Assembly (NCBI RefSeq): GCF_010882175.1
Contig: NZ_WKLH01000001.1
Span: forward strand, 124,001-188,000
Direction of reading: 5' to 3'
DNA: 64,000 nt
From: Mangrovibacterium lignilyticum
GTDB lineage: Bacteria > Bacteroidota > Bacteroidia > Bacteroidales > Prolixibacteraceae
Positions 1 to 64,000 of this stretch are shown one piece after another (the first letter of the stretch is position 1; each line of letters opens with the position of its first letter). A program made the translations under genes and the position numbers. The notes under the pieces are model-generated. The model saw only the letters and a list, made by a program, of their open reading frames with translations, was not told the origin of the DNA and made no database searches.

Positions 1-42
1 TTCACCTGTTTCCTGATCCATTACAATTACTCTTTCTTCCAT
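1..42 (-). CDS. N-terminus of an unidentified gene running off the left edge
   Basis: Reading leftward, an ATG at 42 opens a frame of 14 codons (MEERVIVMDQETGE) that is still open at base 1. A purine-rich stretch, AAGGAAAGGATAAGAAG, lies directly upstream of the ATG and would serve as a ribosome binding site. Further upstream on the same strand are TTGAC and AATCTTTTG, which resemble Bacteroidota -33 and -7 boxes. The gene would lie downstream of the GH2 gene in the same direction. Too little is visible to name the product. Confidence 0.4.
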   Translation of the reverse strand, partial: MEERVIVMDQETGE

Positions 43-256
43 CTTCTTATCCTTTCCTTATTTATCCGTTAAAATTTCATCCCAAAAGATTCTTGTTAGA
101 CCTTTGTCAATAAATATCATAGAGGAAGTATGTGTTTCCATTTTATTTAATCAGCCACATACACCTAATCTATTTCACCTTTTATCAGCGAATTACATTG
201 ACCAACCAAATAACAAGATCACTTTCAGAACCTTGCCATTTGCCTCTTATTTACTT

Positions 257-2752
257 TTATTTGACTTCAAATTTCGTTTCCACCGGTTCTAACCAGGCGG
301 CTGAAAATTTCACGTTGACTTCACCCGATTTTTCTCCGGCACGAATATAGGCAATTAAGCGCCCGTGAAATACCCGTTGTTTGTTGTCGGTATAGTCACC
401 CATATCTTCGTTATTACTGGCCTCTAAACCTAGCAATTTGGCATTACCCAGAATCTGGCAGGTAATATCTTCGTCCGACAACATCACCGGCACACCATTC
501 TCGTCAACAACCTGGATCGCAATCTGCGCAACACCATTTTTAGCAACCGACGTTTCTTCCTCAATCAATTTGATGGCATACGGACGACCTGAAGATTCAA
601 TTGTATTGCTGCTCACTTGTTTGCCGTCGGCATCCATTCCAACAACTTCGAGCTTACCATCCCGGTAAGGAATGTCCCAGTAGATGATCCCTGTCTGGTC
701 GTCGTAAGGCTTTTTCTCGCCTACCACTTTGCCATTCAGCAGCAATTCAGCCTGTGCTGCATTCGTATAGCAAACCACACGAATCAATTCCCCTTCCTGA
801 TAGTTCCAGACTGGCCAGGCATCCATCGAAGGTACTTTCTCTTCGTAATCTCCACTGGCATTTTCAGCATCCAGTTGCGACCAAACATCTTTCATCTGGC
901 TTTTGCTACCGTGGCCGGGTGTTGAGTAGGTTCCCAGGTAAGCCATTGGCTTGTCCGACCACAGAGACTGACGGTAGTAACCTCGCGGTTTAATGAAGCC
1001 GCCAAAATCGAGTAGACCGGAATAAAAACCGCGCGAAGGCCAACTACCGGATTCCCCCAAGTAGTCAATACCTGTCCACAAAAACTGTCCGAAAACAAAA
1101 TCACGCGATGTCACGGCTTTCCATGCGGCAAAGTCATGACGGTTCTCGCTGCCGAAAAGAACCCGGGTAGGATATTCGGCGTGGTCGTGATCGTACAAAC
1201 TTTCGGTATAGTTATAACCGGTAACGTCCAATGCAAAAGGATAACCGGTTTGGTTTGACATGGCCACACCGGCTAAACCTGCTGTAGTTGGGCGCGATTG
1301 GTCGTATTGTTTCACCACCTTAACCAAGCGCTCTGCAATCTCACCAAGCTGTTTGGCATCGGGCGCTTCTTTTTTGTACCCACCGAAAATAGGTTGCGTA
1401 AAGCCGGTTTCTGCTCCGCCAGCCAATACCGGGTGTGAATACGGATCGTTCGGGTAATCTACTTCGTTACCAATACTCCAGGCAAAAATAGAAAGATGGT
1501 TGCGATCACGCTTCACCTGGTCTGCCAAGTCCCGTTCTCCCCATTCGTCAAAAAAGTCGAACGTTCCCTGGAAACCCGGTGTCCCAACATTCCAGCCTTG
1601 TAACCACTTGCGTTTTGGGTATTCCCACTCATCAAACGCTTCATCTAAAACAAGCAAACCAAGCTCGTCGCACAAATCATATAAATCCGAAGCTTGCGGA
1701 TTATGACTCGTACGAATGGCGTTCACGCCAACTTCTTTCAATGTCAATAGTCTTCTCTTCCACACTTCGCGAGGTACGGCCGATCCCAACACGCCTCCAT
1801 CGTGATGCAAACAAACACCTTTCACTTTTATCGACTCACCATTGAGTGCAAAACCTTTATTCGGATCGAATGTGAAATGGCGAAAACCAGTTGTTGTTGT
1901 CGCTTCGTCAATTAAATCGCCTCCACGGTAAACGGAAGTTTTCAGTGAATATAAATTCGGAGTCTCAAGCGACCAAAGTTCCGGATTAGTCACTTTAAGT
2001 GCGGTTTGTATTTTAGCCGCCTGGCTGGCGTCAACCGACAATTTATCGGATGATTTTGCAACCAGCTTGTTGGCGCGGTCAAACAATTCATTCGTCACGG
2101 TTAAAGCAGACGACTCTGATGAACCATTATCAACGTTCACTTCAACCTGGAGCTGGTACCCCTTCTTAAGTTGCTCCGGGTAAGCATAAACTCCCCATTG
2201 CGCGATATGAACTGGATTGGCATAAACGACCCAAACGTCCCGGTAAATGCCCGATCCGGTATACCAGCGTGAATCAGCCGATTGGCTGTGATCAACCCGA
2301 ACTGCAATCAAATTCTCCTCACCAAACTTGATGAAGGGCGTTGCATCGTACATAAACGAGATATAACCGTTGGGACGCTTGCCCAACGAATGGCCATTCA
2401 CAAACACTTCGCTACGATTGTAAACGCCTCCGAAATAGAGGTAAATTTTTTCTCCCTGCTTATCGGCAGGAACATCAAGCTGCTTGCGATACCAACCAAT
2501 TCCTCCCGGCAAGTAGCCGGTGGCACTAGCCAATGTTGGACTCAGCTGTCCTTTCACACTCCAGTCGTGCGGCAGATCGACGGTCTTCCAACGGCTGTCA
2601 TCCAAGCCGGTTTGTGCTCCGTCTTCGATATTCTTCAGCACAAATTTCCAGTTCTTGATAATCAGATTCTCCTGTCCAAATCCAGCTTGAGCAAATAACG
2701 AGTTCACACAAAACACGGAGAACAGAAGCAGTAGTAAAATCCTATATTTCAT
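257..2752 (-). CDS. Secreted GH2 glycoside hydrolase (beta-galactosidase type)
   Basis: An 831-residue protein with a cleavable signal peptide (MKYRILLLLLFSVFCVNSLFAQ). The order is typical of GH2: jelly-roll sugar-binding domain (about 35-190), Ig-like domain (about 195-300), TIM barrel (about 305-600) and C-terminal Ig-like domains of the DUF4982/Big type. The acid/base Glu is in SIGNEVDYP (E430) and the nucleophile is probably the Glu of FGSENRHD (E536). The family removes terminal beta-linked sugars, most often galactose, with retention. It starts 60 bp after the GH43 stop and is probably co-transcribed with it from the promoter at 3.9 kb. The exact sugar specificity is not readable, and glucuronidase or mannosidase activity is possible. 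Confidence 0.88.
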   Translation of the reverse strand: MKYRILLLLLFSVFCVNSLFAQAGFGQENLIIKNWKFVLKNIEDGAQTGLDDSRWKTVDLPHDWSVKGQLSPTLASATGYLPGGIGWYRKQLDVPADKQGEKIYLYFGGVYNRSEVFVNGHSLGKRPNGYISFMYDATPFIKFGEENLIAVRVDHSQSADSRWYTGSGIYRDVWVVYANPVHIAQWGVYAYPEQLKKGYQLQVEVNVDNGSSESSALTVTNELFDRANKLVAKSSDKLSVDASQAAKIQTALKVTNPELWSLETPNLYSLKTSVYRGGDLIDEATTTTGFRHFTFDPNKGFALNGESIKVKGVCLHHDGGVLGSAVPREVWKRRLLTLKEVGVNAIRTSHNPQASDLYDLCDELGLLVLDEAFDEWEYPKRKWLQGWNVGTPGFQGTFDFFDEWGERDLADQVKRDRNHLSIFAWSIGNEVDYPNDPYSHPVLAGGAETGFTQPIFGGYKKEAPDAKQLGEIAERLVKVVKQYDQSRPTTAGLAGVAMSNQTGYPFALDVTGYNYTESLYDHDHAEYPTRVLFGSENRHDFAAWKAVTSRDFVFGQFLWTGIDYLGESGSWPSRGFYSGLLDFGGFIKPRGYYRQSLWSDKPMAYLGTYSTPGHGSKSQMKDVWSQLDAENASGDYEEKVPSMDAWPVWNYQEGELIRVVCYTNAAQAELLLNGKVVGEKKPYDDQTGIIYWDIPYRDGKLEVVGMDADGKQVSSNTIESSGRPYAIKLIEEETSVAKNGVAQIAIQVVDENGVPVMLSDEDITCQILGNAKLLGLEASNNEDMGDYTDNKQRVFHGRLIAYIRAGEKSGEVNVKFSAAWLEPVETKFEVK

Positions 2753-2812
2753 AGCTTTATAAACGTTATTTATTTCGATTCATTCAAATATTAAAACATA
2801 TAATTCCCGCTA

Positions 2813-3808
2813 TCATCTGAGATCATTAGGCGCTCCCCATTTATCCATAACGCGTTGAAGCTCCTCTTGTGTTATTTGAATAACAGATCCGTGACGCGGG
2901 TGAAAATTCATATCTACCGCATGATCCACAACCTTGAACTGGTCGAGATCAACACTCTCACAAAACTCGTAACTACCTTTCATGTAAACGTCATACATCA
3001 TGATATAAGTGTCACTTTCAATCAACTTGAAAATTGACGAGCCCTCAACTGCTTCCGATGTCTGCTGTTTATAGCCAGGTTGCTCAATCCACCGGCCGGA
3101 GCCAAGCGAATCGGTTAATGCTTCACAAATGCCGTTTCCATGACCTTCAGTTTTGTAAAATAGATGAAAAATACCGTTCTTAAAAATGATGTCTCCATCA
3201 ATGGTTGAAATGCCACTCCGGGGACGAAACAAAACCTCAGGCTCGCCTTCCAAATCGGTGAAATCGTCGTTTGCATAGGCGTAGTAGATAATATCCGGAC
3301 CGGTACCATGCTGCATCGACCAGTAAACCATATATTTTCCGACAACCGGATCGTAAATGGTTTGAGGAGCCCAAACGCGTTTCAAATCTTCCTGCCCTTC
3401 ATATTTTTCCTGGATATTGATCACTGAAGAAGTCCAGTTGACCAAGTCGTTAGATTTTAACAAAACCATCGCCCGGTTTGAATCCCAACCTTTATTGGAA
3501 GTCATATCGGTAAGTACCATGTAAAATGAATTGTCATCGGCTCCTCTTAGAATATGCGGATCGCGCACTCCTCCGGTTGAGCTTATTTCTTTGGAATCCA
3601 GTACAGGTTCATTCTCATTTAACGCCCAGTATTTAAAGCCGTCCATACTTACGGCAAAGCGAACTGCCTCTTCACTTTGCTCATTACCCGTGAAGTAAGC
3701 AAACAGGTACGCTCCTTTATTTGTTGATTTAGTTGCGCAAGAGAAAAGAGGTAGAACGACAGTTCCAATTAGCAAGTATTTTTTCAGGTTCGATCTAATT
3801 CGCATCAT
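2813..3808 (-). CDS. GH43-like beta-propeller glycosidase, lipoprotein
   Basis: 331 residues. The N-terminus ends in a lipobox (VVLPLFSC, Cys24), so the protein is probably membrane-anchored. Features expected of a GH43-type five-bladed propeller are GGVRDPHIL with the early Asp, a blade of the form IDGDIIFKNGIFHLFYKTEG, and EAVEGSSIF near residue 255, whose Glu fits the general acid. Members act on alpha-L-arabinofuranosides, beta-xylosides or beta-1,3-galactans, and the subfamily cannot be told here. It is the first gene after the operator-promoter at 3.9 kb and is followed by the GH2 gene after 60 bp. A related propeller family (GH117 or GH32/68-like) is a less likely alternative. Confidence 0.75.
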   Translation of the reverse strand: MMRIRSNLKKYLLIGTVVLPLFSCATKSTNKGAYLFAYFTGNEQSEEAVRFAVSMDGFKYWALNENEPVLDSKEISSTGGVRDPHILRGADDNSFYMVLTDMTSNKGWDSNRAMVLLKSNDLVNWTSSVINIQEKYEGQEDLKRVWAPQTIYDPVVGKYMVYWSMQHGTGPDIIYYAYANDDFTDLEGEPEVLFRPRSGISTIDGDIIFKNGIFHLFYKTEGHGNGICEALTDSLGSGRWIEQPGYKQQTSEAVEGSSIFKLIESDTYIMMYDVYMKGSYEFCESVDLDQFKVVDHAVDMNFHPRHGSVIQITQEELQRVMDKWGAPNDLR

Positions 3809-3899
3809 TTTTCAATTTATTGGTTGTTATTGTAATTGGCTATCTCCGACTTCGAACAAAGCAGATTATCTGCCTGTAATCCATTGGTCCATTGGTCAC

Positions 3900-3966
3900 C
3901 AAAAATATTCCGAATACAAGAATTACCCGGTAACAGCTTCGTCAAATACAGGTAACAAAATCGTCA
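3900..3966 (-). promoter_or_regulatory. Operator-promoter, site 1 (22-bp direct repeats plus -7 box)
   Basis: On the plus strand two 13-mers, AACAGCTTCGTCA (3932-3944) and AACAAAATCGTCA (3954-3966), start exactly 22 bp apart. CAAAAATA (3900-3907) reads TATTTTTG in gene sense, a perfect TAnnTTTG -7 box, 25 bp from the proximal repeat. The site drives GH43 and GH2, whose first ATG lies about 90 bp downstream of the -7 box. The same layout occurs at six other places, so this is the predicted target of the HTCS encoded at 13.3 kb. Confidence 0.75.
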
Positions 3967-4050
3967 AACCTTCTCTGGATGCAACGAGAAACGCTCCATC
4001 GCTGAAAATTCCGTTCAGAAGTCCTTCCTCAGTCCCTTACACACACTCCG

Positions 4051-4093
4051 ATAACAAGAAAGCTCACTTCCCGAATAGAGAAAGTAAGCTTTC
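4051..4093 (-). terminator. Rho-independent terminator-like hairpin
   Basis: In minus-strand sense GAAAGCTTACTT (from 4093) pairs with AAGTGAGCTTTC (ending 4058) across a 12-base loop. This gives 12 base pairs with one G-U pair, followed by a short T-containing tail (TTGTTAT). It lies 71 bp after the stop of the 43-codon ORF and would end transcripts coming from the right, before the GH43 promoter. Confidence 0.55.
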
Positions 4094-4163
4094 GGTAAAA
4101 TGCATTTTGAAACAAACTGCTTGTTATTTTACAGGCCCATCATTAATAAAAACGAATCTTCTT

Positions 4164-4295
4164 TTATTCGTTTTCAGATTCCAAATTACGAATGATCCAA
4201 TCCAGAGCCATATCTTTACGATGCAAGCGAATGGTTTTGACCAGATCTAAAAATTGGCGCAGTTTTGCTTTTGCTTTTAGTAAATATCTTCTCAT
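4164..4295 (-). CDS. Possible 43-residue basic small protein
   Basis: A short frame from ATG 4295 to TAA 4164 encodes 43 residues that begin MRRYLLKAKAKLRQFLDLVK and end RNLESENE. It is rich in Lys/Arg in the first half and looks like a single amphipathic helix with a charged tail. It is the only reasonable coding frame in the 800-bp gap between the broken TIM-barrel gene and GH43, and a terminator-like hairpin follows. No clear ribosome binding site is seen, as is common in this phylum. It could be a chance ORF. Confidence 0.35.
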   Translation of the reverse strand: MRRYLLKAKAKLRQFLDLVKTIRLHRKDMALDWIIRNLESENE

Positions 4296-4606
4296 TAAAA
4301 AATGGTTTAAAATAACGATCGGGAAATTCATATAGTCTTCCTTCCTCTAATCAATAATTTATCAGCCTTTAGTTTTTAAAGCACGAACTGATTATGGCTC
4401 TTAATAAATGCTGCTTTTTTATTGCTCCTCTGCTTGTGTTTAATTAAGGCCCGCAAGATAAATTTGATACATCGAGCTCAGTATTTCCAGCTGATTTGAT
4501 ATCGTCAGGTCAGCATATAACTCAGCAGAAAGAGATTAAAAAGAGTGATCAACCCAAATCCAGACTAAGAATCTGGAATAACAACCCAACAAAAACTGAC
4601 TATGAA

Positions 4607-7375
4607 TTAATGCTTTACGATTATTTTCTTAGTGATTACGCCTTCACTAGTGCTCAACCTTAACAAATAAATTCCGGTAGCTAAACCGGATACGTCCAGG
4701 TCGGTATTACCGCTCGATTTGATGTCGATATTTGTCACCACTGCTCCGTTCATATTGAGCAGTTGCAGGTCGGAGTAGTCTCTCTTACTAAATTCTGAAT
4801 AGGTGACATGCAGTATATTATCAACAGGATTAGGCCAAACTGATAAGTCGGTGTCATCCATAATCCGATCATACACATCGGTTGTCAAATCATCGTAAAG
4901 TCCTTGCACCTCGGTGGCTGACAATTGATAATTATAAATTCGGAAATCGTCAACTGCGCCTTCAAAAAATTTCTTTGTCGATTGATTAACGCCTATGTAG
5001 TTTATCATCGGGTTGAAATCAGAAGGGCGGATGGTTATATCTGTCGACTCAGCCACCTTTAAACTATTAAGATAGATCGCAGCACCATCGTTTCCGAGGG
5101 TTACCACCAGATGAACCCAGGCATTTGCGGACAGGGCAGATGCATTCAGTTTTTGTTCAACTCCATCATTCTTGATCGCCAACTGCATTTGGCCTGAAAT
5201 TGACGGCGAGAAGTACATATAATCGTCGGCACCATCGCTGAAACTAAATAAATACTGGCCAATAGAAAAACCGGCCCATTTCACCCAGGCAACAACTGAT
5301 ATTTCCTGTTGATTAGCAACTTCTTCCGATAACTGGACAAAATCGTTCGAACCATTTAGCGACAGGGCGTCAGTCCCTTGTCGGCCTGGAACAAAAGTAC
5401 CACCCTGAGCACCGGCATGGTTTAGGTTAGCTGTGTTATCCTTGGTATCTCCGTCGAATTTAAGGTATTCAACCAAATCATTTTCTCCCGTGGCACTTGC
5501 TGATACTTCTGCTGACTTGCCGGAACGGTTAAGTGAATGATCCACCGCTCTGACGGTATAAAAGTAAGGAACGCCTTCCTGCGTTGTATTGTCAACAAAA
5601 GCAGTGGTATTCACTGACCGGGCAATGGTATTGTAGGCACCACCTGCCGCCTCAGAACGTAAGATATCGTACCCTGCGACATCGGTTTCCGGACTGGCAG
5701 ACCACTCCAGCTTTACCGAGCAAGCGTTTCCTGTAGCTGCTAAATTTTCAGGCACACTGGGTGCATCAAACTCAACCTCTGCATCAATGGGCAGCAAGCG
5801 CCACTGCTGACTGTTGTCCCCTGTTTTCTCCCATTGCACAATATTTCCAGACTCGTCCGCTTGTACACAGTAGGTACTTTCTCTGCTCCGGATATAGAAC
5901 CAGCCATCCTCACTATATTCCAGATACCATTGTTGATTACCAGCCCCTCCATCATCCCACAGGCTGATTTTCCCACCGTTATCCAATGAGTAATTATACA
6001 AATCGAGTCTTCGGGTTGTGCTGGAACCGGGCCTGATGTGGTAATAACTGACATCATTCCCATATTTGGAAACTAAAGGGTTAATCGTCAACTGCTGAGT
6101 ATTCAAATCGGAAGGATCTGCCAAATAAACATTCGCTTCATTGTAGTCGCCAGCCACTTCCATCACCTTCCCGCTCTGACGGTTAACCAATTTATATGTA
6201 CCATTAATTGCCGGCTGGATATCTTCTCCCCAGCTAACATTGAACACTCGTTCTGCAAAATACTGGTCTGCTGTCATATAACCGCTTCCTCCCGGCAATT
6301 CCTTTACAAAATCATAGCGAGGCCCAACACCTTCAAAATAAACCGGTCTGTCCTTGGAGATAAAGCGATAAGTGGTCGTAGTCGCCTGGCGCTCTGATCC
6401 ACCCAAAAAAGCTTGCACCTTACCATCCGTTTGCCTGTAAACTGCAGCCGCAGTCCATTTCGGGCGATGTTCGGCATAGCCCAGTCTTACACCATTACAG
6501 GCTTTCACGAATTCACCGCGGGCCAGGTTCGCATATCCCCAGTAGATACCCGCCTGCAATCCATATTCCGCTCCAACAATGGCTTCCATGATATCGTGTA
6601 CTTCGTCATTCGTTGCATAATGACCGTTTGCCTTTACCGTTTGATAAAATGAAGCATAAGAATCAAAAGTACCAGCCAATTGATGGGTATTCCCCTCATT
6701 CACCCCTACCGGGAGACAATAGTTGTACCAATCGTAAGCAAAATCCGGATTTAAGGTGTTTCCACCACAAAAGCGAACGCCTTCAAAATAACCACTGTTC
6801 TGACAAGCTTCAAATAAATGATAATCATCGTCCATGGTTGCCGGGGCATAACCAGGGTCCGGTTCATTAAATCCGGTAATGGATACAACTGTATGACCGA
6901 AGCTTTCAACGTAGTCCTTGGCGAGTTTCATGAGCAGGGCATAGCGCGACCAATCCTGTCGATACCACAAATCATTATCATCTGCCCCTCCGGGGTTCAA
7001 CATAATCTGCATCGGAGCACCATCCGAGCCCGTCTCTGCCTGATCGATGCGGTCCTTGATCCAGTCTTTTTGCCATTGATTAAGCTCATTCCCATTTAGC
7101 AGGGTATCTCCGGGGAACGCGGGTATCCTTGTTATTTGCACATTTTCTACGCCCAAATAGCGCTTGCCCATTTCCCAAATACCGTAGTTTGTCCAACCTC
7201 CGGCATCCATTCCCCAAATCATCGGTTTGTAATCGCCAGTCCCAAAATAATCAAAAGTAACTGTTCTGTCAGCAACAGGTTGAGCAACTATGTTGTCACT
7301 CGTACTTACAGGTTAGGCAAAAGCACCGGTTATAGTACCCAAAAATAGAAATAGATTAAGTAAACTTCTTTTCAT
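4607..7375 (-). pseudogene. TIM-barrel hydrolase with RICIN, FN3, LamG and T9SS domains, interrupted at codon 21 (paralog A)
   Basis: The natural start is the ATG at 7375, which gives a signal peptide MKRSLLNLFLFLGTITGAFA. Codon 21 (7313-7315) is TAA, exactly where the paralogs have Gln after the cleavage site, and the frame then stays open for about 900 codons to 4607. Restart at the internal Met (7222) would give an 871-residue protein without a signal. Domains counted from the full start: clan-A-type TIM barrel with acid/base Glu171 in GFNEPDPG, beta-trefoil lectin with QQW motifs, FN3, LamG and a T9SS tail (LSVWPNPVDN). Its barrel differs clearly from that of the neighbour at 7.7-10.5 kb, while the C-terminal half is very similar. 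A CAA-to-TAA mutation or a sequencing error would explain the stop. Confidence 0.8.
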
Positions 7376-7465
7376 CGTTCAGTTCGGTTTAGTTTAACTG
7401 ATTAAGTTTGATAAATGGGCAATAAACAATCGCGAATTGTAATCCGATTTGTTACTCCCATTTAT

Positions 7466-7532
7466 CTAAAATATTTCGAATGTTACAATTATCTGGTAAC
7501 AGCTTCGTCAAATACAAGTAACAAACCAGTCA
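7466..7532 (-). promoter_or_regulatory. Operator-promoter, site 2 (weakened copy) before paralog A
   Basis: Plus-strand 13-mers AACAGCTTCGTCA (7498-7510) and AACAAACCAGTCA (7520-7532) are 22 bp apart. The second has lost TCG of the TCGTCA core. CTAAAATA (7466-7473) reads TATTTTAG in gene sense, one base from TAnnTTTG, 25 bp from the proximal repeat. About 65 bp here resemble site 1 (both contain GGTAACAGCTTCGTCAAATA), so one arose by duplication of the other. Two functional elements have drifted, in keeping with the interrupted gene it serves. Confidence 0.6.
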
Positions 7533-7679
7533 ATTGCGCGAAATCCACTACTTTGAGTTCTCAGGTTATCGATTTAGACAAGAAAGAGACAAAACGCCAG
7601 AAGATAAAAAACGAGGGTGGCAGGTGATCTTATCGATTGACAGCTGACCAATACCACCCAAACAAAAACTGACTATGGA

Positions 7680-10481
7680 TTAGTGCTTTATAATTACTTT
7701 TTTCGTGATCGATCCTTCGCTTGTCGTTAACTGCAGCATATAAACCCCCGAAGATAAATTTGAAACATCGAGGTCGGCATTACTGCTCGGTTTGATATTC
7801 ATATTCGTTACCACACTACCGTTCATATTGAAAAGCTGGAGCGTAGCAGAATCGCGTTTACTGAATTCGGAATAGGTAACATGCAAGATACTATTGGCTG
7901 GATTCGGCCAAACCGACAAATCGCTTTCTTCCATGATTTGGTCAAACACGTCAGTGGTTAAATCACCGTAAAGTGCAGTCACCTCTGTTGCAGAAAATTG
8001 ATAGTTATACACCCTGAAATCATCAATCACTCCGTCAAAAAACTTCTTTGTTGACTGATTAACACCGATATAATTAATCATCGGATTGATATCAGAAGGC
8101 CTGATAGTTATACCTGTCGACTCAGCAACCTTATCACCATTCAGATAAATCACAGCACCTTCGTCTCCGAGAGTTACCACCAAATGAACCCAGGTATTGG
8201 CAGATAACGCAGATGTATTCAGTTTCTGCTCAACGCCGTCCTTCTTGATGGCAAACTCCAATTGTCCGGAAAGGGACGGTGACAGATAGATATACTCACC
8301 GGCACCATTACTGAAACTAACTAAATGCTGACCAACTGAAAAACCGGCCCACTTCACCCAAGTAGCAATCGTAATTTCGGAATGACTGGCGATATCCTCA
8401 GGTAGCTGCACAAAATCACTGGAGCCATTTAACGATAACGCTCCGGAACCTTGTTTACCTTGAACAAATGTCCCTCCGTTCAATGCACCGTGATTCAGGT
8501 TAACCGTCTTATCCAGTGTGTTGTCATCATCAAATGTAAAATATTCGACCAAATCATTTTCCCCGGTAGCACTTGCAGAAACTTCTCCGGAGTAGGCTGA
8601 GTGATTCAAAGCTTGATCCACTGCTTTAATCTTATAGAAATAAGTGACACCTTCCAGCGTTGAATTGTCAACAAAAGCTGTCGCGGTTACATTTCTCGCA
8701 ATTGTATTGTATTCTCCTCCGGCAGACTCAGCACGTAAAATGTCGTAACCGGCGACATCAGTTTCAGAACTGGCCGTCCACTCCAGTTTAACCGACGCTG
8801 CATATGGAGTAGCAACCAAACTTTCCGGAGCGCTCGGAGCGTCAAATTCAACTGCGGCATCAATGGGCAGGAAACGCCATTGTTGACTTTCGCTACCATT
8901 CTTTTTCCATTGCACGATATTGCCATCTACATCAACGTCAATACATTTTGTGCTCCATCGACTACCGATATAAAACCAGCCGTCTTCATTATAATCCAGG
9001 TACCATTGTTGATTGGCACCACCTGTGCTTTGATATTGGTTTAATTCACCGCCATCTTCTAAAGACCAATTCCAAACGTCGGGCGATTTACTTGTATTTA
9101 CTGAGATGATCGAGTAATAGCTAAAGTCTCCCCCGATTCTGGAATTTACTGGAGTTACCTTCCATTGTTGGCTAGTGGAAGCTGAGGACGTAGCCAGTTG
9201 AATATTGGCCCCATTTGCACTACCAGCCACCTCGACCACCTGTCCGCTTTTCCGGTTGACTAACAGATACGTTCCATTGACCAATGGTTGCACGTCCTCC
9301 CCGGAGGTAATATTAATTACGCGTTCAGCATTGGTCTGACCTTGTCCATATCCCGTACCTCCGGGCATTGTTAATGCAAATACCCGCTGTGGTCCATAAC
9401 CGTCGAAATACGCCACCCTGTCCTTTGAGACAAAACTAAAAGTCGTAGTCGCAGCCTGTCTTTCAGACGTACCGCCAAAAGCTTGCACCTTCCCTTCAGA
9501 AGTACGATAAACTGCCGCGGCAGTCCAGTTATTTCGATGCTCTGCATAACCAATCCGCTGTCCGTCAAAAGCCTTAACCATTTGGCCACTGGCATAGTCG
9601 ATATCGGCCCACCAGATTCCGGTTTGCATGCCATATTCGTAACCGACGAGTGCTTCAACGATGTTATGTAATTCATCAAGCGTAGCATGGTTTCCATCTG
9701 CGGCAACCGTTTGAAGGAAGTTGGCATATCCATCGAAACTACCCGCTAACTGGTGGGTATTTCCTTCGTCTAATCGATCCTTTAAATAGTTGTACCACGG
9801 CAATGCCTCGTCACAATTCAATGTGTTGCCGCCGGAAATGCGTATATCGTTAAATCGTGTATTATTCCTCAATTCGCCGCATATATCATAAAAGGCAGCT
9901 TTACCATCGCCCCCCGCTGAATATTGATTCCACCCGTAATCAGGCTCATTAAACGGTGCTACTGAAACGACCGTGCGGCCTGCATCCTGAACATATTTTG
10001 TCGTTTGATCGATCAACTGTGCCCATCGGGCAGGATAATCCCGGTACCAGGCGTCAACACCATCGAAGCCAGACCCTGCCGGCGCATCATGATCACAATT
10101 TAACGCCACTGTTGTTCCCGTATTGGTATAATTATTAACGATGTCAATACGATATTGAAGTTCTTTTATTTGTTCTGTGGTAAGAGCGGTATCACCGATT
10201 AACGCCTCTAAAGGTGTAAACGACAACCTCGCCACATCTACCTGATCAATTCCCATAAACAGGACGGCACGACGAAAATTTGTTTCATCATCCCAAGCAA
10301 GATCAGGCCCAAATTCTACCGTTTTGGAAATGCCCGGGTCTGTCAGATCAAATGCCACATTTCGATCCGCAACCGGCTGCACAACGAGGTTGTCACTGGT
10401 GCTGGCAGTTTGCGCATTGATTCGGGGGATGCCAAATCCCAAAATCAACAATGTCACTGATAAAAGTATAGATCTTTTCAT
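7680..10481 (-). CDS. Secreted TIM-barrel glycosidase with RICIN, FN3, LamG and T9SS domains (paralog B)
   Basis: 933 residues, signal peptide ending INAQ. Order: TIM barrel (about 40-400) with acid/base Glu179 in PFNEPDYG, the NEP motif of clan GH-A; beta-trefoil lectin (about 415-560) with three QQW motifs; FN3 (about 570-665); LamG/concanavalin-type domain (about 675-850); T9SS sorting domain (about 860-933). I do not recognise a CAZy family for the barrel; the nucleophile may be the Glu in IVEALVGYEYG, but this is a guess. It probably acts outside the cell on a beta-linked glycan, held there by its lectin and LamG modules. It lies 170 bp from the GH2 gene and has no operator of its own, so it may be read from the promoter at 13.2 kb. 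Paralogs lie at 4.6-7.4 and 37.4-40.1 kb. Confidence 0.85.
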   Translation of the reverse strand: MKRSILLSVTLLILGFGIPRINAQTASTSDNLVVQPVADRNVAFDLTDPGISKTVEFGPDLAWDDETNFRRAVLFMGIDQVDVARLSFTPLEALIGDTALTTEQIKELQYRIDIVNNYTNTGTTVALNCDHDAPAGSGFDGVDAWYRDYPARWAQLIDQTTKYVQDAGRTVVSVAPFNEPDYGWNQYSAGGDGKAAFYDICGELRNNTRFNDIRISGGNTLNCDEALPWYNYLKDRLDEGNTHQLAGSFDGYANFLQTVAADGNHATLDELHNIVEALVGYEYGMQTGIWWADIDYASGQMVKAFDGQRIGYAEHRNNWTAAAVYRTSEGKVQAFGGTSERQAATTTFSFVSKDRVAYFDGYGPQRVFALTMPGGTGYGQGQTNAERVINITSGEDVQPLVNGTYLLVNRKSGQVVEVAGSANGANIQLATSSASTSQQWKVTPVNSRIGGDFSYYSIISVNTSKSPDVWNWSLEDGGELNQYQSTGGANQQWYLDYNEDGWFYIGSRWSTKCIDVDVDGNIVQWKKNGSESQQWRFLPIDAAVEFDAPSAPESLVATPYAASVKLEWTASSETDVAGYDILRAESAGGEYNTIARNVTATAFVDNSTLEGVTYFYKIKAVDQALNHSAYSGEVSASATGENDLVEYFTFDDDNTLDKTVNLNHGALNGGTFVQGKQGSGALSLNGSSDFVQLPEDIASHSEITIATWVKWAGFSVGQHLVSFSNGAGEYIYLSPSLSGQLEFAIKKDGVEQKLNTSALSANTWVHLVVTLGDEGAVIYLNGDKVAESTGITIRPSDINPMINYIGVNQSTKKFFDGVIDDFRVYNYQFSATEVTALYGDLTTDVFDQIMEESDLSVWPNPANSILHVTYSEFSKRDSATLQLFNMNGSVVTNMNIKPSSNADLDVSNLSSGVYMLQLTTSEGSITKKVIIKH

Positions 10482-10651
10482 AGGTTATGGTTCAGCGTGT
10501 CTTCAACATTATAAGTAACTACAACTAGCAATACACATTCTTTAATTTATGAGCTAAGCTTATGAATGATTAAAGCACCGAAAGGGAGTATGAGAGCTCA
10601 TCTCCCCTTCATAGCTTAGTCTTCATTCATTCCTCAGCAGCATATATTTTT

Positions 10652-13081
10652 CTATCGTCCGACAGCATTAATAATCAGTTCAGCATCCGGCAATTCGAGC
10701 GAGCTTACCTTTAATTTAAGTTCTCCCGGCTGTTGCGAGCTTTTAACAACAACCAATGCACGTCCCTTCCACGCCTTAGGTGTATGGCTGAAGTATGGAA
10801 TAGTATCTTTTAGATTGGCATTACCGGCTGCGGCAATAACTCCTTCTCCTTCAATACTGATCGCTAAACTATTTTCCGCATTGGGAAGTATATTTCCTTC
10901 AGCATCGGTAACTTCAATGGTAACAAACGATAAGTCCTGGCCATCAGCCTGTATCGCAGTTCGGTCCGCAATTAATTTAATTTGAGCCGCTTTGCCTGCA
11001 GTTTTCAGGCTGGTTGATTCCACCTCTTTGTTGTCCTCAACGCCCACGGCTGTAATCTTTCCGGGAGTGTATGGCAGCGTAAAAGTGGCTTTAAATTCTT
11101 GTTCCAAGCCGGTCGCTTGTTCTGAGACAAGTTTGTCATTCAGGTACAATCGAACTTTAGAATATTTCGAATACACCTCAATTTCAATGTCTTTCCCTTT
11201 GTAGCCCGGCCAGTTCCAGCTTTCCCAGGTTGGCCAAACAGCCCACATGGTTGTTTTGATCTCTCCTTCGGCAGGGTTTGGTTCCCGAACAGCCATATAG
11301 AGTTTTTCGGAATCATTCCAAAGCAAATCTCTGTAATGGGAAATTGGTTTTCTCCATCCGGTCAAATCAATATCGCCGCAATAGGCACCGTGCCAGGGAT
11401 AAAAATCTCTTTCCCAGTGCTGCCCTTCGGGATCTCCCGGGTAGTAATAACGACCAATACTTGACTCTCCAAGGTAGTCCATTGCCGTCCAAACAAAATC
11501 GCCGATGATGTAATCGTGGTTTTGGACCATATCCCAGTTATAAAATGCATCTTTCGGGTAAGATTCAGATTGAAAAACGATACGGGAGGGTACCCGCCTG
11601 TGATCAGCTTCGGCTTCATGCATCATGTAGTTGTACCCGCAAACATCATGTTCCGCCATCAATGGGTCAAATATCTCCCAACCTTCGTTCCACGAGGTCA
11701 TGGCCGAGGTCACCGGGCGTGTAGGATCAAGCTTCCGAATATAGCTGTTTAGCATTCGTGCGGTCTCAACAGCTTCCGGTTTTGTTCGCTCGATGATTTC
11801 GTTACCGCTGCTCCACATTACGATAGACGGATGGTTCCGGTCGCGCAGCACCATTGATTCGAGATCACGCTGCCACCATTCTTCGAGAATACTGGCATAG
11901 TCATGAGGTGTTTTCGCTACTCTCCAACCATCAAACGATTCGTCGATCACTAAAAGCCCCAATCGGTCACAGGCATCCAGAAATGCTTCGGAGGGTGGGT
12001 TGTGCGAAGTTCTGACAGCATTAAACCCAGCAGCTTTCAACAGTTCCACTTTCCGCTCTTCGGCCCTGTCGTATGCCGCTGCCCCTAAAATTCCATTATC
12101 GTGGTGGAGGCAACCGCCATTTAGTTTGATCTGTTCTCCGTTTAATTCAAATCCATTTTCTACACTATATTGAATTGATCGAATACCAAATGAATTATTC
12201 ACCACATCAATCGGTTCGTCACCCTGTTTGACAGTGGATTTGGCAGTATACAACAGCGGACTGCCCGGTGTCCACAAGGATGGATAGTTGACCGTAATAT
12301 TTTGAGTTATTTCCTTTTGGCTATTGGCTTCTAATTCAACGCTGAGTTCGTCATTTCCAACAGCAGCCCCATTATCATTTACAAGCTCAGTAGCCAGTTG
12401 GATGATTTGTTGTTTTCCGGTTTCGTTTTTGACAAGCGTTTTTACCTGCACAGTTGCGCTTTCATCGCTAACTTCAGGTGTGGTAATTGCAACACCCCAA
12501 TGATCGATATGAACAAGCGAATGTGCCATCAGCCATACGTGCCGATAGATCCCCGAACCACTGTACCAACGGCAATTCTTTTGTTGTGAATTATCGACCC
12601 GAACTGCAATCACATTTTCATGGCCAAATTTGATGTAGGGACTTAGATCATAATAAAATGATGTATATCCATAGGGATGCATGCCTACTGACTGTCCGTT
12701 GACAAATACTTCGGCACTCATATAGACACCTTCGAAGTAAATGGCTATTTTTTGGTCTTTCCAATCCTTTGGAACACTGAACGACTTTCGGTACCAGCCG
12801 ATGCCTGCCGGGAAATAGCCACCATCGTTACCTGTCGGATTATGCAAGGATATTTGCCCCTCAATGCTCCAGTCGTGCGGCAGGTCGAGTTGCCTCCAGC
12901 TGCTATCGTTATAATTCTCATTTCCGGCATCCGGATAATCTCCTAATGCAAATTTCCAGTCAAAATCGAATTTCTCTTTTCTTGCGACCTGCTCTTCTTT
13001 TTGATCGTTACCGGAAAAACACCCGGTCGCCAGCAGCGAGAGAAGCAGAGCAAAAGTCGAAAGCTTGAAAAGTCGTTTCAT
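10652..13081 (-). CDS. GH2 glycoside hydrolase (beta-galactosidase type), lipoprotein
   Basis: About 809 residues from ATG 13081, which gives a good lipoprotein signal (MKRLFKLSTFALLLSLLATGC, Cys21). A longer frame reaches an ATG at 13156, but that lies beside the -7 box at 13159-13166 and lacks a signal peptide, so it is rejected. GH2 order: sugar-binding domain, Ig-like domain, TIM barrel with acid/base Glu428 in SGNEIIER and likely nucleophile Glu506 in FQSESYP, then DUF4982-type and invasin-like Ig domains. It resembles the catalytic part of the large GH2 at 33.5-37.1 kb. It diverges from the HTCS gene and has a complete operator-promoter, so it is probably one of the most directly controlled genes of the system. 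Confidence 0.88.
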   Translation of the reverse strand: MKRLFKLSTFALLLSLLATGCFSGNDQKEEQVARKEKFDFDWKFALGDYPDAGNENYNDSSWRQLDLPHDWSIEGQISLHNPTGNDGGYFPAGIGWYRKSFSVPKDWKDQKIAIYFEGVYMSAEVFVNGQSVGMHPYGYTSFYYDLSPYIKFGHENVIAVRVDNSQQKNCRWYSGSGIYRHVWLMAHSLVHIDHWGVAITTPEVSDESATVQVKTLVKNETGKQQIIQLATELVNDNGAAVGNDELSVELEANSQKEITQNITVNYPSLWTPGSPLLYTAKSTVKQGDEPIDVVNNSFGIRSIQYSVENGFELNGEQIKLNGGCLHHDNGILGAAAYDRAEERKVELLKAAGFNAVRTSHNPPSEAFLDACDRLGLLVIDESFDGWRVAKTPHDYASILEEWWQRDLESMVLRDRNHPSIVMWSSGNEIIERTKPEAVETARMLNSYIRKLDPTRPVTSAMTSWNEGWEIFDPLMAEHDVCGYNYMMHEAEADHRRVPSRIVFQSESYPKDAFYNWDMVQNHDYIIGDFVWTAMDYLGESSIGRYYYPGDPEGQHWERDFYPWHGAYCGDIDLTGWRKPISHYRDLLWNDSEKLYMAVREPNPAEGEIKTTMWAVWPTWESWNWPGYKGKDIEIEVYSKYSKVRLYLNDKLVSEQATGLEQEFKATFTLPYTPGKITAVGVEDNKEVESTSLKTAGKAAQIKLIADRTAIQADGQDLSFVTIEVTDAEGNILPNAENSLAISIEGEGVIAAAGNANLKDTIPYFSHTPKAWKGRALVVVKSSQQPGELKLKVSSLELPDAELIINAVGR

Positions 13082-13158
13082 AATGTTTTCAATTAGCTCA
13101 ATTGGGTTACTATTCATTTTTTCTAGTCGGTTGAAAGACCGAACAAAATTTATCATTA

Positions 13159-13225
13159 CAAACTTATTTTAAGCAGAGATAAGCACCAACTACAAATCAA
13201 TCACAAGGGGTATACAAATTCGTCA
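13159..13225 (-). promoter_or_regulatory. Operator-promoter, site 3, between GH2 and the HTCS gene
   Basis: TACAAATCAATCA (13191-13203) and TACAAATTCGTCA (13213-13225) start 22 bp apart. CAAACTTA (13159-13166) reads TAAGTTTG in gene sense, a perfect TAnnTTTG -7 box 25 bp from the proximal repeat. The proximal repeat is the weaker one. The site lies 54 bp before the HTCS start codon on the other strand, so binding could also affect expression of the regulator itself. Confidence 0.75.
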
Positions 13226-13278
13226 AACCTGATATTTTAGCCAGATATTACTATTTTTGCGAAGAGAACCTATTTGCT

Positions 13279-16200
13279 ATGAAATCTTTTTTGCTTTGTA
13301 TTTTCCTATCGCTTAGCCTGAGTTTACAAGCCCAGTTTCGTCAAATCAAAAAAATTGGTATTGAGGATGGTTTGTCCAATAGCTTTATCACGGGAATTAC
13401 CCAGGATAAGGAAGGATTTTTATGGTTTGCAACCGAATCAGGCCTAAACCGGTTTGATGGCGAAAGTTTCATGGTTTATAAAAAGGGGAACTCAGATTCA
13501 TCAAATTCAGTCAGTGCTAACGAACAGAATGCCGTTTATGCCGATCAATATGAAAATAAAATTTGGTTGGCAACGCAACGGGAAGGTCTAAATTCGTTCG
13601 ATTGTGAGACCGGTGAATTCAAACATTACAGAAACGATCCTTCAGATTCAACCAGCCTTCCGACCAACGATGTCACAAACATCACCAATTCCCGGGACGG
13701 TAACTTGTGGATCACTACCTACCGAAATGGCTTTGCTTATTTAGACAAGAAAACAGAGCAATTCACCCGCTATAATCAAAGCACGCTTCCCGGTTTAGCA
13801 AGCAATACCATTTGGACAATCGCCGAAGAGCTTAATGGAACAATTTGTATCGGGCACGAAAACAACGGATTTAGTATTTTCGATCGGACAACCCGTAAAA
13901 TAAAAAATTTTCAAAACATACCGGGAGACCCAACCAGTTTACCCGGCAATAAAGTCAACGATATTTTTATCGACCGGGATTCTAATATCTGGTTAGGGAC
14001 CGACGGAGGATTAGCTTTATTCAACAAAAAAACCGAAAAATTCACCGTCTTTAGACATAAAGCAGGAGACGATAATTCATTGCTTTCAAACTTCATATTC
14101 AGCATCACCCAGACCAAAGACGGCCAGCTTTGGTTTGGAACTGAAAACGGAGGCATAAGCATTTTAAACACAACTAAATTTGTTTCAATAACCTCGGAGG
14201 AAACACAATTCATCAACATCACTCCGGGCTACAATATCAATTCCCTGTCAAACAAAACAGTACGACGTATTTTTGAGGATCGCTTTGAGAATATCTGGAT
14301 CGGCACTTACGGCGGAGGGATCAACGTGATTAGTCATCAAGCCCCCTTTTTTAGTAATTGGACTTATTCCCCAAACCCGGAAGTTACCAACAGATTGTCC
14401 AATGCCGTAGCGTGCGGTATTTGCAGCGATGAAAAGGGCCGCATTTGGGTGGGAACTGACGGTGGCGGAATTGATATATTCGAAAACGGTGAAAAGATCA
14501 GATCGATAAACAAATCTAATTCGGGACTCACAGACAATGCTGTTCTGGCAGCCTTCCGTGATTCAAGAAATAATCTCTGGTTCGGAACCTGGGCCGGAGG
14601 TGTATCCATCCGAAAAAGCAATTCGACAAAAGTAGAAGCCTTTCCGATTGAAAACATTGGCGATGTCAGATGTTTCTCGGAAGACTCTCAAGGGCGAATC
14701 TTGATTGGTGGTTCAAACCGTCTTTTCCGATACGATCCGAACACGAAAGAAATAGCAGCCTTTACTCAAGAAAACTCGGGATTAAATGATGATTTCGTCC
14801 GAAGTATTTGTAACACTGCAAACGGACAGGTATGGGTCGGTTATTTTGGTGCAGGTATCTCAGTTTATAACGAACGGTTAGAATTGATTCGCAATTTTAA
14901 CACAAGCACCGGCTTGCCTTCCAACATGATCGATGCGCTCTACTGTGATCAGGCCGGAAATGTTTGGGCAGGCTCCGGAGAGGGACTAATACACTTCAAT
15001 AATGAAGATCCTACAAATTTTACGGTTTACAGCGACAATAGTCAACTAGCGGACTCCCATATTCGGGCCATTACCGAAGACTTTTCGGGTAAGCTTTGGT
15101 GCAGCACAACAAGTGGCATTTTATGCTACGACCAACAAACAAAGCAATTTTACAATTACCTCCATAAGCATTACGATGAAATTCCGATAGGTGCTTTTAT
15201 GGCTGGTTCTGTCCTAAACTTTAACAACGACTGGATCATGTTTGGATCCCAAAACGGCCTCTGCTTTTTCGATCCGAAGCGACTTCCTTCTCAGTTGACC
15301 TTGCCTTCGGTCGTTTTAACCGACTTTAAAGTATACAACAAAAGGCTGGAACTATCTGATCAGGAGAGTTCGATCCAGGTTACACCGAATATCGAATTAT
15401 CACATGAGCAGAATACCTTTAAAATCTCATTCAATGTGCTCGACTATGTCCTCACCGATCTTGTAGAGTACAGCTATCAATTGGATGGACTCGAAGAACG
15501 TTGGTACAATGCAGATGATAGCCATTCTGTAACATTCAGAAATATTCCTTACGGAAGTTATCGGTTCAAAATAAAATCACGCATCAGAAACCAGGAAGGT
15601 TCCGATTTAATATCGTCCTGGAATATATACATCCATCCTCCTTTTTGGCTAAGTTGGTGGGCGAAAACAATATATGCACACATAATTATCATTATTATTT
15701 GGCTCATCCTGCGTTTTTATAAAAACCGACTCGAACTAGAAAATTCGCTGATTCTTGAAAAAAATAATCACCTTAAGGATCAGGAGCTCCATACCGAAAG
15801 ACTGCGATTCTTCACCAACATCGCTCACGAATTAAGAACGCCGTTAACGCTGATTTTAGGTCCGTTGGAAGATCTGATTACCGACACAAATCTTGACAGC
15901 CGACAAACGGGAAAACTAACGGCAATCCAGAAAAGTACGAAACGCTTGTTGAACCTGATCAACCAATTGATGGAGTTTCGCAAAACTGAAACCCAGAACA
16001 AACAATTAACCGTTTCGCAAGGTATGCTCGATCAATTTGTACTCGAAATTGGACAGAAATACCAAGACTTTAACAACAATAAACAATTGACAATCGATGT
16101 CGATATTGCTAAGGGTGATTACAACATGTACTTCGACCCAGAAGTGGTTACCATCATTATGGACAATCTTATTTCGAACGCGAGGAAATTTACGGAATCT

Positions 16201-17382
16201 GGCTTGATCAATATCGCCCTGCGAAACTTTAAGGAAAATGGAAACGAGTTCACTGAAATCACGGTAGAAGATTCCGGCATTGGAATTCAACCAGAAGCCT
16301 TACCGAGAATTTTTGACCGCTACTACCAGGAAAAAAAGAGTGCCCAACGTTCCGGTACGGGCATTGGTCTGGCACTGGTAAAAAACCTGGTTGCCTTACA
16401 CGAAGCAGAAATCAAAGTTGAAAGTGAACCTGGACGCGGTACGACTTTCCACCTGATTCTATCCAAAGAAAATGAATATCCGGATGCGCTTCATGAAATC
16501 ATTGGCAAACGTCGCGAAATTGCAGAAGAACAACTGGTAATCGAAGGGATTGCTGCAGACGAAAAGCCGCCAGAAATGCCACAACAAGCAAACGAGCCAG
16601 CACAAAAATCGAATCAAATCATCCTGGTTGTTGAGGACAACAAAGATATCAACCGTTACATCGTCGAATCATTAACTGACTATTACAAAGTCATTACAGC
16701 CTTTAATGGTGTAAGCGGCTTGGAAAAAGCTCGAGAGCACACTCCCGATTTGATCGTTTCGGATGTGATGATGCCCGAGATGGATGGTTTCGAATTAATG
16801 GGCAAACTAAAAGCTGATATCCGAACTAGCCACATTCCGGTTATTCTGTTAACAGCTAAAGATTCGATTGATGATAAAACAACCGGGTACGAACTAGGCG
16901 CCGAATCATACATTACCAAACCATTTACGGCCAAATTGTTGCGAAGCCGGATCACAAACCTGCTGGAAATACGGAAAAAGATAGCCGAGCAGTTTAAGGA
17001 ATCGGTTGATAAAAAATCCTTTATGGACGAGTCACTCAACAACGTAGACAGGGAATTTATAGAGACAATTGCTAAGTTAATTGAAGACAATCTGGATTCG
17101 GCCGATTTGGACGTAAACTTTTTGGCTGCACGAATGGCTATGAGCCATTCTTCGCTGTACCGTAAAGTAAAAGCACTTACCGAGCAAACGGTCAACGAGT
17201 ACATCCGGACGATCCGAATACGAAAAGCGGAAGAATTATTATTAACCGGTCGATATTCAATCTCGGAAGTTTCGTACATGATTGGCATGAGTAGCAGTAA
17301 CTATTTCAGAAAATGTTTTAAAGAAGAGTTTGGCGAGACGCCTAGTGAATACCTGAAGAAAATAGCCTCTGAAAATACATAA
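13279..17382 (+). CDS. Hybrid two-component system regulator (HTCS)
   Basis: 1367 residues, a one-protein sensor and transcription factor. A signal peptide (MKSFLLCIFLSLSLSLQAQ) precedes a periplasmic sensor of about a dozen Reg_prop beta-propeller repeats (W-x-G-T motifs, about 25-700) and a Y_Y_Y domain (about 700-785). A transmembrane helix follows at about 790-815. The histidine kinase has phospho-acceptor His850 in NIAHELRTPLTL and an ATPase domain with DSGIGI and GTGIGLALVKNL. The receiver domain starts VVEDNKDINRY and carries phospho-acceptor Asp1162 in SDVMMPEMDG. An AraC-type DNA-binding domain ends the protein (about 1275-1365). The family senses oligosaccharides in the periplasm and activates its PUL. 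Seven matching operator-promoters in this window are its likely targets. Confidence 0.95.
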   Translation: MKSFLLCIFLSLSLSLQAQFRQIKKIGIEDGLSNSFITGITQDKEGFLWFATESGLNRFDGESFMVYKKGNSDSSNSVSANEQNAVYADQYENKIWLATQREGLNSFDCETGEFKHYRNDPSDSTSLPTNDVTNITNSRDGNLWITTYRNGFAYLDKKTEQFTRYNQSTLPGLASNTIWTIAEELNGTICIGHENNGFSIFDRTTRKIKNFQNIPGDPTSLPGNKVNDIFIDRDSNIWLGTDGGLALFNKKTEKFTVFRHKAGDDNSLLSNFIFSITQTKDGQLWFGTENGGISILNTTKFVSITSEETQFINITPGYNINSLSNKTVRRIFEDRFENIWIGTYGGGINVISHQAPFFSNWTYSPNPEVTNRLSNAVACGICSDEKGRIWVGTDGGGIDIFENGEKIRSINKSNSGLTDNAVLAAFRDSRNNLWFGTWAGGVSIRKSNSTKVEAFPIENIGDVRCFSEDSQGRILIGGSNRLFRYDPNTKEIAAFTQENSGLNDDFVRSICNTANGQVWVGYFGAGISVYNERLELIRNFNTSTGLPSNMIDALYCDQAGNVWAGSGEGLIHFNNEDPTNFTVYSDNSQLADSHIRAITEDFSGKLWCSTTSGILCYDQQTKQFYNYLHKHYDEIPIGAFMAGSVLNFNNDWIMFGSQNGLCFFDPKRLPSQLTLPSVVLTDFKVYNKRLELSDQESSIQVTPNIELSHEQNTFKISFNVLDYVLTDLVEYSYQLDGLEERWYNADDSHSVTFRNIPYGSYRFKIKSRIRNQEGSDLISSWNIYIHPPFWLSWWAKTIYAHIIIIIIWLILRFYKNRLELENSLILEKNNHLKDQELHTERLRFFTNIAHELRTPLTLILGPLEDLITDTNLDSRQTGKLTAIQKSTKRLLNLINQLMEFRKTETQNKQLTVSQGMLDQFVLEIGQKYQDFNNNKQLTIDVDIAKGDYNMYFDPEVVTIIMDNLISNARKFTESGLINIALRNFKENGNEFTEITVEDSGIGIQPEALPRIFDRYYQEKKSAQRSGTGIGLALVKNLVALHEAEIKVESEPGRGTTFHLILSKENEYPDALHEIIGKRREIAEEQLVIEGIAADEKPPEMPQQANEPAQKSNQIILVVEDNKDINRYIVESLTDYYKVITAFNGVSGLEKAREHTPDLIVSDVMMPEMDGFELMGKLKADIRTSHIPVILLTAKDSIDDKTTGYELGAESYITKPFTAKLLRSRITNLLEIRKKIAEQFKESVDKKSFMDESLNNVDREFIETIAKLIEDNLDSADLDVNFLAARMAMSHSSLYRKVKALTEQTVNEYIRTIRIRKAEELLLTGRYSISEVSYMIGMSSSNYFRKCFKEEFGETPSEYLKKIASENT

Positions 17383-17587
17383 TCGGGCCTGTGTTAATTA
17401 GGTTTAGAGGATGCTTACACTGGCAAATAAAATTGTCGAATTGCCGCTCATTATGCAAGCTTAAACCGAAATTCAAGAAGGGATCAGGTTCTCTTATTCC
17501 TATTTTTCAAACAAATTCATACTATCCGTTAGAAGCAACTGAGACTGCAAGTTCATTTAGCCCGCGGGGGGATTCTTTAATAACCTC

Positions 17588-17653
17588 TGACGATTCGTTG
17601 ATGTAAGAATGACGAATTTGTGACATTGTGTTATTTATATCAAACTAACTTTA
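17588..17653 (+). promoter_or_regulatory. Operator-promoter, site 4, plus-strand copy
   Basis: Here the motif reads forward: TGACGATTCGTTG (17588-17600) and TGACGAATTTGTG (17610-17622), 22 bp apart. TAACTTTA (17646-17653) matches TAnnTTT of the -7 box, with its T 24 bp from the last base of the proximal repeat, against 25 at the other sites. The reversed orientation agrees with the gene it precedes (17777, plus strand). The rest of the 17383-17776 gap shows nothing convincing. Confidence 0.65.
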
Positions 17654-17776
17654 TTGGATAAAAATAAGCCCAACGAAAGGCTTTTTGAATAATTGTAAAA
17701 TAGACCTGAGACATCCGTTCAGGAGCTGCAATTGTCTAATTCAATTCCAAATAAACCTTGTACCACTCCTAGCCCC

Positions 17777-20719
17777 ATGAAAAAAATTTACTTCTACCTG
17801 CTCATTGCACTTACCTTGCTTCCTACTCTTACAAGCTCGGCTCAATCTGATCCCGGAACTGCAAACCTGACTCATCAATGGACATTCGATAATGGATTTG
17901 CAACAGACCTAATCGGGAACAGAAATGGTACATTAATTGGAGGTGCTACAATCACCAACAAATCTTTAAATACATCAGAAGGAGGTTATTTATCTTTTCC
18001 CGCTGCAGACTTAGGCATTAATAATTATTCTTCATTGACGACCGAGCTTTGGTTTAAATCGGCTGCAGACATGAACCCGGGAAATACCATGCTAAGTTAT
18101 TTCGGTGATGCTGATTTAGACGGATCACTTGGTGCGAATTACATCTATACAAGTCCTTCCAATGGGGGAAACTGCCGCGTAGCTATTTCAACCGGGAACA
18201 CAACTGATCCCTGGACTACTGAAACGGTCGTAAATAGCACCGGAGGAGCCATCGACGACGGACAATTGCATCACTTGGTGAGTGTTACTAAAGCAACAAC
18301 TGTTACACTGTACGTTGATGGTGTTAATGTTGGATCTACCCCGTTAGTTGAAGCAAATACGCTTTCCGGGATAAGTACGGCAAAAGCGTTTCTATGTAAA
18401 AGCGGATATACAAATGATCCGACATGGAAAGGAATCGTCCACAAATACAGCATTTATAACAAAGTGCTTTCTGCTGATGAGGTTCTTTTTTTATACCAGC
18501 AGGGAGCAGAATCATCAACTTCTATTGATGTTTCCAAATCGTCCTTGTCCTTCGATGAAATTAACACGACGGATGAATTTACCGTTACCGGTTCGAACCT
18601 TACTGATGATATAACGCTGGAAGCACCCGCCGGAATTACTCTTTCTGCTGCAACGCTTGCTGCCGACGTATCCAATGCAGCCATTACGGTTAGTTATAAT
18701 GGATCCACCGAAATAAACGGAGAGATTATTCTGACTAGTGGAAGCACAATAATGAATATCCCCATAAAGGCTGCGCCGAACACAGCTTGTTTTTCGCCAC
18801 TCTATTCCAATTTACAAAACTTGATTCCCGACCCTTTTATGAACTCGATCACTGATTTCTGGGGAAACGTAAAGCTGGCATCAGGGGCAGATGTTTACTG
18901 CGGGAGTCGTTGTGTTAAAATTACCGGTAAAGCTTCCTGTTGGCCGGATGGTGGGTCAGTTGGAACGAAGAATATCACATGGTTACCCAACACAAGCTAT
19001 CGTTTCCATGCAAAGATCAAAACGATGGATGGTACATTTAACATGGGAGTGCAAAATGCCAATGTAGGTGGTATTAATGATGACTATAACATTACCGTGC
19101 CGAACACGTTGGGTAATTGGGAAGATTTTGATGCTACCTTTACAACGGGTCCTTCGCCTTCACCGGGAGTTGCCTTCTTTAATAATTGCGGGCTAGCATC
19201 GGGGCTTATTGGCTATATCGATAACTGGGAACTGTACGCTTTACCCGGCATTTCAACCTCTGTTTCTGAGATATCAGTCGATGAATTCATCAATTCAACA
19301 TCCTTCAAAATTACGGGTGTGGGCTTAACAGAATCTATCCTGATTACAACTCCGCCGGGAATTACCGTTGATCAGGATGTCCAGCCTGCTGATGCATCTG
19401 AAATAACCGTAAATATTAGTTACGATGGGACTTCTGCGATTAACGGTGATATTGTCTTGACCAGCGGTTCGTTTACAAAAATAATTTCAGTTACTGCTTC
19501 TAAAAATGAAGACTGTTTTATCCCACTCTATCAGGACGCAGTTAACCTGATATCCGATCCATATTTAAGCGATTTGGCTAGTTTCAGCGGATCGGGAACA
19601 AGAAGTATTAATACAGATCCCCGATATGCTTATTGTGGCGTAAGTAGTGGCAAGGTTAGCGGATCAGGATCGATCGAAAAAGACCTGACCGGCGTAATGA
19701 AGCCCAATACGACCTACCGGATAAAAGCAATGGTCTATAAGAAAAATCCGGGCAACGTAACTTACACATTGGCTATCGACTCAACGTCAAATCCTACAGC
19801 TTATGACATGATTAAAACTGCAATGGACAGTGCTTGCTGGTATTTCAACCAATATACCCCTTTTGATGCCCATATAAATGTCTATTACAATGCAGGTATT
19901 TCCACCGCTCAGGCTGACTATTACGGCAGCATTGGTTTTGGCCCTAATCAGCGATACATGTGGGTAGGAACGGCTATTCACGAAATGGATCATTATTTCG
20001 GTTCGGGAACAAGCGATGAGTGGCATAATTTGATGGTTAACGGAGCCTGGACAGGAGCAGAGGCCAATAAATTGGCGCAGTCGCTTTCCGGAAGTAATAT
20101 CTACGGAGATTCCCAACATTTCTGGCCCTATGGCATCAATCAAAAAGAAGAAATTACGAATTTGGGAGACCTGGCTACCCAGGAGAAAGGATTGATCGAT
20201 GCTGTAAAAATCGCTAAAGCGATGCTTGTTGACGACTCTGATTTAGTACCAAACATGTACTCGGTAGGTATCGGTGTTTATGGATGGGATGTCGATTCAT
20301 CAGCTATTTATCATGAAGCAACAAGCACTGAAGAATGGCAGGATATTGATTTTATATTTACAACCGGCGAAAACCTGGAAAATATGCAAGGCGTTTACTT
20401 TAATTCAGGAAGCGGCTATATCGATAACTGGGAGATGTATGAGGTATCCGTACCAACAGCAATCTCGCAGGAATCAATCGACGCCGCATCCAAAATTTAC
20501 CTGGCCAACGATAAGATCATCTCGGAAATCTATTTGCAGAACAAATCAGACATTGACATTTCCGTCTATGATCTAAATGGCAAACTACTTATCAGGGAAA
20601 AGTCCAGTGGGGGTGCCGGAGAGAACAGGCAAGCCATAAAAGCCCCCTTAAAACGCGGATTATATATTGTCAAAATAGTGACGAGTTACCAAACCATTTC
20701 TGAAAAGATCGTAAAATGA
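17777..20719 (+). CDS. Secreted LamG protein with nested metallopeptidase-like domain and T9SS tail
   Basis: 980 residues from ATG 17777, chosen over an ATG 45 bp upstream because it begins a signal peptide (MKKIYFYLLIALTLLPTLTS). Order: LamG/concanavalin-like domain (about 30-240); a short beta module (IDVSKSSLSFDEI); a jelly-roll carbohydrate-binding-like module starting CFSPLYSNL and ending GYIDNWELY; a second copy of both modules; T9SS tail (about 900-980). In the second jelly-roll copy about 165 residues (roughly 657-824) are inserted. They contain AIHEMDHYFG, an HExxH zinc motif (His735-His739). The role is unknown: binding and either proteolysis or a structural zinc site on a glycoprotein or glycan. 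It is the only plus-strand gene with the HTCS operator. I do not recognise a gene name. Confidence 0.75.
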   Translation: MKKIYFYLLIALTLLPTLTSSAQSDPGTANLTHQWTFDNGFATDLIGNRNGTLIGGATITNKSLNTSEGGYLSFPAADLGINNYSSLTTELWFKSAADMNPGNTMLSYFGDADLDGSLGANYIYTSPSNGGNCRVAISTGNTTDPWTTETVVNSTGGAIDDGQLHHLVSVTKATTVTLYVDGVNVGSTPLVEANTLSGISTAKAFLCKSGYTNDPTWKGIVHKYSIYNKVLSADEVLFLYQQGAESSTSIDVSKSSLSFDEINTTDEFTVTGSNLTDDITLEAPAGITLSAATLAADVSNAAITVSYNGSTEINGEIILTSGSTIMNIPIKAAPNTACFSPLYSNLQNLIPDPFMNSITDFWGNVKLASGADVYCGSRCVKITGKASCWPDGGSVGTKNITWLPNTSYRFHAKIKTMDGTFNMGVQNANVGGINDDYNITVPNTLGNWEDFDATFTTGPSPSPGVAFFNNCGLASGLIGYIDNWELYALPGISTSVSEISVDEFINSTSFKITGVGLTESILITTPPGITVDQDVQPADASEITVNISYDGTSAINGDIVLTSGSFTKIISVTASKNEDCFIPLYQDAVNLISDPYLSDLASFSGSGTRSINTDPRYAYCGVSSGKVSGSGSIEKDLTGVMKPNTTYRIKAMVYKKNPGNVTYTLAIDSTSNPTAYDMIKTAMDSACWYFNQYTPFDAHINVYYNAGISTAQADYYGSIGFGPNQRYMWVGTAIHEMDHYFGSGTSDEWHNLMVNGAWTGAEANKLAQSLSGSNIYGDSQHFWPYGINQKEEITNLGDLATQEKGLIDAVKIAKAMLVDDSDLVPNMYSVGIGVYGWDVDSSAIYHEATSTEEWQDIDFIFTTGENLENMQGVYFNSGSGYIDNWEMYEVSVPTAISQESIDAASKIYLANDKIISEIYLQNKSDIDISVYDLNGKLLIREKSSGGAGENRQAIKAPLKRGLYIVKIVTSYQTISEKIVK

Positions 20720-20871
20720 AGTTTCAAAACGATTAATTCAGCAACCGGGTATTAGTTGTCATTTGGCATAAATCATCACTAATTCGCTCTAAAAGCAGAC
20801 TATTTTACCCAATCGTACAGCTTGTACTATCCTATCGTTTCACGACTTTCAAACCGACACATAATACACGC

Positions 20872-20909
20872 AAAAAAATACCCCGAAAATGGAAATCCAC
20901 TCCCGGGGT
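20872..20909 (-). terminator. Terminator for the GH30 gene
   Basis: In minus-strand sense ACCCCG (20909-20904) pairs with CGGGGT (20885-20880), with an inner TGGATTTCCA hairpin, followed by ATTTTTTT (20879-20872). It lies about 105 bp after the GH30 stop and also separates that gene from the convergent gene ending at 20719. Confidence 0.75.
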
Positions 20910-21015
20910 AAAAATCAAATCTAACTAAACTAATTTGTGTTATAGGTAATGTGCTATTTCTTCAAAGAAATAGTACTGGAGTTTTATTCGCAAACTGTCA
21001 TCTTAGCTGCAGTCA

Positions 21016-22491
21016 TTAATTCAATTGAAAGGTATTCAAGGAATGAGGCTTTAGCGTAACGTTCAGAAAACGTTCTCCCAATTTTACAGTCACTTCCTTA
21101 CTATCGTTGTTAAAGTTGCCTGCAAACACCAGGTACTGTCCCTGTGGATTCTTTACAATCATCACGGGGAACTTATCTTCGTTTCCACCTTTAAAAGCCA
21201 TGATTTTACTTCCCGGTGTCAGAAAGCGAGTGTAATGTTTCACAGCAAAATACTCAGGTGTATAAGTAGCTGTTTTTGCTTTGGAGTCCACGCGGATTAA
21301 GGCATTTTGCTTCCAGCCCCAACCACTGACACCGTCATCGTATAAAATCGCATTCCAGAATGTGTATTCTTCGCAACCATTCCCGAGGTAATGGTTGATG
21401 AGATTGAAGGTATGCTCAGCAGCTCCCCAATCAAATGAGCCCCAGCCACATTCGCTTTCAGTCTGGACATATTTGTAGTTCGGATACTTTTCGCGAAGAC
21501 GGGGCAGAATCTGTCCTCCCTCCCATTGAAATCCCACGCCTTTAAAAGTTTCAGGCATACGCGGGTCAGAAAGAACTTCGTCGATCACCTCGTAATGGTT
21601 TGTATTGATTGTCCCAAAATACAGATCAACATCCGGGTGTTGTTCCTTTAAAGTCGGTGCCAAATATTCGGCATTAAAGCGAATAATTCCTTCCGGTGTC
21701 CAGGCACAACCGGGATACGGTGTGTAACTCCAGGGTTCGTTTTGGAACATCACCATCTTGATTGGAATGCCTTCTTCCTGGTAAGCCGAAATGAACTTAG
21801 AGAAATAATTTGCATACGTTTTCAGATACCGAGAATCCTGAATAAAATAGTCATTAACGGCTAATTTCCTCGGAAACAGGTTCTCGTAAGTCTTTTCGCT
21901 ATTTTCAAAAAGCAGATAATCCAGTTTCGGATCCAGCTTATTGAACTCAGCGTTGCTTACCACCGAATAGTAGTGATTGATTTTCATCCAAGATGGTGGC
22001 GACCAGGGCGAAATCCAGAAAGTTAGATCCGGGTTCTTTTCCTGAGCTGCTTTAATGAAAGGAATCAAGGTTGTTTTATCGCGATCAATGTTAAAATACT
22101 TCAACTGAAAATCACCGTTTACTTCGTCACAACTATACCAATCGCGGGCATAATCATTGGCATTCATCGAAAAACGACCAATCGAAAAACGGAGATCGCC
22201 ATCGGGTGAAAACAACTGCCCCAGGATGGTTTCCTGCTGTTTACGGGAAAGCATGTTCAAGGCGTCCCATCCCCGCTCGTTAAAACAGGTTCCCCAGGCC
22301 TTGAAGGTTAAAAGATCTTCGTCGCCGTTCACCTCCAAATCCGGAGTCGCTGAAGTGCTCTTCTGCAATTTGCCTTCCGATTGGTTCCACTCATCACGCT
22401 GTGTACTGCTTGTCCAAACAAAGGACTGGGCATTCGCCCAAAGTGTTAAACCAGTTAAAACAACAACAAGAAAGTACTTTGTTTTTTTCAT
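21016..22491 (-). CDS. Secreted GH30 glycoside hydrolase
   Basis: 491 residues with a signal peptide ending WANAQ. The sequence follows GH30 closely: an N-terminal strand of the side beta-domain, GWGTCFNERGWDALN-like start of the barrel, FSIGRFSMNANDY, SPWSPPSWMK, acid/base Glu252 in MFQNEPWSY and nucleophile in YVQTESECGWG (first Glu most likely), then a C-terminal beta-sandwich with PHSLNTFQ. Related enzymes cleave beta-1,6-glucan, beta-1,6-galactan or glucosylceramide-type bonds. In a galactose-oriented locus beta-1,6-galactan is a reasonable but untested guess. It is the last gene of locus 1 and has its own complete operator-promoter, with a terminator upstream separating it from the PKD gene. 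Confidence 0.88.
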   Translation of the reverse strand: MKKTKYFLVVVLTGLTLWANAQSFVWTSSTQRDEWNQSEGKLQKSTSATPDLEVNGDEDLLTFKAWGTCFNERGWDALNMLSRKQQETILGQLFSPDGDLRFSIGRFSMNANDYARDWYSCDEVNGDFQLKYFNIDRDKTTLIPFIKAAQEKNPDLTFWISPWSPPSWMKINHYYSVVSNAEFNKLDPKLDYLLFENSEKTYENLFPRKLAVNDYFIQDSRYLKTYANYFSKFISAYQEEGIPIKMVMFQNEPWSYTPYPGCAWTPEGIIRFNAEYLAPTLKEQHPDVDLYFGTINTNHYEVIDEVLSDPRMPETFKGVGFQWEGGQILPRLREKYPNYKYVQTESECGWGSFDWGAAEHTFNLINHYLGNGCEEYTFWNAILYDDGVSGWGWKQNALIRVDSKAKTATYTPEYFAVKHYTRFLTPGSKIMAFKGGNEDKFPVMIVKNPQGQYLVFAGNFNNDSKEVTVKLGERFLNVTLKPHSLNTFQLN

Positions 22492-22565
22492 ATTCGTTTA
22501 AATAATTTTTTCGGCCATCAAACTTATGCTACCGAAACAATTAAATATCATAGGTTCTTGCACAA

Positions 22566-22632
22566 CAAATGTAGCAAGCCAATCTATCTTTTCGGAGAAC
22601 AAAGTCGTCAGCTACCTATCACAAATTCGTCA
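22566..22632 (-). promoter_or_regulatory. Operator-promoter, site 5, before GH30
   Basis: AACAAAGTCGTCA (22598-22610) and CACAAATTCGTCA (22620-22632) start 22 bp apart. CAAATGTA (22566-22573) reads TACATTTG in gene sense, a perfect -7 box at the standard 25 bp. The start codon of GH30 is 75 bp further on. Confidence 0.75.
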
Positions 22633-22763
22633 AATCGCACAATACCACTTGAATCACCCATCGGCGCAAATGAATAATACATTTGTGCCATTTTGGGAGC
22701 TAAACCAAGGTTAAAAAACCAGCTTCAAACAGTTCAAATTTTATTTTACGCTAACGACAGGTT

Positions 22764-22795
22764 AAAAAAAAAAGCGCAAACCTTGCAGCCTGCGC
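22764..22795 (-). terminator. Terminator at the end of the locus 1 susCD operon
   Basis: In minus-strand sense GCGCA (from 22795) pairs with TGCGC (ending 22774) and runs into ten T residues. It lies about 30 bp after the stop of the PKD gene at 22825 and insulates the GH30 promoter. Confidence 0.75.
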
Positions 22796-22824
22796 CTTAA
22801 TTATATGATCGAGAAAAGGTGAAT

Positions 22825-23889
22825 TTACTTCACAAATAATTTCACATTGTCAACGGCTAACCATCCCCAGTTAGTTACATTGCTTGACTCGTTGTGTAAC
22901 TCAACTCCAAGTCTTGCTCCAACAGATTCAGCTGTTGCCGTAGTAGTCAACTCGATCGTGTTAGCCTGGCTCGCAACCACGTCGAAAGTTTGGGTTTCCA
23001 GCACTTGTCTAACCCCATCGCCTGTATTATAGTAAATGGTTACGATAAATTTTGGAGAGTCCCAAATATCGGCCATATCAGCTGTCAGTTTAATTTGTTC
23101 TCCTTCAACAATCACGTGATCAGTAAGATTCCATACTGGTCCATCAACATTGCGGATAACTCCAACATAAGAGCCACCTTCAGTAATGTCAGCTCTGTTC
23201 TCTACTCCCGAATCTTCTGAGGGAACATCGCTATTCCAGCCCGGTATATCATCCCAGTTTTTCAATCTTCCTGTTCCCGGAAGTTCGAAATCTCCATTTT
23301 CAACGGTTACAGGTACAAACACAGCTACCGCTGCTGCCACATTTTGAGAAACCGATGCTGGTGTAGATCCGTCAACGCCGGTTGTTGTCAGTGTCACGGT
23401 ATATTCTCCAGCATCAGCATAGGTGTGAACTGGATTTTCATCTGTCGATGTTTCGCCATCCCCAAAGTCCCAAGCGAAAGAGACAGCCCTTTCAGAGGTG
23501 TTTGTGAATGTTATTGTGCGATTATCGACTTCAGAGGTAAAAGAGGCTGTTGGATTGATTTGGGCTACTGAAATTGTTTTCGTAACCATCGAAGAGTCAG
23601 CTCCAACTGCCCCTATCGCTTTCAAAGTAACACTATAATCACCTACTGCGGCGTAGGTGTGCGTTGGGTTAACAGCAGTAGAGCTTTCACCATCACCAAA
23701 ATCCCAGGCTAACGAAACCGCATATTGGGTAGCACTGGTAAAAGTTACATCCAGGTCATTCATTTCTGCCGAGAAATCGGAGGTCGGATTCATGGCTGTT
23801 TCATCATCGTCATCATTACAAGCGACAAAAGAAGAGAGTAGCAGCACAAACGCTAACATTCTCCATTTATAGTTTTTGAAATTATTCAT
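22825..23889 (-). CDS. PKD-domain surface lipoprotein, putative glycan-binding
   Basis: 354 residues with a lipobox (LLLSSFVAC, Cys24), so probably displayed on the outer surface. Two PKD domains follow (about 35-105 and 110-185), each with the WDFGDGE signature, then a C-terminal jelly-roll of about 165 residues starting VTVENGDFELPG and ending WLAVDNVKLFVK. Proteins in this position of a susCD operon usually act as surface glycan-binding proteins. The protein at 40.5-41.6 kb is a clear paralog, with the same three domains and a matching jelly-roll. A hairpin precedes the gene and a terminator follows. Confidence 0.8.
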   Translation of the reverse strand: MNNFKNYKWRMLAFVLLLSSFVACNDDDDETAMNPTSDFSAEMNDLDVTFTSATQYAVSLAWDFGDGESSTAVNPTHTYAAVGDYSVTLKAIGAVGADSSMVTKTISVAQINPTASFTSEVDNRTITFTNTSERAVSFAWDFGDGETSTDENPVHTYADAGEYTVTLTTTGVDGSTPASVSQNVAAAVAVFVPVTVENGDFELPGTGRLKNWDDIPGWNSDVPSEDSGVENRADITEGGSYVGVIRNVDGPVWNLTDHVIVEGEQIKLTADMADIWDSPKFIVTIYYNTGDGVRQVLETQTFDVVASQANTIELTTTATAESVGARLGVELHNESSNVTNWGWLAVDNVKLFVK

Positions 23890-23970
23890 GTTAAAGTTTT
23901 TGAAAAGTTTAAACTAATCTGGCTAATCGTGTTATTAGGTAATCATCTCTTAAAAACTGCAGTTGAAAGC

Positions 23971-23988
23971 GGCGCTCCTCGGAGCACC
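23971..23988 (-). other. Intercistronic hairpin between the two PKD genes
   Basis: In gene sense GGTGCTC and GAGCGCC pair around the loop CGAG, seven pairs with one G-U. There is no T run after it, so it looks like an mRNA-processing or stabilising element rather than a terminator. A comparable hairpin precedes the paralogous gene at 41.66 kb. Confidence 0.4.
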
Positions 23989-24077
23989 TACTTTCTGCTA
24001 CAACTAATGATGATCTAACTATTTGCATTTTAGGAACCAGCCGGACAAAAGATTCTCCGACTGATTCTAAAGTTTCA

Positions 24078-25598
24078 TTAATCTATCTTAGCAAAAGACA
24101 ATTTATTCAAGGTAAAGTCATAAGCTTGCTGCGCACCACTCTTAATCACAATATAGAATGTTGCCGGAGCGTCAAAGGTGTAGATTCCGTCTGCAGGGAA
24201 TGCGCCAGCAGTGTTCATACCTCCATTATCAACACTTGAAAAATCATAGGTGCCTGTCGTCTTCGGGCTACCATTCCAGGTACTGTACTGAACCTGCAGA
24301 CCTCCGTTTTGAGTCATTGATCCACCATTCGACGAGTAATCAACCCCTTGCTGTGGTGCATCTGTACTGAAGAAAAGCTCACACCAGGTATTGTCGTTAA
24401 TCTCGTCAATCGTCAAATTTCCGCTAAGCTTATAGGTGCCTGCCTCTACAGTCACTTCCTGATAAATAGCCGTTCCTGGCCAATCATTTGCTCCACCGGA
24501 AAAACTGATTGTACTGGCTGTAATATCTACAGTGATTCCTTGCACGTTCACCACCTCAGCCCAGTTGGTCATATCAATCACTCCTGGATCAAACGGATTC
24601 ATTTCGCCATAGAATTCCAACTCTGCGACGTTACAGTACCCACCAGGAGCTGAATAAAAGTAAACATACCTGTAACTGCCGGTAGCCGTTACTGCTGCTT
24701 CGGACAGCGCTCCAGCCGGTACTTCTTCACTTATGGTATAAAGTACTTCATAATTCGTCAGATAGTCCAGATCGTTTGATCCGCGAATTTCAGCGCCAAC
24801 CACGCGATCTAAAAAGCCATCTCTCGGAGCATATTTAACCAATTTAATTTGTGCTTTATTACCTTCGCCGAAGTCATAACCAACGTATCCGCCATCTCCG
24901 TCCCGAGCATCTACAATCGTTGACAAATCTCCGTCAAATGCAGATTCGATGAGACCGTTTACGCCATCCCAGGACCCTTCGTGACCAATGATTGTCCCCT
25001 CTAATTTGTCGAGAACTTCACCAACTGCCACTGTTTTCGTGACCATCGCAGGAGTTGTCCCTTCAAAACCGGTTATGGCTAATGTAACTGTATAGCTACC
25101 CATGTCTGCATAACTGTGAGTGGGCGTTTTATCTGTTGACGTTTTTCCATCACCGAAATCCCACACCAATGATTTTGCATAGCTTGTGCTTGCCGTAAAT
25201 TTAATTTGTTGCGGGTCATCAGTACTTGCCGAATAAGAAAAATCACCTGTCGGATCAAATACTTCAATTGTAATGGTTGTATCTACCACTGTTGGCGTAG
25301 AACCAACTTCACCAAAAGCAGTCAATGTTAAGGCATAAGCACCGACCTCGTCATAAATATGCGTAGGGTGTGCCAGCGTCGAAGTCCCGCCATCGCCAAA
25401 ATCCCAGCGTAATGAATCGCGGTCAGTAATTGTGCTCACAAATGCTACTTCATAAGGATTTTCGCTGCTTACCTCATAGGTAAATGCAGCCTTAGGGTTA
25501 ACCGGTGCAAAGGTCTCTTCATCCTTACACCCGAAAAAGAGGGAAAGTAACAGTGTTATTGCTAACAGTCCCGTATTATATCTTTTAAATTGCTTCAT
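24078..25598 (-). CDS. PKD-domain surface lipoprotein, second glycan-binding candidate
   Basis: 506 residues, lipobox LLLSLFFGC (Cys24). Two PKD domains with WDFGDG motifs (about 35-110 and 115-195) are followed by a discoidin/F5-8-type region (about 200-335; FDGDLSTIVDARDGDGGYVGYDFGEG, ending YCNVAELEFYGE) and a C-terminal beta-sandwich (about 345-506) with a SusE/F-like look. It starts 38 bp after susD, the usual place of a surface glycan-binding protein. Its likely job is to capture polysaccharide for the SusCD transporter. It has no close copy in locus 2. Confidence 0.78.
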   Translation of the reverse strand: MKQFKRYNTGLLAITLLLSLFFGCKDEETFAPVNPKAAFTYEVSSENPYEVAFVSTITDRDSLRWDFGDGGTSTLAHPTHIYDEVGAYALTLTAFGEVGSTPTVVDTTITIEVFDPTGDFSYSASTDDPQQIKFTASTSYAKSLVWDFGDGKTSTDKTPTHSYADMGSYTVTLAITGFEGTTPAMVTKTVAVGEVLDKLEGTIIGHEGSWDGVNGLIESAFDGDLSTIVDARDGDGGYVGYDFGEGNKAQIKLVKYAPRDGFLDRVVGAEIRGSNDLDYLTNYEVLYTISEEVPAGALSEAAVTATGSYRYVYFYSAPGGYCNVAELEFYGEMNPFDPGVIDMTNWAEVVNVQGITVDITASTISFSGGANDWPGTAIYQEVTVEAGTYKLSGNLTIDEINDNTWCELFFSTDAPQQGVDYSSNGGSMTQNGGLQVQYSTWNGSPKTTGTYDFSSVDNGGMNTAGAFPADGIYTFDAPATFYIVIKSGAQQAYDFTLNKLSFAKID

Positions 25599-25636
25599 TT
25601 TATTTGATTTAGTTTATTCAACAACAAACTGCCTTT

Positions 25637-27631
25637 TTATAAATCCGTTGGAGCCGTATTGGCTTCAATAGACCATCCCGGGTTCTGATAAATCGGGGAG
25701 GTTGAAGTATCACCGCCCTCAGAAGTAATCAAAAAGTGCTGCGTAGCGATCGGACTCAGGTAGTGTGCCATGGTCCAACGATAACCGCCGTAAACCAATT
25801 CTTTACCGGTTTTCTCATAAGGTCTCAAATAATCACTAACCGAGGGGTCGGAAACATTCGAAGTCGCTGTACCATAAGTCAATTTCGACTCATCGTACCA
25901 TTCGAGCATCGGTCCCCAAAGCTTGAAGCCTTCAATATGATAAGGTTCATCAATCATCTGATCCAAAGCTCTCCAGCGTTTCAAGTCCATCCAGCGAAGG
26001 CCTTCCGCCATTAATTCGCAACGACGCTCGCGGCGAATGTTGTACAAAGTCTCGTCGACCAGTTGACCTGCAGAATAAGCCCCCCAGTCTCCTTTAGCCT
26101 CTTCTTGCATATCGGTGTTTGCAATCGTATTTTGAAAATCTGCATCTACTCCTGCCCTAATTCTGACGGCTGTCCAGTAAGCAGTAGCCTTGCTATCCAG
26201 CGAACCGTTTTTCTCATAGCAGGCTTCCATGTAGTTCAAATAAGCTTCAGTTGCTCTGAAAACAATAGCTCCCGAGTAACCGCCACCGTTTGCACATAGA
26301 GCTGCATCGTAGTTCAACCCTTTGCGGATCACATAGCCTGTACTGTACCCCTGTTCCGGGTTGGTATTGGTGATCGCGGGTATTGGTTCAATTGGCGTAG
26401 CATGTGTTCCTTCGACCGACTCGTACAACACATTTACCTGATCGGGCTGTTTCAGGAACAACCATAGCCTGCCGTCGCGATCTGTTCTAACATCCTCAAT
26501 ATAGTCATCTCCCTGGTATCCGGAACCGGTAGCATAAATCGGTAAACCATTTGCCATTACGAAGCTTTCAATCATTCCGCGAGTCAAACCAACACCGTCA
26601 TTTCCACGTTGCGCATATACAGGTACGTTGTGGGTAATTTCCAAACCTTTGTCATATTGTCTCCACAATAAAACTTCGTCGTATCCGGACATATCAACCG
26701 CACTAAACATATCGAAATAAGGGTTATTTGCATCTGAAACGGTTTGTTGTAACACACCATTGTTACTCACCAATGGGTAGCTATCAGCAACTGCCGCCGC
26801 AGCTTCCATTGATTCATCTAACAACCACTCAATCTCACCGTCAATACTTCCAGCCTGGTATTGGTATCCTTGGTTGTATTCTTTTGTAGCACCAGGCCAG
26901 TTTGTTCCATTCGGCACAAAAGCAGTACCCTTGAAATATTTCAACCAGGTAGCTTCGTAAAGCGTAACCCGAGATTTCAGCAATTGAGCACAGGCTTTAT
27001 TTAGCCGGTTTTGTGCACCATCAGGAGAAGTACTCATCATCAAGGTAATTGCCGAATCCAGATCCGAAACGATAAAGCGAACCACTTCAGACCGGGGTGC
27101 CCGTTTACTGGCTTCTGTCAGTTCTACCTGATCATCCTTCAAAACTTTTTTCACGATTGGGCAATCGCCGATCGTTTGAACTTTTTGGAAATATTCCCAA
27201 GCTCTGAAGAAATACATCTCGCCGATGTAGTGATCAATTTTATCTGTGCTTCCTGTTATTTCACCAGCTTCCCAGCGTGGCAATACAGTCTGCAGAAAAT
27301 AGTTACATTGATTGATGTTCCAGAAATTCCAGTCACCGCCGGATTGTCCAACTTTCCATTGGCCCGGTACATATTTGTTGTCATATCCCAGGCTTGCCTG
27401 GTTATCGGTATTGGCGTCGATACCAAATGTACCAAATGACCACTGTCCGTGTGTTGGCAAAGTTCCGTAGCGTTCAATCGAATAGGCTGCCAATTGGGAC
27501 TCATCCTGGAGGTATTGTTCGGGAGTAATACTTGAAAGAGGTTCTCTGTCCAGGAAATTGTCTTCACAGGAAGTGAAAAACACCAGTCCTCCCAAGATTA
27601 ATACTAGTAATAGATTATATTGTTTTTTCAT
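25637..27631 (-). CDS. susD: SusD/RagB-family outer-membrane nutrient-binding lipoprotein, locus 1
   Basis: 664 residues with lipobox VFFTSC (Cys22) and the typical SusD start CEDNFLDREPLSSITPEQY. TPR-like helices include YFFRAWEYFQ and TEAYLNYMEACYEKNG, and the C-terminal signature is RRERRCELMAEGLRWMDLKRW. SusD caps the SusC barrel and binds the oligosaccharide. It begins 12 bp after susC ends, so the two are translated from one mRNA under the operator at 31.1 kb. At 664 residues it is longer than most SusD proteins (about 500-600). Confidence 0.93.
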   Translation of the reverse strand: MKKQYNLLLVLILGGLVFFTSCEDNFLDREPLSSITPEQYLQDESQLAAYSIERYGTLPTHGQWSFGTFGIDANTDNQASLGYDNKYVPGQWKVGQSGGDWNFWNINQCNYFLQTVLPRWEAGEITGSTDKIDHYIGEMYFFRAWEYFQKVQTIGDCPIVKKVLKDDQVELTEASKRAPRSEVVRFIVSDLDSAITLMMSTSPDGAQNRLNKACAQLLKSRVTLYEATWLKYFKGTAFVPNGTNWPGATKEYNQGYQYQAGSIDGEIEWLLDESMEAAAAVADSYPLVSNNGVLQQTVSDANNPYFDMFSAVDMSGYDEVLLWRQYDKGLEITHNVPVYAQRGNDGVGLTRGMIESFVMANGLPIYATGSGYQGDDYIEDVRTDRDGRLWLFLKQPDQVNVLYESVEGTHATPIEPIPAITNTNPEQGYSTGYVIRKGLNYDAALCANGGGYSGAIVFRATEAYLNYMEACYEKNGSLDSKATAYWTAVRIRAGVDADFQNTIANTDMQEEAKGDWGAYSAGQLVDETLYNIRRERRCELMAEGLRWMDLKRWRALDQMIDEPYHIEGFKLWGPMLEWYDESKLTYGTATSNVSDPSVSDYLRPYEKTGKELVYGGYRWTMAHYLSPIATQHFLITSEGGDTSTSPIYQNPGWSIEANTAPTDL

Positions 27632-27643
27632 CGCTATTCAGTT

Positions 27644-30600
27644 TTAAAAATTAACGCTTAAACCCAAAGAAAGAGTTCTGTTTAAAGGGTAGTTGGTTCC
27701 TGTCCATCTATCCGGATTGAAGATTGTCTCCGGGTCGAAGATTTTAGTCATCTTAGTACCCGTCCAAACATTTTCGCCGGATACATAAACCCGCAGTTTT
27801 TCGATTCCCATTCTACTTGTCACCGACTTAGGAATGGTATAACCAATCTGTAAGTTTTTCAAGCGGATGTATGAGGCATCCTGCAGGTAACCGGTTTGTG
27901 CCTGATGGTTTTTACCATTGAACAGAGGACGAGGATAGTAAGCGTCGATATTTTGTCCCAGCGGGTGGTTCGGATCCGCACGGTAATAATCTTCGTGCTG
28001 AGTTAAACCGGATGACCACCAAATGCCCCAGTCCCAGGCACCCCAGAAATAGTAGCTATTGATGTAGTAATCACTCTTCAAAACTCCCTGGAAGAAAGCA
28101 CGGATATCGAAACCTTTCCAGTCGGCAGCTAAATCTACAGAGAATGGGAAACGAGCCGTACTATTTCCGATCACTCTCATGTCTCCATGATCGTTAACGG
28201 TGTTCGCTCCGTTGTCAATTTTTCCGTCACCGTTCAAATCACGGTACATAATATCTCCCTGCTCCCATTGGCTACCCAAAGCATCCTGACCACCGTTAGG
28301 CAACGATGCTAGGTGAGCTTCCATTTCACCGGCATATCTGGCAATATCAATAGTTTCATACCCCCAAATCTCACCGAGTTTGCGCCCTTGAACATAGGTA
28401 TCCAATCTTCCTGTCGGATTCGGATATTTTGTGATTTCGGTTTGCGCATCAGAGAGCAATACATGAACACTATAGCCAAGCCCATTGCTTAACCGATCTT
28501 TCCAAGTTACATCGAATTCAAAACCATAGGTTTTCAAGTCAGTATTGTTAACTGCCGGTACGTTGTTACCCAAAATAACAGGCAACTCTGGTGCGGGCCC
28601 AACCATATCGTTCGTATAGCGGGTATAATAATCAAACGACACTGATAACTTGTTGCGGATAAAAGACATATCTAAACCGACATCCCAGCTCTTTACGCGT
28701 TCCCAAGTCAGTGATTGACTTACTAGTCCGGGAGCTGAAGCAGTATTCGGTTGCACGCCATTGACCAACCAACTGCCGCTTGAGGTACCAACAGGCATCG
28801 TTACATAGGTCGGGTACCAGTTCTGCGTATTTTGATTCCCCAATTCACCATAAGATCCACGCAATTTCATGGTTCCGATGATGGGTTCTATTGATTCCCA
28901 GAATGGCTCACGAGCAATATTCCAACCACCGGAAACAGAAGGGAACCAGTTCCAGCGCTTGTCTGAACGGAATCGCGATGTTCCGTCGTAACGCATATTC
29001 ACTTCGAGCAAATAACGTTCTTTATAATTGTAATTCAAACGGCCAAAGAAACCTTGTGTTGACCAGTGGTTATAGTCTCCTGCAACCACAGGGGGAGTTA
29101 CTTCGCCGCTTGCGTCGGTTCCGGAAGTTGTGTTGATAGTTGGAATCGATGGAACCATAATACCATCCCGCTCTGCTGACAAGAAACGTCTTTTTAACAG
29201 CTCTTGCTGAAAACCAAGAAGCGCTTTGAAATTATGCCCGTCACCAACTTCTTTGGTGTATTCGGTATATATATTGGTATTCAAATAGTTTTCGCGGAAT
29301 CCTTCTTCATGAACCAACGAACCACTATCGTACAGAACCGGGTTACCATCCACATCATGGTTATAAGTTTGCTGCGAATCCCAGTGACGGAAATCGTTCT
29401 CAGTACGGTAATTGATCTCGCCGGTGATCAACCAGTCTTTAATTGGTTCCAACACCAACTGACCTTGCTGGTACAACCAGTCTTTTTGGCTGGTATCGCG
29501 TCCACGATCCGACAATGCCAATGCAGGCGACGGAGAAGAAAGCAAATATCCGTTCGGATCATAAACAGGCAGCATCGGCCACCCTTGGCGCGCCAAGTCC
29601 TGGAATAAGCTATTACCTAAAGAAGCTGGTCTTCCATAATCTTCGCGAACAAAGCGGTTGCTGATACTGGCAGTAGCCCAATCAGCCAATTGTGCTTTTA
29701 ACTTAAGGGTCGTCGTATAACGCTTAAACTTATCGTTATTAAACTCCATTAGACCACTTTGATTCAAATAGTTACCTGAAGCATAGTACTGAATGGCTTT
29801 ATTTCCGCCACTTATACTCATGTTATGTTCTTGCGAGAATGAATAATCCCGGTAAATCACATCGTACCAGTCATTATTTGCATGTCCCCATCCATAACCA
29901 TCTCCCCAATATTGCGGGTTATCCGGATTTTGAAGGGTTTCATCCTTCGTCACCCCATTTTGGTAATCCAGAATACGCTGCATTCTGTCATCGTCAAAAA
30001 AGACTCCACCTCCACTATTAATATTCGCGTCGTTGAAGTAAGTCGCAAACGTATAGGAATCCATCATATCCGGAACGTTGATTGGAGAGCTCCAACGGAA
30101 GTTATTGTTGTAATTCACAACCATTTTGCCCTCAGCACCTTTTTTTGTCGTAACCAAAATTACCCCAAAAGGTGCACGAGAACCGTAAATCGAAGAAGCT
30201 GCAGCATCTTTCAATACCGAAATACTTTCGATATCCTGCGGGTTAAGGGCATTGATATCACCCTCCATACCGTCAATCAATACAAGTGGCGATCCAGTCG
30301 ATCCCTGACCAATTGTTGCAGTACCACGAATATTGATATTCGGACGATCTTCAAGGCTACCACCAGTCTGGCTAATATTCAAACCCGAGACCAAACCCTG
30401 CAACATCTGAGAAGCATTTTGTACCGGACGTGCTTCCAGCTTTTCGCTGTCGACAACGCCGACGGCACCGGTCAAGTTAACTTTCTTCTGGGTACCGAAA
30501 CCAACGACAACAACTTCGTCGACTCCAATTGTGCTCTCCTTCATCGTTACATCGATACTCGATTGCTCGCCTACCAACACTTCTTGTTGTTCCATACCAA

Positions 30601-30949
30601 CAAAGGAGAATTGCAAAGTTCCGCCGCTGGGAACATTGGTAATTGTGTAGTTACCATCCGTGTCGGTGATTGTTCCTTGGGTTGTGCCTTTAACAATGAC
30701 CGTAACACCAGGCATTGCTTCACCAGAAGAGTCTTTAACAGTACCTTTGATCGTTTTTTGCTGATCAGATTGCGTATTATCGGAGCTTTCAGTTGCCGAC
30801 ACAATCTGAATATGTTTTTGCTCCGGGGTAGAGTTTGTAGCCCAAGATTGAAAGCCACAAACGAATAACAGAAACGTACTAAGTTTCAAAATTCTAAGAA
30901 ATTTTAGGAATCGGGATCTGTCAATCCCTTCCATTCGATCTTTTTTCAT
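27644..30949 (-). CDS. susC: SusC/RagA-family TonB-dependent outer-membrane transporter, locus 1
   Basis: 1101 residues. After the signal region come a carboxypeptidase-D-like regulatory domain (about 65-135; IKGTVKDSSGEAMPGVTV), a TonB box-like stretch (VDEVVVVGFG), the plug with LVLIDGMEGD and SVLKDAAASSIYGSRAPFGVILVTTKKG, and a 22-stranded barrel with the C-terminal SusC signature (YVSGENVWTGTK, ending LSLGLSVNF). It imports oligosaccharides with energy from TonB. Unlike the locus 2 SusC it has no STN domain, in keeping with control by the HTCS operator rather than by an anti-sigma factor. Its leader is shared with the other susC gene. Confidence 0.94.
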   Translation of the reverse strand: MKKDRMEGIDRSRFLKFLRILKLSTFLLFVCGFQSWATNSTPEQKHIQIVSATESSDNTQSDQQKTIKGTVKDSSGEAMPGVTVIVKGTTQGTITDTDGNYTITNVPSGGTLQFSFVGMEQQEVLVGEQSSIDVTMKESTIGVDEVVVVGFGTQKKVNLTGAVGVVDSEKLEARPVQNASQMLQGLVSGLNISQTGGSLEDRPNINIRGTATIGQGSTGSPLVLIDGMEGDINALNPQDIESISVLKDAAASSIYGSRAPFGVILVTTKKGAEGKMVVNYNNNFRWSSPINVPDMMDSYTFATYFNDANINSGGGVFFDDDRMQRILDYQNGVTKDETLQNPDNPQYWGDGYGWGHANNDWYDVIYRDYSFSQEHNMSISGGNKAIQYYASGNYLNQSGLMEFNNDKFKRYTTTLKLKAQLADWATASISNRFVREDYGRPASLGNSLFQDLARQGWPMLPVYDPNGYLLSSPSPALALSDRGRDTSQKDWLYQQGQLVLEPIKDWLITGEINYRTENDFRHWDSQQTYNHDVDGNPVLYDSGSLVHEEGFRENYLNTNIYTEYTKEVGDGHNFKALLGFQQELLKRRFLSAERDGIMVPSIPTINTTSGTDASGEVTPPVVAGDYNHWSTQGFFGRLNYNYKERYLLEVNMRYDGTSRFRSDKRWNWFPSVSGGWNIAREPFWESIEPIIGTMKLRGSYGELGNQNTQNWYPTYVTMPVGTSSGSWLVNGVQPNTASAPGLVSQSLTWERVKSWDVGLDMSFIRNKLSVSFDYYTRYTNDMVGPAPELPVILGNNVPAVNNTDLKTYGFEFDVTWKDRLSNGLGYSVHVLLSDAQTEITKYPNPTGRLDTYVQGRKLGEIWGYETIDIARYAGEMEAHLASLPNGGQDALGSQWEQGDIMYRDLNGDGKIDNGANTVNDHGDMRVIGNSTARFPFSVDLAADWKGFDIRAFFQGVLKSDYYINSYYFWGAWDWGIWWSSGLTQHEDYYRADPNHPLGQNIDAYYPRPLFNGKNHQAQTGYLQDASYIRLKNLQIGYTIPKSVTSRMGIEKLRVYVSGENVWTGTKMTKIFDPETIFNPDRWTGTNYPLNRTLSLGLSVNF

Positions 30950-31007
30950 AAATCTAAGCGATTAAGTGGTTAAATTTTCTTGTTTTGATTGTTTTTCAAA
31001 TGAGAAG
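30950..31007 (-). promoter_or_regulatory. Conserved 5' leader of susC, locus 1
   Basis: The 58 bp directly before the susC ATG closely match those before the locus 2 susC (49343-49401). Shared parts in gene sense include TTAACCACTTAATCG against TTAACTACTTAATCG, and CAATCAAAACA against CAGTCAAAACA. The two genes differ upstream of this. A translational control or mRNA-stability role is inferred. Confidence 0.5.
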
Positions 31008-31107
31008 TTGTTAGAGGACTTCTCACCTTTAATAGTTCAGATCACTCCTTTTACCTTTTATCCATCTCGACTATTTTTATTTAAGTTTTTAAGAAATTTC
31101 ATCACAA

Positions 31108-31174
31108 CAAATCTATCTTCACTACTGAAAATATTTGATCACAAATTCGTCAGTTAGTGGTCACAAATTCGTCA
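31108..31174 (-). promoter_or_regulatory. Operator-promoter, site 6, before locus 1 susC
   Basis: Two identical 13-mers, CACAAATTCGTCA at 31140-31152 and 31162-31174, start 22 bp apart and represent the consensus. CAAATCTA (31108-31115) reads TAGATTTG in gene sense, a perfect -7 box 25 bp from the proximal repeat. No TTG box is seen at the usual -33 spacing, as expected for an activator-dependent promoter. The leader to the susC ATG is about 150 bp, the longest of the minus-strand sites. Confidence 0.8.
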
Positions 31175-31863
31175 AATGCCCGATTAACGGGGGTTTGATC
31201 AGACAGGTGAAACCGCGACGTCGCGTAACACGTGGACTTGGGAGTATTGATATTGAAAGAAAGATTCTGGAGTAGAAACCACTTTTGATGGAATTTTACG
31301 CTCATGTGCTTGGATTACTATTCCCATATTGAGGAAAGAAAAGAAAATTAAGCCTTCGCTGCCCTCCGTTTTATTTGGTCTGAAGAAAACAGGCAACGCT
31401 TTTGTTTTTCCATACAATTCAAAGATTCATCAGTTTCGAATAGAGCACGCAAGCTCGGAATTATACCCAAATTTCTTTTTTTTAATCATAATAGTAAAAA
31501 GGTTAGAGCGTAAGGCATCACCATTCTTACCGTTTTACTTACGCTAATGTGCAGCATGAAATTGAGAAGCTATCCGACATGTTCGCCGAACAAAGGCTCG
31601 CCTTAAAAGCTTCCTGTGGCTTATGGTTCAGCAATCCACAAGCGACGTCAAGGGTTCGCATCCGGTCGAACCGTTTTATCGATAATCGTTCTAAACTAGA
31701 CTTTCTTTAAATAGCCTGCAGGAGAATACTATTATGTTCCGTAACTTATTGCTCAGTTTTGCAAAAGTAGCCCGTCGGCTGGTCATCAACCACCCGATTT
31801 GAAGCCCGAAGCGGAAGAGGAGGCCGACGGAGCTTTTGCAAGATATCACAAATTCGATTTGCA
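31175..31863. other. Non-coding stretch with a series of inverted repeats
   Basis: About 690 bp without a convincing gene. The right half holds several hairpins: TGTTC/GAACA (31580-31592), TGTGG/CCACA (31615-31640), GGTTCG/CGAACC (31653-31672, followed by GTTTT) and a longer one in which TTGCAAAAG and CCGTCGGC (31759-31779) pair with GCCGACGG and CTTTTGCAA (31823-31841). The last sits 22 bp before the ATG at 31864 and would fold in its mRNA leader. Short frames here have no coding character that I can see. Confidence 0.45.
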
Positions 31864-32553
31864 ATGAGTTTTGTAGACGATTTTCTCCTCTGGAAAGAGC
31901 GCATCGAGAGCGTTCCCGGGGATCAGTTAAAGCTGCCCAACCAACCGGTTGATGATTTTGCAGCAAGTGTAGAAACCCTGGCCATTAATGCCAATGAAGA
32001 TCGCGACACCCTGTCGGCCGCCGGTCTGGATGTGACAATCATTGACGATCTGGTGCCTTTATCGGGTGCTTTGCGTCACTGCCAGGCCATCTGGATGAGT
32101 GAATACCGGGCCCGCCAGGATGCTCAAAAAGAATGGCAGGCTCAGTCGCCCGCGGCCTATGCGATGCGCGACGAGCTGTTACACCATTTTGCGTTCGCTT
32201 ACCGGAAAGATGACAACATGCACAAAAAAGTGATGCGTATTCGCGAGGGAGAAACCAATGCTGATATGGTTCAGGACCTGATTGAACTGGCCGTATTGGG
32301 CGAAAAGTACCCAGAACCGCTGGTCGCGATTAATTTTGATCTGACTAGTCTGGAGCAAGCCCGGACCACTTCTTTCACCATGTCCGAATTACTGGCTGCG
32401 GCCAATGGTGCCGCTGGCGAAAGTAGCGCCAACAAACTGTTGCGTGACCAGGCATTCACCCTGTTGTCCGAGAAGGAAAGCACTGTCCGTGAATTTGGCA
32501 GGTATGTTTTCTGGAAAAATGAAGACAAACTAGCCGATTATTACAGAGCTTAA
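31864..32553 (+). CDS. Hypothetical protein, mostly helical, family not recognised
   Basis: 229 residues, acidic, no signal peptide or membrane helix, so probably cytoplasmic. It begins MSFVDDFLLWKERIESVPGD and contains PLSGALRHCQAIWMSEYRAR, DELLHHFAFAYRKDDNMHKK and a C-terminal STVREFGRYVFWKNEDK. The composition suggests a helical bundle. The coding sequence looks richer in G+C than the adjacent PUL genes. It stands alone on the plus strand between a hairpin-rich leader and a strong terminator, followed by a tandem array, and has no link to glycan use. It may be an independently acquired unit. I do not know a function. Confidence 0.75.
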   Translation: MSFVDDFLLWKERIESVPGDQLKLPNQPVDDFAASVETLAINANEDRDTLSAAGLDVTIIDDLVPLSGALRHCQAIWMSEYRARQDAQKEWQAQSPAAYAMRDELLHHFAFAYRKDDNMHKKVMRIREGETNADMVQDLIELAVLGEKYPEPLVAINFDLTSLEQARTTSFTMSELLAAANGAAGESSANKLLRDQAFTLLSEKESTVREFGRYVFWKNEDKLADYYRA

Positions 32554-32578
32554 AAAATCTGAAACCCTTGATTCTATT

Positions 32579-32616
32579 AGCCCCGAGGCAGGTTACCCCC
32601 TCCATCGGGGCTTTTT
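32579..32616 (+). terminator. Strong Rho-independent terminator
   Basis: AGCCCCGA (32579-32586) pairs perfectly with TCGGGGCT (32605-32612) and is followed by TTTT. It lies 25 bp after the stop of the hypothetical gene, which supports that gene being expressed as a single-gene unit. Confidence 0.85.
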
Positions 32617-32619
32617 GTG

Positions 32620-32808
32620 TTCCATTGGTCCGGGGAGGTGTCCATCGCCCGGATTTTTGAATCCACAGGAAAGGGAAAGCCTTCCATTGGCCAGATTTTT
32701 GAATCCATCGGCTAGGGAAAGCCTCCCATTGGCCAGATTTCGCATTTCATTGGCTGAGGGAAGCGTCCCATTGGCTAGATTTCGCGTTTCACCGGCATAG
32801 TGAAACGT
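32620..32808. repeat. Tandem array of about 21-bp units in 42-bp pairs
   Basis: Four imperfect 42-bp units start at 32641, 32683, 32725 and 32767, after a partial unit at 32620. Each consists of two related 21-bp halves that begin YCCAYYGGC, for example TCCATTGGCCAGATTTTTGA and TCCATCGGCTAGGGAAAGCC. Neighbouring units are the most alike. Because 42 is a multiple of three, a chance frame stays open through the array and encodes SLPLARF-type repeats, but it lacks other signs of a gene. There are no spacers, so it is not a CRISPR array. Confidence 0.8.
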
Positions 32809-32922
32809 CCCCGAAGCAATTTGAGCTGTCCTCAGAGAAATGCTTATTAAACGGTGTCAGATGTTTGACTCTCCCAAAGCGAATTGCAAAAGAAAATATA
32901 AGGGAATGAATCCTTCGGTCAG

Positions 32923-33471
32923 CTATGACTCAGACAATCTGATTTCAAAAACGCACCTTGTACTCCCCCGAATTACCGATTCAACGCATTTCGCTTCGAC
33001 CGTTTGCCCCAAAATCGTTTCATAGGTTTGCGTCTGCCAGCCAACCGAACATTGACAAATGGATTCCGACACATTTTTACTGTCGAACATGGGGCAAAAA
33101 CATTCCCGTTCCGCTGTTTCAACCCGAATGACTCCTCGCTCTTTATCAAAAGTGGCCGTCTCTCCCAAACTGTTTTTTAAATGTTCAAAGAATCCTTGAA
33201 GATTGTCTTTGTATTGTTCGACCTGGCTCCTTTTTGAACATTCCCGTCCGAGATCTTCCAGAATTTCGTTCTTCGTTTCCTCATCCAACGTTTCATCAAG
33301 AATGTCGATCAGCTTTGAAAACCGATGCTGCACAAATCCCTCTTTCCAGGATGTGGTATTACTTTCTTTTGTCAACAGTTCATTTCCGTGAAAAAGTGAG
33401 GGAAGAACACAGGAGCACATGCCAAGGCCACATGCTTTTTGAAAAAAACTTTTTCGATCCATTTTAGTCAT
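32923..33471 (-). CDS. Small cysteine-rich protein with an N-terminal export-like segment
   Basis: 182 residues. The start MTKMDRKSFFQKACGLGMCSC resembles the DRKSFF-type N-termini of Bacteroidota exported proteins; Met4 (33462) is an alternative start. The C-terminal half holds two paired-cysteine motifs, ECFCPMF and ICQCSVGWQ, and ends ESVIRGSTRCVFEIRL, an arrangement like DUF6144 or the L-2-amino-thiazoline-4-carboxylate hydrolase-like fold. That assignment is from memory and weak. The cysteines could bind a metal or form disulfides. It starts 45 bp after the large GH2 stop, in the same direction, but shows no other link to it. Confidence 0.7.
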   Translation of the reverse strand: MTKMDRKSFFQKACGLGMCSCVLPSLFHGNELLTKESNTTSWKEGFVQHRFSKLIDILDETLDEETKNEILEDLGRECSKRSQVEQYKDNLQGFFEHLKNSLGETATFDKERGVIRVETAERECFCPMFDSKNVSESICQCSVGWQTQTYETILGQTVEAKCVESVIRGSTRCVFEIRLSES

Positions 33472-33515
33472 TTAGGTTTTCAATTCAGTTGTAGGTCTTT
33501 TTGAAAATTATTAGT

Positions 33516-36500
33516 TCAATGATGTATGAAAACTTTTTCCGTTTGAGTATTTTCGACATTACTCAATTTTAAAATATATGTTCCCGAGGGTAGATTACGA
33601 ACATTCAACTCCACCGGGGAAGTAGTACTAACGACCTCCGACATCATTAATCGGCCATCCAAATTGCAAATACTAAGTAAGCCAGAATTACCTTCGGAAA
33701 CTCCGGAATAAACGACATGAAGTATATCTCGAACCGGATTTGGATAAATACTCAGTTCGGTTTGTTTTGGGGCGGCAATTGGATCAGCCAGCGCGGTTGG
33801 GAAACTGTTGGCCCGGGCTGCGATTGTTTGATCGTCCATAATACCTTTGTAAATATTAAACTCGTCAATCGCACCGATCCAGCTTGCATCGCTGGCATAG
33901 CCGCTTTTGCACAAGTAGGCCAAGGAATTGTCTAAAAACTGGAGGGAATTATTGCTCGCCAGATCCACGCTTCCGACAAGCACACCGTTGATGTACCAAG
34001 TGATACGCTCGCTATTTATTGTACTTACAAGGTGGTAAGGTTGGCCATTATCCAGAGGATTGCTATTGACTCTAGTTTCGGCGCTCCAAGGAGTGGTTAA
34101 ATTGCCACAGGATATAGCAGCACTGCTGGACCCGCCATTTATCAGGGTCGTATAAAAATAATTTGTACCATACGCTCCCGTTGTTCCGCCGAAAAAACTC
34201 AGCATCGTATAATCCGGATTGTTGGAACCGGCCGTCACATAAGCTTCAAGGGTTATTGATGCATACGTGTTGATTGCTATTTTTTCGCCCGGCAATTCAA
34301 TGTAATCTCCTTGTGCCGACGCGATGTAGTCCCCACCAACCACAGAGCCGCCTACGATCGTACCGTCAGCTGAGCCAACCGTATCTCTGGCTGTTCCGTC
34401 GCTAAACGGATAAGAGTGCATCAATGTAAAACCGTCAACATCAACAATAAAATGGACGATATAGTCCGACGTGCTCAGTCCGTCTTGCGAGGTCACGGTC
34501 AACGTGACACTCTTCGTTTCCAGTACGTTTACGGAACCATTTCCTGCCACAGTTGCCCCTGAATAAGTGGGAACACCTGTCACTTCAACCGAAGTGGTTC
34601 CTGCAGGCAGGTAAACCGAATACTCTTTTTTATTTGGATCAAAAACCGGCTTAACTTCAGACAGCGACAGATTAATCGCCTTCAGAGTAGCATCGGCTGC
34701 TGCGCCTGAGCCTACCCGAAGCGTGATAGCTCCTCCGTTTTTGTCACTCTTAATCACAACCAAAGCCCGACCTTTCCAGGCTTTTCTGCTTGTAGCCACA
34801 TAGGGATCTGTATCCTTCAGATTGGCATTATCAACGCCAACAATTTCTCCTCCCCCTTCAACTTTAAATACCAGCTTATCTTCAGCATTGGGCTGTACGT
34901 TTCCTTCGTCATCGGTGAGCTCAACGGTTACATACACCAAATCCTGACCATCAGCCTGGATGCTCGAACGGTCGGCTGTTAGTTTAACTTTCGAGGCTGG
35001 ACCTGCTGTTTTCAGTGTTGTTGTTTCAACCTCTGCGCCTCCGTCAATGCCAACAGCTTTCAGTGTTCCGGGCTGGTATGGAACCGTGAATGTCGCTTTA
35101 AAAGCCTCATTTTGCGTTGTATTTTTCTCACCCAACAGGACATCATTCAGATACAAGCGTACCTTGGGGTATTTGGAGTAGATCTCAACATCAATATTTT
35201 GCCCCTCAAACCCATCCCAGGTCCAGCTCTCCCAGGTTGGCCAAACCGCCCACGAGGTCAGATTAATCTCGCCGTCGCCCGGATTTGGCTCCCGAACAGC
35301 CATATAAAGTTTTCGTGTGTCGTTGTATAACATTTCTCGGTAATACGAGATTGGTTTTCGGTGGCCGATTAAGTCAATATCGCCGCAATAGGCACCATGC
35401 CACGGGTAGAAATTTGCTTCCCAATGTTCGCCCGGGAGCTCACCCGGATAATAGTAGCGTCCAATGCCGGACTCGCCCAAATAATCCATGGCAGTCCATA
35501 CAAAATCGCCCAGAATGTAACTGTGCTGTTGAACCAAATTCCAATTCGAAAAGGCATCTCTTGGATAGGATTCTGACTGAAAGATGATCCGGGAAGGCAC
35601 TCGCGCATGGTCGTTTTCCGCTTCGTGTAGTTGATAATTGTAACCACAAACATCATGCTCTGCCATCAGCGGGTCGAATATTTGCCATCCTTCTCCCCAC
35701 GTGGTCATTGCCGAAGTCACCGGGCGGGTTGTATCAATCTCTTTAACGGCATCAGCCAACATTTTCGCAGTTGTCACAGCCTCAGCCGAGGTCCGTTCAA
35801 TGATTTCATTCCCGATGCTCCACATGATAATGGAAGGATGGTTTTGGTCCCGACGTACCATATCCTGCACATCTTGAACAGCCCACTCGTCAAAATAAAG
35901 GGCATAATCGTAAGGAGTTTTACTAACACGCCAGCCATCAAATGCTTCATCAACAACCAGTAGTCCCAGGCGATCGCAGGCATCCAGAAATGCCTCGGAT
36001 GGAGGATTATGCGATGTGCGAACGGCGTTAAAGCCAGCCGACTTGAGCAATTCAACTCTTCGCTCCTCTGCCCTGTTATAGGCCGCCGCTCCCAAACATC
36101 CGTTGTCGTGATGCATACAGCCGCCGCTGATTAACAACGATTTCCCATTGAGCTGAAAACCATTCTCCGCGCTAAATTCAATCGTACGTACGCCGAAGGG
36201 ATGGTTCGACTCATCAATGACATCGTTGTTCCTGATCACTTTGATTGTCGCATTATAACGTGTAGGAGATTCGGGAGACCACAATGAAGGATTAGAAACA
36301 ACAATCTCTTGATCAACGATTTGCTCCGAATTCGGAGCCAGTTGCACGTCAATATCATTGCTGCTATCACTCGTAATCTGCGTCGATAGGGTAACATTTT
36401 GAACCACATCTGTTGTGTTTTTCACCAAGGTCTTCACCCGAACGATCGCTTGACTTGAGCTCACTGAAGGTGTTGTAATACCAACTCCCCAATGTGGAAC

Positions 36501-37121
36501 ATGAACAGAAGCGGTTCCCAAAAGCCAAACATTTCGGTAAATACCGGAACCACTGTACCACCTGCTGTTTTTTTGTTGCGAATTATCGACACGAACAGAA
36601 ATCGAATTTTCACCATTCACGTCCAGATAAGGAGTCAAGTCATAACTGAACGAAGAGTAGCCATAAGGACGTTTGCCCAGGTAAATACCATTGATATACA
36701 CTTCAGCATTCATGTAAACACCTTCGAAATAAATCGAGACCTGTTTTTCCTGCCATCCGTCGGGAACTTGGAAATGCTTTTGATACCAACCAATTCCGGC
36801 TGGAAAATAACCGCCATCGTTGCCCATCGGGTTTGCCGGGTCCAATTCTCCTTCGATACTCCAGTCGTGCGGCAAATCAAGATCCCGCCAACCAGCATCA
36901 TCAATGGGAGTTGAGTCTGTAATTTGAAAATCACCCAATTGAAACCGCCAATCGAAATTGAAGAGTTTCTTGCGATCAGTATCACCATTTTCGGGAACTA
37001 CCGTATTGACCGTTATTTCTGTTTCCGGAAAATCGATGACCTCCCCGGTTTGTGTGCTTTGCGCAATCGAAAAGTCCACAAAAAACACCATAAAAGATAT
37101 CAATATTGTTATTTTCCTCAT
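33516..37121 (-). CDS. Large secreted GH2 enzyme with LamG domain and T9SS tail
   Basis: 1201 residues with a signal peptide ending FSIAQ. Order: a short linker, GH2 sugar-binding, Ig-like and TIM-barrel domains (about 45-600; acid/base Glu439 in IGNEIIERT, likely nucleophile Glu517 in FQSESYP), DUF4982 and invasin-like Ig domains (to about 800), a cadherin-like domain (VKPVFDPNKKEYSVYLPAGT, about 815-900), LamG (about 905-1115) and a T9SS sorting domain (LSIYPNPVRD, about 1130-1201). The GH2 part is close to the lipoprotein at 10.7-13.1 kb, so this is a secreted, multimodular version of the same activity. A terminator separates it from the gene before it, and I find no operator in its own upstream region. 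Confidence 0.88.
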   Translation of the reverse strand: MRKITILISFMVFFVDFSIAQSTQTGEVIDFPETEITVNTVVPENGDTDRKKLFNFDWRFQLGDFQITDSTPIDDAGWRDLDLPHDWSIEGELDPANPMGNDGGYFPAGIGWYQKHFQVPDGWQEKQVSIYFEGVYMNAEVYINGIYLGKRPYGYSSFSYDLTPYLDVNGENSISVRVDNSQQKNSRWYSGSGIYRNVWLLGTASVHVPHWGVGITTPSVSSSQAIVRVKTLVKNTTDVVQNVTLSTQITSDSSNDIDVQLAPNSEQIVDQEIVVSNPSLWSPESPTRYNATIKVIRNNDVIDESNHPFGVRTIEFSAENGFQLNGKSLLISGGCMHHDNGCLGAAAYNRAEERRVELLKSAGFNAVRTSHNPPSEAFLDACDRLGLLVVDEAFDGWRVSKTPYDYALYFDEWAVQDVQDMVRRDQNHPSIIMWSIGNEIIERTSAEAVTTAKMLADAVKEIDTTRPVTSAMTTWGEGWQIFDPLMAEHDVCGYNYQLHEAENDHARVPSRIIFQSESYPRDAFSNWNLVQQHSYILGDFVWTAMDYLGESGIGRYYYPGELPGEHWEANFYPWHGAYCGDIDLIGHRKPISYYREMLYNDTRKLYMAVREPNPGDGEINLTSWAVWPTWESWTWDGFEGQNIDVEIYSKYPKVRLYLNDVLLGEKNTTQNEAFKATFTVPYQPGTLKAVGIDGGAEVETTTLKTAGPASKVKLTADRSSIQADGQDLVYVTVELTDDEGNVQPNAEDKLVFKVEGGGEIVGVDNANLKDTDPYVATSRKAWKGRALVVIKSDKNGGAITLRVGSGAAADATLKAINLSLSEVKPVFDPNKKEYSVYLPAGTTSVEVTGVPTYSGATVAGNGSVNVLETKSVTLTVTSQDGLSTSDYIVHFIVDVDGFTLMHSYPFSDGTARDTVGSADGTIVGGSVVGGDYIASAQGDYIELPGEKIAINTYASITLEAYVTAGSNNPDYTMLSFFGGTTGAYGTNYFYTTLINGGSSSAAISCGNLTTPWSAETRVNSNPLDNGQPYHLVSTINSERITWYINGVLVGSVDLASNNSLQFLDNSLAYLCKSGYASDASWIGAIDEFNIYKGIMDDQTIAARANSFPTALADPIAAPKQTELSIYPNPVRDILHVVYSGVSEGNSGLLSICNLDGRLMMSEVVSTTSPVELNVRNLPSGTYILKLSNVENTQTEKVFIHH

Positions 37122-37290
37122 TTTTTAAAAGTTCAATGGTCTTTGTTCTCTTGCACCTCTATTTTAGTGGTTACTGTCTGTTTCCGGGCTATTATTGGCT
37201 GTTCAGCCTGCAAATCGTTGTACCGCAATTCTCAACGCTAAGCTGATTTGTGACAAATTCAGATCATTCGTTTTACCATCCGCAATCGGA

Positions 37291-37324
37291 AAAATAATCC
37301 TGCGAAGATTAACTCCGCAGGATT
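37291..37324 (-). terminator. Terminator for TIM-barrel paralog C
   Basis: In minus-strand sense AATCCTGCG and CGCAGGATT form nine perfect pairs around an 11-base loop (37324-37296), followed by ATTTT. It lies 45 bp after the stop at 37369. Confidence 0.85.
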
Positions 37325-37368
37325 AGGTTAGCGTGTTGTAAGACGGTTAACTTATCACGAACCAGGTT

Positions 37369-40107
37369 TTAGTTTTTAATTATTTTTTCAACGCGAACTA
37401 AGCTTGCGCCATGTTTTATTTTCAACATATAAACCCCCGACAAATACGAACTTAAATCTACTTGAGTAAGCGGATCAGAAAGTAGCCTATTTAGAAGTAT
37501 TCTACCTGATAAATCCACCAGACTGATATTAAAACCACCGGAATCACCTTCGATTTTAATCGTCAAGTAATCAGCTACAGGATTCGGAAAAATACTGACT
37601 TCACCGGTCACTTTTGTATTGCCAATTGTAGCACTTTTCAAAGCCGGGTTGGTGCAAGTCGTTTGATTTTGTGCAGGATCATAAGGAAGGCTGCTATAGA
37701 CCACGTCATCCACACAGAAATCCACAGTAGGTTTCTTGACGTAGGCTGATGTTTGGAAATATACGGTTCCGTCGGTTCCGGTTACACCTGCTACACTCTC
37801 ACTGAAAGAACCGCTGAATGTACCAGACACTGTTGCTCCGGCAATCGGGTTAAGTTGATCATCAACAATAGTAACCACAGCTGTGCCGTAATTACTCCCT
37901 TTGGGACCAGTTGCTGTTCCGGTAACGATCGATTCAACGGATATGGTCGTTGGATCTTGAGCTGCGATAACGGTAACATTGTATGTTACACTGCTCTCTG
38001 CGCCACAATCATTGGTATAAGTGGCAGTTGGTGAACAAGAAGTGGTTGACGTTACAGTTTGCTCACGTAAAGTACCTGAAGTACCGCATCCGTTCCAGAT
38101 CCAGGAACCACCATCTACAGGTTGCGGACCAAATGTAATGACATCCCCGGCATTGACCGTGAAATCAGTTCCGATTGTCCATGTACCATAGTTTATCTGG
38201 TAATATGGGGTAATTGTAGAAGGATCACAAACACCGGTAGCACCGGTTTCTAATGGCCCAACTACGCTGGTTTGGCCTGAACTGTTCAAAGAGGCATCAA
38301 CCGCCTTTATTTTGTAATAGTACTGAACACCTGCTTGTACATCTAAATCTTCATATGAAGTTGTTGTAACATTTCTTGCAATCGTATTGTATTCGCCTCC
38401 CGCAGCTTCAGCACGGAAAATAGTGTAGCCCGCCACATCTGATGCTGAACTTGCAGTCCAGTTTAAACTGATTGAAGATGAATTTCCTGTACCGACAAGA
38501 TTGGCTGGAGTATCAGGCGCGTCAAATTCGATCGGTGCACCTACCGGTATTAAGCGCCATTGTTGGCTGTTAATAGCGTCTTTTGCATTCTGGATAAGAT
38601 TGCCGTTTGAATCTACATCTAAACATTTAGAACTCTCTCTACTACGAATGTAAAAATATCCATCAGCGTTATAATCTAAATACCATTGATTGTTACCACC
38701 ATTCCCCATAGTCCATAAATCAATATTGGCACCATCATCTAAGCTATATCCATATAAATCCAATGAATAACGCGAACTAACCACCGGGCTAATTCTGAAA
38801 TAACTAAAATCACCGCCAATTCTTGAATCAACTGGAGTTACAGTCCATTGCTGAGTCGTTGTACCGGAATAACTACCAGCAATCACGTTTTCGCCATCCT
38901 TTCGACCAGTACCGTCCACCTGCATTGCTAAGCCGTTGCTGCGGTTAATCAGAATATAGTTTCCATCAATTACAGGTTGTACATCTTCACCCCAAGTAAT
39001 ATTAATAACCCGCTCAGCATTGGTCTGGCCATTCATATAACTTCCGACGGCACCACCAGGTATTTCCATGGTGTATTCGTAAGAAGGGCCATGTCCATCG
39101 AAAAATACCGCTTTATTTTCTGAAACAAATTTATAGCTAGTGGTCACAGCTTGTCTTTCTGAACTTCCAATAAAAGCCTGTGTTTTACCCTCTGGAGAAC
39201 GGTACACGGCTGCTGCAGTCCAGTTATCGCGATGTTCAGAATACGCCAGACGTTCACCATCCATCGCTCTTACAAGCTCTCCACTGGCATAGTCAATATC
39301 TGCCCACCAAATACCGGTTTGCATACCATATTCAGCACCAACCATAGCTTCCACAATATTATGTAGTTCGTCTCCTGTTGCATGATGCCCATTAGCCCTA
39401 ACACTTTGGTAAAAACTGGCAAAATCGGCGAAAGTACCACCTAGTTGATGCGTGTTTCCTTCATTGACACCCGCTGGCGTTAAAAAATCGTACCATCCCT
39501 GTGCCTCACTACAGCTCAACGTGTTACCACCTGAAAGTCTGACTCCACTAAAATAGGGATTGGCCGCTAACCTTTCAGTGACATAATACATATCCATATA
39601 ATTGGTGTACTGGTTCCATCCATAATCCGGTTCGTTAAATGCTCCCACTGTAACCACATTATGTCCGTCAGCTTCAAATGCCTGAGCAGTAACCTGAATA
39701 AGCTGTTCCCAACGTTCAGGGTGATCATGATACCATGTATCTACCGATGGGTGGTCGCAATTCAGTGTTAATTTAATATCTGGTCCAACATAAGTATCGA
39801 TCAACCAAATACGATAATTAAGGTCATTAATTTGTTCTGTTGTCAGATCCGTTCCATTAACCAGTGGATAAGTTGGTTGGAAAGAAGCCCTTACAATATC
39901 AATTTTATCAAGCCCCATAAATAATACGTTTCTACGAAATGCCTGTTCATTGGCCCAGGCAAGATCGGCTCCAAATTCTACTGGCTTAGATATTCCTGTG
40001 CCTTCTACATTGAAGGTCACCGTTCGGTCTGCAGTTGTTTGTGCATGGGCATTGGATATACCGGACCCAAGCAAAAGGATAAATCCTAAGAAAATAGATT
40101 TTCTCAT
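37369..40107 (-). CDS. Secreted TIM-barrel glycosidase with RICIN, FN3 and Ig-like domains and T9SS tail (paralog C)
   Basis: 912 residues with a signal peptide ending NAHAQ. The barrel (about 25-385) is close to paralog B (GISKPVEFGADLAWANE, FRRNVLFMGLDKID) and has acid/base Glu159 in AFNEPDYG. A beta-trefoil lectin with QQW motifs (about 395-545) and FN3 (about 550-640) follow. In place of LamG come a cysteine-containing carbohydrate-binding-like domain (GTWTIGTDFTVNAG, WNGCGTSG) and a Big_1-type Ig domain (GTAVVTIVDDQLNPIAGATV), then a T9SS tail (VSIFPNPVAD). The CAZy family is not recognised. It has a full HTCS-type operator-promoter although it sits in the sigma-controlled locus. Confidence 0.85.
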   Translation of the reverse strand: MRKSIFLGFILLLGSGISNAHAQTTADRTVTFNVEGTGISKPVEFGADLAWANEQAFRRNVLFMGLDKIDIVRASFQPTYPLVNGTDLTTEQINDLNYRIWLIDTYVGPDIKLTLNCDHPSVDTWYHDHPERWEQLIQVTAQAFEADGHNVVTVGAFNEPDYGWNQYTNYMDMYYVTERLAANPYFSGVRLSGGNTLSCSEAQGWYDFLTPAGVNEGNTHQLGGTFADFASFYQSVRANGHHATGDELHNIVEAMVGAEYGMQTGIWWADIDYASGELVRAMDGERLAYSEHRDNWTAAAVYRSPEGKTQAFIGSSERQAVTTSYKFVSENKAVFFDGHGPSYEYTMEIPGGAVGSYMNGQTNAERVINITWGEDVQPVIDGNYILINRSNGLAMQVDGTGRKDGENVIAGSYSGTTTQQWTVTPVDSRIGGDFSYFRISPVVSSRYSLDLYGYSLDDGANIDLWTMGNGGNNQWYLDYNADGYFYIRSRESSKCLDVDSNGNLIQNAKDAINSQQWRLIPVGAPIEFDAPDTPANLVGTGNSSSISLNWTASSASDVAGYTIFRAEAAGGEYNTIARNVTTTSYEDLDVQAGVQYYYKIKAVDASLNSSGQTSVVGPLETGATGVCDPSTITPYYQINYGTWTIGTDFTVNAGDVITFGPQPVDGGSWIWNGCGTSGTLREQTVTSTTSCSPTATYTNDCGAESSVTYNVTVIAAQDPTTISVESIVTGTATGPKGSNYGTAVVTIVDDQLNPIAGATVSGTFSGSFSESVAGVTGTDGTVYFQTSAYVKKPTVDFCVDDVVYSSLPYDPAQNQTTCTNPALKSATIGNTKVTGEVSIFPNPVADYLTIKIEGDSGGFNISLVDLSGRILLNRLLSDPLTQVDLSSYLSGVYMLKIKHGASLVRVEKIIKN

Positions 40108-40175
40108 AGTTTAGTCTTGATTGATTAGTTAGTTATTTACTTGTTAGGTAGTTTGATCTGTGTATTTCCAGAAGA

Positions 40176-40242
40176 CCAAGGTATTTACATTACCGATACT
40201 ATTCCGGCACAAGTTCGTCAAACACCGGTTACAAAATCGTCA
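40176..40242 (-). promoter_or_regulatory. Operator-promoter, site 7, before paralog C
   Basis: CACAAGTTCGTCA (40208-40220) and TACAAAATCGTCA (40230-40242) start 22 bp apart. CCAAGGTA (40176-40183) reads TACCTTGG in gene sense, one base off TAnnTTTG, at exactly the 25-bp spacing. The distance to the ATG is 69 bp. Confidence 0.7.
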
Positions 40243-40445
40243 AACAGGCTTTTCACATCCCGACATAGACAACTAAATATCAATAACTTAAACATTGATC
40301 GAAAGTTTTGTCACTAATTTTCTCAACTACTGCCTGTTCCATTTCAGAATCAGTCGTTGGTTGCGAACATGATTTGATAAAGTGAACGACAAAAAAATGG
40401 ATCACACAGGTGATTTTCTTGCAGCAAATTTCCCGTTATAAAACA

Positions 40446-40479
40446 AAAAAAATACACAGGCCAATTCAGCCTGCATATT
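40446..40479 (-). terminator. Terminator at the end of the locus 2 operon
   Basis: In minus-strand sense ATATGCAGGC (from 40479) pairs with GCCTGTGTAT (ending 40453), ten pairs with two G-U, followed by seven T. It lies 26 bp after the stop of the PKD gene at 40505. Confidence 0.8.
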
Positions 40480-40504
40480 TTTATATTGGGAAGAAAAATA
40501 AATT

Positions 40505-41557
40505 CTATTTCACGAACAATTGAACATCATCAAATCCTGTCCAACCATCAGTTCCGTCACCGGAAATATTCGAGATTTCAATTCCAAGTTTCGTACCAAC
40601 AGAAGCCTCTGTCGCTGTGGCAATCAATTCTACAGCCAAAGTTTCTCCGGCTACGATATCAAATGTTTGAGTTTCCAAAACGTTTCGGACTCCATCACCA
40701 TTGTTATAATACAGCGTTACAACAAGTTGAGGTCCATTCCAGATATCCCATGCACTCAAGTTAATTTTGAATTCCTCGCCTGTAGCAATTACGCGGTCAG
40801 TCAGATTATATACGGAAGGATCAGTGTTCTTAATAAAAGCTGTCCAGCTTTCACCACCACCTTCTACTCCTGAATCAGAAGCTTGTGTGTCGCTATTCCA
40901 ACCCGGTACATCTGTCCAGTTTTGATGTTTAGCATCTCCTGGTAGTTGGAAATCTGCGTTCTCAACAACTATGGGCTCAAAAACTTTTACGACTTCCTGT
41001 AAAGATGCTGTTTTTGTAACGACTGCTGCCGTACTTCCTTCTGCACCTGTTGCAGTTAAGGTCACCGTATAGTCGCCATATGCTGCATAAGTATGAATTG
41101 GATTTTCTTCTGTTGAAGTTTCACCATCACCGAAATCCCAAACCAGAGACACTGCTGCCGTAAGCGTACTGGTAAACGATACGTCCATGCCAGTCACCTC
41201 ATAGGTAAATTTTGCTGTTGGGTTTTGCACTACAGTAACGGTTTTAGTCACCACTGCAGGGGTAGATCCGTCTTCACCAAATATAGTCAGCGTTACTGTG
41301 TATGTTCCACCAGCGGTGTAAGTATGTTCCGAGCTCATAGCAATTGACGCCCCACCATCTCCAAAGTCCCAGGCCAAGGTTATGCCGTCTGTTGCCGTAG
41401 CCTCAAAGGACACACTCATCGGATTCTCCGAACTTACCACATAGGTAAAATCTCCCGTCGGATCAATCGGGTCATCATCGCTACAAGCAACAACGAATAA
41501 AGATAGCAGCAGCATATATGCTGCAAGTCTCAAATTATAGCTTCTAAATTTTTTCAT
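40505..41557 (-). CDS. PKD-domain surface lipoprotein, locus 2
   Basis: 350 residues with lipobox LLSLFVVAC (Cys25), two PKD domains (about 30-110 and 112-185, each with WDFGDG) and a C-terminal jelly-roll starting IVVENADFQLPG. It is a paralog of the protein at 22.8-23.9 kb; PGWNSD, DSGVE and the final DDVQLFVK/DNVKLFVK blocks align without gaps of note. The likely role is surface capture of the same or a related glycan for the locus 2 SusCD pair. It is the last gene before the terminator. Confidence 0.8.
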   Translation of the reverse strand: MKKFRSYNLRLAAYMLLLSLFVVACSDDDPIDPTGDFTYVVSSENPMSVSFEATATDGITLAWDFGDGGASIAMSSEHTYTAGGTYTVTLTIFGEDGSTPAVVTKTVTVVQNPTAKFTYEVTGMDVSFTSTLTAAVSLVWDFGDGETSTEENPIHTYAAYGDYTVTLTATGAEGSTAAVVTKTASLQEVVKVFEPIVVENADFQLPGDAKHQNWTDVPGWNSDTQASDSGVEGGGESWTAFIKNTDPSVYNLTDRVIATGEEFKINLSAWDIWNGPQLVVTLYYNNGDGVRNVLETQTFDIVAGETLAVELIATATEASVGTKLGIEISNISGDGTDGWTGFDDVQLFVK

Positions 41558-41661
41558 CTTATTTAATTTTAAGGTTAAAACTTAAGGTCTATTGATTATA
41601 AATTTTGATTCTATCCAACATTGGCCGTTGCTCCTCAACTTTCGATAAAAAGCAGACAATA

Positions 41662-41684
41662 GTGGAGCTCCGAGGAGCAACCAC
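41662..41684 (-). other. Intercistronic hairpin before the locus 2 PKD gene
   Basis: In gene sense GTGG/CCAC and GCTC/GAGC form a two-part stem with a small internal loop and a CTCG tip. No T run follows. It lies in the 359-bp gap between the GH42 and PKD genes and shares the GCTCC-GGAGC core with the hairpin at 23.97 kb. The rest of the gap (41558-41916) shows nothing else. Confidence 0.4.
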
Positions 41685-41916
41685 TTATTGCTCAAACCAA
41701 TGATCTACTAATAATATTTTGATAGTTAACGAAGACGGATTTCAATCCTATAAATCGTCGCATAATTGAGTAACAATCTATTCTATAGCCGTTTGACTCA
41801 CCGCATGCAGAATATTCCATCTGCAAATCAGAACGTAGCTCTCCCGGAGATACTTGATTTCCGTTATTCAGGAAAACGTATGCTCCAACTTGTTAAGTCA
41901 TTCTATTTACTGTTTG

Positions 41917-44019
41917 CTATTTTCGATCTTCAACAATTACTACCCCCCATGGATCCAATTGTAAAGTTTGTTCTTTACTCACATTTTCACCTGAGAGTAA
42001 TTCTTTACCACCCGAATAGGGATACACCAACTCTTTAGATTCTGATGAATAATTGTAAAAATAGTGAATGGTATTACCTTCATCGTTCGTTCCCGATTTG
42101 GTAATTAGCGGCCATTGTATATCCTGATCCGGTGTTTTTAGCTTAAGCCCTTCGATCTCCTTCATGATGATCTTCTTTTGAATAGCATCTGAAACCATAC
42201 AACCTTCATATAACAAACTACCTTTTCCGTAATTATTGACGGTTATGGCCGGATATTTCCCGAAATATTGATGGTCGTAATATGCCAACGGCTTGGCGGT
42301 TTCCAAAATCAAGTACTCAGCCCAAGTATTCACGTTGTTATCCTCGTCCCCAACCATGAACGGATCATCTTTGAGAGCCAACGTATTGAAGTTGGTAAAC
42401 TCCTGGTAGTAAAAACCACAGGCTTCGCGCAACGGTCCCGGAGCTATCATAGGACGCACCATAGAGTTTTCGTCGCTGAAACCACTCTTGAACTGCATGA
42501 TTACATGACCACCATTTTTAACATAGTCGTCGATTTTTTTCAGCAATTCGTCGCTGGCAACATATAACGCAGGAATGATAACCAAATCATATTTCTCAAA
42601 GCCAGGATCTGCAGCCAAAATAAAATCGACGCCGATATTATTTTCATACAACACTTTGTGAAACTGATTGACCAAAGTACTTCTGTAAAAGTTATTATGG
42701 TCCGGCCCCCAAGGACTTCCTCCTTGATTGAACGGCATAAAATTCAATGCCGAATTTGAATCGTGACTAAAAAGAATAGCGACCTTATTTTCCTTTTTCA
42801 GGTTAACCAGCTTTTTACCGATCTGCTGCAACTCGTGAGCAGTTTTCGACATTTCACCATAAGCGCGGTTAGGCTGCAAATCGTGTGAAAGAATACCTTT
42901 CCAGTAAATTTCCTGGCCATAGTGAATAGAGTGCCAGTGCCAGTATTCAACCATGTTGGCACCCGAGCCCAAATGAGCATAAACATTTTGACGCAACTGC
43001 CCCAGATATGGTGGTTGTTGAATGCGGGAATTCCATCCGATTGTTTGGGCATTGGTTTCTGTAATCAGGTAGTTTTGGTGTTTGATTGACCGAAAATAGT
43101 CGCCACCGAAAGCGATCTCCTGACCTGTCAGCTTGTCCTGTTGCTCATGGTAAATATTCACACCCATCACATCCATCAACTCAGAACTGGCGACCTGGTC
43201 AACTTCCTCAACTGCCGTCATAAAACATTGGGTGATGAATTGGTCGTCACGCTTGTATTCGCGAACAATTGACGATTGCCATTTCAGGAAATCGGCCACC
43301 GCAATGCGCTTGAAGCGATCCCATTCCAACTTGTAGCCGGTATTGGTTATGCCATCTCTGGGAGCCAATTCTTCCCATCCATCAATGGTCATTCCCCAAT
43401 AGTTTAAACCCCAGACTTTGTTGAGATTTTCCGTTGTTTTGAATTTCCGTTTCAGGTAATTCACAAAATCTACCTGGAAATCATAATTATTTACATTCCG
43501 ATCTGTTGTTTCATTATCAACCTGAAAACCGATAATTCCCGGGTGCTGCGCGTAATGCTCCATCAGCTTTCGAATGATACGCTCGCAATAAAATAAGTAC
43601 GTTGGATTGGTGAGATCCATGTTTTGCCGGCTTCCATAGTATGCCTTTCCGCCTCTTTCGTATTCCAGCAAAAGCTCGGGATGTTTGTGCCACAGCCATG
43701 CCGGTATTGAGTATGTTGGCGTGCCAAAGATGACTTTTATTCCCGCTTCGTGCATCTTATCAACGATGCGATCCATCCAGCTAAACTCAAACTCGCCATC
43801 GCGAGGTTCAAACAAACTCCAGGTCGATTCACCTAAACGGACAACCGAAATACCAGCCTCTTTCATCATTTTTACGTCCTCATCCAGTCGATCCGCAGGC
43901 ATATACTCCTGGTAATAAGCAACACCGTATAAAACATTATCGAATTTTGCCGGCTGCGCTTTAAGTATGCTTGTTGATAAAATCACTGTCATAAAAAAAA
44001 GGACTGTCTTTAGTTTCAT
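41917..44019 (-). CDS. Secreted GH42 beta-galactosidase
   Basis: 700 residues with a signal peptide (MKLKTVLFFMTVILSTSILKAQ). Domain A is the TIM barrel (about 25-390) with YGVAYYQEYMPADR at the start, acid/base Glu170 in QVDNETTDR and nucleophile Glu321 in YLITETNAQ. Domain B is the trimerisation domain (about 395-610; GGHVIMQFKSG) and the short beta-domain C ends the protein. GH42 enzymes release terminal galactose from galactans and galacto-oligosaccharides. Its length matches the family, and the export signal suggests periplasmic or extracellular use. It follows susD after 146 bp. This is the strongest sign that galactose is part of the substrate. Confidence 0.93.
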   Translation of the reverse strand: MKLKTVLFFMTVILSTSILKAQPAKFDNVLYGVAYYQEYMPADRLDEDVKMMKEAGISVVRLGESTWSLFEPRDGEFEFSWMDRIVDKMHEAGIKVIFGTPTYSIPAWLWHKHPELLLEYERGGKAYYGSRQNMDLTNPTYLFYCERIIRKLMEHYAQHPGIIGFQVDNETTDRNVNNYDFQVDFVNYLKRKFKTTENLNKVWGLNYWGMTIDGWEELAPRDGITNTGYKLEWDRFKRIAVADFLKWQSSIVREYKRDDQFITQCFMTAVEEVDQVASSELMDVMGVNIYHEQQDKLTGQEIAFGGDYFRSIKHQNYLITETNAQTIGWNSRIQQPPYLGQLRQNVYAHLGSGANMVEYWHWHSIHYGQEIYWKGILSHDLQPNRAYGEMSKTAHELQQIGKKLVNLKKENKVAILFSHDSNSALNFMPFNQGGSPWGPDHNNFYRSTLVNQFHKVLYENNIGVDFILAADPGFEKYDLVIIPALYVASDELLKKIDDYVKNGGHVIMQFKSGFSDENSMVRPMIAPGPLREACGFYYQEFTNFNTLALKDDPFMVGDEDNNVNTWAEYLILETAKPLAYYDHQYFGKYPAITVNNYGKGSLLYEGCMVSDAIQKKIIMKEIEGLKLKTPDQDIQWPLITKSGTNDEGNTIHYFYNYSSESKELVYPYSGGKELLSGENVSKEQTLQLDPWGVVIVEDRK

Positions 44020-44165
44020 AAAATTCAGTTTAATGAGTTTTCTGTATTCTCAGACATATCATTTGTCACATTCGCAAGATAGAAGCAAGCTCCCCAATAT
44101 TCCCTTGTCGAGGTACCAAATCAGGGGAAGCTTGTTCTTCTTTCTAACTATTAACCACTTTCTCT

Positions 44166-45953
44166 CTAGTATCCAGGGTTCTGGATCAGTTGGTCATTTC
44201 TATTGAGCTCATCGTATAAAATTGGAAGGAAATAGGATTTATTGTCATTCCACCCACGTTCTTGAACATCATCCAATACAGCATATGTTGGTGTGTCACT
44301 ACCATAGTTGTAGGTTATTTTAACTCCCTGTGCAGAAGTGATTACCTCAGGAGCAATCATCCATCTTCTGATGTCAAAATAACGGTGCTGTTCGTAACAC
44401 AATTCGATACGTCGTTCATTTCTGTAGCGATCCATCAAATCATCACCTGCTTCACTAGCGGGTACATCAGGCATACCAGCACGTTCACGAATCATATTGA
44501 TGTATGTTTTGGCTTCATCATCCTGCCCCAATTCAAGACATGCTTCAGCATAGTTTAAAATTACTTCAGCATATCTCATCTGACGCCAAGGATACTTTTG
44601 CATATTAGTTGGCGTGTGATCAATAGCTGGATCAATGAATTTCCGCAAATAGTAACCAGTAAATGTTCCATTCCAGTCTTGTACCGGTCCTTGGCGAGTG
44701 TCTAAACCGGGAACAGTTGACCCATCTGCCTGGATGTATGAACCTGTTTGAACTTTCCCTTCCGGATCATTCGAGCTGGTAGATTCCGGGCGTTGTTTCC
44801 AATACGCACCATCGTACAATACATTGGCATAAAATCTGGGGTCACGGTTTTCGTAAGGTGTCGCCGCTTCTGTCGAGTTATTCCAGTCAAATCTGGTACC
44901 ATCGGCCATTTCGTAGTCATCAACAAGTTGCCCGATCGGGGTATTCCCGCCCCAGTTTTCCCAACCATTTGGTCCGTTGAACAAACCAACGTTTGGATTA
45001 TCCCATGCACCGGCATTGTTGGCGTGATCGAAGAAACTTAGGAAGATATCTTCTTCGTTTCCATTATTCAGGAAGATATTGATATAGTTCTGAGTCGCCT
45101 GTTCTGCTGATCCTGGATTCGTTCCACCATACAGACTATACACTCCTAAGTCGATTACAGCCTTGGCCGCATCTTTGGCAGCTTGCCAACGAGCAGCGCG
45201 GTCGCCGCCAACATAGCTAATCAGTTCAGGGTTTGAATAACCACTAGTCCATGAAGCACCTGTATTAAACAAATCACTTGCAGCGTAAAGCAACACTTTT
45301 GATTTTAAAGTTAAAGCAGCTCCCTTTGTAGCTCTGGCTTTGTCACCTGAAGCCGGCAACAATTCAGCCGCAGCATCACAATCGGCAACAATGAAATTGA
45401 TGGTTTCCTCAAAAGTATTTCTAGGAACTAAAAATTCATCTGTTGGAGAATAGGCTTCACTAATTACAGGAACACCGCCATAAAAGCTCATTAACCAGGT
45501 GTAAAAATACCCACGAAGAAAATATACTTCGCCCTTTAATTTGTCGATATCATCGCCTTCCAAACCTGATGCTTCAATATTTTTGAAAAATAAGTTACAT
45601 GCGCGGATGTTTTTGTAAAGCGCTTCCCAAGTAAGGTTATAGAAATCGCCCGTCCAATGCCCTGGTCCCAAAACAGCCAAGTAACTGGAATTGATCTCGC
45701 TCTTAAGAACAGGTTGGGTCTCCCACCACCACACATCCATTGATTCATCACACAAGGAAGACATCATTTCGGTTTGAAACGCATGATGCTGGCCCATGTA
45801 AATGTTATCCACAAACGCTGTAATTAATGCCGGGTCCTCCCATACGGCTGCATCAGAGAATCGATCTAATGGAGCCACATCTAGAAAATCGTCGTTACAC
45901 CCTGTAACTAACAGGATAAACAGTAGTATGTATATATTTTTTAAACGAGTCAT
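44166..45953 (-). CDS. susD: SusD/RagB-family outer-membrane lipoprotein, locus 2
   Basis: 595 residues, lipobox LLVTGC (Cys19), SusD start CNDDFLDVAPLDRFSDAAVWEDP. Helical core motifs include GEVYFLRGYFYTWLMSFYGGVP and MRYAEVILNYAEACLELGQ, with RYRNERRIELCYEQHRYFDIRRW near the end. It starts 11 bp after susC and works with it in uptake. It is only distantly similar to the locus 1 SusD, so the two transporters probably prefer different oligosaccharides. Confidence 0.93.
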   Translation of the reverse strand: MTRLKNIYILLFILLVTGCNDDFLDVAPLDRFSDAAVWEDPALITAFVDNIYMGQHHAFQTEMMSSLCDESMDVWWWETQPVLKSEINSSYLAVLGPGHWTGDFYNLTWEALYKNIRACNLFFKNIEASGLEGDDIDKLKGEVYFLRGYFYTWLMSFYGGVPVISEAYSPTDEFLVPRNTFEETINFIVADCDAAAELLPASGDKARATKGAALTLKSKVLLYAASDLFNTGASWTSGYSNPELISYVGGDRAARWQAAKDAAKAVIDLGVYSLYGGTNPGSAEQATQNYINIFLNNGNEEDIFLSFFDHANNAGAWDNPNVGLFNGPNGWENWGGNTPIGQLVDDYEMADGTRFDWNNSTEAATPYENRDPRFYANVLYDGAYWKQRPESTSSNDPEGKVQTGSYIQADGSTVPGLDTRQGPVQDWNGTFTGYYLRKFIDPAIDHTPTNMQKYPWRQMRYAEVILNYAEACLELGQDDEAKTYINMIRERAGMPDVPASEAGDDLMDRYRNERRIELCYEQHRYFDIRRWMIAPEVITSAQGVKITYNYGSDTPTYAVLDDVQERGWNDNKSYFLPILYDELNRNDQLIQNPGY

Positions 45954-45964
45954 GATACTAATTT

Positions 45965-48900
45965 TTAAAAGGTTACACTCAATCCAAAATTGACCGCTTT
46001 GTTTAATGGATAACTATATCCTGCATATCCGGTTTGAACACTTTCTGGATCGAAATCCACCATGTCCGGACTATAAGTCAATAAGTTGAAGCCACTAACA
46101 TATACCCGACACCTATCAACACTAAGTTTGTTTGAAATAATTTTAGGCAAAGTATACCCCAACTCAATATTTTTTAAGCGTACATAATCCGTTTTATGCA
46201 ACCAATAGGTATTTGGCTGATTAACCCAATATTCACCGGTTCTGTTGTAGGTGCGTGGATTTTCTGTGCTTGGATTCAATTCAGTCCATCTATCATCGTA
46301 GAAACTTTTCAGGTAATTTCCAAAATCGCCGGATTCAGTACCTTGATAAAAAACACCGCCTACTGCTCCTTGGAACAAAACATTCAAGTCGAAGCCTTTA
46401 TAGCCGAAATTTAGATTTAAACCTCCTGTAAACAAAGGGGTACGGCTTTTATCATGTCTAACCTTGTCCGTACCGTCGATCATACCATCTTGGTTATAAT
46501 CTTCGAAAATAATATCGCCTGGTCTGGCGCCAGCTAAGTGAGGATAGGCAGCGATTTCGTCCTCAGTCTGAAAGATCCCAATGGCATTATAGTAAAGAGA
46601 CGCGCCCAGCGGGTGGCCGGTAGATTGCTGATAAACAGGTGCTCCTGGTGCTTCATCCCAGAAAAGAATTTTATTTTTTGCATACACACCATTGACCCCA
46701 ATACTATAAGTGAAGTCTGAGGAATGGTTGCTGTATTGCAGGTTGAAATCAAATCCTTGGTTTTGAAATTCACCGATATTCTCATCAGGAAGTGCTAAAC
46801 CGGTAGTTTTAGGCACTGAAGCATTTCGACGTGCCAAAATATTCGTTCTCTTGTTGATAAAATAATCAGCAGTTAAAGCCAACTTTCCATTGAAAAATTG
46901 CAAATCAAAACCTAAATCCTTTTGAGTTGCTGACTCCCAGGTTACACCGATGTTTGGAACGACTCCTTCGTAAAGTACTTTATTCGATTGCGTTCCGCCA
47001 TTATTAACATACGATAATCCGCCAAAAGAATAAGATGAAAGAAACTGATATGGATTAATCAGGTCGTTACCAGTCTGGCCCCAAGAAGCTCTTAATTTTG
47101 CAAAATTAATTACAGGAATATTTTCTTTCCAGAAATTTTCTTCCGAAAGAATATATCCAAGAGAAACTCCAGGGAAGAATCCATAGCGACTTGATTCTTC
47201 AAAGATGTATGACGCTTGGTATCTCCAGACAAATTCAGCTAAATACTTATCCTTAAATGTGTAATTAACCCGACCAAAATAGTTTAATCGTGCCTCTTCA
47301 TAGGCTGAGCCACCGTTATTGATATCTTCCAAACCACCGGCGAAAAGTTGGTCTACAGCTGTCGAAATATAGTATCTTCTATAAGCCCAGAAATCATCTC
47401 CTTTACCGACAATTTTCTCCGCACCAGCCATCAACTTAATATTATGCACATTGGCAATCGTTGTTTCGTAATTTGCCCGGGCACTAGTCAAAATATTCTG
47501 ATTGTCTTTTGCTGATTGGGTAAGCCGGGGATCATCAATCCCTTGCTCCGATCCGATCAAAGCTGGTTCACCATTCTCATCATAACTTACCTGATCCCAT
47601 GAATAAACGGTCCATGGCGTCGCCCAGTTCTTCACAAAGTTGATCGACTTGTCGAGCGAAGCATTTAAGTTTACAGACAGGCCTTCAACCCAAGGAACAT
47701 CTACATTAAGCTGGAAATCAGAATTTAAAACATACCATTTATCTTTCGAGTAACCAGTTTCGTTCGTAACCAGAACTACCGGGTTATCGCCACCTTCCAT
47801 ACCTGGTCCGGGAAGACCATTAGGCCAGTAAGCAGGAATTATTGGTTTTGACCGCATCAATTTGTTGAAAATTTCCGGCGCTCCACGTTGCGGGTAGTTA
47901 CGGTCTTCCAACCGTCCGGATGTATTCATCACGAAATTGATGTACTTATTCAATTTAATATCCAGATTTGATCTGACATCATATTGCTTATATGATGTTG
48001 CACTGTTCCGATAAAATGCATCTTGTGATTTGCCGGAAAGACTGACAAAATAATTAACATTTTCAGTACCTCCTTTAATCGATACATTACCATAAGTTTG
48101 TTCTGACCAAGGTTTTAGCGTTTCATCAATATAGTCGCTATTCGGATATTTCCATGGATCTGATCCGTCGCTGAATTTTTGAATCTCACCTTGTGAATAC
48201 CGAGGATCTCTACCAGCGTATAAATCAATCTCATTCAGCAAGGTAGCATATTCAGACGCGTCAGTCATTTCAGGCATAAGCGTCGGGCGGGTAAGCCCGT
48301 AATTGTAAGTGAAATCCACTGTAGGTTTTCCAACTTTTCCCCTTTTTGTTGTAATTAAAATTACCCCGTTAGCCGCTTGAGCTCCATAGATGGCTGCCGA
48401 AGCATCCTTCAATACTGACATTGTCTCAATCGTACTTGGATCAATACGTTCCAGAGAACGTCCCGGGACGCCATCAACAACGACCAAAGGTGCTGAATTA
48501 CCAAATGTATTAACACCACGAATTAAGATTGAAACACCATCATACCCAGGTTCTCCACCATTGGAGATCGCGACTACTCCCGGCAAGCGTCCTGAAATTG
48601 ACTGGCTCACATTCGTAGCAGGAATGTTTTTCAGGTCATCTCCGTCAACATTAATAACAGAACCGGTAAGCGTGGCCTTTTTCTGAACACCATAACCAAC
48701 GGCAACGACTTCGTCAAGCCCGATCGACTCCTCGGCCATTACAACGTCAATAATGGTCTGTCCTTCAACACCTATTTCCTGTAACTTCATCCCCACAAAA
48801 GAGAATATCAAAGTGGCATCTCCAGGAACATCGGTAATTGTATAGTTACCGTTTCCATCTGTAATGGTTCCATTGGTTGTTCCTTTAACAACGACTGTTA

Positions 48901-49342
48901 CTCCGGGCAGACCTTCGCCGGATGTATCCGTTACTTGTCCTTTAATCGTTTTTGTTTCGCCTACTTGTGCGTTGTTCGAACCTTCTGTTGTTAAAACAAT
49001 TTGCCGGTCAGAGATAACAAATTTCACATTCGTACCTTGAAACAAATCTTCCAATACAGATTTTACTTCTTCCTGATTGGCTGAAACAGATACAACTCTG
49101 TCGATGTCAATTAAGTCTTTATTAAAAAGGAAGTAGTAATTCGTCGAATTTTCAATTTCATTCAAGACACTGATAACCTTGACATTATTGAGTTGAAATG
49201 TCAACTGGGTTTGCTGCGAATAGGACTTAGACGCAAAACCTTGCAGCGCGAAAACCAGAATAAGAAACATACTGAGTTTCATAATCTTCAATACTTTTAA
49301 CAAGCCTCGGGCGTTACCCCTAGCCATTCGATTTTTTTTCAT
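45965..49342 (-). CDS. susC: SusC-family TonB-dependent transporter with N-terminal STN domain, locus 2
   Basis: 1125 residues. After the signal peptide comes an STN (secretin/TonB short N-terminal) domain (about 45-112; LTFQLNNVKVISVLNEIE, NYYFLFNKDLID). Then follow the CarboxypepD_reg-like domain (about 130-200), the plug (LVVVDGVPGR, SVLKDASAAIYGAQAANGVILITTKRG) and the barrel with a YVSGFNLLTYS signature and a final NFGLSVTF. STN domains touch the FecR-type anti-sigma factor, and the matching sigma and anti-sigma genes lie directly upstream. Uptake and gene activation are therefore coupled in this locus. Confidence 0.95.
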   Translation of the reverse strand: MKKNRMARGNARGLLKVLKIMKLSMFLILVFALQGFASKSYSQQTQLTFQLNNVKVISVLNEIENSTNYYFLFNKDLIDIDRVVSVSANQEEVKSVLEDLFQGTNVKFVISDRQIVLTTEGSNNAQVGETKTIKGQVTDTSGEGLPGVTVVVKGTTNGTITDGNGNYTITDVPGDATLIFSFVGMKLQEIGVEGQTIIDVVMAEESIGLDEVVAVGYGVQKKATLTGSVINVDGDDLKNIPATNVSQSISGRLPGVVAISNGGEPGYDGVSILIRGVNTFGNSAPLVVVDGVPGRSLERIDPSTIETMSVLKDASAAIYGAQAANGVILITTKRGKVGKPTVDFTYNYGLTRPTLMPEMTDASEYATLLNEIDLYAGRDPRYSQGEIQKFSDGSDPWKYPNSDYIDETLKPWSEQTYGNVSIKGGTENVNYFVSLSGKSQDAFYRNSATSYKQYDVRSNLDIKLNKYINFVMNTSGRLEDRNYPQRGAPEIFNKLMRSKPIIPAYWPNGLPGPGMEGGDNPVVLVTNETGYSKDKWYVLNSDFQLNVDVPWVEGLSVNLNASLDKSINFVKNWATPWTVYSWDQVSYDENGEPALIGSEQGIDDPRLTQSAKDNQNILTSARANYETTIANVHNIKLMAGAEKIVGKGDDFWAYRRYYISTAVDQLFAGGLEDINNGGSAYEEARLNYFGRVNYTFKDKYLAEFVWRYQASYIFEESSRYGFFPGVSLGYILSEENFWKENIPVINFAKLRASWGQTGNDLINPYQFLSSYSFGGLSYVNNGGTQSNKVLYEGVVPNIGVTWESATQKDLGFDLQFFNGKLALTADYFINKRTNILARRNASVPKTTGLALPDENIGEFQNQGFDFNLQYSNHSSDFTYSIGVNGVYAKNKILFWDEAPGAPVYQQSTGHPLGASLYYNAIGIFQTEDEIAAYPHLAGARPGDIIFEDYNQDGMIDGTDKVRHDKSRTPLFTGGLNLNFGYKGFDLNVLFQGAVGGVFYQGTESGDFGNYLKSFYDDRWTELNPSTENPRTYNRTGEYWVNQPNTYWLHKTDYVRLKNIELGYTLPKIISNKLSVDRCRVYVSGFNLLTYSPDMVDFDPESVQTGYAGYSYPLNKAVNFGLSVTF

Positions 49343-49401
49343 AAATTTGAACGATTAAGTAGTTAAATTTTTGCTGTTTTGACTGCTTTACGAATGGGAA
49401 G
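49343..49401 (-). promoter_or_regulatory. Conserved 5' leader of susC, locus 2
   Basis: 59 bp before the ATG match the leader of the locus 1 susC, including the start context AATTT-ATGAAAAAA. It lies between the anti-sigma gene and susC. No HTCS-type repeats are found here. Confidence 0.5.
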
Positions 49402-49428
49402 GTGTTGGTAGCACCTCCCATTTTTTAG

Positions 49429-50469
49429 TTAGAAATCACTCATTCTTCTTTCATCAATCTCTAATACTATTTTACGGTTTGAAAATGTTCCGTCGGCCAG
49501 CTTCTTCCGGTCAACTTCTTTATATTTTATTGGTGCGGTTAAGGCGATCAAACGCAGAACATCATCTAACGATTCGTTTTCGAATGTTCCGTAGTACTTA
49601 TAATCCTTTAGCTTTTGATCTTTGATTTCAATTTCAACGTGGTACCAGCGACTCAGCCGGACTGCCAGGTCTTCAAATCGCTCATTTTGAATGACTAATT
49701 TGCCGTCGATCCAGGAAACAAGCGCGGCTGCATTGACACGTTCGGTGAAATATTTGCGTTCAGTCTTTTCTAAAACAAACTGTTGATCCGGTAAAAGGCT
49801 TGCCACAGCTTGATTATTGTCATCTAAAACACGGACACTACCTGTCTTCAGAACCACTTTTTCCCGATCCTGATCCGGGTAAGCCAACACACTAAAACTG
49901 GTACCTAATACCTGAACTGTAATTGCGCCGGTTACGACATCGAAGGGATGTTTTTTGTCTTTAACAACCTCGAAGTAGGCCTCTCCTTGTAAGTGAACGA
50001 TCCGGTTCGAATTAAAATTCACCGCGTACTTTAATGTCGACTCACTGTTTAATACGCCGGTCGATCCATCCGGCAGGTGAAATTGAGTTCTCACTCCGGG
50101 AGGACAAATGATCTCGGCCCACGCAGCTTCCTGTTCTGTTGAATTTGTAGCATAGAAATAAATCAGGAATCCGATTGCCAAAGGAATAAACAAAATAGCT
50201 GCTGCGCGTTGAAGTAACGCAAAAAAATGAACGGTCTTACCGGTACCCGATTGCCTGAATTCAAGTTTTGAGCTTACGCTGTTCCATATTGTTTGCTTGT
50301 GGAATCCTTCAACGGGTTCATCTGTGATAGCATCCCACTGCTGTTCTAATTCAAAAAGAAAATCTTCATCTGCCTGTTCTTTATCAAATTCATTTTGAAT
50401 CGAGAAATATTCTTCCCGGGAGTACTTTCCCCGAAAAAAATTCTTGAGTGCTTTTTTTAGATTTTCCAT
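49429..50469 (-). CDS. FecR-family anti-sigma factor
   Basis: 346 residues. A cytoplasmic N-terminal sigma-binding region (about 1-85) is followed by one transmembrane helix (about 88-108; AAAILFIPLAIGFLIYFY). The periplasmic FecR domain (about 120-225) has VRTQFHLPDGSTGVLNSESTLKY and GEAYFEVVKDKKHPFDV, and a DUF4974 domain ends the protein (about 260-330; RFEDLAVRLSRWYHVEIEI). It holds the sigma factor until the STN domain of the SusC next door signals substrate. It starts 83 bp after the sigma gene and is followed by susC after 86 bp. Confidence 0.93.
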   Translation of the reverse strand: MENLKKALKNFFRGKYSREEYFSIQNEFDKEQADEDFLFELEQQWDAITDEPVEGFHKQTIWNSVSSKLEFRQSGTGKTVHFFALLQRAAAILFIPLAIGFLIYFYATNSTEQEAAWAEIICPPGVRTQFHLPDGSTGVLNSESTLKYAVNFNSNRIVHLQGEAYFEVVKDKKHPFDVVTGAITVQVLGTSFSVLAYPDQDREKVVLKTGSVRVLDDNNQAVASLLPDQQFVLEKTERKYFTERVNAAALVSWIDGKLVIQNERFEDLAVRLSRWYHVEIEIKDQKLKDYKYYGTFENESLDDVLRLIALTAPIKYKEVDRKKLADGTFSNRKIVLEIDERRMSDF

Positions 50470-50551
50470 ATTCTTAGGACTATTAATTAAATGCCTACAT
50501 TAAGTAATATGGGTGGGAAAGAAAAACTACGTAGTGAAAATTAGATTTTTT

Positions 50552-51148
50552 TCACTTTTTTTTCTGATCGAGAAATAAATGATAGAATAATAATCCGGCA
50601 ATGTGGTCTTCAGTCAGTTCTTTCTTAAGTTGTTTCAACGCTTCCGAGAGGTGTTTCTCCACCGTCCGTGAAGATATATCCAGCAAAACTGCAATTTCTT
50701 TCGAAGGGATCCCCTTCTTTTTACTCAGCAGAATAATTTCTTTTTGCCTGGGCGGTAACTGATCGATATATTTTTCAACCAAGTCGAGTAGTGATTTGTA
50801 GTCGATGCTCTCTTCTGTTCTGTTGTCAAATTCAATAGCATAATCGAGAATCTCATGCTTGTAATAATTTTCACGACTCTGCTTGACGAAGAACTCCCGA
50901 ATACGATTGAATGTAATTTTAAAAAGATAAGACTTAAAAGACAACTCGGTGTTTATCGCCTCACGAACATTCCAAACTTTAATAAATACATCCTGTACAA
51001 CCTCTTCGGCTTCTTCGTTCGATTTTAAATAACCCTTTGCGAAAACGAAAATACGTTTTGCATACTGGTCAAACAAAGACTGAAAAGCTTTCTTATCACC
51101 CTGTTTTAAACCGTCAACTAACTCTTTTTCACTTCTTGATTTGACCAC
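50552..51148 (-). CDS. ECF RNA polymerase sigma factor
   Basis: 198 residues, a Bacteroidota-type extracytoplasmic-function sigma factor. Region 2 (about 15-85) has FDQYAKRIFVFAKGYLKSNEEAEEVVQDVFIKVW, and region 4 (about 130-180) has LPPRQKEIILLSKKKGIPSKEIA with a helix-turn-helix ISSRTVEKHLSEALKQLK. It is first in the locus 2 operon and most likely drives the susCD-GH42-PKD genes when released from the FecR-type anti-sigma factor. The C-terminal tail (EDHIAGLLFYHLFLDQ) is usual for the group. Confidence 0.93.
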   Translation of the reverse strand: MVKSRSEKELVDGLKQGDKKAFQSLFDQYAKRIFVFAKGYLKSNEEAEEVVQDVFIKVWNVREAINTELSFKSYLFKITFNRIREFFVKQSRENYYKHEILDYAIEFDNRTEESIDYKSLLDLVEKYIDQLPPRQKEIILLSKKKGIPSKEIAVLLDISSRTVEKHLSEALKQLKKELTEDHIAGLLFYHLFLDQKKK

Positions 51149-51559
51149 ATCAACTCATTGAATAACAACTCTTCATTTAATTTCTTTTTACAGAATAATC
51201 GAATAGATTCATCTTAAGAATTAAATACGATTAACAAAGATTGAAAAAAAAAGGATTATACCAAACAATAAAATATTAGAATTAATCAGTTTATCCGGCA
51301 AGAGCTGCAGACTTCCGGGATAGTTGACCAATTAAAAACTAGCGACTAGGCTTCCATCGGGTTCTTCTAAGCGGAAGGCTTTTCTCAGAACCCAAGCTTT
51401 ACTTCAAACTGCCTTCTTTTTGCTTGACGTAACTCCATTAAATATGATTTAAGGTTTATAAAATAAGCTGGGAGTCTGGAATGATTCCCCCCTTTAGTAT
51501 CTGCATAACTTATGCAAACTGGTGGTCGTATTTATTTATAAAAGCAACCATTAATAGAA
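51149..51559. other. Intergenic stretch with one hairpin
   Basis: A 411-bp AT-rich gap between the divergent sigma gene and a damaged plus-strand gene. GGGTTCT (51359-51365) pairs with AGAACCC (51387-51393). An AATCTTTG element near 51230-51240 in sigma-gene sense resembles a -7 box with one mismatch. Nothing else stands out. Confidence 0.35.
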
Positions 51560-52314
51560 ATGAAGAATTTACTATTTATTGTTGTTTGCCTTTCAATAAT
51601 TCTCTTACCTAGCAAATTGCTATTTGCGCAAAAGATTATTGCAATTGATGAAGAACTGAATGCCAATAGTACTCGAATAGAAGTAACCGTTAAAGGCCTG
51701 ATTCCAAAATACAAATTCGGAGAGTTTGAGATGATTTCAAGGAAAACAGGGTGGATGACTACCACCAACAAATTCCAGTTTTATTTTGATTTCACCGATG
51801 AAGGGAAATTAAACAGAAATTTTCTTTCGTCATAGTTAATCAAGGGATAGATACATTGGAGGTAAATGCCGGGATATTGACCAATTACAAACACCTTGAA
51901 ATAAAATCATCCAGAATACAACTAAAAGATACTAAATATTTTACATGCTCAATAGCACGAAGTACTGATACTATCTGTTGGATAATGTCTTTAACCTATC
52001 AATCCGGACTATATGTTGAAGATAATTTTCAAGTTGAAGGAGTAATAACGGATGGATTGAGACAAATCGTTATCAAGCCAATACATAAATGGTCCAATGG
52101 GAAGTCAACTCCTATGAATTATATTATTGGCTATGAATTTTATATGGATGATAAATGTCAAGCTGCATTACAGCCGCCTAAAAGTGGTTCATACAAAAAT
52201 ACATTTGTGTGGTTAAGAGATAACTTATCGGAAGAGCTGAAACCGATATTGGCTGCAGCTGATATTGCGTTATTAGAGTTGCTACAAAAACGTGATTCTA
52301 TGGACATCGACTAA
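51560..52314 (+). pseudogene. Hypothetical exported protein split by a frameshift
   Basis: The first part (51560-51835) begins with a signal peptide (MKNLLFIVVCLSIILLPSKLLFAQ) and runs 91 codons to TAG at 51833. A second open frame follows in the -1 register to 52314. Reading the second frame from about 51819 gives KFSFVIVNQGIDTLEVNAG, which joins the first part smoothly, so loss of one A in the run near 51817-51824 explains the break. The joined product would be about 251 residues. I do not recognise the family. The context is a two-gene plus-strand pair between sigma factor and GH3 genes. Confidence 0.6.
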
Positions 52315-52350
52315 AGTTAGTTAGCTAAGTAACACCGAAAATTAACAGCC

Positions 52351-52728
52351 ATGAAAAAAATAGTTGTTGTTGGAATATTGATTGTATTTGCAACTATTAA
52401 CTGTTTTACACAAGGCGCCGTACCTCATTCTAAAAGGCATAAGCCTCAGGAAGAACTTAATAATACAACTGTTTTTGCACGTGTGTATAATATGCAGGGA
52501 AAAAAGATTGCTATGGGGAAAATACTGTTCATCTCAGCAGAGTCTCTTCAGCTATATAGAGAAGAGAAGACTACAATCATTCCTATTATCGATATTGGCA
52601 TAATAAGAACAAAGCATTCCGGAGGCAACAATGTTCTTTGGTGTGCAGCAATTGGTGCAGTTGGAGGAGCCATTTTTGCGGGGCTAGAGAATAGCGGAAA
52701 GACTATTGGGGCTGATGGAGCAGGTTAG
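52351..52728 (+). CDS. Small exported protein with glycine-zipper tail, probably truncated
   Basis: 125 residues with a signal peptide (MKKIVVVGILIVFATINC). The middle (TVFARVYNMQGKKIAMGKILFISAESLQLYR) looks like a small beta domain, and the end is a glycine-rich hydrophobic stretch (AAIGAVGGAIFAG). The frame ends at TAG 52726-52728 inside the glycine pattern, then continues in the same frame as AGAILGSAPGILMGELTTLF to TAA at 52909-52911, slightly overlapping the convergent GH3 gene. An amber mutation of a longer glycine-zipper protein is likely. It starts 37 bp after the preceding damaged gene. Confidence 0.55.
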   Translation: MKKIVVVGILIVFATINCFTQGAVPHSKRHKPQEELNNTTVFARVYNMQGKKIAMGKILFISAESLQLYREEKTTIIPIIDIGIIRTKHSGGNNVLWCAAIGAVGGAIFAGLENSGKTIGADGAG

Positions 52729-52860
52729 GCGGGTGCAATACTTGGTAGTGCACCGGGAATCCTTATGGGTGAACTCACAACCCTTTTTAAGAATCCCAAA
52801 TCTTTCCAGGCGAAGCACCAACAAGGCGCTCCGCTGAAAAGAAAATCGTTAAAAAGTGAA

Positions 52861-55173
52861 TTATTTATAAGTACCCACCCGCGAATCATCAATGAGACCC
52901 TGCCAGTTTAAACCAAAAGCGAAGTCGTACTGATTTCCATCCGAGTCGGTATAGGGAGTCATGTCGCGAGGAACATCTTCAAATTGTTCCTCCACGGTTT
53001 TCATATTGGCAGGCATTTGGAACGGAAGTAAAGCAGAGGGCTCAACTGCTCCCGAAATAATCTCCAGCAGCGCTTGATCCTGTACGCCCATATGGACTAA
53101 AATAGCCGAGGTGGACGGTTCAATTTCCGAGAAAACCATTGGTTTGCTAACGTGTGCCACAACAATCACCGGCTTGTCCCCCATCTCCTTTTTCGTATTC
53201 AAGACCATTTCCATATCGCCGCTATTGTTCGTTTTTACCGTTTTGCCTTTATAGCTTCGATTGGTGAAATCTTCAAACGGACTGCCACCTGCCAGACTTT
53301 CGTCGCGAGCAGCAACCGCTTTGTAGGGACTGTATTGCAAGCTGATTGGCACATAGCCTGTGCCTCCTTTTTCCAGATCTTTTCCATCGTAGCCAACGCC
53401 GCCATCGGGATTTTTCACACCCACCAAGGCAAAGTCGGCCTCAGCAGGAGATGCCACGACTTCAAAGTAATGTTTGACGACTTCAAGGTTAAACGGAATC
53501 TCTTGCTTCTCGGGAACTTCGAAACCAAACCAGTTTTTGGTGGCTGGTACAACCCGCTCCGGAATATAGACCTTCAGCTGTTTCTTCAACGGCAATGTCT
53601 GTTCATGATTTTTCAACAGGACGATCGTGCGCAGCTGAGCTTCGTAGCCGGATTTCATGTAATCAGGATTACCAACAACCTGCTTTGTTTTGGCCACATC
53701 GAGGTATGGATTTTCGAACAAGCCAACCCTGAAGATATTTCGAAGTAAGCGAACCGCAGAACGCTCGAAACGCTCCCGCATAGCTGTTTCGCCATATTTG
53801 GCAACACCCATTTGGTATGCTTCGATAACCGGCCCCATATCGTTATTGCCACCAAACTGATCGACACCGGCTTCCAAGGCCTTGAAATGACGTTCAGACT
53901 CCGTTAATCCTTCTACTCCCCAGCATTTTCCCTCGAAGCGTTCGACGCTGGTGGTATTTTTCGTAATCATCCAATCGGTGCAAACCACGCCATCGTAACC
54001 ATACTTTTCACGTAGTAAGTCCGTGATCAGATACCTATTGTAACTGTTGCCGACTTCTTCGCCATTCACGGTATCGCGCTGCCACGAAATGGTGTAATAA
54101 GGCATTACTGCTGCTGCTTTCGAGGTTTTTCCCTTTAGTTTGAAAGCACCTTCAGTAAAAGGCTTCAGATGATCAGCCAAATTATTACCGGGATAAACTG
54201 CATAAGCGCCATAGCCAAAATGGGCATCGCGACCACCTTCTTCTGGTCCGCCACCCGGCCAGTGTTTCACCATAGCATTCACACTGCCATACCCCCAGCC
54301 GTCGGCAACTTCTTTATCACCGGTTGATGTCTGCATGCCATCAACATAAGCACGAGCCATATCGGTTGCCAGATCCGGATCTTCCCCCATAGTGCCGTCG
54401 AAACGGCTCCAGCGTGGTTCGGTTGCCAAATCAATTTGTGGTGACAGTGCCGTAGCAATTCCCAGCGCCCTGTATTCCGAGGCGGCGATCTCACCAAACT
54501 GACGCATCAATTCGGGATCGAAGGAAGCTGCCAGTCCCAACGTACTTGGCCACATCGAGATTTTACCTCCTGCTCCGGCATTGTACTCGGCATATGAATC
54601 GCTGCCATGGCGCGGATCGGAACTGGTGTTTACCGGAACTCCCAGGATAAAACCTTCAACATAAGCCTGCGCGTTGTTATTCCACTGTGCAGCAACTGCC
54701 GGGCTTTCGACCGAAGTAATCAGCACATGTCTTAGGTTATCATCTTTCAGGAATTTTAACTGTGTATCGGACAAATCGCTGAGTTCTGCACCGCTCTCAT
54801 CAAACGCTTTTCCGTTGTAGGTACCACCGTAAAAGCCGGTTCCTCGTGCAGGAATTGCCTGGTGAGCACTGTAAAGCATCAGTCCGGCAATTTGCTCGAC
54901 GGTCATCTGAGAAGCCAAATCCTGAGCTCTTTGATCAACCGGCAATCGCCAGTCCTCATAAGCATCGAGCTTCCCGTTACGATTCAAATCTTTAAAGGCA
55001 TAACCTTTTTCTGTTATCAAGTTGACACCGCTAGTGGGCGAATATCCCAAGCTGGGACCACCGGATTGCGACACCAAATTATAGCTATCTTTTTCCTCAG
55101 TCGTAATATCGGGGCTACAACTTCCAGTAAAAAGGAAGGCAGCTAATAGTAGGATATAATCGTACTTCTGCAT
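52861..55173 (-). CDS. GH3 glycoside hydrolase, lipoprotein
   Basis: 770 residues, lipobox FLFTGSC (Cys19). An EF-hand-like piece (FKDLNRNGKLDAYEDW) precedes the (beta/alpha)8 domain with SSDPRHGSDSY, RWSRFDGTMGEDP and KHWPGGGPEEGGRD; the likely nucleophile is Asp in VVCTDWM. The alpha/beta sandwich domain follows (about 510-760). GH3 members remove beta-linked glucose, xylose or N-acetylglucosamine from non-reducing ends. The KHWPGGG signature is typical of beta-glucosidase and beta-xylosidase groups. A second GH3 gene lies 104 bp upstream in the same direction, so the two are probably co-transcribed. Confidence 0.9.
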   Translation of the reverse strand: MQKYDYILLLAAFLFTGSCSPDITTEEKDSYNLVSQSGGPSLGYSPTSGVNLITEKGYAFKDLNRNGKLDAYEDWRLPVDQRAQDLASQMTVEQIAGLMLYSAHQAIPARGTGFYGGTYNGKAFDESGAELSDLSDTQLKFLKDDNLRHVLITSVESPAVAAQWNNNAQAYVEGFILGVPVNTSSDPRHGSDSYAEYNAGAGGKISMWPSTLGLAASFDPELMRQFGEIAASEYRALGIATALSPQIDLATEPRWSRFDGTMGEDPDLATDMARAYVDGMQTSTGDKEVADGWGYGSVNAMVKHWPGGGPEEGGRDAHFGYGAYAVYPGNNLADHLKPFTEGAFKLKGKTSKAAAVMPYYTISWQRDTVNGEEVGNSYNRYLITDLLREKYGYDGVVCTDWMITKNTTSVERFEGKCWGVEGLTESERHFKALEAGVDQFGGNNDMGPVIEAYQMGVAKYGETAMRERFERSAVRLLRNIFRVGLFENPYLDVAKTKQVVGNPDYMKSGYEAQLRTIVLLKNHEQTLPLKKQLKVYIPERVVPATKNWFGFEVPEKQEIPFNLEVVKHYFEVVASPAEADFALVGVKNPDGGVGYDGKDLEKGGTGYVPISLQYSPYKAVAARDESLAGGSPFEDFTNRSYKGKTVKTNNSGDMEMVLNTKKEMGDKPVIVVAHVSKPMVFSEIEPSTSAILVHMGVQDQALLEIISGAVEPSALLPFQMPANMKTVEEQFEDVPRDMTPYTDSDGNQYDFAFGLNWQGLIDDSRVGTYK

Positions 55174-55277
55174 GGTTTAGGTTAGGTGGGTTAGGTGGAA
55201 AGGCAAAATACGCGGTCGGTAATGATCCCCGCCCCTTTGAAGAAGCGGAGATCAAGAATTATCTACAAACGAAAAAC

Positions 55278-57722
55278 CTATTTTTGACTTAATTTTTCAA
55301 TCGTTATTTCGGGGGCAAGCACATTGCTTACGCTACCCGCATCAATATCGCTGGCCACGCTGAAGTCGGCCGACTGATTGATTTTAACTGAAGAAGCTCC
55401 AACTTTTACTGTATAGTTTCCGGCTTCAACAAGCCAACTTGAAGAAGCTTCGTCGAACGAGGCCAAATCAGTTGATTTGATTGTGAAACTCAATGTTACT
55501 GTTTCGTCCGGATTCAGGAGCTTGGTTTTTCCGAAAGCCACCAATTCTTCTTCCGGCTTTTCAAGCTTAACCTGCGGAGCAGACGCATAAACCTGAACAA
55601 CTTCACGACCGCCAACTGAACCCGTGTTTTTCACATCCACAGATACCGTTAGTTCACCATCAAAATTAGTAGCACTCAATTGCAGATTACTGTACTCGAA
55701 ATTGGTGTACGATAATCCGTAACCAAACTCATAGGCAACAGGAACATCGAACGTATTGTAGTAACGATATCCAACGTAAATGTCTTCGTCGTAAACCACT
55801 TCCCAGGGGGTACGTTTCATGAAGGAGAAACCGGATAAGTCGGCAGCATTATCAACGTCATCAGACTTGATTTCGTGACCAGGGAATGTTTTTGAAGTCG
55901 GCGCGTCATCATAGGAAACCGGGAATGAAACAGCCAGTTTTCCAGATGGATTTACCTTACCCGAAAGCACATCAACCACCGAGTTTCCGGCTTCCTGACC
56001 AGGTTGCCATGCCAACAAAACAGCATCGGGAGTCTTTGCCCAACTTGCCGTTTCTATAGCACCACCAACGTTCAACACAACAATGGCTTTTTTACCTTTC
56101 GCATGGAAAGCATCAGTAACGTCCTTGATCATGGCTTTTTCTGTGTCGGTCAAATAGAAGTCACCAGCTTCGGCTTTACGGTCGCCGCCTTCTCCCGAAT
56201 TTCTACCAATAGTGATTAAGGCCATATCATTTTCAGCAGCCATTTTCGTTGCTATCGCTTTTGATAAAGGCATTTCGGTTACCGGGATTTTGCCATGCAT
56301 CAATGCAGCCAGCCAGTTGTCGGTTTTAACTCCCTTCGCACGTTCTGCTTCGATATATTTTTGATAGATTTCAGTCAACTCGGCATCAGTTGCATATCCG
56401 CCATTTTCCAAACCTTCCATCAGCGAAATAGTGTAAGCTTCATTCACATCGCCACTACCGGTACCACCAGCTATAAAATCGTACGACGTGTTACCAAAGG
56501 CAGCTACTTTTTTCACATCAGCAGCGATTGGTAATGCCTGATCGCGATTTTCGAGCAGCACCATACCATCGGTAGCGGCCTGACGAGTCACTTCAGCATG
56601 TGCTTTCAAATCCGGATTGCAAGAGTAAGCATATCCTTTATATTTTGGCGTTTTCAGCATAATTCCGAAAATGCGGCTCAGGTTTTTATCCAGAATCGCC
56701 TCATCAATAGACTCTTGATTGACAGCGCTACTCAACTCCTGAACTTGTTTCGGCTGTCCCGGTTGAATCATATCGTTACCAGCTTTCATTTGAGCAATAA
56801 CATCGCTACCACCACCCCAGTCGGTCATTACGTAGCCTTCAAATCCCCAGTCGTTACGTAACACATCTGTTAATAAACCATGGCTTTCTGAGGTATAAAC
56901 ACCATTCAGTTTGTTGTATGAAGACATCACCGTCCAGGGCTGTGCCTCTTTCACAGCAATTTCAAAACCTTTCAAATAAATTTCGCGCAGAGCTCGCTGG
57001 CTAACAACGGTATTTACCGACATCCGGTTGGTTTCCTGGTTATTGGCTGCGAAGTGTTTAATTGACGTTCCTACGCCGTTGGATTGAATTCCTTTCACCA
57101 TCGCGGCAGCCATTTTTCCCGTTACCAGCGGATCTTCGGAATAGTACTCGAAGTTACGGCCACACAACGGGTCGCGTTGGATGTTCATACCGGGCGCCAA
57201 CAAAACATCAGAACCATATTCCAATACTTCATTGCCCATGGCTTCACCTACTTTATAAACCAAATCGGTATCCCAGCTAGAAGCTAAAACAGTAGCAATC
57301 GGGAACGCTGTACAATAGTAGGTTTTCTCTTCCCCTTCCCGCGTGGGTTGAATACGCAATCCGGCCGGACCATCGGTTAAAACCTGGCAAGTCACTCCAA
57401 GTTCAGGAAACTCGGACGAATTACCGGCAGCACCGGGTAAATAAGTTCGAATATGATCGACCATCGCTTTGTAATTGGGACCTAACTCATTATCGTCACC
57501 GCCTCCAAACTTCTTCTTAATTGAATCCGGCAGATCCATAAACATCCCGGTGCCGATAAGCACCTCTGCTTTTTGATCCAGTGTCATTTTTGAGATTGTA
57601 TTCTTGATCACTTCTTCATCGCCGGGCTGCTTGGGCTGCGAGCTGCAGCCAAATACGCCAAGTGTTAGGCTGAATAAACAAACCTTTGAAATTAAGCTTG
57701 TCTTTTTTAATCGGTTTTTCAT
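55278..57722 (-). CDS. GH3 beta-glycosidase with fibronectin-III-like end, lipoprotein
   Basis: 814 residues, lipobox LGVFGC (Cys26). The TIM-barrel-like domain has LTDGPAGLR, PGMNIQRDPLCGRNFEYYSEDP, IKHFAANNQETNR and the nucleophile Asp in YVMTDWGG. The alpha/beta sandwich follows (about 395-650) and the FnIII-like domain ends the protein (about 690-790; YEFGYGLSYTNFEYS). This three-domain order is the usual one for beta-glucosidases and related exo-enzymes. It is only remotely related to the other GH3 protein, so the two probably act on different linkages. Confidence 0.92.
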   Translation of the reverse strand: MKNRLKKTSLISKVCLFSLTLGVFGCSSQPKQPGDEEVIKNTISKMTLDQKAEVLIGTGMFMDLPDSIKKKFGGGDDNELGPNYKAMVDHIRTYLPGAAGNSSEFPELGVTCQVLTDGPAGLRIQPTREGEEKTYYCTAFPIATVLASSWDTDLVYKVGEAMGNEVLEYGSDVLLAPGMNIQRDPLCGRNFEYYSEDPLVTGKMAAAMVKGIQSNGVGTSIKHFAANNQETNRMSVNTVVSQRALREIYLKGFEIAVKEAQPWTVMSSYNKLNGVYTSESHGLLTDVLRNDWGFEGYVMTDWGGGSDVIAQMKAGNDMIQPGQPKQVQELSSAVNQESIDEAILDKNLSRIFGIMLKTPKYKGYAYSCNPDLKAHAEVTRQAATDGMVLLENRDQALPIAADVKKVAAFGNTSYDFIAGGTGSGDVNEAYTISLMEGLENGGYATDAELTEIYQKYIEAERAKGVKTDNWLAALMHGKIPVTEMPLSKAIATKMAAENDMALITIGRNSGEGGDRKAEAGDFYLTDTEKAMIKDVTDAFHAKGKKAIVVLNVGGAIETASWAKTPDAVLLAWQPGQEAGNSVVDVLSGKVNPSGKLAVSFPVSYDDAPTSKTFPGHEIKSDDVDNAADLSGFSFMKRTPWEVVYDEDIYVGYRYYNTFDVPVAYEFGYGLSYTNFEYSNLQLSATNFDGELTVSVDVKNTGSVGGREVVQVYASAPQVKLEKPEEELVAFGKTKLLNPDETVTLSFTIKSTDLASFDEASSSWLVEAGNYTVKVGASSVKINQSADFSVASDIDAGSVSNVLAPEITIEKLSQK

Positions 57723-57858
57723 AAGTTCTTTGAATATTAGGTTATATGTCCAATAGACGCAATGATAATTTATTATGACGATATTACCAACATGTTTTAC
57801 AAATGCTTTTTGATGACTGCTCTGATATGAAAGTTATTCGTCGATAATTCTTCGCACG

Positions 57859-57910
57859 TTGCCGCAAGGGGACAATCGTCATTAAGCTTAGATCGATTCC
57901 CTTGCGGCAA
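57859..57910. repeat. Perfect 12-bp inverted repeat between esterase and GH3 genes
   Basis: TTGCCGCAAGGG (57859-57870) and CCCTTGCGGCAA (57899-57910) are exact inverse complements, with inner AATCG/CGATT pairs extending the stem after a 3-base bulge. Neither strand has a T run behind it, so it is not a standard terminator. It lies 86 bp after the esterase stop and 137 bp before the GH3 start. Confidence 0.6.
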
Positions 57911-57995
57911 GCCTCGGAGCGATTGTTAGTAGCTTGAAGGAAAAGGCCCGATTGAAGCTATCAAGGAGCTAACTACCCCGCTGCTGCGTCTCTCC

Positions 57996-59661
<1,666 letters not shown>

Positions 59662-59706
59662 AAAAGAAAAGCTCTGAAATCAGACTTAAGTCAATTTCAG
59701 AGCTTC
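59662..59706 (-). terminator. Terminator for uxuA
   Basis: In minus-strand sense AAGCTCTGAAAT (from 59706) pairs perfectly over 12 bp with ATTTCAGAGCTT (ending 59670), followed by TTCTTTTT. It lies about 65 bp after the uxuA stop. Confidence 0.88.
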
Positions 59707-59769
59707 CTTCTATATAATACTTTCGTGACTCACACCAGACTAAAAATCCGGCTGGTCATTCAGTTGATC

Positions 59770-60990
59770 TTATTTAAAAACAACGCCACTTTTTTCTATG
59801 CCCAGTTCTAAACCTCTTAGTTCAGCCTGACCTCTCAATAATCCAATGGCAGAATACCCGGGGTTCGTTTTCTTCTTCAGGTCATCCAGAATCATATGTC
59901 CGTGGTCGGCACGCATCGGGATCACATCGTCGCGACGGTTCATGGAATGACGTTTCCTTTGTTCTTTCAGAACAGCCACGATAACGCTGTACATGTCAAC
60001 ATCGCCGCGCAAGTGACTGGCTTCATGGAAACTACCATCTAGGCCGCGTTGTGTACTGCGCAAATGTAAAAAGTTAATCTTACTTCCCAAACGTTCAACA
60101 ATACCTGGCAAATCGTTGTCGGCACGTACACCCAATGAACCAGTGCAGATACACAGGCCATTGTATATTGAATCGACAACATTGACGATATACTGCAGAT
60201 CATTCTCGGTGCTTACAACACGCGGTAATCCAAACAATGGAATTGGTGGATCGTCGGGATGGATTGCTAAACGCACGCCCGATTCAATGGCAATCGGAAC
60301 AATCTGTTCAAGGAAATACTTCAGATTTTCGCGATATTGTGCCGAATCGATCTCCTTATACTCTGCCAAACGAGCACGAAAATCTTCGATTGAATATCCT
60401 TCCTGCCCTCCCGGAAGACCGGCAATAATATTCTTCTGAAGCATGTACTGTTTCTCCGAGCTCATGGATTCGAACTTCTGTTTGGCAAGTTCTAGTTGTT
60501 CTTTCGAGTAACAGGCTTCAGCCCCTTCTCTTCGCAAAATGAACATGTCGAAAGCGATGAAATCGCTCATATTAAATTCAAGAGCCCTGGCTCCATCGCT
60601 CAATTCCATTTCCAGGTTTGTGCGGGTCCAGTCAACAACAGGCATCCAGTTATAAGTCAAAACCGGAATTCCTACTTTCCCAACGTTTCGAATTGATTCT
60701 TTATATTTCTCAATCCATACATCGCGATTAGCCTTTCCTTGTTTAATGTCTTCGTGGACCGGAATACTTTCAATAACACTCCAGTTCAATCCACGTGGTT
60801 TTGCCGGACTCACAGAGCTGTCAAACTCAATGATTTTTTTGCGTTCTTGGATTGCTTCGATCGTCCACACCTCGCCGATCGGAACTTCGTGTAAAGCTGT
60901 TACAATTCCGGTAGCACCGGCTTGTCTAATATCTGTCAGCGTAACCGGATCTGTTGGCCCGTACCACCGCCATGTTTGTTCCATTCCCAT
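59770..60990 (-). CDS. uxuA: Mannonate dehydratase
   Basis: 406 residues, no signal peptide, cytoplasmic. The start MGMEQTWRWYGPTDPVTL is characteristic of UxuA, as are TALHEVPIGEVW, LAIHPDDPPIPLFGLPR, ICTGSLGVRADND and the C-terminal DHGHMILDD. The enzyme converts D-mannonate to 2-keto-3-deoxy-D-gluconate (EC 4.2.1.8) in the catabolism of glucuronate. The His and Cys metal-binding positions of the family lie in the IHPDDPP and CTGSLG motifs. Its presence beside PUL genes suggests that the imported glycan carries glucuronic acid. It has its own terminator. No isomerase or oxidoreductase partner (uxaC, uxuB) is seen in the window. Confidence 0.95.
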   Translation of the reverse strand: MGMEQTWRWYGPTDPVTLTDIRQAGATGIVTALHEVPIGEVWTIEAIQERKKIIEFDSSVSPAKPRGLNWSVIESIPVHEDIKQGKANRDVWIEKYKESIRNVGKVGIPVLTYNWMPVVDWTRTNLEMELSDGARALEFNMSDFIAFDMFILRREGAEACYSKEQLELAKQKFESMSSEKQYMLQKNIIAGLPGGQEGYSIEDFRARLAEYKEIDSAQYRENLKYFLEQIVPIAIESGVRLAIHPDDPPIPLFGLPRVVSTENDLQYIVNVVDSIYNGLCICTGSLGVRADNDLPGIVERLGSKINFLHLRSTQRGLDGSFHEASHLRGDVDMYSVIVAVLKEQRKRHSMNRRDDVIPMRADHGHMILDDLKKKTNPGYSAIGLLRGQAELRGLELGIEKSGVVFK

Positions 60991-61180
60991 ATTCTGGCTT
61001 TTTATATTAATTTGTTTGTTAGTTGATTTTTTATCTGGTCACATCAAGTCGAGACCTGAATTGGCTGCAAAGATCGCCATTGCTTTCCACATTATTCCGT
61101 TAACGACAACGGATAAGAATCGCTTTAATGATAGCTTAATAATATCAGGAAATAGCAATGGTTGGCAAGTGTCAATATCA

Positions 61181-61227
61181 AAAAAAAGGCAGGACGAAAT
61201 CACCAACCGGTTCATTCCATCCTGCCT
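61181..61227 (-). terminator. Terminator for the LacZ-like GH2 gene
   Basis: In minus-strand sense AGGCAGGA (from 61227) pairs with TCCTGCCT (ending 61187), followed by six T. The loop is 25 bases. It lies 20 bp after the stop at 61247. Confidence 0.8.
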
Positions 61228-61246
61228 CTTTCCAAATAGCTGCAGA

Positions 61247-64000
61247 TTAGTAAACCTTGAAAATATGCTTCACAGGTTGAATTACAAAGTTAAACTCGTA
61301 ATCCTGATAAGGAAGTTTGTATTCCTCACGTGGAACTGCTCCCCAACTGTTTACACAGCCCAGCCCCATTTGCGTTTTGTCAATACAAATAGTAACAAAA
61401 TCACTTTGTACCACTTCAGCAAAGTGACGTTGATCTTTTTGAATACCGTCATCCAGGGATTCAACGGTGTAATTCAAAGCTGAAATCGAGTAAACATTAT
61501 CCGATTTGAAACAAACACCTGAACCGGTTTCATCTAGTTGCGCCCACCATCGAATGTCGGATTTAGTTCCGGTTTCCTGCGGACGAATGTAAGCGTAAGC
61601 TTGTTCTTCGACGCTTTGATCATACAGACCGATAAAGTCTGCATCTTTACGATCGATGTAGTTCTCGCCCGGCCCGCGACCATAGTATTTAATGTGCGAA
61701 TAGTTTTCAGGCATTTCCAGTTTCATCCCGAAACGGAACATTTCGGAGACCTTTCCTTTTTCGCCGGCAACCAGTTGCTGGCTTACTTTTATGGCTCCTT
61801 CATTATTAATCTGGTAGGTCAAATGTAGCTGACCTCCAACGTCAGTCATGTCGTATTCTGCTTTCACTTCGGCTAATCCTTCCGGAGTCATTGCTGCACT
61901 AAGCGATTTCAACTCCAATTTCGGATTCTTCCAAACTGCATATTTTAACTGCAATTCAGCTCCGTAATCATTGTCGGTTGGTGCTCGCCAAAAGTTTGGT
62001 TCTAATTGGGTGCCATCTTCAAATACGAATTTGCCATCAACCAAATAGCGACACAGATAACCGGATTTGCGGCTGAAATCGATTTGGAAGTTTTCGCCTT
62101 TCACCAACAGGTAGTTTATATCTTCGTCAACAATCGTTGGCTCAACGACCTTCTGATTGACCGCCACTTTATTGGCTAAAACGACATCGCTAAACTGCCA
62201 TTCGTTGACGGCCAACTGCTGACGAGCCAATGCGTAACCGGCCGAAACAAGCTGTTCCTCCGATTTTAGTTTATAGGCAACATTTACAAATACTTCGTTA
62301 GCCTCAAGGTCTGCTGGTATTTTAACGCCCAAGTCAACTTTAACTTTTTGTTGTGGACCAACATGCAGATCGCTAACTGTTCCGGTTTTCAATACCTTTC
62401 CGTCAGCTACCAGTTCCCATTCAAGGTAGAAGTTTGACAGATCTCGGAAAAAATATTCGTTATAGACCTCAACCTGTCCGTTTTTCAAATCAACCGGCGT
62501 GGTCCAGATCGACTGGTAGTAATAGCCAACTTCTTTGTAATGCGGATTTGGCTTCCGATCAGGGCTGATCAGACCATTATCCAAAAAGTTATTATCGGTC
62601 GCATCATAGGGGTTGAAATCGCCACCATAAGCATAAATCAATTGACCGTCTTTGTTTTGCCAATGGATGGACTGGTCGACAAAATCCCAGATAAACCCAC
62701 CCTGATAGAGCGGATATTTACGAATTAAATCCCAGTACTCTTTGAAACCACCTTCAGAGTTGCCCATGGCGTGGGCGTATTCACATTGAATGAGGGGTTT
62801 CTTCTTATCAGACTGGCCATATTTCTCGCTGTTCTTGTAATCGTAATACATCGGGCAAAAAATATCGGTGAATTCATTTTCACCTGCCCGCTCGTACTGG
62901 ACCGGGCGCGATTTATCGTAAGCCTTCGTCCATTTGTAACAAGCTTCGAAATTAGAGCCGAAGCCCGCCTCATTCCCCATCGACCAAATAATGACTGATG
63001 GATGGTTGTAATTTCGGAGTACATTCCGCTGATCGCGCTCCAAGTGAGCTTTTGCAAACAACGGGTTCTTAGCCAGCGTTTCATCGCCATAGCCCATCCC
63101 GTGCGACTCGACATTGGCTTCGGCAACGACATAAATCCCGTACTTATCGCACAGCTCATACCACAAGTTGTTATCGGGATAGTGGCACGTACGCACCGCA
63201 TTCACGTTGAACTTCTTCATCATCAGGATATCCTGCTCCATGCGCTCGGGTGAAACCACATAACCTCCATCCGGATCCAGTTCGTGACGGTTCACCCCTT
63301 TAATCAGAATAGGCTGACCATTCACACAAAGCTGGCTGTTTTTCATCTCAACCTTACGGAAACCGACTTTTACGGTAATCACTTCCTGCACCGCCCCTGA
63401 TTTTTTCAAGGTGGCAGTCAGGCTGTAAAGTGTTGGTGTTTCAGCCGTCCATTTTTCAGGCTTAGCCACTTCAATTTCTGTGACCAATTCGTCGGAGCCA
63501 CTCAGCTGTTTTTCGCCTACAACTTTTCCTGTTGCATCGGTTAGCTTCAATTCAACATCGGCTTTCGCTGATAAATCGACTTTTACCTGCAGTGTACCAT
63601 CGGTATAATCGTTTACTAAGTCCGGGGTAACTTTCAAGTCGCTGATGTAGGTTTTATTGCGGGCATAAAGATAGCAGTCTCTGCCAACACCTGAGAAACG
63701 CCAGAAATCCTGGTCTTCCAGGTAGCTGCCATCACACCAGCGAAATGTCTGAAATGCCACAAGGTTTTTCCCCGGCTTTAGATATTTTGTCAGGTCGAAT
63801 TCAGCCTCCAGTTTGCTGTCTTCGCTGTAACCAACAAACTTGCCGTTGACATACAGGTTGATATTAGAAGTCACCGAGCCAAAGTGAACAAAAATTTCTT
63901 TACCGCTCCAATCAGCCGGCAACTCAATTTCTCTACGATAAGTACCTACATGATTGTTTTCTTCAGGCACAATGGGCGGGGTATTTTTATACTGGTGGCG
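61247..64000 (-). CDS. LacZ-type GH2 beta-galactosidase, N-terminus beyond the window
   Basis: At least 917 residues. The frame is still open at base 64000, reading RHQYKNTPPIVPEENNHVG before the block GTYRREIELP, so the start lies further right and the GTG near 63970 is not a credible one. The layout is that of five-domain LacZ: sugar-binding domain (VHFGSVTSNINLYVNGKFVGYSEDSK), Ig-like domain, barrel with acid/base Glu in WSMGNEAGFG and nucleophile Glu in IQCEYAHAMGNSEG, second Ig-like domain, and the beta-galactosidase small-chain domain (ending LPYQDYEFNFVIQP). It releases terminal beta-galactose. The cell location cannot be told because the N-terminus is missing. Confidence 0.93.
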   Translation of the reverse strand, partial: RHQYKNTPPIVPEENNHVGTYRREIELPADWSGKEIFVHFGSVTSNINLYVNGKFVGYSEDSKLEAEFDLTKYLKPGKNLVAFQTFRWCDGSYLEDQDFWRFSGVGRDCYLYARNKTYISDLKVTPDLVNDYTDGTLQVKVDLSAKADVELKLTDATGKVVGEKQLSGSDELVTEIEVAKPEKWTAETPTLYSLTATLKKSGAVQEVITVKVGFRKVEMKNSQLCVNGQPILIKGVNRHELDPDGGYVVSPERMEQDILMMKKFNVNAVRTCHYPDNNLWYELCDKYGIYVVAEANVESHGMGYGDETLAKNPLFAKAHLERDQRNVLRNYNHPSVIIWSMGNEAGFGSNFEACYKWTKAYDKSRPVQYERAGENEFTDIFCPMYYDYKNSEKYGQSDKKKPLIQCEYAHAMGNSEGGFKEYWDLIRKYPLYQGGFIWDFVDQSIHWQNKDGQLIYAYGGDFNPYDATDNNFLDNGLISPDRKPNPHYKEVGYYYQSIWTTPVDLKNGQVEVYNEYFFRDLSNFYLEWELVADGKVLKTGTVSDLHVGPQQKVKVDLGVKIPADLEANEVFVNVAYKLKSEEQLVSAGYALARQQLAVNEWQFSDVVLANKVAVNQKVVEPTIVDEDINYLLVKGENFQIDFSRKSGYLCRYLVDGKFVFEDGTQLEPNFWRAPTDNDYGAELQLKYAVWKNPKLELKSLSAAMTPEGLAEVKAEYDMTDVGGQLHLTYQINNEGAIKVSQQLVAGEKGKVSEMFRFGMKLEMPENYSHIKYYGRGPGENYIDRKDADFIGLYDQSVEEQAYAYIRPQETGTKSDIRWWAQLDETGSGVCFKSDNVYSISALNYTVESLDDGIQKDQRHFAEVVQSDFVTICIDKTQMGLGCVNSWGAVPREEYKLPYQDYEFNFVIQPVKHIFKVY

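Follow-up and report, generated by a model that had tools for sequence, protein, structure and literature searches.

A 22-bp direct-repeat operator at seven promoters of one PUL in Mangrovibacterium lignilyticum and its probable HTCS regulator

Seven tandem pairs of a 13-bp element resembling TGACGAATTTGTG, with starts 22 bp apart, lie 5' of seven presumed transcription units of a single polysaccharide utilization locus (PUL) in the 64,000-nucleotide stretch of Mangrovibacterium lignilyticum DNA analyzed here (the window), and an HTCS that combines a propeller sensor, a kinase, a receiver and an AraC-type domain is encoded inside the same PUL. Judged from sequence, we consider the pairs to be the operators of this HTCS (13279-17382), seven operators that would switch on the whole PUL, with a probability of about 0.9; the HTCS is very probably their regulator, an AraC-type activator that acts from 5' of promoters with a -7 element only. 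The case is a well-supported further example of the direct-repeat operators known for HTCSs, and what distinguishes it is a one-base shift of the period to 22 bp. The predicted features are as follows.

3900-3966, minus strand: operator-promoter 1; distal copy 3954-3966, proximal copy 3932-3944, -7 box TATTTTTG at 3900-3907; GH43/32-like and GH2 unit (3808 to 257)
7466-7532, minus strand: operator-promoter 2; distal copy 7520-7532 (weak), proximal copy 7498-7510, -7 box TATTTTAG at 7466-7473; 4607-7222 (ricin-B, LamG, T9SS tail)
13159-13225, minus strand: operator-promoter 3; distal copy 13213-13225, proximal copy 13191-13203 (weak), -7 box TAAGTTTG at 13159-13166; GH2 10652-13156, probably also 7680-10481
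13252-13259, plus strand: candidate -7 box TATTTTTG for the HTCS gene, 26 bp away from the opposite end of operator 3
13279-17382, plus strand: putative HTCS regulator P0001; propeller sensor, Y_Y_Y, HisKA, HATPase, receiver with SHIP loop, AraC-type HTH_18
17588-17653, plus strand: operator-promoter 4; distal copy 17588-17600 (weak), proximal copy 17610-17622, -7 box TAACTTTA at 17646-17653 (23 bp gap); 17732-20719 (LamG, CBM4_9, T9SS tail)
22566-22632, minus strand: operator-promoter 5; distal copy 22620-22632, proximal copy 22598-22610, -7 box TACATTTG at 22566-22573; GH30 21016-22491
31108-31174, minus strand: operator-promoter 6; distal copy 31162-31174, proximal copy 31140-31152 (both equal to the consensus), -7 box TAGATTTG at 31108-31115; SusC-SusD-PKD-PKD (30949 to 22825)
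40176-40242, minus strand: operator-promoter 7; distal copy 40230-40242, proximal copy 40208-40220, -7 box TACCTTGG at 40176-40183; 37369-40107 (ricin-B, T9SS tail), probably also GH2 33516-37121 and 32923-33471

A preliminary description of the window had reported seven pairs with this period and a reversed motif at 17.6 kb, and both observations are confirmed: the pair at 17588-17653 is on the plus strand and the other six are on the minus strand, operator 3 occupying the divergent gap ahead of the HTCS gene. Summed over both 13-mers, the mismatches to TGACGAATTTGTG at the seven sites are 0, 2, 3, 4, 5, 5 and 7, the weakest copies (four mismatches) being the distal ones starting at 7532 and 17588 and the proximal one starting at 13203. 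When all spacings from 13 to 60 were scanned in the window, pairs with at most four mismatches occurred at spacing 22 alone (four pairs), and at up to seven mismatches there were seven pairs at 22 and at most two at each other spacing. With a matrix built from the window's 14 copies alone, and then kept fixed for all other genomes, the seven pairs score 29.9-45.5 bits, compared with a mean of 11.4 and a maximum of 22.4 bits for the best lag-22 pair in dinucleotide-shuffled windows (n = 100); as the matrix was trained on these sites, the other genomes provide the fairer test.

By pattern search, the pair with its box is confined to this PUL. A degenerate pair pattern matched six places in the 5.63-Mb genome at up to two mismatches, all inside the PUL, and twelve at up to three mismatches (the seven sites, one overlapping shift and four places elsewhere; two for the backward control). 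The four outside matches overlap ORFs, named from their translations as a CTP-synthase-like gene (at its start; 13.2 bits), an ECF sigma gene (20.6 bits), a glycosidase-like gene (8.6 bits) and an acyltransferase-like gene (0.3 bits), and none has a -7-like box 20-28 bp downstream; a motif common throughout the genome away from PULs, which the preliminary description had named as refuting its proposal, was therefore not found at this threshold. Near 13 other HTCS-type genes of the same genome, among the matches listed, the motif reaches at most 11.4 bits.

Conservation in orthologous loci, which the same description had suggested checking, was found: in eight other genomes, each with an ortholog of the HTCS, the fixed matrix detects a further 21 pairs that score 15 bits or more and are followed by a box at 22-26 bp. 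Five of the 21 come from G128, G137 and G142, whose stretches were fetched after the matrix was fixed and were picked by HTCS position alone; five others lie in stretches that are not blind, as they were fetched after the pattern had matched there (L149, L150 and L151 of G002 and L156 of G053). At the 15-bit threshold, the window and ortholog stretches together hold 31 lag-22 pairs, 28 of them with a box; the three without comprise one pair in G027 (27.4 bits), one in G128 (16.4 bits) and the window's overlapping shift. By comparison, no pair with a box was present around 80 distant named HTCS loci (1.48 Mb) or in 60 paralogous HTCS stretches (1.16 Mb), and it is the occurrence of such pairs in the ortholog genomes and in none of these 140 control stretches (2.65 Mb) that makes the window HTCS so probable a regulator. 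The genome-wide pattern (at most two mismatches) agrees: among 100 relatives, 60 are family members, within which ortholog status was searched, and the pattern occurs in 6/6 with an ortholog and 4/54 without (backward control, 9/54); 4/40 order-level relatives have one match each. In G001, of the same genus, the best match to the HTCS (33%) falls short of the cut for an ortholog, the pattern is absent, and none of seven HTCS stretches scores above 12.3 bits.

The conserved pairs recur at corresponding places. Homologs of the operator 1 gene carry the pair in G002, G053 (two places) and G128, and at 21 bp in G003; susC-like genes in G002 and G003 carry it as at operator 6; and at eight of the nine ortholog loci a pair of at least 15 bits lies upstream of the HTCS gene and points away from it, the gap before the G128 gene holding no convincing pair (9.6 bits). 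The gene that follows several of the sites in other genomes matches none of the window's proteins, and the ortholog loci also contain individual pairs with a box at a small number of other lags. Sites in the more distant genomes are degenerate, with no pattern matches at up to two mismatches in G137 and G142, and counts at up to three mismatches, against the control, of 6 vs 6 in G137, 7 vs 3 in G142 and 3 vs 6 in G128. The orthologs in G027, G043 and G053 are 62-65% identical to the window HTCS in the DNA-binding domain, compared with 42-43% over the whole protein and 54-59% in the receiver. In a tree of 149 of 162 receiver-domain ORFs (13 were dropped by coverage or length), the five placed orthologs form a single clade with support 0.999; only five of the nine are included because the G002 ortholog was among those dropped and those of G128, G137 and G142 were identified subsequently. 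As to possible autoregulation, the HTCS gene of three genus genomes (window, G002 and G003) has a perfect TAnnTTTG of its own at 25-26 bp from the intergenic pair's far end, and none was found within 200 bp of the HTCS start in the six more distant orthologs; HTCS genes are described as typically constitutive and expressed at low level in the available text of PMC6874557.

All seven window sites have a TAnnTTTG -7 box, four of them perfect and three with one mismatch, as in the Bacteroidota primary-sigma promoter, for which the accessible part of PMC7366714 gives a -7 TAnnTTTG with a -33 TTTG; unlike in that promoter, the usual TTTG place is empty here and a repeat copy stands further upstream instead. 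Between the proximal copy and the box there are 24 bases at six window sites and 23 at 17.6 kb, equal to the 25 and 24 bp given previously, which were counted as a step; over all 28 pairs with a box the gap is 24 in 24 cases, 23 in two and 25 in two. A TTTG 15-23 bp 5' of the -7 box is absent from all 28 sites, so that the missing -33 box reported earlier is real, but as a mark of an activator it is weakly informative because only 45/471 generic noncoding -7 boxes (~10%) have a TTTG at 18-21 bp. Because the proximal copy stops 24 bp short of the box, a bound protein would cover the position of the missing -33 element or lie immediately 5' of it. At other HTCS promoters, 18/470 boxes have a TTTG 35 bp before the -7 box, and a TTTG-like word stands another 21 bp upstream in eight of these and another 20, 22 or 29 bp upstream in four each; that a TTTG 35 bp 5' of the -7 box marks other HTCS promoters in common is suggestive only.

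The 22-bp period belongs to this ortholog group. In the window and ortholog stretches, 28 pairs with a box (at least 15 bits) have a period of 22 and three of 21, one of the latter (24.7 bits) preceding the GH43/32-like gene of G003. Lag 22 as a general HTCS rule was rejected, since a motif-free test on the 140 HTCS stretches gives 21 bp: before noncoding TAnnTTTG boxes, lag 21 was counted at 26/277 boxes in the 80 distant stretches and 15/193 in the 60 family stretches, compared with 10 and 3 for lag 22, 8 and 2 for lag 20, and 3-8 and 1-5 for lags 17-19 and 23-27. The distant-set count of 10 at lag 22 slightly exceeds the background range at this loose threshold and falls to 1 at a stricter one. 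With the box read backwards, lag 21 gave 5/144 and 3/135 and lag 22 gave 5 and 5 (noncoding); the noncoding counts are relied on because, once coding DNA was included, the backward-box control rose at several multiples of 3. In the window and those ortholog stretches that were then known, lag 22 was counted at 12/61 boxes and lag 21 at two. It is possible, although we would not bet on it, that HTCS promoters across Bacteroidota share a rigid plan, with one copy at a near-constant distance from the -7 box and a second 21 bp further up, and that in this ortholog group the second copy has moved to 22 bp, accompanied by corresponding protein changes; if so, the shared plan and its one-base shift would amount to a natural experiment in spacing recognition by an AraC-type dimer carried on a phosphorelay protein. 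An explanation by linker length is not supported: the receiver-to-domain linker has 56-57 residues in the five aligned orthologs (mode 55 among the aligned ORFs, 85/149), and 57 residues also occur at the lag-21 loci L085 and L171.

The earlier proposal of the HTCS at 13.3 kb as regulator, with a shared operator and a PUL-wide regulon, is supported by the confinement of the pairs, their presence in orthologous loci, their co-occurrence with the ortholog and their absence from paralogous stretches, whereas the kind of operator was already known. As far as the available text of Ravcheev et al. 2013 (PMC3878776) goes, Bacteroides HTCS operators are direct repeats at a mean distance of 21 bp, read as binding a dimer on one DNA face. 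The present operators share with them an AraC-type HTCS and direct repeats, spaced by about two turns, that precede PUL operons, susC included; they differ in organism, in motif, in a fixed distance to the -7 box (of which that text makes no mention) and in period, mostly 22 bp as against the mean of 21 and site plus spacer sums of 21, 21 and 20. The period is not exactly 21 bp here, and because the published figure is a mean, 21 bp is not treated as a defining feature. The window HTCS lies outside the 16 B. thetaiotaomicron regulators for which the 2013 work predicted motifs, and the analysis yields for it a 35-bp code together with a distance of 24 bp to the -7 box, supported by nine genomes. 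In receiver/AraC-type domain order, SHIP loop and susC-type promoters it resembles B. thetaiotaomicron BT4124 and BT4663, for which the portion of PMC11253607 at hand reports gel-shift data on promoter binding; the operators here are known from sequence alone. The words 'direct repeat' and 'spacing' do not appear in the main text of PMC11253607 as available, and the accessible parts of PMC12125979 and PMC11501099 contain nothing on HTCS repeats.

Linkage alone is no proof, and with 109 tblastn-type matches of all kinds to the window HTCS in its own genome, a stand-alone AraC-type protein or another HTCS could in principle bind the pairs, the HTCS at 13.3 kb being merely a neighbor. We regard this as improbable, given that the pairs with a box follow the HTCS ortholog in nine genomes, that the pattern is missing from the same-genus G001, and that the 13 other HTCS-type stretches of the genome (among the matches listed) are without the motif. 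It is very improbable that the pairs act as repressor operators, or in both ways, so that the HTCS or some other protein would keep the PUL silent without substrate. HTCSs that deviate from an S/CHIP-DK motif have been proposed to bind without phosphorylation and BT2391 is reported as repressing, both in the available text of PMC11253607, but the window HTCS has the SHIP loop, linked there to phosphorylation-dependent binding, and the copies are placed 5' of the -7 box rather than over it, at a fixed distance, as expected for activation. That the repeats are chance or codon-driven periodicity chosen by eye has a negligible probability: some multiples of 3 are raised in the backward-box control with coding DNA, but the sites lie outside long ORFs and have a period of 22, and in later-fetched genomes the same matrix again detects such sites, compared with none with a box in the control stretches.

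The proposed activation by the HTCS can be placed in a scheme. In class II activation by AraC-type proteins, two half-sites in the same orientation lie about two turns apart, the proximal one near the -35/-33 region; the half-site geometry here is alike (geometry only), with a membrane-bound phosphorelay protein in place of a soluble sugar-binding one. In the scheme that we infer (binding, phosphorylation, direction of regulation, transcription starts and unit boundaries alike), the HTCS, by analogy with published HTCS work, would sense an oligosaccharide in the periplasm and phosphorylate its own receiver, which would free the AraC-type DNA-binding domain. Two such domains would then occupy the two 13-bp copies in the same orientation, about two helical turns apart, and the HTCS on the proximal copy would recruit RNA polymerase that carries the primary sigma factor, in the manner of class II activation. 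The entire PUL, whose seven units lie between 257 and 40107, would be turned on from the seven operators. The scheme predicts the target units of the PUL, and the contrast between 21 and 22 bp is easily tested.

The target proteins offer hints to the substrate. A PDB sequence search gave no match for the GH43/32-like protein. The GH2 protein at 257-2752 matches beta-galactosidase models and the GH30 protein matches glucosylceramidases and an endo-1,6-beta-glucanase model, the beta-galactosidase and glucanase matches being below the cut-off. The ricin-B domains of two target proteins match a chain named Ricin B lectin (3vsf), an entry that we take to be an exo-galactanase. A beta-galactan or arabinogalactan would be our guess for the substrate.

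The window (contig C8:124001-188000, part of a 5.63-Mb genome) has SusC/SusD pairs, T9SS tails and an HTCS, which suggest Bacteroidota as the phylum. Its features that concern us here are as follows.

257-40107: one PUL, encoding GH2, GH43/32-like, ricin-B/LamG proteins with T9SS tails, the HTCS, GH30, SusC, SusD and PKD proteins
13159-13225 (-): operator 3, a pair plus box in the divergent gap between the GH2 and HTCS genes
13279-17382 (+): HTCS, a sensor-kinase-receiver-AraC-type protein, the proposed regulator of the pairs
40505-51148: a second PUL, whose SusC/SusD set is accompanied by GH42, FecR and an ECF sigma factor

All seven pairs of 13-bp copies reported in the preliminary description were found at their positions (3900-3966, 7466-7532, 13159-13225, 17588-17653, 22566-22632, 31108-31174 and 40176-40242), and the 22-bp distance between copy starts was confirmed, such pairs occurring at no other spacing among 13-60 at the strictest threshold. 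The gap from the proximal copy to the TAnnTTTG-type -7 box is 24 bases at six sites and 23 at one; four of the boxes are perfect and three carry one mismatch. With transcription units grouped by strand and gaps, the pairs head seven presumed units that make up the whole PUL minus the HTCS gene and ORF 31864-32553. This ORF inside the regulon (229 aa, without a Pfam match) lies on the strand opposite to its neighbours and has no pair. At operator 3, the first ATG of the GH2 ORF (13156) falls only two bases past the -7 box (window 13154-13166), and translation therefore probably starts further into the ORF. A perfect TATTTTTG box (13252-13259) precedes the HTCS gene, separated by 26 bp from the far side of operator 3, and the related genomes G002 and G003 have it in the same arrangement (at 25-26 bp); one pair might be shared by the two divergent promoters.

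The pairs are not common across the genome away from PULs. A degenerate pair pattern with up to two mismatches occurred six times in 5.63 Mb, always in the PUL, and with up to three mismatches 12 times, four of them outside; all four overlap ORFs and none has a box. As one of these scores 20.6 bits (on a matrix built from the 14 window copies), the pair score alone is no proof, and the box is what separates real sites from other pair matches. Stretches surrounding 13 other HTCS-type genes of this genome, among those listed, peak at 11.4 bits. The second SusC/SusD set directly adjoins the HTCS regulon without any pair, the matrix scan giving none of at least 14 bits in the window past 40242.

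Conservation in orthologous loci was borne out. At a cut of E up to 1e-230, nine of 140 family genomes (this one included) encode an HTCS ortholog, with 79-81% identity to the window HTCS in G002, 72% in G003 and 42-43% in G027, G043, G053, G128, G137 and G142. The G002 ortholog is split in two frames near residue 450 (stretch L147, contig C328), by a frameshift or an assembly error. Scanning stretches from the eight other genomes with the window-built matrix (at least 15 bits, box at 22-26 bp) yielded 21 new pairs with a box (G002 7, G003 2, G053 3, G043 3, G137 2, G142 2, G027 1, G128 1), of which five lie on stretches fetched because of a pattern match (L149, L150, L151, L156) and five, from G128, G137 and G142, on stretches picked by HTCS position only. 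The same scan gave no pair in 1.48 Mb from 80 distant named HTCS loci or in 1.16 Mb from 60 family HTCS stretches; with the box requirement dropped, one and two pairs appeared, respectively. Across all 28 pairs the gap is 24 bases in 24, 23 in two and 25 in two.

Operators also recur before corresponding genes: susC-like, and GH2 adjoining the HTCS, in the window, G002 and G003; GH43/32-like in the window, G002, G053 (two places) and G128, and in G003 at a 21-bp period. A pair upstream of the HTCS gene and directed away from it is present at eight of nine loci; the best score there in G128 is 9.6 bits. In G053 the second GH43/32-like gene with an operator (L156:10221) is on contig C26 and the HTCS ortholog on another, so that regulation over a distance may occur in this genome.

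Among 60 family members, the strict pattern matched in 6/6 with an ortholog and 4/54 without, and a backward control pattern matched in 9/54 without. G001, of the same genus, has neither an ortholog at the cut used nor a pattern match. The strict pattern is weak in the later three genomes (one match with up to two mismatches in G128, none in G137 and G142), where sites appear with matrix plus box.

The preliminary description had also taken the lack of a -33 box at normal spacing as expected of an activator. The lack itself held at 28/28 sites, with no TTTG 15-23 bp upstream of the -7 box; it fits activator-dependent promoters without proving them, and is little informative because generic noncoding boxes rarely carry TTTG at 18-21 bp (45/471, or fewer than 3 expected in 28).

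Repeat spacing was examined in a motif-free test for 13-mers repeated at lag 17-27 upstream of noncoding TAnnTTTG boxes. The window and first-fetched ortholog stretches show an excess at lag 22 (12/61 boxes; two at lag 21), whereas 140 other HTCS stretches show a clear excess at lag 21 (41/470; 13 at lag 22), at a similar repeat-to-box distance. A 15-base test, over lags 20-23 only, gave 29 cases, of which 21 fell at lag 21, five at 20, two at 22 and one at 23. The HTCS ortholog group of the window is thus a 22-bp variant, though not strictly so: a 21-bp period occurs in three box-bearing pairs scoring 15 bits or more, among them the 24.7-bit operator of the G003 GH43/32-like promoter (L143:10770), whose TAnnTTTG box follows at 24 bp. 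Direct repeats for HTCSs were already predicted in 2013 (PMC3878776), and their published mean distance of 21 bp agrees with the lag-21 excess in the 140 other stretches; in vitro binding of HTCS fragments to promoters of susC-type genes is reported in PMC11253607. Within excerpts of open-licence literature on HTCS repeats, promoters and transcription starts, neither a fixed repeat-to--7 distance nor a 22-bp period was found. Comparative support for the putative HTCS operator is strong, and its apparent deviation from the known spacing is small and testable.

The five orthologs in the tree (5/9) form one clade with support of 0.999. In G027, G043 and G053 the DNA-binding domain is 62-65% identical to that of the window HTCS, compared with 42-43% for the whole protein and 54-59% for the receiver. 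The domain identity would be as expected if the DNA code were kept; that of the receiver is above average too. Linker length does not account for the 21 to 22 shift. Strong 21-bp direct repeats (13-15/15 identical) precede TAnnTTTG boxes in stretches L041, L079, L164, L171 and L213, and are candidate operators of other HTCSs.
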